A stretch of 64,000 nt of DNA from Capitulum mitella (lineage: Eukaryota > Arthropoda > Thecostraca > Pollicipedomorpha > Pollicipedidae), in assembly GCA_030062745.1 (NCBI GenBank), contig CP099839.1:6743115-6807114 (forward strand), read 5' to 3'. Position 1 is the stretch's first letter, and every line of letters starts with the position of its first letter. The notes beneath the pieces were generated by a model. That model was not told where the DNA came from, did no database searches, and was given only the letters and a program-made list of their open reading frames with translations. Below, piece by piece: positions 1 through 64,000 of this stretch. The position numbers and the translations under genes are program-made.

Positions 1-1489
1 TTCGTGTGTTCCTTTTCAGATTTAAACGTGTACTTCCAAATATTGCTCAGCGCACTTATTTTGCCTTCTTCGATTCCAGAATATAGACATTTATTAATTT
101 CATTACGGTGCACAATGGGAACATTTTCCTTGCTGAATAGCTACAAAATATCGCGGACAAAAAATGCGTTTGCACTCATGATCCCAGCCAACCCATCCCC
201 ATTCACTCGCATGAACATAGTTTCTTGACAGTCATAGCCATATCACTCCCAGCGTAGTAATATGGACAAGGTAAGAAAATGGAGCCTCTGTGTTGAGAAT
301 AAGAAGGCGACACAATTCAGCCTTCCGATACGGAAGGTTTAATGTCAAGCATTTGCGAAGATATCAGACTGAAAACCGTTATGGCCAGGTCTGAACGTCT
401 ACTGAACCGAACTTTGTTCTGCTTCATGACAGAAGACTAATTCGGTTTACGGCCTCGCTCGTAATCATGGACTTATTGGAAGCCGTTATCATCGTACCAA
501 GCACAGCCGTCGTAGTTGAAGCACGGCTGAAGCTAAGTCTTCAAAGTGCCATGGACCATTTTCGCCATTTTTGCCCATGTTCATAATTTCAGCTTTTCAT
601 AGTCTAGGATACTGGGATAAGAAAATAAACAGGTCGTAATGATTGGAGTTTTACATAACGTGTTAGGAGAACTGCAGTTCTCACAGTAGAACATGAGTAG
701 GTTTAACGGATGCAGCCTCATTCACAGTTATCATGATTTACTTAAAAAATGTGTTTTTCCACTTGCTACCATCGATTTTAAAACAGCATTGAACGCATCC
801 ATTATCTAGGAATATTGGGGCTGAAGACATTATACTTGATATACTGCAACCCAGTCTTGCGACTTTGATAGTAAATGCATGCAAAGCTCAAAAACAACTA
901 ACAAATTGCAATACAATGACCGAACAACAAACGATAAATGGAAACATCGGACGCAAATCGCGGTAATTCTAAAAACGACAGAACCAGGGGCACCACTCTC
1001 AGCTTACTGAAGGCGGAACATTTGCAGGAAAACAATTACATTATGACATTTCATACACATCTTCATTAACCCTTTCTCGTGTGGTGCAGCATAAATGATG
1101 AAGGCTATTTCTGATATCCAACGTTTGCAGGCGTCTCATTAAAATTCATAAAGACGCAATTCTCTTATGTTTACGAACATGGTTTCATCATTAAGCCACG
1201 TTAGAAGCATAGCGGTTGGAAAGGAGACCTCCAACGAAGCATTGTAAATAATGGGAGAGAATGATGATGACTGGTAACTGAAATAATGGCGTCCTTCGGA
1301 TGAAGCAATTCAATGCTCCTGCACAGTTTGATAACAATATTATTATTGGGTGCAATTGTTAAGTAACACAGAAATCACACGAAACAGCAGAAAACCGTAG
1401 GAGCTTCACATCTCCAACGAGCTAAACACCAAGCGTCTAACCTCAGACAGACGGCAAATGTCGAAAGGAACGCGCTGAATCAGCTCGCC
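1..1489. other. A+T-rich intergenic DNA, no gene seen
   Basis: Both strands have frequent stops. No motif, repeat or RNA gene was recognised. By colinearity this lies on the Antp-facing side of Ubx. Confidence 0.6.
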
Positions 1490-2130
1490 ATGAGCGAAGG
1501 AAACTCCGACAAAACTTTGGCGCGGCCGACCACGCCTGAGGAACCTGAGCCCCGTCGCCTGGAAGTCGCTGAGGCCCATCCTCGACCAGCGCGACCGTGC
1601 GGTTCCCGCATAATGAGACTCCCAGACCGAAAACCATGCAAAATGCATGCCATCAATCCCCTTTATGGAGTTCATTGAAAGTCAGCCTTTTTTGCGTCGA
1701 GGTGTCGGCCGATTTATGCCTGCTGGCCGCGGAAGACCTTTCTCGCCCCGGCGGGCTCGTCCGCCTGGCCCAGGGAGCCCCGCTGAAGGACCTCCTAATT
1801 GCTTCTCACATTTATCCCGGCCGGCCGATTCGGGATAACGGCGAGTTGATGTGCGGCCATTATGAGGCCTTTAATTGTCTCCAACTGGGACGGCTGAAAC
1901 TTGATATATCGTCGGCGCTGACGACGCCGACATGCGGTCGGCCCGGCCGGCCAGGGCTCGGAGAGAATCGCGGGAAATGTCCGCGCGGAATGGCCTCCCG
2001 GCTTGACGCGGGCGGCCGAGCGGCTGCCGGGAGCTTTGCATGCAAATGCATTCTTTTGGCGCGAAAGACGGATGGCCTCCGGACGCGCGCCCGGGTCGAT
2101 CCAGGGCCCGCTCCTAATTAAGCATCAGCT
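1490..2130. promoter_or_regulatory. GC/CpG island with A+T cores, candidate regulatory element
   Basis: Abrupt change from A+T-rich flanks to CpG-dense sequence with two GGCCGGCC octamers (1819-1826, 1945-1952). Embedded A+T cores include ggccgatttat (1707-1717), cattatgaggcctttaattg from about 1858, a palindromic octamer at 2035-2046 and cctaattaagc near 2113. An inverted repeat ttatcccg/cgggataa (1812-1819, 1831-1838) flanks one GGCCGGCC. Homeodomain- and POU-like cores suggest an enhancer or Polycomb-type element; function is inferred. Confidence 0.4.
2035..2047. promoter_or_regulatory. Palindromic POU octamer-like site
   Basis: TTTGCATGCAAA (2035-2046) is a perfect palindrome, and ATGCAAAT (2040-2047) is an exact POU octamer. 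It lies at the edge of the GC island at 1490-2130. Confidence 0.35.
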
Positions 2131-3774
2131 CGAGAGGAAAAGTCGCGGCCCTGTTACGGACTTTGCATTCAAATTCACTGTTATCATTCCTAATCTGGAA
2201 TTGGGTCCGCTTTCTTGGCGACGGAAACGAACAGTCTGATAACGCCGAGTTTCTTTCAATCAGATTTGTCTGTCACCGTGCAAAAATCTTTGCTCGTGTG
2301 GGGTATTAACTGTAGACGCATGAAACATGGGGAAAAATGAAGTCGAATTTTAGTTGTTGCGGAAACGGAGGACTACCTCGCCAACCTAGTACAGCAGTTA
2401 CGAAATCTCAGAATTATAAACAGCGCCAGCCCTCGAGCATGAACGTAAAATCCATGCACGCTTCTGTAACCTCAAGCGAGGAGAATTCATCCTCGCTTAC
2501 GACTCCCTGGAGGATCGTGCGTTAATAAGTATTGCAAACATAGGAGCATTTCTTACTTCTGGAGCCTTTCTCGGCGAGCAGTGCTGGTCGAAACTACCTG
2601 AGGAGCCATAAATTACCCGGGAGGAATTATCTTTGAGTCTGCCGGTGACGTATGGGCTGGGAGCAATATATGAAACGGCCCCCTTGGGCACCGAAAGCAA
2701 TCTAAAGAAACAACATTAAAATTTCGGGAAACTATGGGCTCTGAATGGTTTTAAACACACAACAGAGGTGCCGTAGAGTGCGCGACAGTGTTGGAACAAC
2801 TCTGGCGCAGTTCACTTCAATCGCAGACGTTATATCGTAGTCATTGGCATTGATTTGGAGCAAGGCAGTCAGAACGCTTACTCAACACCACCGGTTTAAT
2901 TTCAACAGCACTTGAGGTGCTTTCCGCTAGATTTAATTTTGCTGATGCATTCCTCCAAGCTGATCCTATCAAGAAAACATTGGCGAATTCGGAACAGACG
3001 TGCAAGCAATCTGCTAATGCACGCTGATTATTTTGCTGCCGCGATGTTAGCCATTAGGACGTGGCACGGAATTTGTTATCGCGTTTGCCATTAACATTCC
3101 CTGCCTGTCTTACAAATTATGCAGTCGTCACACACCTAAAAATCTGCTCAAATCAGGCGGTTTTCAAACAAGCTAGTATTCGCTTGAAAAAGCATGTGCT
3201 GAGCCGTTGCAACCCGAGACCATACCAGGATCTCTTTAAATAACGGCCGAATACCGTTCCCATGATTATTAGATGAGGCTAGTGATCGGGTCACGGACAA
3301 CCTGCATCCGCCCGTCCCCTCACCGCTGTACCGGAGCTTCTCGTCCAGATTTATCGGACAGAAATAGAGTGCCGAAAAAATAAAAATGTTTACTTTGTTC
3401 AGTACCGAATATTGCAATTTTTGTATGTGTCTTTTGTAAACCTACTAATGATGGTTAGTGCATGCATGACATGAAGCGGACGTTGTAAACAGGCTGTCAG
3501 TGGTCGTGCACTCTATGACTGACCGGTCAGTCATTTAGACATATAGAAGTGCGGTTTGATAGACTGCACGACTGCGTCTCTTTGCTACTCTGTTTCACGC
3601 CGTCGTGTGCTCAAAGACGGCCAAACACACCTGAATGTTCAAGAAGCTTCATCACCTGCTACACAAACACACAACACCTTCCGAGGCCGTAGGCCGGTCC
3701 CACCGCCGACCATTTTCTCCGGGTATTTTTCTTCTTAGCTTCAGATAAGATCCCATAAATCGTCCGCAGCGGCG
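2131..3774. other. A+T-rich intergenic DNA, no gene seen
   Basis: No coding or RNA gene supported. The only structure noted is the 20-bp palindrome at 3515-3534. Confidence 0.55.
3515..3534. repeat. Perfect 20-bp palindrome
   Basis: ATGACTGACCGGTCAGTCAT reads identically on both strands with no spacer. Confidence 0.7.
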
Positions 3775-3965
3775 TAATAAAGCAATACATCATTCCGTGA
3801 GGGCCGCGCCGCAAGTTTGGCCACTCCCTAGAATGAGATAATAATACCGGCGAGGCCGCGACGGCGGCGGCGGCTGCGGAGGTGCCTCGCGCGGCCGCCC
3901 AAAGAACGAATCGCTTCCGCGGCGCCGTCGATCGATGCTGATATCGCAGCCTGGGTCGTCGATGA
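3775..3965. promoter_or_regulatory. Short GC island
   Basis: CpG-dense block with a (cgg)n-like core near 3860-3880 and ATCGATCGAT-type sequence near 3930. Flanks are A+T-rich. No coding potential recognised. Confidence 0.3.
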
Positions 3966-4511
3966 TAACCCCTGTACCATGGATTAGAGATGATTGGCCA
4001 GGCTCTGGCCTGTGGGGAATACATAAGCATTGAGTTGGTCAGGGCTCCTTCTGCAGCGAGAACGTGAGGCACATTTTTATTTTCTCCTTAGTGCTGGCGT
4101 TAGTTCCAAAAGCCGATAAAACTGCACATGTTTTTGGGAGATCTGTAGCCTCCTCATTTCATCAGAAAGTGCAAAAGCGTGAACAGTTACAGCCAGCCTC
4201 TGGCCGCCGGTGCACTGGCCTTCCTTCAGCAGCGGGCATGGTTCCTCACGGCCTCAAGGCTTTCTCATGACATGTGATGACCGAACCGTCGCGCATTATG
4301 AGCACCACGGTTCGAACTCATAAAAAATGTGGCTCGGCAAACGAACCCCTAAGGGCTGATGTTTCAATAAATTACATGTTATTGGTGCTTACTTTCTGCC
4401 AGGCAGTTGTCAGGAAGCTGGCCGCAAAAGTTAGCAGGGACATGGCATATTGGCCACATGTCGTGCACTGCGGTTCAAATGGCAGGTCATGAAATGTGAG
4501 GAAATGGAAAT

Positions 4512-4990
4512 ATGGTTCTGCGTCTAGGGCGTCTCGGCACTGGAGGCCGCCTGGCAGGCGTCCACGCTCCAGACTTCAGGGTCCGACCCGTTACGGTGGC
4601 CTTGTTCTGCCGCCATAAAGTCGCACCGATACCCTACAAAAGTAAAAGGCTATTTGGGGCCAATAAAATCCTTCCCCGGATCGGGTCCGCTATCGCGGCC
4701 CGGTGGACAAACAAACAGTTATTCCAGGACTATCAGAGGCGCTCCGCGCGGTGGCCGGGCCGGCGCGACCGCTCGCCAGGCGACAGCGGCTCGCAGGACT
4801 TCGGGCTCGTGCCAGGACCACCGCCGCGTTAGGTGAGTGCCAGCTGCGCATCAGGGACTCTTTCAGGCGCGGCCGCATGGCGTGCGCGATGACAAATGTA
4901 GCTGATCCGACAAACTGAGATGTCTATCGCCGGCTCGGGATAATGCCGCAATTCTCGCTGTAATCTAGCCAGGCCAGCCGAGACGGATTT
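4512..4990. promoter_or_regulatory. GC island with TTTATGGC core
   Basis: CpG-rich block. It contains gccataaa (4612-4619, TTTATGGC on the other strand, a caudal/Abd-B-like homeodomain site) and cgggataa near 4937, a motif shared with the island at 1490-2130. Confidence 0.35.
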
Positions 4991-5029
4991 TCGGGCCAAC
5001 TTTTCCCGTGGTTATTCAGACATTCCTGA

Positions 5030-5160
5030 ATGCTCATCACTATTTCATTTTTATGGGATTAAAGCCGATTTATAGTTCCATTCGCAGAATAAATTACAAT
5101 CTGTATTGAGTTTATCTATAGTCCGCGGCAAGCAAGATTAATGTTGTAATTAAAACCATG
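5030..5160. promoter_or_regulatory. Dense cluster of homeodomain-type sites
   Basis: Between two GC islands. It includes tttttatgggattaaa, agccgatttat (5063-5073), aataaattac, gattaatg and gtaattaaaa within about 130 bp. The clustering of TAAT, TTTAT and TTAAT cores fits a Hox or caudal target element; no binding data. Confidence 0.35.
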
Positions 5161-5279
5161 GCGAGAAAAGTTTTCGCTGAAAATGCAATATGCCAGTCCT
5201 CTGATCTCGAAAGGAAGCTGCGTGCTTGGCATGCATTCATAATCCTTGCCGCGGGCCGAGAATTTATCTCAAGTTGGTG

Positions 5280-5730
5280 TAACAAGACACCGGGCCGGGT
5301 TCTAAATCACGGCGCCATGACCCCGGCGCGCTCCGCCCGGTGTGGACCGCGTCCGCCGCCGCCGGCACAGAGCCGCCCGCGCCGAATTCTAGCTCGCCCG
5401 CTGGATTTCTGGCCCGAATTTCCGCCTGAGAGATGCATTCGCCGGCGCCGTCCGTTTTCGGCGTCCGTAATCCATCTCCGTTTGGCGTCGTAATTGTATT
5501 TACTGCGGCGCTCCGACAGAGACGAATCTCCTGCGCTGCGGCGAAATAAACCAATCCGGCCGGCGGCGGCGCTGGGAATCGGCTCAGATGCCGGCCGGCC
5601 GGCTAATCACCACGTGCCGCCGAGCGGCCGGCAGGCACGCGCGCACCGAGCCCGGCCGTCCGCCGCCGAGCTGCACCGGCCCATCGAGTGCAGCTCTTCT
5701 TCGCCGCGCACGGCAACATTTTGTCAGACG
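5280..5730. promoter_or_regulatory. GC island with E-box and A+T cores
   Basis: CpG-dense. It contains a run of overlapping GGCCGGCC near 5592-5602, CACGTG at 5611-5616 next to ctaatcac, and cores cgtaattgtatttac near 5490 and gcgaaataaacc near 5541. Apparent open frames here arise from lack of stops in GC-rich DNA. Confidence 0.35.
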
Positions 5731-6154
5731 AAACAAATTTTGGAACGAAAAATGCGGAGCGTTACCTCTTCCCAAAGTGGGGATTCACAGGCAGTGTCAG
5801 TGTGTCGCAGTCATGCTAAGAATTCATTTCAAAAACAAAAAAATAGAAACTATTGAAAAACAAAACCACGTCTGCTCTTTTTTCTTTCCAAAGTCTAAAA
5901 TAAAACGACATATTCATAAACGTGCGCATGTCCCATCATTCTTGCACGCAGCATTCGGGTAGAAATAAAAAGTATTGTATTGCACGAAGTACAAACCGAA
6001 GGCAATGACGAGCCATGCTCTGATGTTCACAATCGTATTAATAATTCCAGCTCTATCCAATTACCACGCAGTCTTTCTTTCTTTGGACTCACAGCATGAA
6101 GTATGTCTGCATTTATTTAGCTCCACTAAACACGAAGTATGCTTCCTATCACGG

Positions 6155-6198
<44 letters not shown>

Positions 6199-8524
6199 TT
6201 GAACCCTGTAAAGTCCTTACGGTGAGAGAAATACACGGTAAGTCACTGTTTTGATTGGACTGAGTCGGAGATTTTTTTCGTTTTGCTTATTTTATCTGTC
6301 TCTATTATCAGTGGTGGCGACACGGCGCGAGGCGTCTGGCCTACCTCTCTCCCTTGGCCTAAAAAAATGCATTAGCTGACAGCGTAGATTATCATCAGCA
6401 AATGACCTTCGATGGTAATCAAATGCTTAAAACGGTCCTTGACTCTTTTCCCGGCTGAGTATGTTCCATCGCTGTTGCTGCGGTACAGAACGCGAAACCT
6501 AAGAACGACCAAACCTTCATAGAGGCATTTGGACGAAACTGCAAGCTTTCCGCATAAAAAATCAATCAGAAACCAAATTTGCGATAAAAACTGACGTTAC
6601 AAAAGCGCAAGAAACACTGACGCAAATTAAAAGACATCAATTTGTGTGCGTCGTGTCTAGACGTTCCGAATTTGTCTACGCCGAGGATAAGGCAACACCA
6701 AGGATGAGCTAGCGCATTCCTTTCAACATGGGAGTAATTACATTCCATGTCCTGACTTCATTGTGCTAATTATACACCTGGCAACTCTCTCAAGCGAGAA
6801 TCTCTGAGATATACTCTGGGATGACGAGTCTGGGATGGGTCTGCTGCAGCGCGCTGTTCACAGACAGTTCTCACATCCGTCAAACAGGCCAAAACCAACG
6901 AATACGAAGGGACAGACCAATATCACGAAACGTGGATATCTTAACTGTGACAGAGGCTGAGAAGTGAGTAATGCATGCCATAAATGGTAGAGATCACTAT
7001 GAACTTCATAGCGGTGGGTACGAAACGATACCACGCCGTCAACGAATTCACCGATATACAGCAATCGCTAATCACAGCTTGGGATCTTTGGAAAATGCGA
7101 AATTCATGAACTAACTGCGTCCCGTGCATGCGGATCCTCATAACTTCTTCGGTTTCGCTTCGCGGTTGTCCATAGCAATAGCACGTATCGCAAAACAAGA
7201 TGGTCAACATTTGTTACCGATGTACTGGTCATCACAGTGGAGCCCAATGCAAAGCTCAGGGCGATATATGACATGTACATGCAGTTTTTGCAATGCATGA
7301 ATCTCTCAGCTTGAAGATCATGCAGATCATGTTTTTGCTCTGCTAAAGCCGCATCACTGTTGTGTAAAGCTGAGTGCAGTAGAAGAAAAAGCGTGTTGCT
7401 GCCGACATGCACTTTTTAGTTGGAAGTTGTGACGACATGCAACGTTGCAAAAGGAGCTCAAAAGACAATAAAGTTGACACACAGAACTACGCATCGTTTC
7501 ATGCGGCAACACATCATCTTTAATTTGCCGATATCATAATAGTTGCGATTGATCGACGATTCTGCAGGGATTTGGCCGTTCGACGACGAGGCTGCCGTCG
7601 AAACGAAGAGAAATGGCCGCGTCCGCTGAGGAAAATAAATATGGCGCCGGTAGTCGGGCGATATTGGTTCTGATTGCATAAATCACGCCACTTCCCGCGT
7701 CGGAATCCGACTCCATCGATCCCCGACGCCCCGACGATCGCCAGCATGGCTCAGATATTCCGAAAACGTTGCCCGCGTGAGATGGAGGATACATCTCGTC
7801 CCGATTTACACACAAGTTGAGCGCATCGGCCCTCCAAAGTCGCGAGTTGGCGAGAAGCAATTCTCGCTTGCCGTTGTTTTCGGCAGAGGGCCGGCCTGCG
7901 GCTGGCATACTAAGACCGCCATGCCCACATACTTCTTCATTTCCGACCAAGATCACGCCATTTCGATGAACGTTCACGCTCGCGGTTTGTAAAACAATCA
8001 GTGATAAATCATAGCCGGCCGTATGAAATGTCTGCGGCACCCGGAAACACTCCTCTGACCTTCCTCTGCTGCCTGGGCTCGCATGTGCCCGTTCGTTTCA
8101 CGCGCGCCGAAATATCTGCTGTGAAAGCCTTGTGTTTGATTTGCTAGCACCTTTCAAGCCATGGGATTTCTGCTCAAGGGGGTGGACATCAACGCGTGTT
8201 CGAGGACAGACGATGTTTGTATGAATCGTTGCACTCCTTAAAAAGTGCCAAGTCACCCAGTTCATGCCATGTGCGTGCGCTTGTGCGTGTGTGGGGTGGT
8301 GGTGAATCAGTGAATCAGTTAAACAACAAGCATGACTTCACAAGGAACATCGTGTTTAAGCTGTGCAGTTTCATCATTCTTTTTACTGTTTAAATCTCGT
8401 TTCCATACACCCGATTCAAAATACAGAACTGAGTTATCATGAAAAACAAATGGAAATGAGTGTTTTTGGAAAACGAGCCAAATTCAAAGACATTTAAACA
8501 TTTCCAGTGCTCAGAAATAGTTCG
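5731..8524. other. Intergenic DNA, no gene seen
   Basis: A+T-rich apart from a moderately GC-rich stretch at about 7540-8000. It contains an (AT)n microsatellite and no supported gene. Confidence 0.5.
6157..6193. repeat. (AT)n microsatellite
   Basis: About 18 uninterrupted AT dinucleotides. Confidence 0.95.
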
Positions 8525-8860
8525 TCTTCTCAGACAATGCAGACAGCTGGCCTGGCGTAGCCGTAGGAGCGGAGAAGCGGCCGCCCACACGTCTCTGGTA
8601 TTGACCGAGCTTTGCCCTGGCGGCCGAATTTCTGGTGTTCTCGGTGAATGAGGGTGATTTACGCAGGTAGTTGTAATGCATGCTGTGAACTCCGACGATA
8701 ATATCTGCCGGCATTGGTTAATGAGGGTCGATTTACGGTCTGCGGCGCGAGGCGCCGGCCACAGCGCCATGTCCGTACCGTCAGACGCCGCTCCCGGACA
8801 AATAACCCGGACACGGGCCCGCCTCGTTGTCGTCATGTGGGATATTTCGGCGTCCTGAGT
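8525..8860. promoter_or_regulatory. GC island with a repeated 17-18 bp site
   Basis: Contains aatgagggtgatttacg (8647-8663) and aatgagggtcgatttacg (8720-8737), 73 bp apart in the same orientation. TGATTTAC resembles an Exd/posterior-Hox composite site. Between the copies are tgtaatgcatgc and gacgataatatc. Strong candidate binding element. Confidence 0.4.
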
Positions 8861-11159
8861 TACCTCCAGGCGAGACAAGCCGTAGTCTGACGTGTGTAGG
8901 TAGCCATGTGCAAAGCCATTCCCCAAAAGCAGGTTATGGTTAGAATTTGGGAAGACGGTTAGGTGGGAGGGTACGACACGGTACGGGTACCCCTCGCATT
9001 CCCGCTTTATGTTGCGTACACATACATGGCAATGCATGAATTAGCGCGGTGGGACTTAAAGAAGCTTTCAGAAGAAGGAACATTAGCAATCCTGAACAAA
9101 CTTTGTCTTCCATGTTTCGAAGGCTGCAGTGTTACTACTTCTTCCTTTGAATCAAACCAGCCTACTGCATGTTTCGTGGCTTCGCTCACGGAGACCCGTA
9201 ACATGCTTTGACAGATTTTTGCAAATGTTGCTGTATTTGTTTCCCCTCAGCCCTTATCACAGCAACACACCAACCTCCAGGAGTGCCCGAGTTTGCTACT
9301 GCCAGGCTTTTGAAACAAAAAGAATCGTTGCCAGCGTCTGAAACACGATTACGACGGGGGAATTCGGTTCCAAAGACTCTGTGGCAGTCTTTCATGCAAT
9401 TTTGTGTGCATTTGGGTCGCTTAATACATTCGAGTTTTAAGACTTATGGTGGGCCAACAGTACGCCCAGCAAACCGCAGACATCTGTTTCGCAGAATGAG
9501 CGCCACGAAACCGTCCAAAAGTCTAACTCGGTGCGAGCCATTGCCCTGGTTAGAAGGCACCAGGACCAGCAGCATACGTGACCGCGCTAAACCGTCAGAC
9601 TAACAGACAATTTTTGTTTGTTGTTGCGCCGGACGTGCGGAGCCGTCTTTTGTTATGTACGTAATAATAGCACAGCAAAAGTTATAATTCCCGATACATG
9701 CCTGAATACACATGCTTAGGGTCGCTTGATAAATACCACACGACTAATGCGATTTTGAGAATAGTTTCGACGAGATATAAAGTCCTTCACGGCAGTTAAT
9801 CGCCATCGAAATGCTCGTTGGTATGGGACGGGAATTCTGAGCCAATTATATCGACGTATTTTTTCTCCATTTCATCATTACATGAACTTACAAACGAGCT
9901 TTTGACCTTGTTCTGATGCAAAATAACTTATGGGACCTCACTAAGATTTTTAGAAACAAAATATGAGTGAATGGTACTTGGGCTTAACTATGCTAGTTTT
10001 TGCCGTTGACTTCCGTCGTGTCTATGGTAAAAGTTTCCACTGCTGTACTCCAAAGTTCAACGGCCATGTAGGGACGACCAGGAATACTGCATTTAACGGA
10101 TGCAAGCATTAATGAAATACCTCTGGGGGCTTTTATTGATGCATACTACTTTTTCCGTCTTTGGATGCCGAAAAACATCCCATTGTGTTATCAAATATCC
10201 CATGCAGCAAAAAAGAACACACCATCGTAGAGCAGAGCACAAAGGTCACCCTGGGCTTTGGAAGTTGTCGACGCAAGGGACAGCAGGCTTAAGTGGATTG
10301 TGGACATCGAAGTACGAAGTGCTAACAGACTACTTCTCATATGCCAAGGGACATGACAGAACGATAATGGATTCAAGCCAAGGGTCTGTTTGACAGTCAT
10401 GGCCGTCATAAGTCGTTCAAGCGCCAAGATATGTCAAGGAAATAGATGTTGAACAGTAGACCGTGCTTCGGGTGTTGAAGCCCTTGCTCGGCGCGAAATG
10501 GATTATAGTTTAGGTAATTGTCCAAGATGACATTTCGCTTTCGAGAGACGGCTTTTTCTGACAAAAGCTTTGCATTGGTTATCGGAAAAACCGACATCTA
10601 AGCCATAATTGGCGTTTTGTAATGTAACCATGTCTTGTAAAGAAGGCGCTACCCGGTTTTCGCAATGACACCAGGGCATCATGCGCAAAATTTAGAACTG
10701 ACGGCATCCCATCAAATCTGGTGCATAAAGTCTGCGTCAGACTGAATTCAGCTTTACTATCTTAAGTGCACTGGCTTTAAGTTGACATTTACCTGTGCCA
10801 AATACCTATTTTCCAAATGGGGTAAGCCAGTGTGTGACTACGTATTCTCTGAAAGTGATGTATGTGTGACGCAAAAGACTTCTGAACCCGATAAGTTCCC
10901 TTATTCATATTCAAACTCTCGATGCTTTTGTGTATTTAAAAATGGGACAGTTCTTGTTACAATTCTTACGCAATTTACATCACAAAACTTACAGCTTACA
11001 TATTTCTCGCCGTACAGGGTCCAAGGCCGACGCATGCATTATACACCAAAGCTTCCAGATTCCGAAGCAATAACCACTTGGCCAACCCTGACAATGGCGC
11101 CCGGTCTTAATTGCACGCGTCGAGCAGTGCGTTCATCAAGGGCTCGTTATTACCAATCT
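8861..11159. other. A+T-rich intergenic DNA, no gene seen
   Basis: No domain, repeat or RNA gene recognised in any frame. Confidence 0.55.
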
Positions 11160-11760
11160 GCATAAGAATGTCTGCGGCCGCGGCGCCTGTTCGCTGCCGG
11201 GACGAACGTGCTCGCGGAGCACGAGGCGGCACTCCGATTGGCGATCCCCGCGGCCGACCGCGGCCGCAGCCGGCGACCGGCCCGCGGCCACCGCCCTAAA
11301 CACCATCATCCGACGCCAATTATGAGCGGCCGGCAATTTTCGCCGCCAGTATTACCGCCAACAAAACAAAGCCCCGCCGCGTCCGAGTAAGCCATTACGC
11401 GGCGCGCGGCCGGCTCCGAGAAGCGGAAGTCGTTGCTTGCGCCGCCGCCGTGCGGGGACCGGCCGGCCGTCACCGACCGCACGGGGCCGCATAAATTATC
11501 GGAGCATCTTCGCGAGGTACGGCGCGTCGCCGCGCGAGTTATGGCGCCCGGCTATCAGCCGTGATATCGGAGCCGGACTGGGGTCGGCCGGCCGGGCGCC
11601 GCGCCGGCCGGCGGAGCGGGGCCGAGCCGGGCCGAGCGGCCCACCTGCCGCCGCCGCCGGCCGACGGAGCGGGACCGGCGGCAGGGGCGGCAGGCTCCTG
11701 GGGCCGATTCGCCGTCTCAGAGGCGGAATGTGCGTTGGAATGAAGTGGTGCCGGCTGACG
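11160..11760. promoter_or_regulatory. GC island with A+T cores
   Basis: One of the strongest islands of the 3' flank. It contains cgccaattatgagcgg near 11315, ccgcataaattatcgg near 11488, gagttatggcg near 11537 and repeated ggccggcc strings. The A+T cores stand out against almost pure G+C, as in the other islands. Confidence 0.4.
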
Positions 11761-12534
11761 AATTGCGCGCACCGTTGCAAAACTGATCCGAGAAAAGTGG
11801 CGTGGAGACGAAACGAAAAGTCTTCCTGTCATTTGTGTCTTAATTGAGCGCAGTGTTTGCAGGAAATGGGCCGGTGGGACGGCCTTTAGGTTCTTCCTCA
11901 TTATCGTTTCTTTGAAAACACCAGCACGTCTCTTCGTTAGTCTCGCTCCAAAGTTTCTCCCCTGTTCTGACAGTGCCGGTGTTAGTCGGTTTCCGTATCA
12001 TTGGTGGACACGATGTGGTCCAGCTTAATCTGGCTAAAACTTACCAACAATTTCATAAAGCTGAAAGGGATTGTACCTAGACCAAGGAAATCAACCATTT
12101 GTGAAAACATTAAAGAACTTTAGCATGAAGTAAAAGCCAGCAAAAAGAGGAATAATGTACTGCAAATGTCGGCCGAACTCCAGCTAAAGTAGTGCTGTCT
12201 TAAAATTTCGGACTATCAAATGCTCTGTCGCCGGTGATTCCTTTAAAGAAGTACGACAGGAACGCAGGCTTGCTTAAATAATGTCAAGACAACCATCCTC
12301 GCATAGGAAATAGGCATTCCTTGCATTTGCAATGTGCAAGGCAGCTCCAGATGGAATGCGTCATGCATTCTTTAGCACGGTCCTTGAAAGCTTTTGCGTT
12401 GGTTTCCTTTAAAGCCCAAGCCATAAATATTGAATGCGTGAGCCACGGTCGCCAGGAACAAAACGAAGCCCAACAAACGACTTTCACGCCTTCCCACGAT
12501 GCCGGGGCCATTGAAACCCCCTTCCGACCCTGAC
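11761..12534. other. Intergenic DNA, no gene seen
   Basis: Ordinary A+T-rich sequence between two islands. Confidence 0.55.
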
Positions 12535-13210
12535 TGTCACTTGCGGCCACCTCCAGCGGCCCAAGTCCGGACGGCGGCGGCGCGCTCCGCTCCGGTCTGA
12601 AGCCGAACCCTTCCGGCATGCGTCCGCGGAGTCGATGCATCTCGCCGGACGACGGAAGGCCGCGGAACGGGCGTTGGCCGGCCGGCGATCGGCTCCGCTC
12701 CGCCGACCGGAGGACGGCTTTTATGGGCGGTCCGGCTAATTTTCAGAGCCGGCGGATCGGCGGCGCCGGGCGGGCCGCCGGCCGAGACGGGCCGGGCCCG
12801 AACGACCCTTTCACGGCATCGCGCCGGCGGAGAGAAGGGAACACGCCATAAAGACGCCGCGAGCCGGCGCGTCTAATCTGCGCCACCCCGAATCTGTGTC
12901 AATTGGTCTGATGGAGACGCGGCGTCGCGTCGGGCGGCGGCCGGCCGCCTCGCGCCGCCGTCTGCGGCCGCTCGCACCTGGCCGGCGCCGCCGCGCGGCG
13001 CGCAGCCGTCGCTCGAGACGACCTGGCGCTCGTTAGCTGCACCGAGCCGTGCCGACGTCGCCGGTGGGCCGCCGCGTGCCAGGGTCGCCGCGCGTCGCGG
13101 ACACCAGACGGAATTGCGTCCCACAAAGCGTCGGCGAGCGGCGGCGCGACGCGGCGCCGTCGACGCCGACGTTGTCACCCTCTGTCGCCTCCGACGCAAA
13201 ACGCAGTCTC
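12535..13210. promoter_or_regulatory. GC island with TTTATGGC-type cores
   Basis: CpG-dense. Cores include ggcttttatgggcgg near 12716, ccggctaattttcag near 12732 and gccataaa (12845-12852). Several overlapping open frames on both strands have no recognisable domain. Confidence 0.4.
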
Positions 13211-14222
13211 CGCCACTCGTTGCTGCTGCATTTTGGCGCTAAAATCTGGCGCCCTGTTGCCATGGAAACGTTTCGAGTATTGATCAGACCCACAAAGAAT
13301 CTGTCAGCTGCATCTAATCAACATGACGAATGGCCAGAGTAGATCAGGGGGATTGTTATAACTGGGAAAGTCGTAAAGCTTGTGCCAAGACATTCGGCCT
13401 CCTGAAATTATGGGCTTGCGATGCAGATAAAATCGTATTTCATTTTCTTCTCCAGACAACGCAGACGCTCTTTGTGTGGTCGACATCATAGTGCCTCTTG
13501 ACATGGCCCTGCAAGTGGCGTCGCAATGGGGTTGGGGACGAAATAAAGCTTATGGAGTCACTACCAGCGGACCTTCTTGAAAACAAGAGGCAACCTAAAT
13601 AAGTACACGTTCATGTCATGACGATGTGAGAGAAGACCCTTCGTCGTTTCATATGTTATGAGAAATTTGTGAAACTCACACTGATCCAAAGGCGCTTTTA
13701 GCTAGGCGAAAACTCACACTATAGTGCCGATGACCTCAGACCTCAAAGCGTGGGTTTATTGCGAACACCATGAAACAGAGCTGCAACATTCACGCTTTAT
13801 ATAGTTAACTTATTCTTTGTTTCAGTACGGAAACAGTTTCTGATAACTGGAAGGGAAACAACACTCGGTTTACCGGCCTGTGGTAATTTCGCACTTGCAT
13901 TCATGCGCTCTTTTTCATTGCATTGCCCTTTGGATTGAGTGAGGTTGTAAGACTAAAACGCGTTTCTTCACGGTGCGTTATGAGTATTCGAACACCTGCA
14001 CAACTTTCAAAAGTGTACCGAAATTTCTAGAGCGATCGCAGATTGAAGATTTGAAGTTTGTAGGCTGCCAGTTATACATTATGCAAGATAATATTTTAAA
14101 GAACACGAACTGTATAATCTAAACTGGTAACGTAATCACCAGGAAAACTAACCAGGGCCTTCGCTAAAGGTTATGTACATCATTCAAGTTACCAGAACTG
14201 TGATTAAATATGAAGGGATTAC

Positions 14223-14228
14223 TTTATT
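14223..14228 (-). terminator. Candidate poly(A) signal AATAAA
   Basis: First canonical hexamer on the Ubx strand after the stop codon. The hexamer is common by chance, so support is positional only. Confidence 0.25.
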
Positions 14229-14379
14229 GTGCTCTCGCCACCAGTTCATTTGGAGATGATACTCAGCTCGAGATACTAAGGAGGCAAAACAGCACGTGAA
14301 TATTCGCAAATATGGCCCAAGGACCATTTCGTCAAGGCCGGTCTCCGAAGCGGTCCATTCTCACATTGGTGGTGTTAAC

Positions 14380-14426
14380 ATTATATATTAACATACGTCT
14401 ACTAAAGACGTACGTTAATACATAAT
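14380..14426. repeat. 21-bp inverted repeat with 5-nt loop
   Basis: Arms 14380-14400 and 14406-14426 pair at 19 of 21 positions around ACTAA. It is A+T-rich, and could be a chance palindrome, a small element or an RNA hairpin in the Ubx 3' UTR. Confidence 0.6.
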
Positions 14427-15739
14427 ATATGCGGATCATAAACGATCTGAAGGGAGCTTTGACGTGAAAAAGACGGCATCATGGAGCGATAATGAACTTT
14501 CCTTTTCGTGAGTCATCAGCCCAGGACGAACATGCTCAATCTGGACTAATAATAAGCATACATATTTGGTCGGATTTGACATGATTTAGACCAGTAAATC
14601 GTAGAGAGTGAAGCGCACGAGGGGAGGGGCAGACCTAAACTTCATCAGTTTATGAAAATAACTGCTGCCAAGCCTGACTGCTTCAAAACCCCGGAACCCT
14701 CTCGCCTTTTGAACATCCTTAGCCGTCATACAAAATGCGTTATAACTGGATCAAGAAGCACCCACGCGCCGTTACATTTCGAATTTTAATTTCTGCTTCA
14801 CCACAGAGAATGTAGTGAAGAGACGATTTTCCAGAATGAAAACTGCTGCACATCAGTGATACCAAAGAGAGCTGTAACTGCTTGCAACGTAAGATGTTAA
14901 CTACTTGACGGACATTTTCTGTTATCTGTCACATTAGTTGTGATACATATGAATGAAGAAGCCCTCATCGGGCACTTGAAATTTTGGAAACTGCAGAAAG
15001 ATCAGGGGCAAGAATTTTTGGTACTTTTCAGAAATTTCTAGTCCTAAAACCTTTTGTTTTCGAGATCTTTGTAAATCTTTTTATGTAAAGACAACCCGTG
15101 TGTTCTTAAACAAAAAGAGATCTACCATGAAAACTCATCCAGCTCCCGCTTCATAATAATGCTTCTGAATGATTTTCATGGTTTATCACATACCAAGATT
15201 ATGAAACCTCTTCCCATCCAAAAGTATCACCATGATGTTTCTAAAGCCCCAGGTCAGGTTGTAACTCTGCAGATAAATATGAATGTACGCCCTATAAACA
15301 CTGTTCTCAGTCTTGGTCTACGTACCGAACATAAAGGTAAGCACTTGCCATTTCTGTTCCTCTCTCATGCTTTTCCACTTTGGCCTCATCGAGCTCAGAT
15401 CGCGAAAGTGAAATTCTAACCTTGGACAAAGTGCCTTTAAGGACCTCGGGCGATCGGAGACATTACTGTCATCGATTTGCGTTTTATGCACTCTTGAAAC
15501 GATGATACTGCCTTTATAGTTAAACGCCCTGCAGTGAATCCAAGACATGCCAAATAATGTCGCAGTTATTCCTTCTATCGCCTAAAAAATAACAAGACTC
15601 CGATACAACAAAGCGGCATTGGAACGGGGCCGAAATACTACCTCGCGCCTCTCTTTCAGTGACGTTATTCCGACCTAAATCGTTACAATGCCTCCCAACG
15701 ACGACCACAGCCTACAGACGGCCGTCTGAACCAGATTCC

Positions 15740-16090
15740 GCAGCTGAGCTATGCCAGCGGCCGTCACTGTCGACACTGCCGCGCGCCCGGCGGCGGCGGC
15801 CCGCCAGTACAACCCCACGTCATCCGACGCCGGCCGACCGGCGACTTGCCGCCGCAACGACCGGCCGGCGAGTGGCGGCCATGTTGGAAAGAGTGCGCGC
15901 CAGGCCCCGCCCACCGGCTGGTGCTCCTCCGCGCCGGTCGCGTGGTCTTGGCGCGCCGCTGCGCCACGGCGGCACGCTCGAATTCCGCCGCGTGCCGGCC
16001 GCGTCGGCGCGACGGGTCGGGCGCTGGCACGGCGGCACGGCGGTACGGCGATACGCAGCGGTACCGGACGGCGTATGGGGTACACATCAG
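15740..16090. promoter_or_regulatory. GC island downstream of the Ubx stop
   Basis: CpG-dense block about 0.5-0.9 kb after the stop codon. It contains GCCATGTTGG (15878-15887), a YY1/Pho-like site. If the 3' UTR reaches 14.2 kb, this island would be transcribed. Confidence 0.35.
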
Positions 16091-16609
16091 TGGAGTTGGT
16101 GGTAACGTCGGCGCTTCAACGGACTCTGGTGACGTGAAGTCTACAGTGGTCTGACTGTAGGCGAACTCATGCAGGGAGCGGAAGGATGGCAGCACTAGTA
16201 TCTTGAGCAAACACATGCACCTTTGGGAACTCTTTCGACACTGAACTTAAAAGGGGTGGGAGGTGACTCCCGGTTTTCAACGCTGGCTAAAAAGTCCATG
16301 AATCAAACAGCTGAAGTGATCTCCTTCGAGGATCAGAGACCTTGAGTGACGAAAGAACTCAGGTGTCCAAGACATCAGCTTGAAACTACTGGACATTTGG
16401 AAAGCATTTGACTTATCAAGTGACCAGGAGGGCAATGGCTTGCGTGGACTCAACGCTAGTGGTTTCCTGCCTACTTCCTGAGCATCCATGCACCCGTTCT
16501 ACAGCATGCCAAACACCCGTCCACCGGCCGGCTCCAACGGACTTTTGACGGACGGCAACGCGCGTCCTCCGACGGACTCACCTTTAAAATGCAGAAAGAA
16601 CATTATCGT

Positions 16610-22376
<5,767 letters not shown>

Positions 22377-22380
22377 TTAA

Positions 22381-23595
22381 CCCTATTCCCGGAGGGCTAG
22401 ACGGTATGGCCGATTCCCGGCAGGGGGGGGGCCGATTCGGCCCCCCCTGAGATCTCGAGAACTACTTATCCGATTTCATCGCAACAAACGGCAATCGATT
22501 TGCCGTGACGTGAACTACATTTTTATAAAAAGAAATTTTCAAAATTTTGAAATTTGTGGATACAGGGGGGCAAAAATGTCAAAATGGGGGGTACTTTTTG
22601 ACTTTTTATAACTCCGTTGTTTATGAACCGATTTTAATGAAACTGGCATGAATCGAGAGATTATGAATAGGGCTTTTACCATGGGTATGCAAATTTGAAA
22701 TTTTGAGAAAATTCATGGGCGTTCACAGGGTTTCAAAAATAGAGGGATTAGTTTTCTAATAACGGAATGAACAAAAGAGGCCAACACACTTTTTTGGCTT
22801 CTGCTAGTCATGTTATGCGAAAGAAGTACAAATCGCATTACAATATTTGTATAATGTTAGCATAGGCGGTGCCAGGGACATAAAAAAGGGGGAACTGTCA
22901 TGGTCACACGTTCTTCAGATCAACTTGTGACCTTTGACCTTAAATGACCTCCAGTGACCTTGGGGTCACCTGGAATGATGTCGTGTGCATTCAGTATTAT
23001 CTGTAAATGTTTTTAATCGATTGAATTCACTCTATTCCAAAAAATTCATTTTTTGGCTTTTGCGATATAGGGTACGCGCACTGACATTTTAGGTCATAGC
23101 TCCGTGACCCGACCTGATATGAAGCTGAAACTTGGTACACAAGTAGAGAACACCTTTCTACGTCATATGTATTTCGGGTGTGGCATTTGAAAAAAACGGC
23201 GCCGAAATTATTGCAAAAAAACAAATTTTGACTTTTGACCTTGACCTGACCTTGTAAAGTGACCTCAGATAAACAAAATTACATATGCACATTGCCCAAC
23301 TATTACGCTATACATCCATATAAAGTTTTAAGTTTTATCTAAAAAACTCTGTTTTTGGCAGACATTTTCCTTTTACCCTCAACATGGCCAAAAAAGACCT
23401 GAGGTGCCTCCCAAAAACGTTGCCTGGCTCCGCCCCTGAGCAAAATAGAATTTCGAAATTTTGTCACGGCGCGTAAAAGGAATGGCTAGGAAAAGTCACC
23501 AAGTTTCGTGAAGCTGCGTTAAAAAGGCTGGAATTGGCAAGCAAAAAACCCGAGGGGGGGCGGATTCCGCCCCCCCCCCCCTGCCGGGAATAGGG
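22381..23595. mobile_element. piggyBac-type non-autonomous element (MITE), 1215 bp
   Basis: Flanked on both sides by TTAA (22377-22380, 23596-23599), the target duplication of piggyBac transposons. Terminal inverted repeats are CCCTATTCCCGG (22381-22392) and its exact complement (23584-23595); a CCC start is usual for piggyBac ends. Just inside each end is a hairpin-forming G-run/C-run block (around 22420-22450 and 23553-23581). The interior is A+T-rich, has many stops and encodes no transposase. It carries repeated TGACCT half-sites. The intact ends suggest a fairly recent insertion into the Ubx intron. Confidence 0.85.
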
Positions 23596-23599
23596 TTAA

Positions 23600-23956
23600 A
23601 GTAACCATTGTTGGACCAGAGACCATAACTGCTTATCAGGCCTTAAACAAACCCAGTATTGGTTACGTCAGAAATTTCGAAGCTTCCTGGCATGCCTCCG
23701 AAGACGCAGCTGATGCACTGACACGTCATTTACGGCATTGCTGCAAACTCAAACAAAGTCAAATGCAAGCAAAGCCAACAACACAAAAGATAAAGCCAAA
23801 AATGGCACGCTGTTTTGACAAGTTATGGGTCAGGACCCCAAACCCACTGCTAAGACCATGTAAGCTTAAGTTTATAGGCTGGCTTACGTTATCAGCCAAG
23901 CATATTTCTTTTGGTCCAATGGGTACAGTTTTCGACGTTGGTTGACCCTGCCTGTC
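23600..23956. other. Intron sequence between two repeats
   Basis: No gene or motif recognised. Confidence 0.5.
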
Positions 23957-23960
23957 ATGG

Positions 23961-25788
23961 GCAGATCCGGGATTTCGCCATGGGAGAGTCAGCGTCGGCC
24001 CTCCTTCCGGTCAGGTCACCCCATTTTTTGGCTCTTCAGATGTGAAAAGAGCGGGGACACGCGGGTGTATACGAGGAAAGGTTTAATATAATTTTGTATT
24101 TTTTGTCATTTAAAGTAACCGAACAATTCCAACACGTTACCTTCTTTGATACTGTTCTGAGTTTTGTTGTCGTACAAAGTGGCCGAAATATGAGAGAAAT
24201 GCGAGATTTTAGGCGGCTACGCTTCTTCCAGTATTTCAGATCCCGTGTCCGTATCTGGCAGTTTTTAGATACTTGGTCAGGAACGCCCCAGGATAGCTCC
24301 CCTGCCCCTCGCAATTTCCGAATAATTTTGCCAGCTCAGGTTAGTTTAGGTTTAGTTCCCTCCGTCAGTTACAAGGGCACGTATAGCGGTCTCGGGCCTC
24401 CGCCGTGGCAGGGCCCTCTAGTGTCCTTAGACTCCTTTCACATTTCTGCATGTCCCTCGGGACGTCTCAGACGCTCCTTTGACGGTTTCAGGAACACCCT
24501 GGGCGGTTTCAAGGACTCATCTGGCAGTTTCAGGGGCGCTTTGGTCATCTCGGAGTCCTCCTGTTGTTCATGGGACATTTTCGCCGTCTTAGGAGCCCTT
24601 AGGTAGTAACAAATGCCCTATATCAGTCTTTCTCTCTGTCGTGACAGAGGCGTATCTGGCAGTCCTAGTTAACTAGTTACCCTAGTTCCTAGTCAGCAGT
24701 CTCAACAGCCCATCTCTAGCAGTTTCAGTGGACCCCTTGGGTGTCTTGTTGTCTTAGTTGTCTTAGGCGTCCTTGTTGTCGTCTCTGGGGAGCGTTTTTA
24801 CCATCTCATGGGCCCTTTTGGCAGTTACAAAAGACCTTTTAGCGATCTCAGGACCTTGTGCAGTACCATGGGCCATCTGAACGTCTCCGGTGATCCCATG
24901 GCTATATCAGGCGGTCTTCCTCTGCTCCATGGGGTATATATGTCAGTCTTAGGGCCCCTCAGTGTAAGTTTCAAGCGCTTTAGTGGCCTCATTGGCCGTC
25001 CCAAGGGAACGTTTTCCGTGGTAGGAACCCGCCTAACACTTTCAGGGGCCCTCTGGCCGTTCAGGGCCTCCAGACCGTCTTAGAGGCGTTGTTATCGTCT
25101 CTGCCCTCGCAGAGGTCCCTGTGACCTTTTTGGCGATCTCAGGGGCCTTTGTCGTGTAGAGGTCCATTTTGCCGTCTCAAGGGCCACTTGGCCTTCCCGT
25201 GGCCCCCTGACTGCATCATGAACCCCAGATTTTCAAAAAGACCAGCGTAATTCATTTAGGGCCTCCCTTGAGGTTGAAAGGATCATTAATGAATCCCCGT
25301 CCAGGGGGTCCCTCTGGCTTTCCAGGGGTCCCTGGTCATCCCAAGCACCCTCTTACGATCTTGCTGTCTCATGGGTCCTCTTTGCTGTTTTGGGGTCGTT
25401 CTTGCGGTATCAGGGGCTCATGGAAAGTTTCAGGGACCCTGTTATCCATATTAAGGGCCATCTCGCCGCTTAATCCCAGGGCCCCTACACCATCCTACGG
25501 TCTTAGTCAACATCCTTGCCGTCTCCGGGGCCCTATGACGTCTCCGGCGGTCTTAGGGACACTCTACCGTGTTGGGGCCCTTCTGCGTCCTCAAGGGCCC
25601 TTTGGAAGTTTCAGGGGTCCTCTTACCGGTCTCAGGGCCCATCTAACCTTTCCGGGGCCCCTTGACTGCATCAAGAACCCGTCAGGGCTTCGCAGACTCA
25701 GTGCAGCTATACAGGGCCCCTTCGGAGACCTCATCAGGCCTGGAGGGGGCGATCGCACCACCACCCCTTGGATTCGCCAATGCTGGCA
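23961..25788. mobile_element. Possible non-autonomous DNA transposon enclosing the 21-bp minisatellite
   Basis: The left end has gcagatccgggattt (from 23961). The right end reads, on the opposite strand, cattggcgaatccaagggg (to about 25786). Both resemble the GGCGGATCCAGGGG-type termini of many animal DNA transposons, in inverted orientation. The match between ends is imperfect and no target duplication could be confirmed. Confidence 0.3.
24400..25760. repeat. Degenerate 21-bp minisatellite, about 1.36 kb
   Basis: Units approximating gtttcaggggccctttggc recur every 19-21 bp. Clear examples are the tttca cores at 24484, 24505 and 24526. Because 21 is divisible by three, long open frames with a seven-residue rhythm appear on the plus strand; they are not taken as genes. 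A longer copy relation is seen between about 25202-25228 and 25656-25681 (ggcccc-tgactgcatca). Confidence 0.8.
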
Positions 25789-26294
25789 GTGATTCTGTCT
25801 CATACTGCGTCAAACTGTATCAATCGGTTTTCTTTTTGTTCTTGCGTGGGAATATCATATTGTATACATTAGTTTCATTTCGTTTGGGATGCATGACAAG
25901 CAGGGAGCATGAGAAATAACTCCGACATAAAGGAAAGTAAAAGGCCTCGAATGCATGCTTTCGCCCCTTAGAAATCCCCAGATGTGTGATTTGCTGCTTT
26001 AACTACTTAACGCCACTGCTGATGCCGACAATCTTAGCAAACCACGTTTGCCATGATCCGTTTTACAGCCGTGAAAGCTCCAAGTCTCAGAAAGCACTAA
26101 AATTCTCTTCCGAAAAGCTCATCTTGCTTATAAATCCCCTGGTATCTAATCTACGGCGAGACGCCGTCGAAAAGCTGTCAGCTCCCGAAATCTACGACTG
26201 AAATTTAGTCTAAGTTATACCGTCCAGCGTCGTGATAACAATATCTGGCCAGCGAAGACACGGACCCCACAGCGTCGTTCGCAATTATTCCGCG
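25789..26294. other. A+T-rich intron sequence, nothing recognised
   Basis: No gene, repeat or notable motif. Confidence 0.5.
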
Positions 26295-26590
26295 GGCTTT
26301 CTCCTAATCCATCCACTGGCGGCGGCCACCGAAAGCGTCGCCGGTTATTGCTTGCGCATCCGCCATTATAATTATCAGCGAGGTTGATTTCCTTGTGGCG
26401 GTGGCGGCGGCGGCAGCCGTGGCTTCGCCCCCCCCCCCTTCCCCCGGTTTTAACGCGACCCGGGAGAGCAGTGGAGAGAATTGCCGGGGGCCAAACGGCC
26501 CCCCTGTGCGCGAGAGAGGGGGAGGTGCGTGAGGCTGCCCTAAACGTGAGAAGTGTGTCTCAGTAGACGCTCCTGCCGGACGGCCCCTGG
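26295..26590. promoter_or_regulatory. GC island with homeodomain core
   Basis: CpG-rich block containing gccattataattatcag (26362-26378) between G+C-rich arms, plus ggcggtggcggcgg and a C-run near 26430. Confidence 0.35.
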
Positions 26591-27465
26591 CTGGCCAAAG
26601 CCCTAGCCCTCGGCAGGTCCGAAACTCGAAGAGAAAATTTTGCCTCTTGACTAAAAACCATACTGGGGGAGGGACGGAAATACACATTGGAAAACAGCGT
26701 ATCGTCTCGAGCTTCCAGCGGCCACTAGAAAATGAACCTCGGGCTGTCACCAATATATCTTCGTAGGAGCTCCACGAATGTCGCAAGCAACAGCAATCAA
26801 CACAAAGCCCACCATTTATTGACTTTTATTGGGAAGATTCCATGCTGTTGCCATGGACTTTCTTAGCAGCAAATCATCAAGCAAACCGGATTTTGTTGCA
26901 TAACAAATGCAGGGAGGAACGTACGGTGGTCACGATGTACTTTATCGGTCCGCTCGTGTGTCGGAGCCGGGTTAGTTTTGCATACCAATGTCCGTGCATT
27001 CAACGTTAGATATCGCTTGAAAGAAGTAATGATCCATTCAGTATGCTCGACTAGCATTTGTTCATCGCATGAGACATTTGATTTATTGATCATTGGGGGT
27101 TTATTCACTAACAACCCGTTTTCTAAGCGTCTTTATATCGGTGTTTCAGGTACAATCGTCTCAGTTCATGTGGCAACATAATTTTATCGTTTTGAAAGCT
27201 GGCTGGGGTAAATCTCCCGCTAACTTCTTGGGCAGCGCATGTGCTTCGAAATTCACATACATCCGTTTTATTCATAAAAAGTCTCAAACTCTGTCGTTTT
27301 GTCCAACAGAAATTCTTTCCACCAATGCCGTCGCGAATCAATGCATTTTCCAGTCAGTGCCATATTTCAAGCTATCGCCAGCTGCATGTCTTAAGTGTTG
27401 ATGCCTTACCCCACGAACGAAAATGCTGACACCTAAAGCCAAATTCCAAAACGATTCACCGCGAG
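26591..27465. other. A+T-rich intron sequence, nothing recognised
   Basis: No gene or structured repeat seen. Confidence 0.5.
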
Positions 27466-27765
27466 CATCCACACACGGAACATGCCCGGCCGCCGCCCGA
27501 CGACCGCCGACCGAGGGCCATGCGAATGTCGGCCGGGCCGGCGGCGGCTCGCCGGCCGGCCCATCGGTTATCGATGCGGCCTGATTGACGGCCGCTGATC
27601 GATGCCCCGCGCCGCCGGCACGCTCAGACACATGACCCGGCCCGGATCGCGCCGGCCCGCCTCCGACGGCCCGAGGGAGGCTGGGCAGCGCGCGCGCCGG
27701 CGGCTGCGGAGTGGACCTCCCGCCCGGCTCCCCCGCCTTTTCTATATGCATTATACGGGGCGGGC
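27466..27765. promoter_or_regulatory. GC island with TATCGATG and TGATTGAC cores
   Basis: CpG-dense. The cores ttatcgatg and cctgattgacgg (about 27568-27592) resemble DRE and Exd-type sites. It ends at tatatgcattatacggg near 27742. Confidence 0.35.
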
Positions 27766-27849
27766 GCCGATCCGTCTTGCGTTAGACAGTAGAAAATTAG
27801 CAATCAGCCGGATGGTGCTTTATCTTCGTTTTGAAATCTCCAAGGGAAC

Positions 27850-28690
27850 GAGGCAGGGGAGCGGCCGCGGCGGAGCCCGGCTCTGAAAAAATCGCCATCA
27901 CGCCGCCCAGCTCGATTACAGCGGAGTCGCGGTTCGCCCCGGCGGCGGGGCGATACGTGATACGGCTCCGTCCAATGGAGATTTACCCAGCAATTTCATG
28001 CAATAAAGACATAATGCAAATGTCGCTTATAAATCGGACTCACAGCGTGCATTCCACTTACAGGCACATGACATCCATATTAGTGGTCGTCATTAGCATC
28101 AGCGCGACGGCTCGCCGGAAATCTGACGCCGGTCGCAAAGTGGAGCGCGGCAGGCAAGACGGCGCCCGTCGGCGGGCGGACGACGGCTGACGGCGTGTTT
28201 CCTCCGTTTCAGGATCCCGCAGACGGCGCGCGCTCCGGCCGGGCGCAGAGGACGACCTGGCGCGGCTATTTCACTCAAGATCGCATCGGCCTGTCGCCGC
28301 TCGCGGAATATGTGAACGGCTTAGGCTGGATTACGGCGGCGGGTCAGCCTGCCGGGCGTCGCTCTCGGCGGCTGCTATACGGCGCGCTCGCGGCGGTCTC
28401 TCGCGCGCGCCCGCGGCGGCGGCGGCGGCGGCGGGGTCGCCGCTCGGCGGGGTTATTTGCTGTCGCCCTTGAGCGCTCGGACGGGGCCCGTGTCGCGCCG
28501 AGAGGAATGGCCGCGCCTCCATGTTCGGCCGCTGTCCTTGCAGCGCGCCGCCACATACATCGCGGCCGGCAGACAACGGTTGCAGCTCTGGCGACGCGAA
28601 ATTTATTCCGTGATATTTCAAATGTTCAGACGGATCCGCGGAACCCGACAAAGAACGCTCCTAAATCCCGGCGGCGGCAGTGACAGACCA
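27850..28690. promoter_or_regulatory. GC island with POU octamer and A+T core
   Basis: Two CpG-dense arms flank an A+T core at about 27950-28100. The core has an exact ATGCAAAT (28014-28021) followed by gcttataaatcgg. The right arm has a (gcg)n tract near 28418-28436. This is the first of four closely spaced islands at 27.5-30.3 kb. Confidence 0.4.
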
Positions 28691-28858
28691 TTAAATCTTA
28701 GAAATTTAAATCGATTCCGGCTCGCACGGCACGAAAAACTTCTCGGCGAGATCAGTGGTTAAAACCGAAACCCAGTTTCAACAAACACTTCCGTTTGCTG
28801 TCATTGCTATCAGCTGTTGTCATAAATACACTCGAAAGGAAGTGGAGAATTCTTTTCC

Positions 28859-28880
28859 ATTAAATTAATTAAATTAATCG
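28859..28880. promoter_or_regulatory. Tandem TTAATT homeodomain-type sites
   Basis: Overlapping TTAAATTAATTAAATTAATC gives several TAAT cores in 20 bp, just outside a GC island. Confidence 0.3.
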
Positions 28881-29109
28881 CTTTGCGTTATTCCCAGTAA
28901 TTAGTAACACATGCAACATTTCTGAAGGTTGGACCGTGAGCCTGTTATTAGTCACAATTCAGAGACCATGAAAGCCTTTGCCCATACTTTAATGACAACA
29001 GATAGCTCTGCAAATACGCCCCAGTTGCATGATACTGCTATATCATTACTGAATAAAATTGCACGATGTAAAATTTTGATTGCCTTCTACGTGACTGACA
29101 ACCATTAAA

Positions 29110-29625
29110 AGTGTCGGCGGACTGAGACAAAAAGCTAGGCCGCCGTCCCACCCGTCCGCTCTCTCCATCTCCGCCTCGGAGACAAGACGCGCCGCCAGCA
29201 GTCGCCGCGACAAAAACGCCGATCTGGCGGCGATTCCGGCGCGCCGTCATTTCACATGCATTCGCGCCGCGCCGGCCCGGCGCCGGCCGCCGCCGGCCGC
29301 CCGCCAAATCAATACGGGCGTTCACTCGGCGGCGGCGCACGCTCATTGGTCGAGAGCGGGCCCGGCCATTTTGGGCGATTAAATCGGCGGCCGCCGGCCG
29401 GAGCGGAATCTGGTCCGGCCGGCCGCGCCGCGCCGCCGGCACGCAGCGCTGCCTCTCGCGCCCGCCGCCGGCCAGTGTCGCGCCGCGCCGCCGATGCGTC
29501 GCGTTCGTCGCGACACGCGGCGGCGCTGGGCGGGCCCTGGCGGCACGGCGCGGCCGGCGGCCCGGCACCCGCAATCAACCCGGCCGTCGTAAATCCCGCA
29601 AATGCGCCGTAAATTAGCACGTTTC
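29110..29625. promoter_or_regulatory. GC island
   Basis: Very CpG-dense. Cores are ccaaatcaatacggg near 29304, GCCATTTTGG (29365-29374) next to gcgattaaatcgg, and gtaaattagcacg near 29609. Confidence 0.4.
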
Positions 29626-29639
29626 TTTGAACGCCGATT

Positions 29640-30345
29640 TCTCATACCGGCGGCCGTAAGTGGGGTCGGAAACCGCACCTCGCGTGTTGCATGCATTGCC
29701 ATTTTGCAATTATGTTTGTATAGACGCTGCCAGCCGAGGCGGCGGCGACACGGCCGTCCGGGCAGAGTGCCCTAAATCATGACGCGTAATGAGAGGTCTG
29801 GCCAGGTACGCCAGGCCACACCTCCCGTCGGAGGCCCTCTGCGGGAGCGACCCACGCCGGCCGGCGCCCGCTCTGCCCGGCCGCCCGCGCCGGTGGCGGC
29901 GGCATATTTTTGGATTATGCCGGCTGATGAGAGCCAGGTCTGCGCCGACTGACAGCCAAGAGGCGGCTGGGTCGGCGGTGGCGCGGCGCGGCCCGGCCGG
30001 CCGCGCGCCGGCCGGCCCTAACTCATGACGCCGGCGGCCGGTACAGGCGAATAGCGGGCCCGGCGTCCGGCGGCGGCCGGCTGGCGCGCCGTAACGACTC
30101 GTCGCGGCCGGCCGGCCCCGCGGACGCGACGGATCGCCGGCGTCGGCGCCGCCCCGACACGCCGCGCCCGCCGCCGCCGCCGCCTCCCGCCCGTCGCCCG
30201 CCGCCGCCCGCTGCCGCCGCCGCCGTCCGCGCGCCCAGGCCGACGTCCGCCGGCTGCCTGACCGGCTGGCGGCGGGCACCGACCGGTAGCTGGTGCTGGG
30301 ACGACGAGGCTGCAGCACGTGCTCAGCCGCCCGGCCATTCCGTCG
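29640..30345. promoter_or_regulatory. GC island
   Basis: Cores include ttgcatgcattgccatttt (GCCATTTTG at 29698-29706) with ttgcaattatg, cgcgtaatgag near 29784 and tttttggattatgccgg near 29907. The right half is almost pure G+C with (gcc)n. Confidence 0.4.
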
Positions 30346-33300
30346 AGCAGAACTTCCCCCAGTCGGTGCGCCCCTAAGCCCCAATAACCAGCCCCCCCGT
30401 ACCAGTTCAAAGCTCTCGTAACCAAGCCTAGTGTATGACACATGTGGGTTTCTGCCAGAACTGTGGGCGTAGGAGAGGGACAGGGTCGCATGGCCCCATT
30501 GTTCTTCATTTTTTTAACATTATGCCTGAGATGTTGTAAGACATGAACGGCCTCGAACTATGTCCCCTCCTTCGCTACATTTTTCCGACGATGGCATTTG
30601 AAAAGTTCTGAGGTGGTGTTGAAACTGACTTCGGTCAATTTACGGGTCTGCTTGCAAATAATTTCAGTACACAATTCATACTAGTATTTACCATCCGAGA
30701 AAATCAAAATCTTGAACTGTACATCCCGTAAGTACTGAAGCCAAATTGTAATCAAAGGCTAGCATTAAGCAAGCCAGAAACTATGATTTTATCACAAGTG
30801 TACGCTTCGAAACCCTGACATAATGTTCATGACGCTCTTTTGTAGCTGCAAACTGTCGGCGCACCCCTGTTCACATACCCCCATCACGTGAACTCGCACC
30901 GGTTGGTTGTGAGAACGTTTAGACGTTCCCATATCGTCTGAAGATATGTCTAAGTTGTGCAAGCATTTATATAAGAACCACAAACAAAGGGAGGCAAGCA
31001 GAAAACACTGATCTAGTTTGACGGAATCCCTTTCATGCAATGGTATCACCACAATATTAAGAAACAAACAAGTTTCATGACCACGGTCGTATGACCCGTT
31101 CCATTTCGTTCCGTTTCATTCTGCTCCTACGCATATGTGCCGCAAACGGTAATACACAAGTCTAAGTGATTTGCGAATTTCAAACGGATCGCCGTATTTT
31201 CAGTTGGATCAAAGCGTATGAAGTAGGCATCGTTTGGATCAGGGCTCACATTGATCGGGACATGATGTGAAGACTGTGACCCTCCCGCGCTGGTAGGCAG
31301 TACAACCCCCCCCCCCACATACACATACACACAGCAGACGGGAGGACGAAATCCGTGTGCCTTTATCGGCCTCGCGTTCATTGGGTCCTGAGACCAATGC
31401 AATTTACAGCCGTGACTTTTTTTATCAAAACATTTATCGTCATCATTTCGGCAACTCTCAGCCCATATAGTCTTAATACCATAAAATGTTTGCCGAAATC
31501 AAACTATTCAAATGCCTTTTTTCATGAGCAGACACCATAGCATACCTATTGCAACAAGGATGGCCACTGGGAAGGAACAAAAGACAACATATGCTAACAA
31601 GCTTGGCACCAGAAAGTTCTACAGAAATGACGCACTCTTGGGCTCGCATGCAGATGCAGTTTACGGTGCAAAGTTGTTGTATATGCCAAGCTATAATTAC
31701 TGGGCGTTGGGCATGACAAAGTGATACCATAAACCAGTGTGTAATAGCATTTCGTATCTCACTAGCAAGATGTGCTATCTTGGTGCAACGCAATTGGTTT
31801 ACTAATCAAGATGTTACTCACTGCCAGGCTGGGCATCAGAAGAGCAGCGCAAAACCTACCATGAAATTATCCAAAATTATTGGCATTTTACTTTTTAATT
31901 TATGCGTTAATGATACTAAGTTATAGGCATTTGCTAGGTACGGAATGTAGCTTATATAAATATGAACGACCTGCCAATGACGCAGGTTGTTAACCTGCTT
32001 AACATTCTGAAATGCCCCAATTATGTAAAATCAGAACCTGATCTAACATTACAACTGAGGTTCCGAAAAATATTTCTGTGCAAATAAAGTGCAATTATTC
32101 CAGATTACTAAAATGATAGGTGATGAAAATGATAGCAAATTTGAGAGAAAATTGCGATATTGCTTCTTCCGTTAACAGCAGGCCTTCAAATCAATTGCTT
32201 TATGAAAATTATCAAACGACACTATGCAGTTTTAAGTGTTTTAATAGCGCCCAGCGCTGTTGATTTCGATGACTGCATGGTACAGCTCACGTTTTTCTTG
32301 AACGTTTCAGCATTTCAAGTGTTATTTTTTTCAGTAGAACCCAGCGACGTTGATTTTGATGACGGCATGCTCCTTATCACGTATTTCTTGAAGGTTTCAG
32401 TATTTCAAAGATGATATAACCTTCCAACAAACGCTTATACCATAGACCTTTCATAGCCCTTTAACCTAATACGTCTGTCACAGTGTTAGCGTGTCTTTAA
32501 GTGTTGCATTGGAATTGCGCACAATCACGAAATGTTTTTGTCTTAAGCTTCCTGAAAGGGGACCGAGGTGTGAACCCACGGCTTCTGGGCACAATTCCAA
32601 TTCCATTTTATTCGGCGAAGGCGCACCCTTTCCCGAATGTAGAAAATAGGGACTCACAATGACTTGCAGAAGTTTTAAATACATGTTTCGCCTCGTTCAA
32701 TCATAAATGTTACCATGGTAAAAGAAAAAAGTTAAGTTCCCACTTTTCTTGCTCATTTTACTATACCGGAGAAATGTATCAAAACATCTGGACTGGACTC
32801 GGGCTAGGACCACCAAGTAATCTGAATCAGATGACAGATATTTGACTCAAAAGTATTTTCTACGCATGCACTAGGATGTTCACTTTACGCATACGCTTCC
32901 CATCAAATAGACGCCCTGAAGTCGAAGCGGATGGCTGGGACGAGACCGCGAGTAATGGTGATAGGGAAAAAATGTCAGGCATACTGACAAGATCATTCTA
33001 AATGTTTGACATCCATATCCTGCTCGAATTACTTCCCATGTATTTTGTAACAATAATGTCACGAATTTTCAGAAGCAGATGCGAGTTTTGTAAGATTAGG
33101 TGTTTGCAGCGTCTTGGAGTCATACTTAAAAGTGGTTATGTCTAAACGTTTTCAAGTAAAATATATATTTAGTACGATCTTCTGAAACAGTATCACTCAT
33201 GAAGTCCATAAATATCAATAAGGATTGAAATTCATAACTTTTATACTTATCCGCAAGTCAGCTGAATATTTATTAACTGGTTGGACGGCCTTACTCTGAT

Positions 33301-34689
33301 CTGAATGGTCTTAAATGTTTCAAGAAAAATAAGCTAAACCACGCGAAGATGAAAAAAACGGCATCCCACATTCATAAATGAATGCACAAGCACAACGCAT
33401 GGGGTGTGAATCATGATTTATGTTGAGAAAAACAGTCATCTCGTGCAAGCCACTTTCACACTGATTCCCGACTTCTTCAAAAATACGGCTCCCCTTAACC
33501 ACAGGGAGAATAAGCATGATGCACCTTTGGCAATGCTTTGGTTCTTGTAATGACAAGTGTATCGAAAATATATGTTTATGATAGAAGGTTTTGATCAGAC
33601 AATTAAACCAACGAAATTTTCGGACAGCGACTTCACCGCTGACGCCACTGCATTAGACGAAGAACAAGCAAAACATTTCTTAATGTTACGCGGTATACGA
33701 GATACTCTTGAATTACAAGTCTAACAGTGATTAAAACCCTGTACATTCATACGGTCGTGATCTCAAACGTCGGGAAGACTTTATGGACACAATGGAGGTC
33801 AGAAACACCCCATACTCAATCACAAACGCCGTGGCCTACAAGCATAAAGCAAACACTGCTGGAAAAGTGAACAGTGGGTGGTGACAAACTGACCAAGAGG
33901 AGCGCTGTTCGTTTGAACGTTGTTGATAATAACTCCGAGGGTGAGCGATGCGGTATAGCAGTCCATCAATTCTGCGGCAAGCGATCATCCAGATGTTCTC
34001 GCGGTGTTCTAGAAAGGCCGGCAAGAACGGTCGATTTATGTTGTTCATTCCGCGCCGCAGCGCCACGGTACAGCACCCCTCGGTCAATTGCAGAAACATC
34101 TTCGATACGAAACAGAAAAACACCGGATCTAATTGTTGTTATATTTCAGCCAAAATTTACGACCTCATCAGTTATTCCTTGAGATGCAAGCAAGTTCAAA
34201 GGGGCTATTCGTTCCAGAGATCACCTTCAAAGTCAGGGGCGGCTGCATAAATTGTAAAAGGTTTGCACAGATTTATCGCGAAGGGCTGAACGTTTCTTCT
34301 GCGGCATGCAACAATGGCCTTATCGGACCATCTCGGCAGGACATGACCGCTGACCACGGCAGATTGATATAGGCGATGATAATTAGCTACTCGTGATATT
34401 CTGCAAGCACAAGGAATAGTTCGGCAAGCTCTAAACGCTGTGCAAAGTCACGACAATTGCAGTGCGAAATGGCCGCTTGTGGTCAAACGGCAGTGGTGTG
34501 CGCGTGCCTGTCGTGCTGGTGTGACCTAACGCCCAATGCCTCAATCTCCCGATTTTCTCCACCTCTTTCCTTGAACTTGGACGCCGAGAAGGGGTTTATA
34601 GATGTCCCAACCTTGAAATATTCCCCGGTTATAAACTCATAGAAAAGGGTCAAAGATCCCGTGCACGTGGCTGGGTACCGCGGGTCCTG
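30346..34689. other. A+T-rich intron sequence
   Basis: No gene supported. Contains a C-run near 31305 and the 90-bp tandem duplication at 32228-32410. Confidence 0.5.
32228..32410. repeat. 90-bp tandem duplication
   Basis: Two diverged copies, registered by ccagcg at 32251 and 32341 and by tttcttgaa...gtttcag...atttcaa later in each. Copies differ at all codon positions, so a coding origin is not supported. Confidence 0.75.
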
Positions 34690-35170
34690 ATATGGGGATA
34701 CAGGGCCATATTTTATGGATACCAGCCCTGACCGTGAACGCGAGAGGAGGAGGAGCAGCGCGAGGGGTGAGTCGCCGCTTTTCGGTGCAGTTTTTCACGC
34801 TGCTCTGTGCTGGGGGGACGCTGGTCGGCTGCTCCGCTGCGCTGTAGGAACCGGCTGTGGTGCACGCGCGTGTGACGGCAGTGAACGTCCGTCAGGGACA
34901 AGCGGCCGCGCTGGATATCTAACGGCGATCGGAGTGGTTTGTCGGCGACCTCACAATGGAAAATCAGCGCCCCTTGTCTCGGCGTCTCCATAATGGAGGT
35001 GCGGTCGTGAGGCGCAGCGCGCGGACAATGTGCAAAATCGGCGCGATCATTCGGCGTGTTGACCGGCGCCCAGTGCCCTTTCCGTTTGGTGACCCAGGCA
35101 GGTGTTGGCGAGTTCGGTGCGTATTTCGGGATGATTTGCAGCTCTGGCCACTGGACGTGGGCAGAAATGT
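34690..35170. promoter_or_regulatory. Moderately GC-rich intron block
   Basis: Weaker island than its neighbours, with gagaggaggaggag near 34741. No open frame with a domain. Confidence 0.2.
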
Positions 35171-35514
35171 TGAAGTGTTATAACTGGGTTCATCTATTCG
35201 CCAGTCCCAGCGACCAGTGGGGTAACATCTGTCCCGAAATATAAAATTAAATTTAAGCGAACAGATTTTGCACAATTTCAACGTTGTGTCCATTTACAAC
35301 CTCCAGATTGGAAGCAATGAAAAGACAGCACGTCCTCCACGGGGTACAGGAGCTGGTCGCCATCGTTCGAATGGTCGATGACTGGAACATGTAAAAATCG
35401 GTATCAACCAGCGGTAATTTTCGGTTTGAAAATATAGCATAGCGACGATGCATAAGCCCCATTTGCATTTCTTTATTACTTAAAGCTGCATCACATCAAC
35501 AATGGACGGAAATT

Positions 35515-35705
35515 GAAATCAAAGTCCGGCCTCCCGGGCGGCGGCCGGCCGGCCGACTTTGCCGCCGCCATGTTGGCCGGCCGCCGCAGGCGAGCGCAGC
35601 GGACGGGCGGCGCCGCCGCGGCAGCCATCTTGAATAGTTTACACAGCTGGCGCGGAGCGCGGCCGGGCGCGGCCGGCAGCAAATCCACCGTGTGCGTTGC
35701 TTTGG
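35515..35705. promoter_or_regulatory. GC island with paired YY1/Pho-like sites
   Basis: Contains CCGCCATGTTGG (GCCAT at 35567-35571) and AGCCATCTTG (GCCATCTTG at 35624-35632) in the same orientation, 57 bp apart, both matching the YY1/Pleiohomeotic core GCCATNTT. Candidate Polycomb-response type element. Confidence 0.35.
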
Positions 35706-38189
35706 CCTGCGTGCAAGGTTGTCGTGGCGCGACTGCGTGTTGAGAAAATGAGAACTGTTGCAAAAAATAAGGTGTTGGAGTGAATGTCGGCACGGCTAGC
35801 GGCCAGCCCGTGGATCACGCGTTCAAGCCGGCTTCCATCGCAGTCACTGGGATTGCTTCGAGATCTGATATTCTGAAAATTAGGCTCTTCCTTATGAACA
35901 AAAGACTTGATCAGGGATTTCCAGTGAACTAATTATCTCCAAGAATTCTGGTTGCCATATCACGAGTTCATTTGCATAGATATAAGGCTTTGGATACCAT
36001 AATTCATCATTTCGGCACTGGCTAGGAGAGCGAATTTTAAAGTACGATTTGCAACAGTAATTGATTAGGCGGCAAGGCTTGATGCAAAGGGCCAGGGAGC
36101 ATTGACGATTACTTTGTGCAGACGAGGCGTGAGCACGAGCTCTTGAGCCACGGCGAAACCGACACGAGAAACAAATTAACCATGGAATGGCAAAGATCAG
36201 GGTTCGCACCCGGCGTTAGTGAATCCGCAGACTCACCTGTGCAACATTTGAAGAGTATGCTGACAAATGTTGCCGTACGCATATAATGACAAAACTTGCC
36301 GACGAACTCGTGTTAACATTTGTTGCGAGCACGCATACGAACAACTATGAAGCACAGCTGGTGAAGGAGAAGGGAGTTCAGAAACATTTCAGCTTATAAT
36401 GAAAAGCTTGTCACCTACAGTTTAGAATTTAGAAGAGCGCCCAGCAGTTCGGAATACACAAATAAACAAATTCAACGAAACTGGAGCTATAATGCGTTGT
36501 GACCGCCGCGGTCATTTTTTCGTCCTTGCTCAGGCGTCAGGGAGCTCAGTAAATAACTCAGTGTCCTCGTTTTTACCAGGTGGTTTATGTGTCAGACACT
36601 AAGGGCCGTAGCCGATGAAAATTTACGGAATTGTTTGTGCGTGCGCCGCCGTGCGGTGCACAAACTTAATTAAAAACCTATTTCGACCGAGCACAAGGCT
36701 TCTGTTATGAATCAAACAAGTAACAAAGGCCTGGGTTAATCGCAAATCGCATCTGATGGCGGAAATGAGGCCGTGGTCCCGACAACCATACGAACCAGCT
36801 CAAGCGTCCTTAGGATTTAAGCAGGGTAAAGTCTCAAGGGATATCCAACATCCAAGGTTTCGGCATGAAATATGTAGCCCATGCCTTAGGCCTGCTGTCT
36901 TAATGGAGGCACTATTTTCCAGAACACTTTCTGTAATAGCTATTGGCTGTGAATTGCACAGGCCGCATAGTTTAAAGCCCCGTATATAGCGAGCTTTGTC
37001 TTATTGTAAAATTTCTCAAAGTTTATGGAATAAGTGAGAGCTATATCTCGGCGCTGCTTCAGTTCAGAAAGCTATTATTCCCATTAGTTAAACTCACAGG
37101 CAATACCCAGGGACGTGGTAAAGTGTGGGTTTCAAGATTTAACTTGAGCGAAAAACCGCGAAAGGTGACCATCTTCAGGAAGTTTCTCGCATTTATAGGC
37201 AAAAACAAATGCTTTGAAACATTTGTAAGGAGCCCAAATGAGCAAAGCATGAAAAAAACGAATATCATATAGCGCATTGGCGTGGTCATATGAAAACACA
37301 GCAAGGACTCCATGGCAGAGTTTTAACGGGTTTCCACAGTACCTTCAGCGGGATGAATTTCCCTCCCCCTGAATCTCAGAACACATGAGCATGCCAAGAA
37401 TCTATACGGGTGAAAATGGCCGCCGACGCAGCATTAAAGAGGATGTTCAGGTTTCCTGCCTCCTTCGCGACCGTCGTTTGCATGCAGCGGGACGTCGCCG
37501 ACGCGGCTTCCAAAGTCCGAGATCGACGCTTCCGGAACGTGATTGTTGTTCCCAAGTATAAAATACAAATCTCGTATTTCACAAGATCTTGGTAGATCTT
37601 CTACAAATGCCTGCCAGGAAGATTACAAAATATGACAGGCAATATCGTGAAACGGGCCGCAGGCACGATATCCCGGAGAAAATGGATAGAGAGGATACTA
37701 TTTCGGATTGCTATACATGGGGTGATTTAAGCGGCCATATTTTGACCCAGGTCCATTTCATTGGTGCTTGCGGCCAGTCAACGGCCTTCGTACAAAGCTA
37801 TTGTTCTCCAACAATCGGCTGAGGATGCTTTACGGTGGCGGAGGAAATATTAGTCCCATGTGCAACTTTGCAGCATGCTTCTTCCATGCATTTTCCCCAC
37901 ACTGTTCCTCGACAATGCACTGAGAATGTCCTACCAGGGAAGCGTGATGGGTCCCAAGGCCGATAACTGGCTGCCATTTGGAAGCCGCGTGGAGCCCTTC
38001 AACTCGAACTGAGGCAACCCAGGCGCACCATCCACATTTCTGCAGGCGACGCGAACCGAGAGCCCTGCCAACATACCTCCGCCCGGCCAATTTAGAAAGC
38101 ACCTCACCCGCTCCCTCCGGCGGCGTGACACCTCGCATTCGATGAAGACAAATACCGTCATTACTGGATGCACCTTTCCCCTGTTCTCC
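35706..38189. other. A+T-rich intron sequence
   Basis: No gene seen. Contains a 10-bp inverted repeat (36241-36273) and an AAAATGGCC site at 37413. Confidence 0.5.
36241..36273. repeat. Inverted repeat with 13-nt spacer
   Basis: GCAACATTTG (36241-36250) and its exact complement (36264-36273). A further related aacatttgttgc lies about 50 bp on. Confidence 0.6.
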
Positions 38190-38730
38190 TCCCCTGCACC
38201 GGAGGGTGGCTGGCGGCGCCGAGGGCGCGCCGCAGGAATATGTGCCCGGCCGACTCGCGCCCGGCTCCCCCGGGAGATGACGCTTACGGCAGACAGCCGA
38301 AGCCGCTCTTTATTCCGCGACGCCCGCCGTGGAAGCCGTCTCTCCGCTCCGCACATAAATTCCTCCAGATCATATCAGAGGCGGCGGCGAGGCGGAGGCG
38401 CCGGTGAGCGGCCGGCGACGCACGCGCTCCTGCGCCGCGGCGACGGACCTCCGTGACGTGCGTGATAAATCCGCCCGCACGGCCGGCGGCTATTTCGCGC
38501 GGCCGGCCGCCTGGCACCGGCCGCGCTGACGTGGCCCGCGCACGCTCGCCGGCCGCGGCGGCGCCCCTGCCCGGCGTCAGGGGCCACAGGGACCGGCACC
38601 GCTCTCTGGCGGCGCGGCCAGGGGCGTCATGCACGGCCGCGGAGGCGCGCCGCCCCTGCGCCCGACCAGTTCTGCCCGGCCGCCATTTGCCGGCGCCCGC
38701 TCTGTTTTTGCAGCGGCAAGATTTACGACT
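38190..38730. promoter_or_regulatory. GC island
   Basis: CpG-dense with cores gcacataaattcctcc near 38350 and cgtgataaatccgcc near 38460, and GCCATTTG at 38682. It is bordered on the right by A+T-rich gatttacgactttaatac. Confidence 0.4.
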
Positions 38731-38849
38731 TTAATACTTTCTAATCAAGACGGCTAAGGATGATGAATGGCCGCAGCAAGTGTAATTACAGACGCTCATT
38801 ATTTCTCAGCTTTGCCAACGGGGAAATAATTCGATGAGAATTGTCAAAA

Positions 38850-39260
38850 GAGGGAAAGGCGGCGGCGGCGGCCGGCCTCGGCGCGTCGGCCGGTCGGTCG
38901 GCCTGGCGGTCGGCGGGAGGGCGGGCGCGGCCAGCCGCCCGGTCGGCGGGCGCCGCGGGGCGCCCACACTTTCGGCTGCTGCCGGCACTCAGCTGCCGAA
39001 CCGCGCCGCGCCGCCAAAAGAGACATAAATTTGCCGCCAAGATCGGCCTTTTAACGAATCCATTTGCGTTAAGTGTGGCCGACGGTGCCCCCCGGTAACC
39101 AGACGAAGCTAACGCCGCTGACGGATGTCCCCGAGGAGGCTCGTCAGGCCCAGAAACAAGCCCTTCCGAGGGTCCGCGGCTTCGCGAGCCGGAAATGAGC
39201 GTGGCGGCGCCGGTTCCCGGTGTCTTATCGGCCCGCGGAACGCCCCCAGGCCATTGTGGC
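38850..39260. promoter_or_regulatory. GC island
   Basis: CpG-dense with repeated cggtcgg strings. Cores are gacataaatttgccgcc near 39023 and ggccgccatctgataacg near 39258. Confidence 0.35.
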
Positions 39261-39349
39261 CGCCATCTGATAACGTTCAACTTCTCAGCCTGATGAACGC
39301 GCGCTTCTGTGCGCAGAAAATGAGAGCGTCGCTGTAATTTTGGGGCCGA

Positions 39350-39770
39350 TTGATTGCAGACTTAAGGCGCCTGCCGGCTCGTCGAGGGATGGCAACAGAA
39401 CACGGAGTCGCAGACGCCTCGGAGGGCCATACTCGGCGCGGTAACAGAGCAGCGACTGCCGGGATGACGACGCACGGACTCGGATGACTGCGTTAAAGAA
39501 CAGAGTTGCACGTTGACGTCGGCGACGACCGCCAAATTGCGCATTCAGAACGCTCTCACGGATCAATACGGAAGGGGGAGGGGACGTCCGGCAGTGCCCA
39601 CGCTTGCATGCGATTGGAGCCACTTGAGGCCGTTGGAGCCAGCTGTAAATGGCGACGGGCGCATTATCGAGCAGCATTCGGAGCGGCGGGCGGCGGCAGC
39701 GGGCGCTGACCGGCCGCCATTGCATGACTGTTGACACGAAGGGCTTGCCAGCTCCGTGATTACGGCCGCT
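39350..39770. promoter_or_regulatory. Moderate GC island
   Basis: Less extreme than its neighbours. It contains tgtaaatggcgac near 39643 and gccgctaattgcac near 39765. Confidence 0.25.
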
Positions 39771-39899
39771 AATTGCACATGTTCCCTGCAAGATTTGTGC
39801 AGCCGAGTCTAATATTCGAGAGGCATGCACCCACGTGCAGTCCTGAATTCAAAATAGCCGGTTCGCCTTTCTGTTAAGCCGTTTTAGATTAATTTAACG

Positions 39900-40678
39900 T
39901 TGGAGGACGCTCGGAACGACCCGGGATATGCATATTCAAGAGCGAAGACGCGATAAATTTCCCGACCGTTTCCGAAGGCCTCCTCCCGGCGCCGACCGAT
40001 AGAGCGAAATGAGGAAAGCGATATTTTCGGACGTCTCCGTCGGTTCCGGGCTCGCCGAAATCGACCGAGCGCCGTCCGCCCACCGCAGTGACGAAAGTGC
40101 GTGCGCCCCGTCACGCCAGCGTGCGAGCACGCGTGCCGGTTAATTGCGTGTGAAACATTCAGTGTCCCCGGGGCGATGGTGCAGGTGCCGACAGACCCGT
40201 CCGCGGCAGGCCGGACATCAGCGACAGCGCATTGCGGCGAACGCGGTCCGGCGTTTGTTTTTCCCCGTCCGCCGCCGTCGCCGCCGCGACCGCAGACGGC
40301 GGCGCGGCGGCGCTCGCGGTGCGCCGCACTCGCCGCCATCGCGCGCCGCCCGCGCCGCCATTGTGACCGTTGAACGGTCGCCGCCGCGGCGCGCCATTGA
40401 GGCGGCGGCGGCGGCGCGCCGCGGCATGCAAAGCTGGGCGCGGCCGGCCCGCCTCGTGGCGGGGGGCGCGGCCGGGGGCTGCGACAGCCTCGTAACTCGG
40501 TCCGCCGCACTGACTTGTGGCGCATTGTCTGCCGCGTGATAAACACTCGGCACGGGCGAGTTATCGTCGTGACAGCCGGCCAGATTGAATGCTGAATAGG
40601 TCTGAGTTAGAGTGCGTGCCTCCAGTCGCCGGCGTGGCGTACGGGACGTCGGAGGCGGCGCAGCCGGGAGCGGACTGA
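39900..40678. promoter_or_regulatory. GC island with several GCCAT sites, candidate Polycomb-type element
   Basis: CpG-dense. GCCAT cores lie close together at about 40333-40400 (gccgccatcg, gccgccattg, gcgccattga), with A+T cores gataaattt near 39952 and ggttaattgcg near 40138. It abuts the GAGAG-bearing minisatellite at 40679. In flies, Pho (GCCAT) and GAF (GAGAG) sites together mark Polycomb response elements. Confidence 0.4.
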
Positions 40679-41215
40679 GCTAAGAGCAGGCTGCTAGGAA
40701 AGGACTATGGATAAGAGCAGGCTGCTGAGAGAGGACTGTGGATTAGAGCAGGCTACTGAGAGAGGACCGTGGCTGAGAGCAGGCTACTGAGAGAGGACCG
40801 TGGATTACAGCAGGCTGCTGAGAGAGGACCGTTGCTGAGAGCAGGCTGCTGAGAGAGGACCGTGGATTAGAGCAGGCTACTGAGAGAGGACCGTGGATTA
40901 CAGCAGACTGCTGGGAGAGGACCGTGGATTACAGCAGGCTGTTGGGAGAGGACCGTGGCCGACAGAGGAGGCTGCTGGGAAAGGACCGTCCGTGGATGAG
41001 AGTAAGCTGATGGGAGAGGACCATGGCTGGGATGAGGTAGCTGGCAAAGGACCGTGGATGAGAGGAAGTTGATGGGAAATGACCATGACTGGGAGAAGGT
41101 TGCTAGGAGAGGACTGAGAATGAAAGGAAGCTGCTAAAAGACGGTCGTGACTGGGAGGAGAACGATGGCTGAGGAGAGTCCGGGGTTGGTCATCGGTTGA
41201 GGGGAGGCTGCTAGA
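40679..41215. repeat. 31-bp minisatellite with GAGAG core
   Basis: At least nine units in exact 31-bp register (agcag at 40685, 40716, 40747, 40778, 40809, 40840, 40871, 40902, 40933), then increasingly degenerate copies. Most regular units contain GAGAGAGG or GGGAGAGG followed by accgtgg. No convincing coding frame. Confidence 0.9.
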
Positions 41216-42519
41216 GCTGATTAGAGGATGAGCAGGGCCACTGCAGTGGTCGACAGCTGACGGAGGCTGCTGAATAAGTCGGTGGCCAAGGCAAGGCTGT
41301 CGGAGTGTTTTGCGGCTAAAATGGGCTTGGCGGGAACCGAATGATTAAGTTGATTAGACCAAATTATTGTTATGACAAGGTGTCTGGGATTTGGCTTTCT
41401 AAAAACAGTCGCATAGAAGAGGATCGTCGGTGCCAAAAAATCGACTAAACTCAGAATGGCCTAGCATCAGACAAACAAATGCGGGTCAAGAAAACAAAGC
41501 GGAAACGCCTGACAAAAATACGCGACCGAATATGTGGGAAAAAAGACGACCGAGAAAAAGGCATCAAAGGAACGAACAGACAGTCGTGCCCATAGACGAT
41601 ACTTACATCTATCTTTTGTGAAAAAGTAGCGTAAGTGGTCTGTATTTATAAGACGAGGATTGCTACCTACGAACGACTGCAGCATTCTGATGCGACCCAC
41701 ACCGTAAAAATGGCGTCGTGCGGGTGACAGAAACTGGCTGCCGACGCCAGACAAGAACAGATAAAATGGGCTCTCATTTCCCTTGTATTTTATTCAGTGA
41801 AATCCCTCCGATGCACTATGGACAGCCAAATTTCCGGACCGGATTCCTCGATGACGCGCCCGTTTGATGTTTACCCAGCGTAAGACCCAGACAACATCAC
41901 TTTCCTTCTAACGACAAACAGGGAGCTTCATAAGAGTGATAAATTTCGTGTTTGTCACCAATATCCGGCGGAATGGTATCGGGATGCAGGATTTTTCGGG
42001 GGAGCGGACGGCCGACGACGACACTTCAGTCCCTGTCAACGGCCTCATTTGTCCCTCTTATTGCCGCCGTTGGCAGAGTTAAATGGCGCGGTATAGGACT
42101 CGCCGTCAAACGGATATTTTGGTAGAGGCACGCCCTACCCTCGGCAGCTGCGCCGAAAATCCACACTGAGGCCGCCCCTTCGGTTTCATGAATGCGAATG
42201 ACAAGAACAAAATCCCCACAGTTTCGGGGTGACCACCCGCAAGCGTACTGAGACGAGGCGTGACGAAAATGGCTTAGCAGTGCGCTATTCAACTACGTTT
42301 GGACACGGCAAGTGGCTCCAGGGGGAACGAAAACTACGAGTGAGCGACTTCAGGAATGAATTGCAAACAAAGCGAATCAACGGCGCGACTAAAGGGAGCA
42401 AGCAACAAAGTAAACCTTTGACGCGGAGCCTTGTTGACCGGCAGAGTTCATGTCCCGCATCGGGGATTTCGCCTTATGCTTGCACCGCCTATCGGATAAT
42501 GGACGCTAACCTTGTTTTG
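41216..42519. other. Intron sequence, no gene seen
   Basis: Mixed composition. An aaaatggc site lies at 41707-41714. Confidence 0.45.
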
Positions 42520-43050
42520 TAAACTGTCGGCCGGGGTCAGGTAATACCGGCCCATTAGCTCACAATTTCTGGCTCATCGGCGGCCGTAATACAAGCAAAT
42601 GCAATTTCAATAATTGGCTTTAATTGTCGTGCGCTAGAAAGTCGACTCGGCCGGCCCGTGGCCGCACGCCGGCTGGGGCGCAGCAGCCATTGCTCGTGGG
42701 GCCGGGCCACGAGTCGTAATGACTTGCAGTCATAATTTAATGACCGCCTTTGTGCGGATCTGCCAGCCGTTGTTTACGGCCGCTGCATGCTGAAGGAGGG
42801 GTTTCGCCGGCCAATCAGGTGCAGGCAATGATGTGGCAACGCGGCGCGGCGGCCGGGACGGACGCCGCGCCGGCCGGCGGCGGCACAGGTGGCACCGCGG
42901 CGCGACCCTGCCGCGCCCGCCGACCGGCGCGCGACCGGCGCGGCCGAGCGCGCTCGCACCAATTACAGAGGCCATTCGGACGCCGACGATTTGGACGCCA
43001 GACCGTGTTCAAACACAGACGGCGTCTCAAGGTCGGAGCCGCAAACTGCC
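42520..43050. promoter_or_regulatory. GC island with two homeodomain-site clusters
   Basis: A+T cores at about 42590-42640 (gcaaatgcaatttcaataat, ggctttaattgtc) and 42710-42745 (cgtaatgac, then GTCATAATTTAATGAC at 42729-42744, an inverted GTCAT/ATGAC pair). The right half is nearly pure G+C. Confidence 0.4.
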
Positions 43051-44532
43051 CATGGACGGGCGGTCTCTTTCAGCTGTGTATTTTTTCTCATGTTGAAAGC
43101 AAAGACTTAGCCGGCAGGCCAGCTAATGCGTTGAGAATCTCTCACACAATTTACTCTGTAGAGACACTAAAGATCGTAAATCATGCTATTATGTAGGTGA
43201 TAAAAGAACCAGAATACGATATACCTGGATCCGGATACGCGCCCAATGGTCAATTAGGGCGTGCCACATGTCTGTATCAGCTGAAGTTGGTCGGGACGAA
43301 ACCAGTGAAAGGCAATGGCGTTTTGTCCTTTATTGTCACCGAGGACAATACCATTCGTAACAACAGAAAAAATCGGATGATGGACCCCAAGAAAATAAAG
43401 ACATATAACAGAAACCTTTGATGAACAGAAAATTGATCATTTCATATGATTTCCCTTGTGCCAAGTGCCACAACCAACTAATACTTAGATTATTTGTGGA
43501 GCACATAAATTACAAGGAGATCATGTTGTTCAGAGCACTTTGTGGGTTGCGCCTTTGCCAAGATGTTGGCATTCAGACAACATAATTTGTGCGTAAGCAT
43601 GTGACAGATGTACAGCACTCTGTTTACTATTTACTGACTATTTACTGAAAATGGGCGTGGAAGTAAAGTCGATGCATCACTGCAAAAAATATCTTTATAA
43701 TGACAAGGACCATTATACGTATATCATTGTGCAAAAACTGAGCTCCTTAGATTATCAACAACCGTTATCCACTTCGGACAGATCCAACCTATTCGAAACT
43801 TAAAACATCATCAGTTTCATAAATTCAACGCGTCCCGTCATAGTTCTCTTGCCCGAACACGCCACCATGGGGGTCTAATTGATACCCCTCCCTGAAATCC
43901 GAAATGATGGTGAATGTGAGCCGAGCATGGCTCCGTTGCATAACTCCTTCCTTGGCTTTTCTGAGACCAACCTATCTGCCATTAGTGGAGACAGGTAAAA
44001 ACATTTAGGTTTACGTCACTTTTTTGTCCGTTTGGTGGCTCTAAGTGTCCAAGAAACTCGGGTATCGCTCAGATATTCTGTTCCTGAAAATGCTGTGCAA
44101 TGTCAAAGGAGAGACATCCGAAAGTAATCCGAGGTCATGTCAGGCCATGGCTCACTCTGGTGTTTATGCGCCTGCTGCCGGACGGTCAGGCGGTGACCAA
44201 CGCGTTTAAGCTTTAATATCTAAAAAAACGGATTTTAAAACATAAAACAGATTGATAGTTGCCGACCACTTTTTGGAAAGGTTCTAGGAGTGCCAAAATC
44301 CTCAGTTAAATCCCAAAAAAATGTTCAGGAAAAATTAACTGGGTGGTCACATTCACCCCCATGACGGGACAGGTTGTCTCAATTCCGACTCTTTTTCAGG
44401 GTAGTTTATGTCCATTCTCTTTACATCACGGGGATACTCGGTTAATCTAGACTGAATACATGCCAAAATTGAAGGGTAAATTAGCCATTGTATCATAACA
44501 ATGACATATACACTTAACACTACCATTACAGC

Positions 44533-44554
44533 AAACTGTCTATGTAGACAGTTT
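44533..44554. repeat. Perfect 10-bp inverted repeat, 2-nt spacer
   Basis: AAACTGTCTA (44533-44542) and its complement (44545-44554), just left of a longer hairpin. Confidence 0.7.
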
Positions 44555-44561
44555 CTGTAAG

Positions 44562-44637
44562 CATTGGTTTCAGCCATTCGAAAGTCAAATAATAGTTGTA
44601 CAACCACTGTTTGATATTCGAATGGCTGAAACCAGTG
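44562..44637. ncRNA. Near-perfect 76-nt hairpin, candidate small-RNA precursor or miniature palindrome
   Basis: Arms 44562-44598 and 44601-44637. The outer 18 bp (44565-44582 with 44617-44634, tggtttcagccattcgaa) are perfectly complementary. The inner stem has three mismatches and a few G-U pairs down to a minimal loop at 44599-44600. Size and bulge pattern fit a pre-miRNA, but the sequence is not one I recognise and the tiny loop is atypical. A short palindromic element is the main alternative. Confidence 0.3.
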
Positions 44638-47600
44638 ATTCATGCTTCGCCGCAAATCCGTCATAGCCACAAATTCGTTCTCCTTGCTAACCGAAACAAT
44701 GCATAGCCATCTACCAAGGTATGAACGTTTAAACAGTGCAAACATTTTGAATCCGGCCGTACAATTAAGGCTCACGGTACATGCTTTTTCCTGTTGCCCC
44801 AGGTCACGCTTAATACCATTTTCAGGCATCGTTTACAGGCTGGAACGTTATCAGTCGCGAGCGATTTTAAATGCACAAAGACGCTCTTGGCTACTGTGAG
44901 ATGTTTTTAGGAACTGTGCCGTTGCGTAGTCACAGAAAGCAATGTCAAACTGATGGAGACATAACGATGTTACAGTTGTTTTAACTTGCCGGGCCTCTTG
45001 TTGAATATATGATTTCTGAAGAATAGACTCATCTGGCTATTGATTTTAAGTTGATACACCTTTCAAAAGGCCGTCTGTTGCAGAATTAAAATTAATCTGC
45101 ATATTCACCGAATTGCCATAACTTGGCCAATGGCCAATAGCCCCGCGCGGTTGGTAAGCCGTGCGGTATCATGCGGTTTGTAACGACATAATGCAATGGA
45201 CGGAAGGTCTTGGGATCAGTACTGCTTCTGGTAGCTTAACTGGCCCCAACTCCATCATAAGGTAATGCACTATGGCGCTGACAACCTTGCATTCCTGCAT
45301 GCTCCTTTGGAATGCCGCTGTAACACTTTTAACTCAAACTGAGACTTAAGACGCTGAAACTTCACGGATCATTGATTCGCCTACTAGCGACTTGACATTC
45401 GTAGCTAGCAAAGATATTCATAGCTTTACAATCGAGTATATCCTGGCTGCACTGTTGTGTCTAATACCTCATTGTTCGATGGTGTGAGTTCCGAAGTTCG
45501 AAAGTTTAAATGTATAATCACAGCAAATGCGTGAAATACCCGATAAGCAAACATAAAATTTTCTGAAGCAAAAATATTACCCTTGAAGAGCAACTGCTAC
45601 CTGGCAAGTGTTAACAAGCTAAAAGCAGAAACCTAAAATATTGTTCTTTGTTTAAGCACGTTCACCCTTCCATGGTCATAATCGGCGTTTTATCGATAGT
45701 TAACCAATAGTTCCAACCACTATTTATGATCTGCTTTCGTTTATATCCGGCCGCAAAGGCGTGCTGATAACAACGTAGCACGTGGTTTCTTCGGCTAAAG
45801 CTCTTCGTGGCAGAAAAATTATCGTTTGCCTGGCCCTTTGTGAACTATTAGCAGTTTCTCGCAGCCGTATGTTGGTTGAACATTGCCCGACATAGGATCC
45901 AATGTGACCCCTCCAATTTATTAGTTTGCATAAGAGCCCCGAAAAAAATGGAAATTAGAACAATGAAAATACCTTCGGGCCAATTCTGAAGCCATCATAC
46001 ATCGAGCACGTGCGTTCTTATTGAAAAACTGAAATTCGAGAGATATTATACGGCCTGATGTGAGACGATACCTCATCCTTCAGATTTCACTCTCTTAAGT
46101 GAATACGAGCATTTTCCCATTCAACCATAGCACTGAAATGGGTCTCAGTGCTGCTGACATGGCAAGCTTTCAATTTTCTTTACTGAAAAAAATCGACAGG
46201 CCTGTCGAACCCTTTGTGGAATGTTACTGAATCAATTCATGTTTTGAAAGCTGTTATTAAGGTTCAATAAAGGAACAGATGCTCTGCACTTTCAGTATGA
46301 CATATATCTACTGATGATGAAATGTAATTGCAAGTCTATGCCGACTTCCGTGTATCGTTGGCCGCAATGCAAAGCCTATTTCGTACATTGCCAGTTCAGC
46401 TTTTTCTGCGCATGCACATTGTATTTCTGGGCTATTCATGAAACATTCCGATTACTTATTTAAAACAAGTCGTCTGTTTCTTATTTTCATATTCCCGTTA
46501 GTGTTCAAGGGATATTTTTCCGTACATTCAGTAACGCTAGATAAGTGCTGTCCAAAAGGATGCGTGTTGTCATTATCCTCTCTGAATAATCAAAGCCTGT
46601 TTATTTCCTTCCCTCTGCTTTAGTCTGGTACCATTCACCCTCACAAGCATAGGGGATAGGTACAACCCTTCTGAGCTTTTTCGCAAGTCGTCCTACAATG
46701 ATTACTCCGATCGTTCTTAAATTTGGTATAGCTGAGTTAAAGAAAAACATTTTATGTAATCTATACAAATTTCAGACCAGTGTCATGAGAGTTCACTGAG
46801 TTGTGATCTCTTATTTGAGGGCATGCTTTAAAAAAATCAAGATACTGGGGATGGCGTCATCGTTTATCAAACGGTTTCAGCGTTGCACATTGCCCACACC
46901 TGCCCAGTCTTACGCATAGGTGTCACTCATAGTGTCAGTGATCTCACTTAGATACTTCTTTTGGTCAAGATTACCTTAACTCAAAATCATGAGTTGATGT
47001 TAGTGACCATTTGAATGTTTTGGCTCGGATGAGCATGAAGTGACATGGGGCGGTCGTATATATATATGTAGGAAAGATATTTTGAGGTCCTATTACTCGC
47101 CAGAAGTCCTTCTGGGCCCCTCAAACAGGTTACGTCACACAGGATCCAGTGGAAACCAGAATCCATCGCTATAATCTTCTGTCATGTCGCCCGTAAATTT
47201 GCTGTGTGACTTAAACAGTCCAAATGCAATACCTTCGTACAGCCAAGAAACCATGCTACACACAGAATTATGGCACGCACTTTATTTGCACGGTCCCAAA
47301 AAAAACGCGGCAAAAAATGACAATTAGATATGGCCCAGAATAGCGCACTTGACCAAATCATTCCACATCTATTTTAACATAATCATCTTCCTGTCTCATG
47401 AGTATTCATTAAAAGCAAATATAGAACCCTTTCTCATTTAAATGAAGGCTTAAGAATGACAGCAAAACAAGCGAAGTGCATTTACCATGGCATATATTAT
47501 TTAGACAATTTGCCTTGTACTGTGTTTATATTCCAGCGTATAATTTGCATTGTATTTCCAACCTTGTTTACCCGCCCTTACCGGGTCGTTTTTATTTGCA

Positions 47601-48690
47601 TTAAGTGTTTGGACACATGTTTGCAATATATGGCTATCTTTGGAAAGGACGCAGCCATAGTTTTACGCATTTTCTTTAACGCCAAAACGTGAAAACAACA
47701 GAAAGAAATGATGACAGGCAACCTATGTGCAAAAAAGTCATGAGAGTCGTTGAGGAAATGTCTAGCAACACACGTGATATGTGTCGATTTGCTCCCTTGA
47801 ATTTAAGCACACAGAATTAACACTGCTTTAGCATAGGAGGACTTCATGTTCACAGCTACTTCGGTTAGAAATCAGCAAAACAGACAATGCCTTTATGCAG
47901 CATGACCTTTCGCTTTACAAAATGTGGCACAGTGTGTTTCAGTATTGCCGAATGAAGCAGGAAATGCATTTTACTGTGAGCACATAGCTGAGTCTATTTC
48001 TGGGTCCGTAAAAAATACAGATAAGCTGTAATGAATATCTGACAATACAATAATATGTCAACGTATGTACTTGGAAACTTTCGCATCACAGATGACAAAT
48101 GAAACTATTTTCATATAATTTCCGCCATCGGCCAACGTATTCCATCCAGTTCTTTGCAATGCGGAACCGTTCATTCAAACATCATTCCGGAAACATCAGC
48201 AATATGGAGTAGACTGCCGCAAGCAGCACCTCAACCGTGCGTGTGCTGGTCTTCCCGACCTAACAATGGATAGGTGGGTCATTTGCTGCGGCGCTCGCGC
48301 CAGGTATTTGGCCCGAGGGTCAGCTGGAAGCTGACCGGGAGAGGGCCATGCTCATTATCTTGAGGTCGTATCGTGCCAGTAAGAACACGCTAAACATTAT
48401 TACAATCTTATCCATCACCCGGGGTCGCGATCTGGTGCGGGATCAGGCTTCGTAAAACAAAGTTCTGTAGTTGCGAACTCCGATTTCAAACATCATCCTA
48501 AGGAAACTTTTGGGTTACTTTACATAAAAGCGTGAAGCGCACTTTAACTCTGGGGAACGATCTAATTTAGACACTGGAGAATAAAGCCTACGTTTTAGTG
48601 ATACATGAAACAAACGCATTTTTGGCATATCAATGGGTTCGAAGAAACAACAGCCGTCCGACGAAATTGATGGGATAAAATTAACTTCTA

Positions 48691-48894
48691 TCAGAGGTTA
48701 TGATGGTCAGGATAAAACAATCATTACTAGAATTTCTCTTGCTTTTGTGGGCAGTATAAACCATTTATCTGGGGCAGAGAAGCATACTCGTATCAGAGGT
48801 CAACATGATCAGGATAAAACAAACACTGTTGAAATTTCCCAACTTTTAGTGACACAGTCCAATCATTCTTGGGAAGGGAAGCACATTTCACGGA
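48691..48894. repeat. 102-bp tandem duplication
   Basis: Two diverged copies registered by tcagaggt (48691, 48793) and tcaggataaaaca. The unit length is a multiple of three, so an open frame runs through both, without a recognisable domain. Confidence 0.75.
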
Positions 48895-50364
48895 ATACCG
48901 CGCAAGCACAGATAGTTTGTGCTCTTGTTTCTCCCCGCATTCTATATTCGGGCACTATAGCTGCTCACCTTGCTAAGGGAAAGTTTCCTTGACCCCTGGC
49001 AATATACTGCAACTGAAGATGATTGTAGAGGTACAGGGATCATCAAACTATTTGACAACTGATGATATCTTCAGCGTTCGAATCCTCTCCATGCCATTTT
49101 ACACAAAAGAGATCTTTGATTATAATCAATGAAAAAGAACATTCGTAAAATTTGACGTGGTAAAATCAATATGCGGAAAACTGTCTGTTGGCGGGGCGTA
49201 TCTTTTCAGCACCAAATACGTGTAAATTTCTGCAAAATGACGTAAAATCAATATACGTGTTCGTTCCAAGTGAGTGACAGAATATATGTTCTCATTCCAT
49301 CCTCATGACTTAAGTTGACCTCATGACCTCGTGGTGTCCGCAAGTTTGGAACAGGCCCAATGCAACTTCTATCAAGTGCAGCTAGTCATCTTTAATTTGG
49401 TAATTTCTCGTGAAAAGGGATTTATAAGCCTCGTATTCACGTCAACGAAAATCAGCCAGAAACACCTTTCATCATCCCGGGAAATGTGTCGGTCTCAATA
49501 GAGTGATGGAGACGGTTTGGCTAGAGTCCGTTTGACCAGTTATGGCCATTGTGGAGCTGTGATGGGATTGGTATATGGTGGTCATATGCGATAATAGATG
49601 TTTGAGTGGCACATTAATGCTGACGGAAACAGAGTAAATGGGGCACGGTTTTGAGCATTCTGAAGAAGAGGGGATTGCTGCCCGTTCACAATGACCAATG
49701 TGCTCATAAAAGGAACTCATTGGCGCAAAATTTACACCACTGTTGGTAAGCGTGATCAGTTAAACCATATTTATAGCCGGTGTTCCATATAAAATAACAC
49801 TAAAACAATTACCTTTAAACCAGTTGCGAAATGAGTTGCATGAAAACGTTTCCGCATAGGACACCAGAAGATAAGCCAACCAAAAAGATCATGTCAAAAT
49901 TGACGCTCTAGGCTGCGTCAGTTGTGCCTGCGTGGCACGGAAATAGGGTTTTTTTAGCCTTATGACGTTGCTTTGAAGACAAGCGATTTTAGACACAAAG
50001 AAAGCTTGCATCTCAAAGAGGGGAACATACACATGTCCTCGGACCTCCTATAAATCAAGCGCCATTACATGCCAATCCGATTTATATGCCGCTGTCCCGA
50101 AAATTAGCTCTCTTTGCCAACGTCCAGTCATTTCACATTAAGCACAAATGGCCCCATGTAAACTGCATGCACCTTTGGCAGCTGAAGTGATATATAAAGT
50201 GACATTTCGGCTTTCTTTGGACGTTTTCCCGTGACCTATGATCAGCGGCGTGGGCAAGGAGATGGCTTCCCCAGGCGGCATATCTCCTTCCTTGGGCCCA
50301 GCAGACCCCCATCGCCGGGGTCCGAGAGAGCTTCCCACAGAATAACTGACGCAGCCTTCTGCAC
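48895..50364. other. A+T-rich intron sequence, no gene seen
   Basis: A GTTCGAATCC box near 49075 lacks a surrounding cloverleaf, so no tRNA is called. Confidence 0.5.
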
Positions 50365-50640
50365 ATGGGTTCTGTTCTCCGAGAGGCTCTCAAAGAGGTC
50401 TCCAAAAGACAGGCCTCGACGGCCATCCGGAAGGCCTTGAAGACCATTTTGGATGTTTCTGGAGCCCTCAGGAAGGCCCCGGAGGCCGCTCTGGAAGGTG
50501 TCGGAGGCCCCTTCGGGGCTCCAAAGGTCTCTTCAGAAAGGCCTCGGGTCCTTTTGAGAAGTATCACAGGCCTGATTTTCGAAGAAGTGTCGGAAGCCCT
50601 TGAGAAGGCTTCAAAGGCTGCTTTATGAAAGCCTCCGAGA
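50365..50640. repeat. Second block of the degenerate 21-bp minisatellite
   Basis: ggcc-rich units about 21 bp apart give a seven-residue rhythm in translation on either strand, as at 24400-25760. It is shorter and more diverged. Confidence 0.6.
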
Positions 50641-50804
50641 CCGCTTGAGAAAGCCATGGGGGTTCCTTGAGGATCTTCTCCTTAAAAAATCCTGGCTATG
50701 GAGGTGTTCGTAAGTACCCACTGCCGTGAGAAAAAAGGAAAGCAGATGCGGTGTCGAATAATGTGATCCATTTCACTGGTGGTCGGCTGCGGCATTGGTC
50801 GTAA

Positions 50805-51200
50805 GATACCACGAGCAATAGTGTCGTTATAGTGATGTCCATTTTGGAGGGTTTCCACCCCCGCGTGAGTTGACAGATGGTCCAAAAAGCACAACAAACG
50901 TAATCACTACATGGGCGTCGTTGGCTGGTTTGAAGGACTATCGGTTGCCACCGAGTCTCTGCAAGATCGAAGAGTGGCGATGGCCTCTGTTTGCTCGCGT
51001 AATGGATACAGGAGCTCGAAATGCATGGGTTCTCTACAAAAGAAAGGGCGAGTATCCGGAGACGTCGGTGGACGTGCCGCAGTTTTTTTGGAAATTGACA
51101 CGTGAATCAGATGCAGCCTGCAGATCGGCATTTAGGAGTCAGTGCAAAAATCTCTACGTTGGACTTCAGGGCACTGAACCAAGTCCGCTACGACCAGAGG
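50805..51200 (+). pseudogene. Relic of a piggyBac transposase (C-terminal part)
   Basis: Pieces in three reading frames follow the order of a piggyBac-family transposase. An NSVV..MS..EGFHP segment comes first (from about 50820). RWSKKHNKR then follows with MGVVGWF (about 50878-50931), corresponding to the GMGGVDxFD motif. Next is EWRWPLF....D....NAWVLY (about 50967-51040), corresponding to the KWWWPLF....D....NAW.LY block. A later LDFR motif lies at about 51158. At least three frameshifts and a stop separate them. The N-terminal catalytic part was not found. The TTAA-flanked element at 22381 belongs to the same superfamily, but a direct parent relation is not shown. Confidence 0.7.
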
Positions 51201-51230
51201 GACCTCCTCATAGTGAGATCCCCCATCCCT

Positions 51231-51260
51231 CCAAAAAAAAAAAAAAACAAAAAAAAAAAA
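51231..51260. repeat. A-rich tract
   Basis: Nearly pure A, interrupted by C, immediately after the transposase relic. A separate T-run lies near 51940-51953. Confidence 0.8.
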
Positions 51261-52440
51261 CACCAAACTACAGGGATGCGTAAAGTTTACTTTGTGTTTT
51301 TAGGCCCTGGGCAACTAAAAAGCCGAAGTTGGCGCTCTCAGATGATGTTACCTTGCTTGCGATCACGCAAAATCTTGTCTTCACATACACAGACCGACAA
51401 ATAATTTTGCGAAACAAGAGCAGGTTGACGTTGTTACAGACTGTCGGATATCGGGCTTTTCCCATACGCATCGGGTTTTTACTTTGTAAAAAACTAAAGT
51501 GTTATGAAGCAGATCCGTTAGATATCCGCAATGATTCTTGAATAGCTCACTGAGCCCATTGAGTTCAAGTGCTCAGCAGCCTACTGGGTCTGAGCATACC
51601 CAGGTTCAGCCGTCGCAAGTCAGGCTTTACCTGTGCTGTTCTGAGGGCTTCCATAAAAGGGCTGAAGGAATGGCCCTCAGAAAAATGATGATGTCGACAA
51701 ACCATAGTCTTAGCCTCACGGTGACGGCATGACACGTGGAGTCACATGGAGCTTTTCTACCGAAGTGTCATGATGTTCACTTTCATCATATCGGGGAAAA
51801 GTGCGTACGTAAACGTAGATCCCGTTCACAAGATGGCTCAGTTTGCGATGTAAGTCATTGTGTCGAGGTATTTGACTTGTAAAGAATGTCGATAAATTTA
51901 TTCTATGCACGTGAATTGCTGCTGATATCAAACTCTTTCGTTTTTTTTTTTTTGCTACAAATCACAGGCTTTGTTACGTTATTCATGCTACATGTCCCAA
52001 TTTGCGTTTATTCCCCTGGTATAGACTGCATAGTTCAAAATTCTATTTTCTCAACGGACGCACTCATTGGGCCAGTCAAGTGCAACTGAACTACTGAGGA
52101 ACAAAACTTTTCCAGCACGTCTTTGTCTGGTCATTAGTGGGTAATAAATTAGTCCATGACTGGCGAGATTTCTTGAGCAAAATGTAAAAGCATGGTCCAA
52201 GATATTTGTGATTTCCGGACGGCCCTCCCGGGTGAGACGGAAGTGACGATGACGCCTTCAAAGTGTCGCGAATCCCCGCGGCACGGCTCTCTCGTGCCGC
52301 ATTGCGACTTTATGCCCCCTAGTTCCGGGAGTCAAACTCTGGTCCTTCGCCGTGCGTCTGACGTAGCTCCACGAGACATTACTGGCTCCGGCAACGTCAG
52401 ATTTTATGATCACACGAGGCCGTTCGCCTGACTCCCTCTG
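51261..52440. other. A+T-rich intron sequence, no gene seen
   Basis: Nothing recognised beyond the T-run near 51940. Confidence 0.5.
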
Positions 52441-52760
52441 CCATAACCCCTCTACAGACAAGTCGTCAACGGCTACCGCTCAACCCCGGGGCCGACCGCT
52501 GCTGCCGCGGCGTTTGCACTCTGTCCCGCGGGCCGAGTTTCGTAGTTTAACCAACTTCCAAAAGATGGCAGCACAAGCCGGCGGCGGGAGATTCGAAGGC
52601 TCGACGTCGGCCGCGGCGCGACAACGAGCGCCGCCTGGTGGCTGGCTGTGCAACTAGGCGGCGGCCAGCGGGCGCATCGTCGCGAGTCGCCCCGAAGAAG
52701 CCGGACTGGGGAGCGCGAGCTTTATCGAGAAGTGAAATTGTCGGGGCCATTTGAGTCTGC
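52441..52760. promoter_or_regulatory. GC island with AAGATGGC site
   Basis: CpG-rich, with AAGATGGC (52562-52569; GCCATCTT on the other strand, YY1/Pho-like). Confidence 0.3.
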
Positions 52761-53929
52761 TGTGCGCTGATTTGTGAAAGTTTGCCTCTTGGACGGGAAG
52801 CATAACAGAGCACTACCTTCCCCTTTAGCAAAAAAGGCGAAATTCTGGGTCGATCATTGGCGGCATTACTATATGGCAAACTGGGCATCACACACGATGA
52901 TACAAATGGCTGAAAAGTCATTTTCGTACGATATGCTAATGTCCTCAAACACACACGAGCCACTCACCTTTTCGACGACATTCAAGGCCTCCAAATTCAA
53001 AAGGGGACGACAAGGCAAGAAAGTTGCGCTGACTAAAAACGTCAACAAAATCAACATCACATATGTTTCGTGTATATTACTTCATTACATGTGCAAGGAA
53101 AGATCTTGACAGGAGTATTGGCGTGGCAAGTAATCCAACAGGAGGTGAAGTAGCTTCCTTATAACCAACAAGCCCTTAGAGTGCGTGCTAAGACATTCAC
53201 AAATTGTTGGGGTTCAGAACCCTCAAATACGAAGGGTCTCCAACCATACGCACATCAGAACATTAATGCACATTCGTCTCATGCGAGACCATGCACAATG
53301 ATTTTGAAAAATGGACTTGCACGAACACAGAGAAGCGCCTTATGTTTGCAATTACAGAAGACCATTGCATAACTACGTGCTTCCAAAACCAGATGTGAAG
53401 CCAGCAAATTTGACATTTGGTTGATAACAGCCTTGAGTCAAACCACGATGGAACTAAGAGCCGTCGCTCTTGAATGCGCATCTTCTACATGTATAATTTT
53501 GATAACTAATGATGCAAAAAAATCCTCCGAAACAGTGGCAATCGACCGTAAAGTCTCGATGGGTGCACACGCTCGTGCAAGTCATCGACAGAAAGCAGTC
53601 GGATGGCGGCAGAGGCTTTGTCAGGCGGGGTGCAGGCCGTGGCTGGAGCAGCGGTGGCTGGCTCTTCAGCGGAGAGACAAAGGTAGCGGTTGAAACTCCC
53701 CAGGCTCGTAATCGCCAGGCGTAAACCATCCGAGCGCAGCCACTTTGGCTTCTTTTGCGCGCCTAAAAGGCGGTCGGCGTGGGTCTTGCAGTCACACATG
53801 TCGGGAAAATTAATGACCTGCCTATGTGCTGACCGGAAAAAAAGACAAGAATAAAGGCGCATGAAAACGCGCGCATGAATCAAATTCTGCATTATCCGTG
53901 CATAGCTCCTCGGTCTCAGACACAGCCAC
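52761..53929. other. Intron sequence, no gene seen
   Basis: A+T-rich, with a moderately GC-rich part near 53560-53720. No domain recognised. Confidence 0.45.
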
Positions 53930-55650
53930 ACTTGCTTTGTTCCTCGAACCGTCCCGTTTGCCGGCCCGCGCCCTGGCGGCGACGGCACGTCCGAAAATCC
54001 GGTCACGCCCAGTCTCAGCCGGGCTGAGCCGCCAAAAAGCCGGCGGCCAGGTGGGGCGGGGACGCGGGGAGCACGTGTCGGCACCGGCGGGAGGCCGCTT
54101 CCGGTCCGGAATGCATCCCCGTGTCGCGCCGGCTCATTCGGACCTGTAAATCTCCCTTATCTCGGCGGTGGGCTTTTGTGGAGCGCGTAAGCGCGGCCGA
54201 TTTATCTGAAATGGAATCGGCGGCTCGGACGGGCGTCGGCCGGCGAATTTCGGCGCCGACGGGCCAGCCGGGCCAGCATCGATCGGCGGGCCAGTGCGCC
54301 GCGCCGCGATGATTTAACGCCGCCGTTATTAATTGCACGGCGCGCCGGCGTCGCGTCCGCGCCGGGTCAGCCGCCGGCCTCGGACGCCGCGGCCGCGACC
54401 GGCGCGGTAAATCAACTCGAGCACCGCGCGCGACGTTGTCGTCCTGAGCTCCGGGCCATTAGGTCACCGCAGAACGGGCGTCGGTAACGAAAGCGAGCGG
54501 CCGACCGCGCCGCCGGCCCCGTAATGACGAAGGGGCACGGCGGACGGCCATTATCATCACGTAATTATCAATCGGCCGGGTCGGCGCCGGCGGCGGCGCG
54601 GTTTTTTTCGCCAGTTTGATTAAGTCGAGTGCACGGGCCGGCGGGCGCGCGGCCGAGCGGCGCCCGGGGGCCGCGCCGTACCGACGCGGGCATTCGCCGC
54701 GCGCCGCGCTCGCCAGCGCCGCGCGGCGCCGGCCGCCGCGGCCCGAGCTAGGTCCCCGCTGAGTGCCCACCGCCCAGACGGTGCCCGTCAGGCCCGGTCG
54801 GCCGGCGTGGCCGCGCTGCAGGTAGGCGGCGGCGGCTGACGCTGCCACCGCGAGCACGACGGCGGCCGACGGGCGCGCGTCGTAAACAAGCGGCCACCGC
54901 CGCGCCCCGGCCGGCCGCGCGCCCTGCGCTAAATCTCGGCCTGCACGAATTAAGCAATCGGCTGTCATTCGGCAGGCGGTGCAGCCGGGCGGCGGGCGCG
55001 CTCATGAATGGGCCGGCGCCTCTCCGCGGCGAGGTCGGCGCGGCGCGGCGCGGCGCGCTTCGCCGCCTGGCCGTGCGACGCGGAGTCACGGCGGCGGCCG
55101 CCGCTCGGGAAAGCCGTCGGCGCGGCGGCGCGGCGCGCGTTTTCCAGGCGGCGACCCGTTTCGGCCGCCGCCGCCGCCAGACGCCGCGCCCCGGCCCGGA
55201 CGCGAAATTGCACATGAACGCCCGTACGTAGACAAATAAAACCAGTCACCCGCCGGCTTTACAGCGCGCGTCACGAATCCGCGACCAGCGGCGGCGGGGC
55301 CAGCCGCCGGTCCGACTTAATTTCAGCCTGCACCGGCCGGCAATCATCTATGCTTAGCCGCAATTACCGGCATCATCGCGGCGCCATTACGCTCGAATAT
55401 CACCGGGCGGCGCGACCCGGCCGGGCCGCATGTCATCGCGGCCGGGCCGACGGGCCGCGGCCGCCACCCCGACGGCCGGCCGGCCCGGCGGACCGACTGG
55501 TCTCGCCGGCGTCCTCGTAGCGGCTCGGCGTCCAGAGGCCAGAGGCCGCCGCTCCGATGTCCGGCCGCCGCCGGACGGCCGGCTGGACACGGCTTCACAC
55601 GGCTCGCGTGCGGCGGACACATCGGTCACCGCAGAGCGTGGTGCAGCTCA
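53930..55650. promoter_or_regulatory. Largest GC island of the intron, about 1.7 kb
   Basis: In 55081-55140, 51 of 60 bases are G or C, with about 17 CpG. A+T cores are ggccgatttat (54195-54205), gttattaattgcacgg near 54326, gccattatcatcacgtaatt near 54549 with atcaatcgg, gtttgattaag near 54614, gaattaagcaatcgg near 54947 and gccattacg near 55382. Long overlapping frames on both strands reflect lack of stops and carry no domain. Confidence 0.45.
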
Positions 55651-55675
55651 AATGCACGTGCAATAATTTCATTGG

Positions 55676-55800
55676 CTTCTCACGTTCTCTCCTCTGTCTC
55701 TCTCCCTTTCCCTCACTCTATCGGGGCTCTTTGCCCCTCCCTCTCCTTCTTTGTCTGTCCCCGCCAATGTTTTCGGTTCCTCGATATTTTCCACTCCCTT
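55676..55800. promoter_or_regulatory. Polypyrimidine tract (GAGAG-rich on the minus strand)
   Basis: Rich in tctctc and ccctccctctcc; on the minus strand it gives several GAGAG motifs, the GAGA-factor core. It lies directly beside the 1.7 kb GC island. Confidence 0.35.
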
Positions 55801-57115
55801 TTCCTACACGTTTTTGCTTGTTTATTGCGCCTCCCGAAAAGTCAAAGCCATGTCCATCCTTACTGAATTCAAACAGATTGCCAGACCACACCAAAAAGCT
55901 TCCTTCAACCGATGGATCTTCACCAAATGCAGTCTGCTAACTTTTTTTGCGATGTTGCCTAGCCCAACTGAATCATCGCTGAAGTCTGCACTGCGGAAAT
56001 GGCTCGAGGTCTTCTGTGACTCACCAGCGGAACACAAAGGTGGGCCGCGTCCGGATCGCCCTCTATTGCTCGTCTACAGCCACTGCACTCCATCACGCAT
56101 TCTATAATGGCCTATTCGAATCCATTAACATGCATTCATCGCAGCTAATTACCTGCCAAAGTGTGCATCACTACCCAGTTGAATTCCTTCATGTTTCCAA
56201 ACGTACCATGTTGAGGTTGTACAGAGCATGTTCAGCCATGAACAGATAGCCACTGGGCACTGCGCTGGAACAGCAATGTGCGAATAGCGACAGAACGCGG
56301 CAGCATTGCTGAGTGGCGTGCCAGCTGGCTCGCAGGCAACAAGGAAAAAACAACGGCAGATTTCTCGCAGCTAGCTGTTTTGCCGTGGTGCATAATTTAA
56401 CGTTTCTTCAGCGGAGGTGTGTGAAAGAGACTCGCAGATAGAAGTTTCGCACAGCGGATCATACGACACGCATCACAAAGCAGCAAAATCTAGAGGTCCC
56501 TTCGTTCGCGAGAATTCGCCGACGTGGCCATTGATTGCCCGTGACAAGCCCACAGAAAAGTTCACTAAAGCGGAGCCAGGAGCCGAGGCACTTAACCGTC
56601 TGACGCCGACCGTTTTAAGCCTACTCGACAGCCATTTCGCTTATGAAACGACATCCGCTGCGTTCAGGGTTCCTGGGACAAAGCCATTATTCAGCATTGA
56701 CGGAATTTCAGAGCTTCGGTGGCTTGGCCGGATTTAAAATCTATTCGCCGTCCTATGAACAGCGTTTCTGCATGCAAAGTCGCCGGCGTCGACGAACACC
56801 CCGGTGAAACCATAAGCTGACATAAACATCAAGCCGGCAACAGTAAATGACCCTGCGACGGCGTTTATGGTCCATTTAATGTATCTGAAATAAACGGCGG
56901 ACTTCTTTCCTCCCAACTTGCCCGGACAGAATTATGACTCACTGCAGCAGACACCCCATTTCTGAAGAATTATGCCAGTTAATGGCCAGACTTGCATCCT
57001 CGCGTCTCCCTCGCAGGCGGGCGGTGACGCCATGCGCTTCTGTGCACTCTTTGTGCTGATCTTTGCCGCTCGTGTCGGCTGTCGGCACGCTCTGATCTCC
57101 CTGGTGCTCTATTGG
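55801..57115. other. Intron sequence, no gene seen
   Basis: Mixed composition, with no recognised gene or repeat. Confidence 0.45.
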
Positions 57116-57260
57116 CTTCATTGTGGCCGCCGCTGGCCCCGGTGCCGGCCGCCGGCCGCCGGTCGCTCGCGGCCCTCCGCTCCTGGTCCTGGCGGCGGCG
57201 CGACGCCGGGCGTAGAGTCTTCCCAGACTGGCCAATGCATGTCCCCGGCGTGGGTACTAT
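57116..57260. promoter_or_regulatory. Small GC island
   Basis: Short CpG-rich block with ccggccgccggccgcc near 57145. Confidence 0.25.
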
Positions 57261-58689
57261 AATGGGGGGCGAGGGCATTCTTTCATCATAATAACGAATG
57301 GCTGGGTAACCGAAGATGCGCTAATGAGTTTTCTGAAATTGTGTAATTTACGGTCGAAAAGGAACGTCTTTTTTAGCAGCCACGGCCAACTGCCTCCAGA
57401 GAAAGTGAAATCGTTGTCGAAGGTTGGTCTCTCGCGCTGTCCGAGGGTGATACCGTTGATGCACGAAATGAATGCAATGAGAATATGGACTACAGAGTGG
57501 TCCTGCTGCTTACACAGACTGGCATGTGGGCGCCAAATACGCGTTGCGGTGTCACAAGCAGCACCTCTGGAAGAACTTTGTAGCTCCTATTGCAATGCCT
57601 GGCCCCCACGGTCACCGCCGAAGAGCGGACGTTGGAGGCGTCACTGAATTTGACGCCGGAAACTAGCACGTTGACGTCGTCCCTGCTTTTTCTACCCCGC
57701 CAAATGTACCATGGCACATTAAATGTCAAGAGGTGTCCCATCACGGCCCATTAACGCAACCCGAATGGCCAACACCGAGCCCGTAAAGACCCGCAAACTA
57801 TCACTCAAACGTCGATTTTCAGAAGACAATGCAGCCCCACGCCGAGTAAAAACGGTCCCGGCGGGTGCGTAAACAAGTGTTGAAAGCCTGTGTTTGGAAA
57901 ACGAGCGACATATCGCAAGCGACACGGTCAAACCTTTTGCATCGATCTAAGGGCCCGACAACCCTTTCGGATGTTTCAATGCGAGGTAATGGGAACATGA
58001 ACGTTTTCTACTTGCCGTGTCCATTTCAAATTGGCCAATTCGTCTTCAGCTACAAATTAATTATCCCTTAGCCTGGAATCCCCGTAACGGCCCATGGTGA
58101 AGATAAATCTCCCGTTTCACATACCATCACAATTTATGTGACAAAATAATTTAAGGCGAGTCTGCGTCTAATCCTTGTTCAAACTACCTCTGGAGAGGGT
58201 ATTTAGGATAAACCGGCGAAACAGAAACAGCGCTGTCTTTCAACAGCTCTGCGTGCACGGGAAACATGTTGACGGCGTTACGTGTTTATGCCTTATACAG
58301 CTCACCCCGCGTATATAATTTTCAATTTCGCAATAAATAAGAACGTGTGAATGAAGACAGCCGATGTGGTACCCCACAGGTACAAACATAAACACATATA
58401 CATCACGCCCGGAATGAAATCAGAGCAGATGATTACGAGGCAAGCCATGCAGTTGGTTCATGACACATCTGCGCCCGGGTCAAGCCAGCATCCCAGGCCA
58501 GACAACACTATATTTGCAGGCTGACAGGGGCTAAACAGCGCCCTGCAAATTCGGGCAACTCAAAATAAACAGCATATTTCTGCCAGCTCGTTCGCCGCCT
58601 TTCAAGTCGCAGGGCAGCCGCTCAAACAGAACGGCAATTCGTCCGTCTGTGATCTGGGCCGCTGTTTTAAAAGCAAAATAAACCGATCC
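57261..58689. other. A+T-rich intron sequence, no gene seen
   Basis: Nothing recognised. Confidence 0.5.
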
Positions 58690-60530
58690 GCCGACAGCTG
58701 TCGGGGACCCGGCGGCCGCGACCGCCAGCTGACTGTCGGCCGGCCGGCGGCGCGCGCGAAACATCTGCGGGCGCCGCGCCCGGCCGCCGCCCGCCGGTCA
58801 AGCCGCGCTCTCAGCTGGCCGTGCTTAACGAGGTCGCAATTAATCCGCGCCCTGGCCCAGTGACGGGTCGGCAGCCGGCGGCCGAATAATTCATTGTGTT
58901 GTTATGTAGATTATCTGTCGCGGCGACGCGGCCGCCCCCGGCGCCGCCGTCGCCGAGAAACAGCGCCGAGCGCCGGCCCGGCTTTCGCTAACTATTGCGA
59001 TATGAATAAACCAGGAGGGCGTGGCGGCATCAGTCTTTGTTCGGGCGCCGCGCGTGTCGCCGCGGCGTGTTGTCATTCGCGGCACTTGGTGACCGGAGCC
59101 GGGCCGGACACGGGCACGGCGGCCCCGGGAGGCCCGTCGACGATGCCGTTTACATTGATCGTCATTTGCAGGTTGCCATTGCGCCTGGCCGGGCGGCCGT
59201 CGCGGCCGCCGCGCCGCCGCCGCCGTCAAATGCTTTACGACCCGCCGCGCCTGGAATATGGAGGGCCGCGGCCGCGACGCGTTACAAATATGCAGCCGAC
59301 GGCGCTCCCCGCCGCGTCACGCGCGCGGGGCGGCGGCGGTCGCGGCGGCCCGCCGGCCGGCGCGGCGCCTCCGCCCGGGCCGGGCCGGGAGGCGGCCGCC
59401 GCGATCCACCCCGCTGACGGCCGAGCGCGGGAGCGGGCCGGCCTCGGGGCGCCAGCGGACGGGGCCTGCCCGCTCCCGGCCGCCCACGCATGGCTGCCGT
59501 CCAGCGCCACACCGCCCACTGGTGGCGGCCGCCCAGTCCGGAGCTGCCTGCGCGCGGCAGGTGTCCAATCCCGGCCGCCGGCACGCGGATGACCCGTTCC
59601 CTCCTGGTGACAGGCGCTGGAAGCCAGATGCCGGGACAAGCGGGGTCCTCCGTCCCCGGCGGTCTGAGCGCCGTACGGGCGCTGCCTGTAGCTCGCGAGA
59701 CCGCTGGCTGCGCTGCTCCCAGCTACAAAACCAGGGAGGCGCTGAAAATTTGGCTGTCCGCAAGCGGTAGCTGTCCCGGTCCCAGCCGCCCAGTTACCAG
59801 CTGCCGATACTCGGGAGCTGCCTAGTCGACCCTCCACGGAAGACAGGGAGCCAGCCTTTTTACCCCTTTCAAAGAGGCCGGCATCCGAAACCCTCAGTAC
59901 AGTTCTGGGGCCGCCGGACGTTGGGCCGGGACCCTCGGCGTCAGATCTGGGGCTGCCCGGACGTTGGGCCGGGACTTTCAACGTCAGATTTGGGGCCGCC
60001 GGACGTTGGGCCGGGACCCTCGGCGTCAGATCTGGGGCCGCCGGACGTTTGGCCGGGACTTTCAACGTCAGATTTGGGGCCGCCGGACGTTGGGCCGGGA
60101 CCCTCGGCCTCAGATCTGGGGCCGCTGGACGTTTGGCCGGGACCCTCGGCGCGTCAGACCAGGGGCCGCCGACAGCCGGGAGCCGGCGGCCGGGCGTGGC
60201 CGCGCAGCCGCCCGGCCGGACGCCGCGCTGGGGGAGCTCCGCTCCCGTGATGGACGACGCGGCCAGTAATACCATATAATTTGGTGTCGGCTGGCCGGCC
60301 GGCTCGGCTGCCGGCCGGCCGGCCGCCGCGCCCGCTGTTTGCACACGGCCGCGCCGGCCGCGGGAGACGGCACGGCCGGGCCGGGCGGCCGGGCGCCGGC
60401 CGGCCGACCGGCCAGCGGGACGGCCCCCGCCGCGACGACAGCCGCTCGTTCTTTGTGCGGCGACAAGAAAAGGCCATCCCATCTCGGTCCGGCGGCCGAT
60501 CGGACGGCCGGAGACTGCTCAGCCTATAAA
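58690..60530. promoter_or_regulatory. Large GC island, about 1.8 kb
   Basis: CpG-dense throughout. Few A+T cores: gccgaataattcattgtg near 58880, gcgatatgaataaacc near 58997 and accatataatttggtg near 60270. It contains a 42-bp minisatellite. A 415-codon minus-strand frame (59235-60482) spans it; the frame is Pro/Ala/Arg/Gly-rich, contains the minisatellite and has no recognisable domain, so it is not called a gene. Confidence 0.4.
59907..60170. repeat. 42-bp minisatellite with 84-bp alternation
   Basis: Six to seven copies starting with gggg at 59907, 59949, 59992, 60034, 60076, 60118 and 60162. Units alternate between ccctcggcgtcagatct and ctttcaacgtcagattt endings over the first five, then lose the alternation. 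Confidence 0.9.
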
Positions 60531-61859
60531 ACGATGATTTACGGACGAATTTCCGACTAAAATTGGGTGGCAAAAACATGCGGAGACGCCGCCCGCAGTA
60601 AATCACGCCCTCCATTTCTTGCAATTCGCACCGGAACAAGACAATTCACGCCCCGCTGAGAGTGGCCAGGAGGTAAAAAGCCCTGGAGAATATGAGCGTC
60701 CTGCTCTCACGCTGCCGCCAAGAAAGCCGACTACAGCTGCCGTGCTGCCGGAGCCAAGTTCTGGATTAAGTCAGACCTGGCAAATGACTGATGCACGTGC
60801 GGTGAGGTGCAGGTTATGTAACGTGGAAGCACTGTGAGCACTAATATTTTCAACTCAGTTTATCGCTGAGGTCTAGCAGACTCATTTCTGAAATAAGTCT
60901 GTCAGCGCAAGCAGGCAATTTAGAATTCACTTAGGGAAATTTATAACCATCTGCCGCACCATATTTTTGTATCAATTAGCTGACATAGGGTAGATTTGGC
61001 AACGACTTGGTTTTGGCATACAGAAGAAGACACAAAATGAATTAAACCCTAACAAATTGGGCTTTCTACCCAGCTGAGGTCCAAGACTCGCTTAAAACAC
61101 CACGAAGAGCTCGCTTCTGCAAAAGTTGGGGCCTTGGCAGGCGTGGTTCAATTTGGCGAGATACCCCTGCGCGTGCCGTTCAAACCGTCTGGCTCCTTCT
61201 CATTGGGGAGACAATATTTCATGTGTTAGAGCGCTAATGGAAACTAAAACTAAGTAATAACAATGAAAAATCGCCTTCACAGGCACCGCTGCTCTGGCGA
61301 ACCCATTTCAGATGTCACTTTGGAAATCACCATGTAATGAATAGACATTTTATCACCGCTTTATTGCCTCTTCGAGATATATTGATCAGTATTGAAACAA
61401 TGTGGCAGACCTGATAAAGCCAAAAGACGAGAGAAAAAGAAGAGACAGAACTCTGCTGAACTTTTAAGACGATGAACGCAGAAACTCGCTGGAAGCAATT
61501 AGAAGGGGCTATGATTCGAACGTGCAGCTATGAGCAGTGATATCACAGGCCCATGGAATGGAACTACAATGTTGCCGCTGCTTATCAAATGCAATGCTGC
61601 CGCTGCCACGCTGCGGTCGTTGAATCAGCATTCGCTCGAAAACGCGGAGGTCGCCGTCGCTACCTGTCGGACGACTCCTCGGGTTTGAGCCGCCGTATGA
61701 GGCCTTTATGTTTACCCCCCAGCCATCCAGAAACACCACCTCCATTATTTCTGCCGATGTGTTTGGAGATTAATTCCTGCGCCCGTAACGGCCATCCTAC
61801 CAATAAAACTCGTGTTTGGGTAAACTTTTACGGCCCACTTGTGTCAATACTAATGAATA
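60531..61859. other. A+T-rich intron sequence, no gene seen
   Basis: Nothing recognised in either strand. Confidence 0.5.
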
Positions 61860-62420
61860 TTGAGCGTCTAACTGCCGGCGGCGGGCGGCCATTGGTCGGC
61901 GGCGGGGCCGCGGCCGGCGCCGCAGCATCCGCAGCCGAAAGGTGCGCGGCGATTGGGACGGGCCGTAATAAAGCTATCCGTCGGCGGCGGCCCGGCAGCC
62001 AACGGGCGGCCACGCACACTTAGCGTTCACGCAACGGGCTGCATAATGGTGAGGCCGGCTCGTCACCCGCGCATTACGCCGTCGAAACCCGCCGTTACCG
62101 GGCGGGTGCGATGGTTAGACGACCGCAGCCACGCACGTTGCAATTATGCAGTTAAGGACGGCGACTCAGACGGCATAATTGCGGCCCTGGGTATTGATCA
62201 GGGGCCGCCGCGCGGAGCGGCCGGCGGCACCCTCCTCCGTGCGCGTTTTGGAGGCTGGCCCAGTACAGTGTTTGGCAGAGATCAATGGGCACCCGGTGCT
62301 GATGAGCGGCAGTGGAATGTCGCGGCGGCCGCGGCGGCGGGCCGGCCCGGCGCGATAAGCCGTCGGCCGGGCCGCCGCGGCCGGCCGGCCGACACCGCGC
62401 CGCGTATATCAGTCTAACGA
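61860..62420. promoter_or_regulatory. GC island near exon 1
   Basis: CpG-dense, with cores gccgtaataaagctatcc near 61962, cgttgcaattatgcagttaa near 62136 and cggcataattgcgg near 62171, plus gggtattgatcagggg. It lies about 0.8 kb downstream of the exon 1 donor, a common place for promoter-proximal control elements. Confidence 0.4.
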
Positions 62421-63197
62421 TGTCGCTGAACATTTCGGAGTTGGCGCGCGGTGACATCGCAACCGGGCTTGAATTATGGAGCTCGAGAGATTTACCGCGG
62501 CGGAATATTAGGCATGAAACAAAAATCAATTGTACCGCAGGCAAGACCTGCGCAAAAAGCCAACCAGTCCGCCACTTTCCTTTGCCTAAAGCCAGGGACG
62601 TTCTTGGTTTATTTCCAAGCGCGATAAATTTTGCTTCACGGCGTAACTAAATTATGGCCAAAAGCCAGAGCAGAAAGTCTGCCTGAAAAATTAAACTGTC
62701 AATGCGTCTTCATAAATACTGCTACACCCTACCAGGGACTCAGGCATAAAATAATGGAAAATTGCGCCTTGTAAGACACCGTTTCTGGCATATTCCTCCA
62801 GAATGGTGCGTTGGAAACGTTCGATCTCTCAAATATTCAAATGAGCCACTGCTTCGCTACCCTTCTTCCTGCCTCTGATTAAGTCTGAATTCGATCCAAT
62901 TTACTCTGTAAAAATCTGGCGAGCGCTGGCGATTAGAGGAGCCATTTAGGGGTTTGCCGAGCCGTTTTAGCTTTGTACGTGCGTTCCAGCGATTGAAACC
63001 GGGGGTCGCCGACAAAGCCAACTGCGCCCGGCCGAGGGGAGACAGCCTGCACCTTATTTATGGCCGCAAACAGGTCTGGCCGCATCAATGGCGCGGAAAA
63101 CGACGAACAAAAGGGACATGAGTTTAAAGGAATCCGGCCGGCGCGGGTGACGGCACGCCCGGCCGGCCGCGGCCGCCGCGGGGCGGGGGCGCTCTCG
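62421..63197. other. Intron sequence next to the exon 1 donor
   Basis: A+T-rich to about 63000, then increasingly GC-rich into exon 1. A tttatggc motif lies at 63057-63064, about 140 bp into the intron. Confidence 0.45.
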
Positions 63198-63203
63198 ACT
63201 GAC

Positions 63204-63666
63204 CTGCGATCGCCATCCAGGGGTAGATGGGCGTGGTGGCGTACTGGCCGGGCTGCTGCACCAGCTGAGAGCTCTGCTGGCCGGTGTTCTGGTTGCAGGC
63301 CACCAGCCAGTTGGAGGCGGCCGCCTGCCGGTCCCTGCTCGGGTCGACGCCGGCCCCCGGCAGCCCCGGGAAACGGCCGGCGCCGGCCACGGCCGCCGCG
63401 GACGCCGGCCAGCTGGGCAGGTCCTTGGTACTGTAGCCGTTCTGCTCCTTGGAGCAGTCGACTTTGTACGCGTTGGCCGACACATCGTTCGTGGGGTAGA
63501 GTTTGCACGCACTGGCCGCGTCGTTGAAGGGCGACTCCTGGCTGCGGGTCTGGTTGTAGTTGGGCCCGAAGCCGAGGAAGCCCGGGTAGCCCTGGTCGCC
63601 AGAGCTCCGCTGGTAGAACCCACTCTGTTCGAAGTACGGACGAAGAGCGATGTTATTGTCACCCAT
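63204..63666 (-). CDS. Ubx: Ultrabithorax coding exon 1 (residues 1-154 and first base of codon 155)
   Basis: N-terminal half of a Hox transcription factor that acts in the nucleus to give segment identity. Start chosen at the ATG of 63664-63666 (G at -3 and +4); it yields YFEQSGFY at residues 11-18, matching the family N-terminal motif. Residues 45-82 (SPF..., ACKLY, AYKVDC, NGY..K) align with the conserved SPY...ACNKIY...AYKQDC...NGYK block of fly Ubx. The Exd-binding hexapeptide YPWM is at 148-151, followed by AIA. The exon ends GCAG with a GTCAGT donor (63198-63203), so the intron is phase 1. Odd points: about ten residues precede YFEQ where fly Ubx has only MNS, and residues 85-113 are Ala/Gly/Pro-rich, from island-like GC-rich sequence. 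Antp and abd-A are excluded by exon 2. An additional upstream non-coding exon cannot be excluded. Confidence 0.95.
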
Positions 63667-64000
63667 GTCACTCCGGTCACGCGACACACACCGCAACAGT
63701 TCGCACCGAATCGGGTATAAATTTACGAACTCGCGCCGCCGCCCGCTAACTGCTCCCACTAAGTTACGATCACCACTACTTGACGAGTATACTTTTCACT
63801 ACGATGTGCTGGATAAAATTTTACTGCTAGAGAAGTCCCACAGTAAACAATCCAAGGCCAACCCGGAAGGCATATTTTCAGCCAATCAGAGCGCCGAGCG
63901 TCACAGACCGACGAACACCCCAGCTGCGTGCGCAAGAGACTGTAGTTCCCTAACGTCACGGCGGCTCCCATGGAGTTGGGAGCCGGGAAAGGCGCCTGCA
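63667..64000 (-). promoter_or_regulatory. Ubx 5' leader and proximal upstream region
   Basis: Sequence immediately upstream of the start codon. It carries a CCAAT box in reverse orientation relative to the window (gccaat, 63881-63886), about 215 bp before the ATG, and a short upstream ORF. No convincing TATA box at a sensible distance was seen. Hox promoters are often TATA-less with long leaders, so the transcription start may lie outside the window. Promoter status is inferred from position only. Confidence 0.4.
63759..63971 (-). CDS. Possible upstream ORF (70 codons) in the Ubx leader
   Basis: An ATG at 63969-63971 in a strong context (ccATGG) opens a 70-codon frame that stops with TAG at 63759-63761, 92 nt before the Ubx ATG. 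The product resembles nothing I recognise and contains no domain. If transcription starts upstream of 63971, this frame would be met first by ribosomes and could lower Ubx translation. Whether it is transcribed is unknown, and an ORF of this size can arise by chance. Confidence 0.2.
   Translation of the reverse strand: MGAAVTLGNYSLLRTQLGCSSVCDARRSDWLKICLPGWPWIVYCGTSLAVKFYPAHRSEKYTRQVVVIVT

Follow-up and report, generated by a model that had tools for sequence, protein, structure and literature searches.

The GC-rich islands punctuating the Ubx locus of the barnacle Capitulum mitella are best read, at slightly better than even confidence, as part of a genome-wide mosaic in which those at Ubx form a CpG- and GGCCGGCC-rich subclass and six of the 28 noncoding ones are Ubx cis-regulatory modules. 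Because six islands hold short sequences that an ancient second Ubx has also retained, part of the Ubx islands are probably control switches; the proposal of the sequence-only reading that the islands are Ubx cis-regulatory modules is partly supported, with collinear conserved blocks backing it for six of the 28 noncoding islands and a role unproven for 22. The subclass appears to be common at other homeobox genes too.

Islands in the window and in the genome

The window, a stretch of 64 kb, was correctly recognized by the sequence-only reading as an arthropod Hox locus with Ubx: the best solved-structure match of its homeobox exon is Drosophila Ubx (4cyc, E 1.7e-44), and exon 1 encodes YPWM. 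This is the principal Ubx copy (Ubx1) of a thoracican barnacle. Defined as segments of at least 60% G+C in a 200-bp window, 30 islands occupy 20,560 bp (32% of the window) with a GC content of 0.655 and a CpG observed/expected ratio (o/e) of 1.23, against 0.444 and 0.93 outside islands; 28 are noncoding and two hold Ubx exons. The reading had counted about twenty islands, too few at this threshold, and its two example cells (51/60 G+C at 55081-55140, 21/60 at 45601-45660) are exact. Its description of islands built on GGCCGGCC-type strings was borne out: 33 of the 34 copies in the window lie inside islands, where about 3 are expected from a dinucleotide model and about 19 from a third-order model fitted to island sequence, and the window carries 0.53 per kb (34 observed, 11.2 expected) against 0.175 per kb genome-wide (83,424 in 477,042,490 bp). 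The short cores it ascribed to most islands are present for TAAT (26/30) and TTTAT (18/30) but not for ATGCAAAT (only 2/30, both strands counted); among ten tetramer classes made of A and T only, TAAT/ATTA persists best in islands (island/background density ratio 0.57; all classes 0.18-0.57). Rfam gave no matches in the window at gathering scores, and a tRNA-Gly called by ARAGORN (bacterial settings) at 15930-16013 inside a GC island was taken as chance.

Across 20 random stretches of 3 kb (60 kb in all), islands occur at 5.5 per 10 kb (29% of bp) compared with 4.7 per 10 kb in the window, and CpG o/e is 1.01, as in a genome without CpG depletion. Since 500-bp CpG-island criteria (GC at least 0.55, o/e at least 0.65) are passed by 26% of random windows, and by 29% of the window, they do not discriminate in this genome. 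The likeness to vertebrate CpG islands drawn by the earlier reading fails because the genome is not CpG-depleted (even the window background stands at 0.93) and because GpC is elevated in islands to the same degree as CpG. Furthermore, 64 kb of DNA beyond the Hox cluster (C1:436,602) contain 40 GGCCGGCC, which together with the random-level density rules out Hox-specific islands; there, 20 kb were read as open reading frames, and one 71-aa piece gave a Pfam E of 0.036 (below cut-off) and a best solved-structure E of 0.55. The reading had itself named equal density far from developmental genes, with no conservation, as evidence against it; the first half is what we found, yet six blocks are conserved.

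At equal GC content, CpG o/e is 1.23 (1.16-1.30) in Ubx1 islands versus 0.96 (0.91-1.02) in random stretches and TpG/CpA is 0.93 (0.87-0.98) versus 1.16 (1.10-1.22). The GGCCGGCC content of Ubx1 islands also differs from that of random islands. This composition is common to other homeobox loci and extends weakly to Ubx2, whose islands are nearer random (CpG o/e 1.06, 0.99-1.13). In the best 30 of 123 homeobox matches, Ubx1 and Ubx2 included and the homeobox frame masked, the median island fraction is 0.40 (n=29, one too short dropped) versus 0.23 in random stretches (n=20; p 0.014), and GGCCGGCC content likewise differs from random (p 0.005). The 3-kb stretches named Antp1 and Antp2 by position and reading share, besides the homeobox exon, a single block (L016 694-828), DNA of about 40-50% G+C that is not an island and is perhaps 3′ UTR.

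A rather unlikely account holds that the islands are mainly a compositional by-product of GC-biased gene conversion or slippage of GC-rich short units, with conserved elements coinciding with them either fortuitously or through recombination being drawn to open chromatin. The equal density in random stretches and the matching rise of GpC are consistent with it, as are an excess of self-matches at a 3-base lag, as in cryptic simple repeats, in every one of the four island sets (z from 9.6 to 23, to which coding exons contribute at the homeobox loci), minisatellites within or next to islands, and 631 GGCCGGCC triplets genome-wide, scattered along C1 among the matches listed, several of them minisatellites. 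It is opposed by the equal-GC departure of Ubx1 and homeobox islands from random DNA, and by the concentration of conserved blocks in islands of both Ubx copies. The triplets were rejected as island finders: none falls in the window among the matches listed (C1 to ~29.9 Mb).

That the islands are repeats or mobile elements is highly improbable. The window does hold a 1.24-kb repeat (22371-23609) and two minisatellites, but that repeat has a GC content of 0.42 and is not an island, and self-comparison of the window gave only minisatellites and one inverted pair. BLAST of the window against the 20 random and 30 homeobox stretches, with a low-complexity filter that hides simple sequence, returned one 34-bp island match (at 30360), besides homeobox exons, the Ubx2 microexon region, the 1.24-kb repeat and a 193-bp piece at 24757 outside islands; homologous copies elsewhere, as of a transposon or satellite, were not found within the window and these 50 stretches under that filter.

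Noncoding blocks kept in a second Ubx

Between Ubx1 on C1 and Ubx2 on C10, six noncoding blocks, five intronic and one in the 3′ flank, are kept in the same order and strand (Table 1). All six lie within islands at Ubx1 and five of six at Ubx2, and the GC-rich filler around them has diverged. Not every GC-rich local alignment was accepted as conservation: where GC is high, the reversed sequence used as control aligned with E 7.6e-10, and at least eight A/T letters were therefore demanded of each match; below 60% G+C the sole match of that control had E 0.81. An order-preserving map contained seven matches of at least 32 bits versus none in each of eight control maps: four counted blocks, two in the microexon region and one uncounted. 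Conservation in order and orientation beyond chance was thus found for four intronic blocks scoring 32 bits or more, a fifth by local alignment only, and the 3′ block. The fifth, at 38694, reaches E 2e-6 in local alignment and 27.4 bits in the map, a level attained by controls too. The 3′ block at 15870, outside the interval of the map, is, at 40.1 bits, the sole match reaching 36 bits in the 3′ flank, where minus-strand and reversed controls gave none at that level; the reversed control there gave one match of 34.6 bits, and an alignment overlapping the block separately reached E 2e-6. This block may be 3′ UTR. Uncounted collinear matches lie at 57154-57220 (45.5 bits, 81% G+C) and at 50709, 18557 and 58136 (29-31 bits).

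Table 1 Features of the Ubx1 window and their Ubx2 counterparts
Feature	Position	Strand	Counterpart or remark
Two GC islands downstream of Ubx	11061-13300 (11061-11840, 12401-13300)		
GC island 3′ of Ubx stop, 3′ UTR or flank	15601-16200		
Block with GGCCATGTTGG	15870-15933	+	from C10:28091881, also in island
Ubx1 homeobox exon, coding to stop	16610-17019	-	
Predicted 36-nt Ubx microexon, adds SERANYPAWLQ	17665-17700	-	
GC island, Ubx intron	28021-28680		
Block with ATTTATTC, GATATTTCAAA, CTAAAT	28547-28675		C10:28110507-28110631
GC island, Ubx intron	29081-30500		
Block with CTCATTGGTCG-like, GGCCATTTTGGG, CGATTAAATCG	29266-29436		C10:28111210-28111383
Block with CCTTGAAATA, ATAAACTCAT, AAAGGGTCAAAG, TTTTATGGA	34585-34719		C10:28114425-28114555
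Small GC island	35421-35840		GC peak kept: 0.78 here, 0.80 in Ubx2 (100-bp cells)
Block with GCCGCCATGTTGG and GCAGCCATCTTGAATAGTTTAC, ~77% identical	35539-35642		C10:28115684-28115788
Large GC island, GC 0.65	37921-39840		
A/T-rich core, GC 0.44, inside island 37921-39840	38694-38829		C10:28117141-28117276
Large GC island without counted conserved block	53861-55760		contains the GC-rich example cell of the sequence-only reading
Largest GC island, no counted conserved block	58561-60600		42-bp minisatellite at 59900-60171 forms part
Ubx1 exon 1 coding, start codon assumed, YPWM, ends ATCGCAG/GTCAGT	63205-63666	-	C10:28143812-28144270, protein 79% identical

At the 60% threshold, islands take in 5/5 intronic blocks at Ubx1 (permutation p 0.0044) and 4/5 at Ubx2 (p 0.0143), the permutations treating as separate the blocks at 28547 and 29266, which are separated by 0.6 kb and could form a single module. 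The corresponding p values for Ubx1 and Ubx2 are 0.018 and 0.054 at 55% and 0.016 and 0.006 at 65%; with the microexon region included, 5/6 lie in islands at Ubx1 (p 0.016). The block at 34585-34719 sits at the edge of island 34641-35160, with 59% of its length inside, and in the Ubx2 copy of the block at 35539 the first site reads GCCATGTTAG. The Ubx2 counterpart of the block at 38694 is similar but lies outside any island; flanking GC is 0.74 at Ubx1 versus 0.52 at Ubx2, so GC richness is not conserved there. The 22 noncoding islands without a counted block include the two largest, and the two islands downstream of Ubx contain no block conserved against 13.6 kb of Ubx2 3′ flank.

Factor sites and known systems

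PHO/YY1-type GCCATNTTG sites occur in three of the six blocks (consensus from Table 2 of PMC4901126). The motif GCCATNTT is found seven times in Ubx1 islands and seven times in Ubx2 islands, counts that are not independent because of common ancestry, whereas permuted motifs average 1.4 and 1.2 and, with up to 60 of them, never reach seven; the PHO-type motif had first been noticed in the alignments, after which 17 motifs were tested. Sp1/KLF-type words are also in excess in Ubx islands, with a control for GGGCGG that is weak because only five permutations exist. The two excesses are no more than a hint of possible Polycomb/Trithorax recruitment. Islands of the 28 other homeobox loci contain no GCCATNTTG and have GCCATNTT at chance, PHO-type sites show no significant excess over the whole window (7 versus 4.25 expected, p 0.14), and GAGA sites are not specific to Ubx islands.

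In vertebrate CpG-island promoters, YY1 sites are directional. All five GCCATNTTG sites in window islands share one orientation (AANATGGC on the Ubx-sense strand) and both sites outside islands have the opposite one, which, together with the enriched Sp1/KLF-type words, would fit islands with directional sites being promoters for alternative Ubx or noncoding-RNA starts. We consider this unlikely: the oriented sites are few, and the frame following the sites of the block at 35539 is broken in Ubx2 (by eye).

Under the preferred reading of cis-regulatory modules, each module would comprise at least one short block of likely factor sites (A/T-rich homeodomain-type words and PHO/YY1-type GCCATNTTG) within freely diverging GC-rich filler with Sp1/KLF-type words. 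The blocks would bind factors switching or maintaining Ubx expression; the filler would keep the site open and undermethylated and let CpG-binding (CXXC) and PHO/YY1 proteins load Trithorax/Polycomb complexes, so that the modules would act like enhancer/Polycomb elements in CpG-rich DNA. The remaining islands may be modules diverged past detection, unannotated promoters or compositional drift.

Polycomb targeting relies on sequence motifs in flies and on CpG islands in vertebrates. PMC8285398 presents CpG islands as considered vertebrate-specific, allowing that invertebrate sequences of equivalent function might exist. Its orphan CpG islands at poised enhancers resemble the candidate Ubx modules in pairing, at developmental genes, a conserved factor-site core with adjacent CpG-rich DNA in distal or intronic positions, and the barnacle genome has CXXC domains (at five places) and a DNMT1-like gene; unlike them, the barnacle islands stand in a background that is not CpG-depleted, with a CpG excess that is small and matched by GpC. 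Drosophila Polycomb response elements (PREs) and dual enhancer-PREs, as described in PMC5393054 and PMC4901126, share the Ubx locus, PHO/YY1-type (GCCAT) and Sp1/KLF-type sites, and an intronic position of candidate modules; the barnacle candidates differ in being embedded in GC- and CpG-rich islands, with GAGA not specific to Ubx islands and PHO-type density in the window not raised. A doubtful further possibility is that these are a barnacle counterpart of orphan CpG islands, CpG-rich and TpG-poor shells around conserved cores at Hox genes, which would recruit Trithorax/Polycomb through PHO/YY1 (the fly mode) and unmethylated CpG (the vertebrate mode) in one element that the two Ubx copies would have preserved ever since whole-genome duplication.

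The barnacle whole-genome duplication and a second Antp-Ubx pair in C. mitella have been published (PMC11331182). The collinear blocks between Ubx1 and Ubx2 resemble conserved noncoding elements between paralogues from such a duplication; they sit in GC islands, and noncoding conservation is not mentioned in the part of that paper available. The six concrete candidate modules lie in a lineage reported there to lack a working abd-A. A second Ubx, CpG-rich islands, PHO/YY1-type sites and a DNMT1-like gene together make this arthropod a natural experiment, with two copies, on whether selection keeps the GC-rich shell or the motif core. Among the titles listed in the literature searched, none dealt with CpG- or GC-rich islands of crustacean Hox genes; the library and the set of terms were limited, and this is not proof of absence.

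A predicted microexon in Ubx

The two islands with Ubx exons span 16501-17320 and 62961-63760, about half of each being coding. As a by-product, the comparison yielded a conserved Ubx microexon of 36 nt, predicted from its sequence: it is bordered by TTATTTTCAG and GTAAGC, its phase is compatible with both neighbouring exons, and Ubx2 has it too, differing by a single conservative E-to-D replacement. The region 17391-17725, a candidate enhancer, was ruled out as such, its strongest part being this microexon.

Two Ubx loci and their Hox setting

The window spans C1:6743115-6807114. Searching the genome (477 Mb, 16 contigs) for homeoboxes gave nine matches at C1:6.18-7.04 Mb, all in the same orientation, matching the arrangement of a Hox cluster, and a second pair on C10, Antp-like at C10:28055373 (named by position and reading) and Ubx at C10:28093573, where exon 1 of this second copy (Ubx2) was also identified. 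A published account (PMC11331182) gives Capitulum mitella 16 chromosomes, one with the intact Hox cluster and another with an additional Antp-Ubx pair, ascribed to whole-genome duplication, and likewise describes an additional Antp-Ubx pair in Pollicipes. We take the animal studied here for a thoracican barnacle, probably C. mitella or one of its relatives. At C1:6894308-6894454, past Ubx and before the next homeobox (C1:7037623), lies a partial homeobox (profile positions 1-49), which is perhaps the remnant of abd-A that the same account places in C. mitella between Ubx and Abd-B. The Ubx microexon has its Ubx2 counterpart at C10:28094380-28094415, with one conservative replacement. Downstream of the homeobox in both Antp copies lies a conserved block (694-828 of the fetched Antp1 stretch, 521-660 of the Antp2 stretch), with TTTACGTATTTCGTTT on one side, that is perhaps 3' UTR.

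Features of the main Ubx copy (Ubx1) and its noncoding blocks shared with Ubx2
Feature	Position in window	Strand	Evidence
Homeobox exon	16610-17019	minus	best solved match Drosophila Ubx, 4cyc, E 1.7e-44
First exon	63205-63666	minus	carries YPWM
Microexon, 36 nt, between exon 1 and homeobox exon	17665-17700	minus	consensus splice sites, phase matches
Intronic block	28547-28675		collinear in Ubx2
Intronic block	29266-29436		collinear in Ubx2
Intronic block	34585-34719		collinear in Ubx2
Intronic block	35539-35642		collinear in Ubx2
Intronic block, weakest member	38694-38829		27.4 bits in map (reached by controls too); E 2e-6 in sensitive alignment
3'-flank block	15870-15933		40.1 bits; outside mapped interval; E 2e-6 in sensitive alignment

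Density and kind of the GC-rich islands

The GC-rich islands of the window are real: at a cut-off of 60% G+C, 30 segments occupy 32% of it, two contain Ubx exons, and both G+C cells offered as examples by the sequence-only reading were exact on recount. Of the short cores that it named, TAAT occurs in 26/30 islands (the best retained among 10 A/T tetramer classes) and ATGCAAAT in just two of the 30. Islands contain 33 of the 34 window copies of GGCCGGCC, and GpC and CpG are raised alike (1.22 and 1.23).

By density the islands are not special. Random DNA (20 stretches of 3 kb, the first 20 of 80 drawn places) carries 5.5 islands per 10 kb vs 4.7 in the window, covering 29% vs 32% of bases. Over the opening 505 kb of C1, 7% of 64-kb windows reach 34 copies of GGCCGGCC, and one stretch of that size holds 40. 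Because the genome is not CpG-depleted (random-stretch CpG o/e 1.01), standard CpG-island thresholds are passed by similar shares of 500-bp windows, 26% random vs 29% here. Calling the islands Hox-specific CpG islands was an over-reading. Two C1 stretches rich in GGCCGGCC (L069/L070; C1:436501-446500 and 467001-477000; GC 0.61) are full of islands of the same type, and a brief look recognised no gene in them.

By kind they are special, on a comparison of homeobox loci with random stretches that does not separate "developmental" from merely "genic". In 200-bp windows of GC 0.60-0.72, CpG o/e was 1.23 [1.16-1.30] for Ubx1, 1.06 [0.99-1.13] for Ubx2, 1.23 [1.16-1.31] for eight other Hox loci, 1.09 [1.02-1.14] for 20 non-Hox homeobox loci, 1.14 [1.06-1.21] for L069/L070 and 0.96 [0.91-1.02] for random DNA; TpG/CpA showed the opposite trend (0.93, 1.06, 1.04, 1.08, 1.04 and 1.16, respectively). 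GGCCGGCC occurs per island-kb 1.61 times in the window, 0.96 in Ubx2, 0.34 in random DNA and 1.69 in L069/L070, which were picked for richness in it. Median island fraction was 0.40 in homeobox loci (n=29) vs 0.23 in random stretches (n=20; p 0.014), the homeobox set being the best 30 of 123 matches, Ubx1 and Ubx2 included, with two overlapping loci, one locus dropped as too short, and masking of the homeobox frame only, not of other exons.

Two GC-rich segments, 25461-25780 and 50241-50440, are CpG-poor (o/e about 0.6), unlike the islands, and the stretches around them lack a TpG/CpA excess; near the former, 24757-24949 is 80% alike to part of a random locus (L041). A repeat of ~1.24 kb (22371-23609) recurs in random DNA, once at 95% identity (stretch L040) and once as a part-copy (L026), and three times within the Ubx2 intron (81-95%). 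A minisatellite pair lies in or beside GC islands, at 40683-41133 (31/62-bp units) and 59900-60171 (42/84-bp units).

Noncoding blocks common to both Ubx loci

The island feature is real composition, and its value is in six noncoding blocks common to both Ubx loci and lying inside islands. The window was compared with C10:28080001-28170000. Run against the first 50 kb of this region, blastn recovered collinear noncoding blocks along with the homeobox exon, a repeat and a single GC-rich match out of order; its reversed control gave no match. At raised sensitivity GC-rich stretches align by chance (reversed control up to E 7.6e-10), and we therefore demanded at least 8 A/T letters per alignment. 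In that sensitive alignment the sole reversed-control match below 60% G+C had E 0.81, as against E 2e-6 for block 38694-38829. An order-preserving map gave seven matches of at least 32 bits vs 0 in eight control maps; since it was anchored on the stronger matches, its evidence rests on their common order and strand and on the empty controls. Four matches are counted blocks, two fall in block 17391-17725, and one, 57154-57220 (81% G+C), was excluded from the count. As a regulatory candidate 17658-17725 was ruled out, being the microexon with its splice sites, phase and Ubx2 copy. Block 15870-15933, the only 3'-flank match of at least 36 bits (best reversed-control match 34.6), may be 3' UTR.

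At the 60% threshold intronic blocks lie in islands 5/5 in the window (p 0.0044) and 4/5 in Ubx2 (p 0.0143); at 55% p was 0.018 and 0.054, and at 65% each copy had 4/5 (p 0.016 and 0.006). With the microexon block still counted, the figure was 5/6 in each copy. The 3' block is in an island in both loci, so that, together with the five intronic blocks, 6/28 noncoding islands hold a counted block. Conserved parts are short and word-like, and the GC-rich filler between them differs between window and Ubx2. Block 35539 keeps its GC peak itself in Ubx2, and block 38694 has an A/T-rich core (GC 0.44) alike in both, but its GC-rich flanks are not (0.74 vs 0.52).

Island motifs and their possible readers

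Among seventeen motifs tried, GCCATNTT occurs seven times in Ubx1 and seven in Ubx2 islands (permuted-motif means 1.4 and 1.2), counts that no permuted motif, of up to 60, equalled; with one occurrence each it is at chance in the other island sets (other Hox, non-Hox homeobox, L069/L070 and random). TTTATGR is high in Ubx1 and Ubx2 islands (7 and 6 vs 2.3 and 2.2) and not in random ones. GGGCGG (Sp1/KLF-type), a word with just five permutations, exceeds them in the islands of Ubx1, Ubx2, homeobox loci and L069/L070, and exceeds 4/5 of them in random islands. CAGCTG and TGACGT are high in Ubx1, Ubx2 and random islands alike, GAGAGAG is highest in random islands, and TAATTA showed no significant excess in islands by permutation test.

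GCCATNTTG is not in excess over the whole window (7 vs 4.25, p 0.14) and is so within its islands (5 vs 1.37, p 0.013). Of the five island sites (15878, 29365, 29698, 35567, 35624), all but 29698 lie in conserved blocks, three of the six having at least one. All five are oriented alike, reading AANATGGC in the sense direction of Ubx, opposite to the two sites outside islands; this uniformity would fit a promoter reading too. The Ubx2 counterpart of site 35567 ends TTAG. According to Table 2 of PMC4901126, PHO/PHOL bind GCCAT and YY1 has a long in vivo site, GCCGCCATTTTG; the GCCGCCATGTTG found at 35564 is similar to the latter.

In the mechanism we propose, homeodomain, PHO/YY1 and Sp1/KLF-type proteins would read island sites, and CpG-rich, possibly unmethylated surroundings would hold those sites accessible and aid CXXC proteins. 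PMC9122586 notes that KDM2B binds unmethylated CpG but that Polycomb targets are not alone in having CpG, which would suit such a core-plus-shell model. CXXC was found at five places in the genome. DNA methylation is possible in this genome, since it carries a DNMT1-like gene, with methylase pieces (C2:33.056-33.059 Mb) and a CXXC (C2:33.066 Mb) on one strand.
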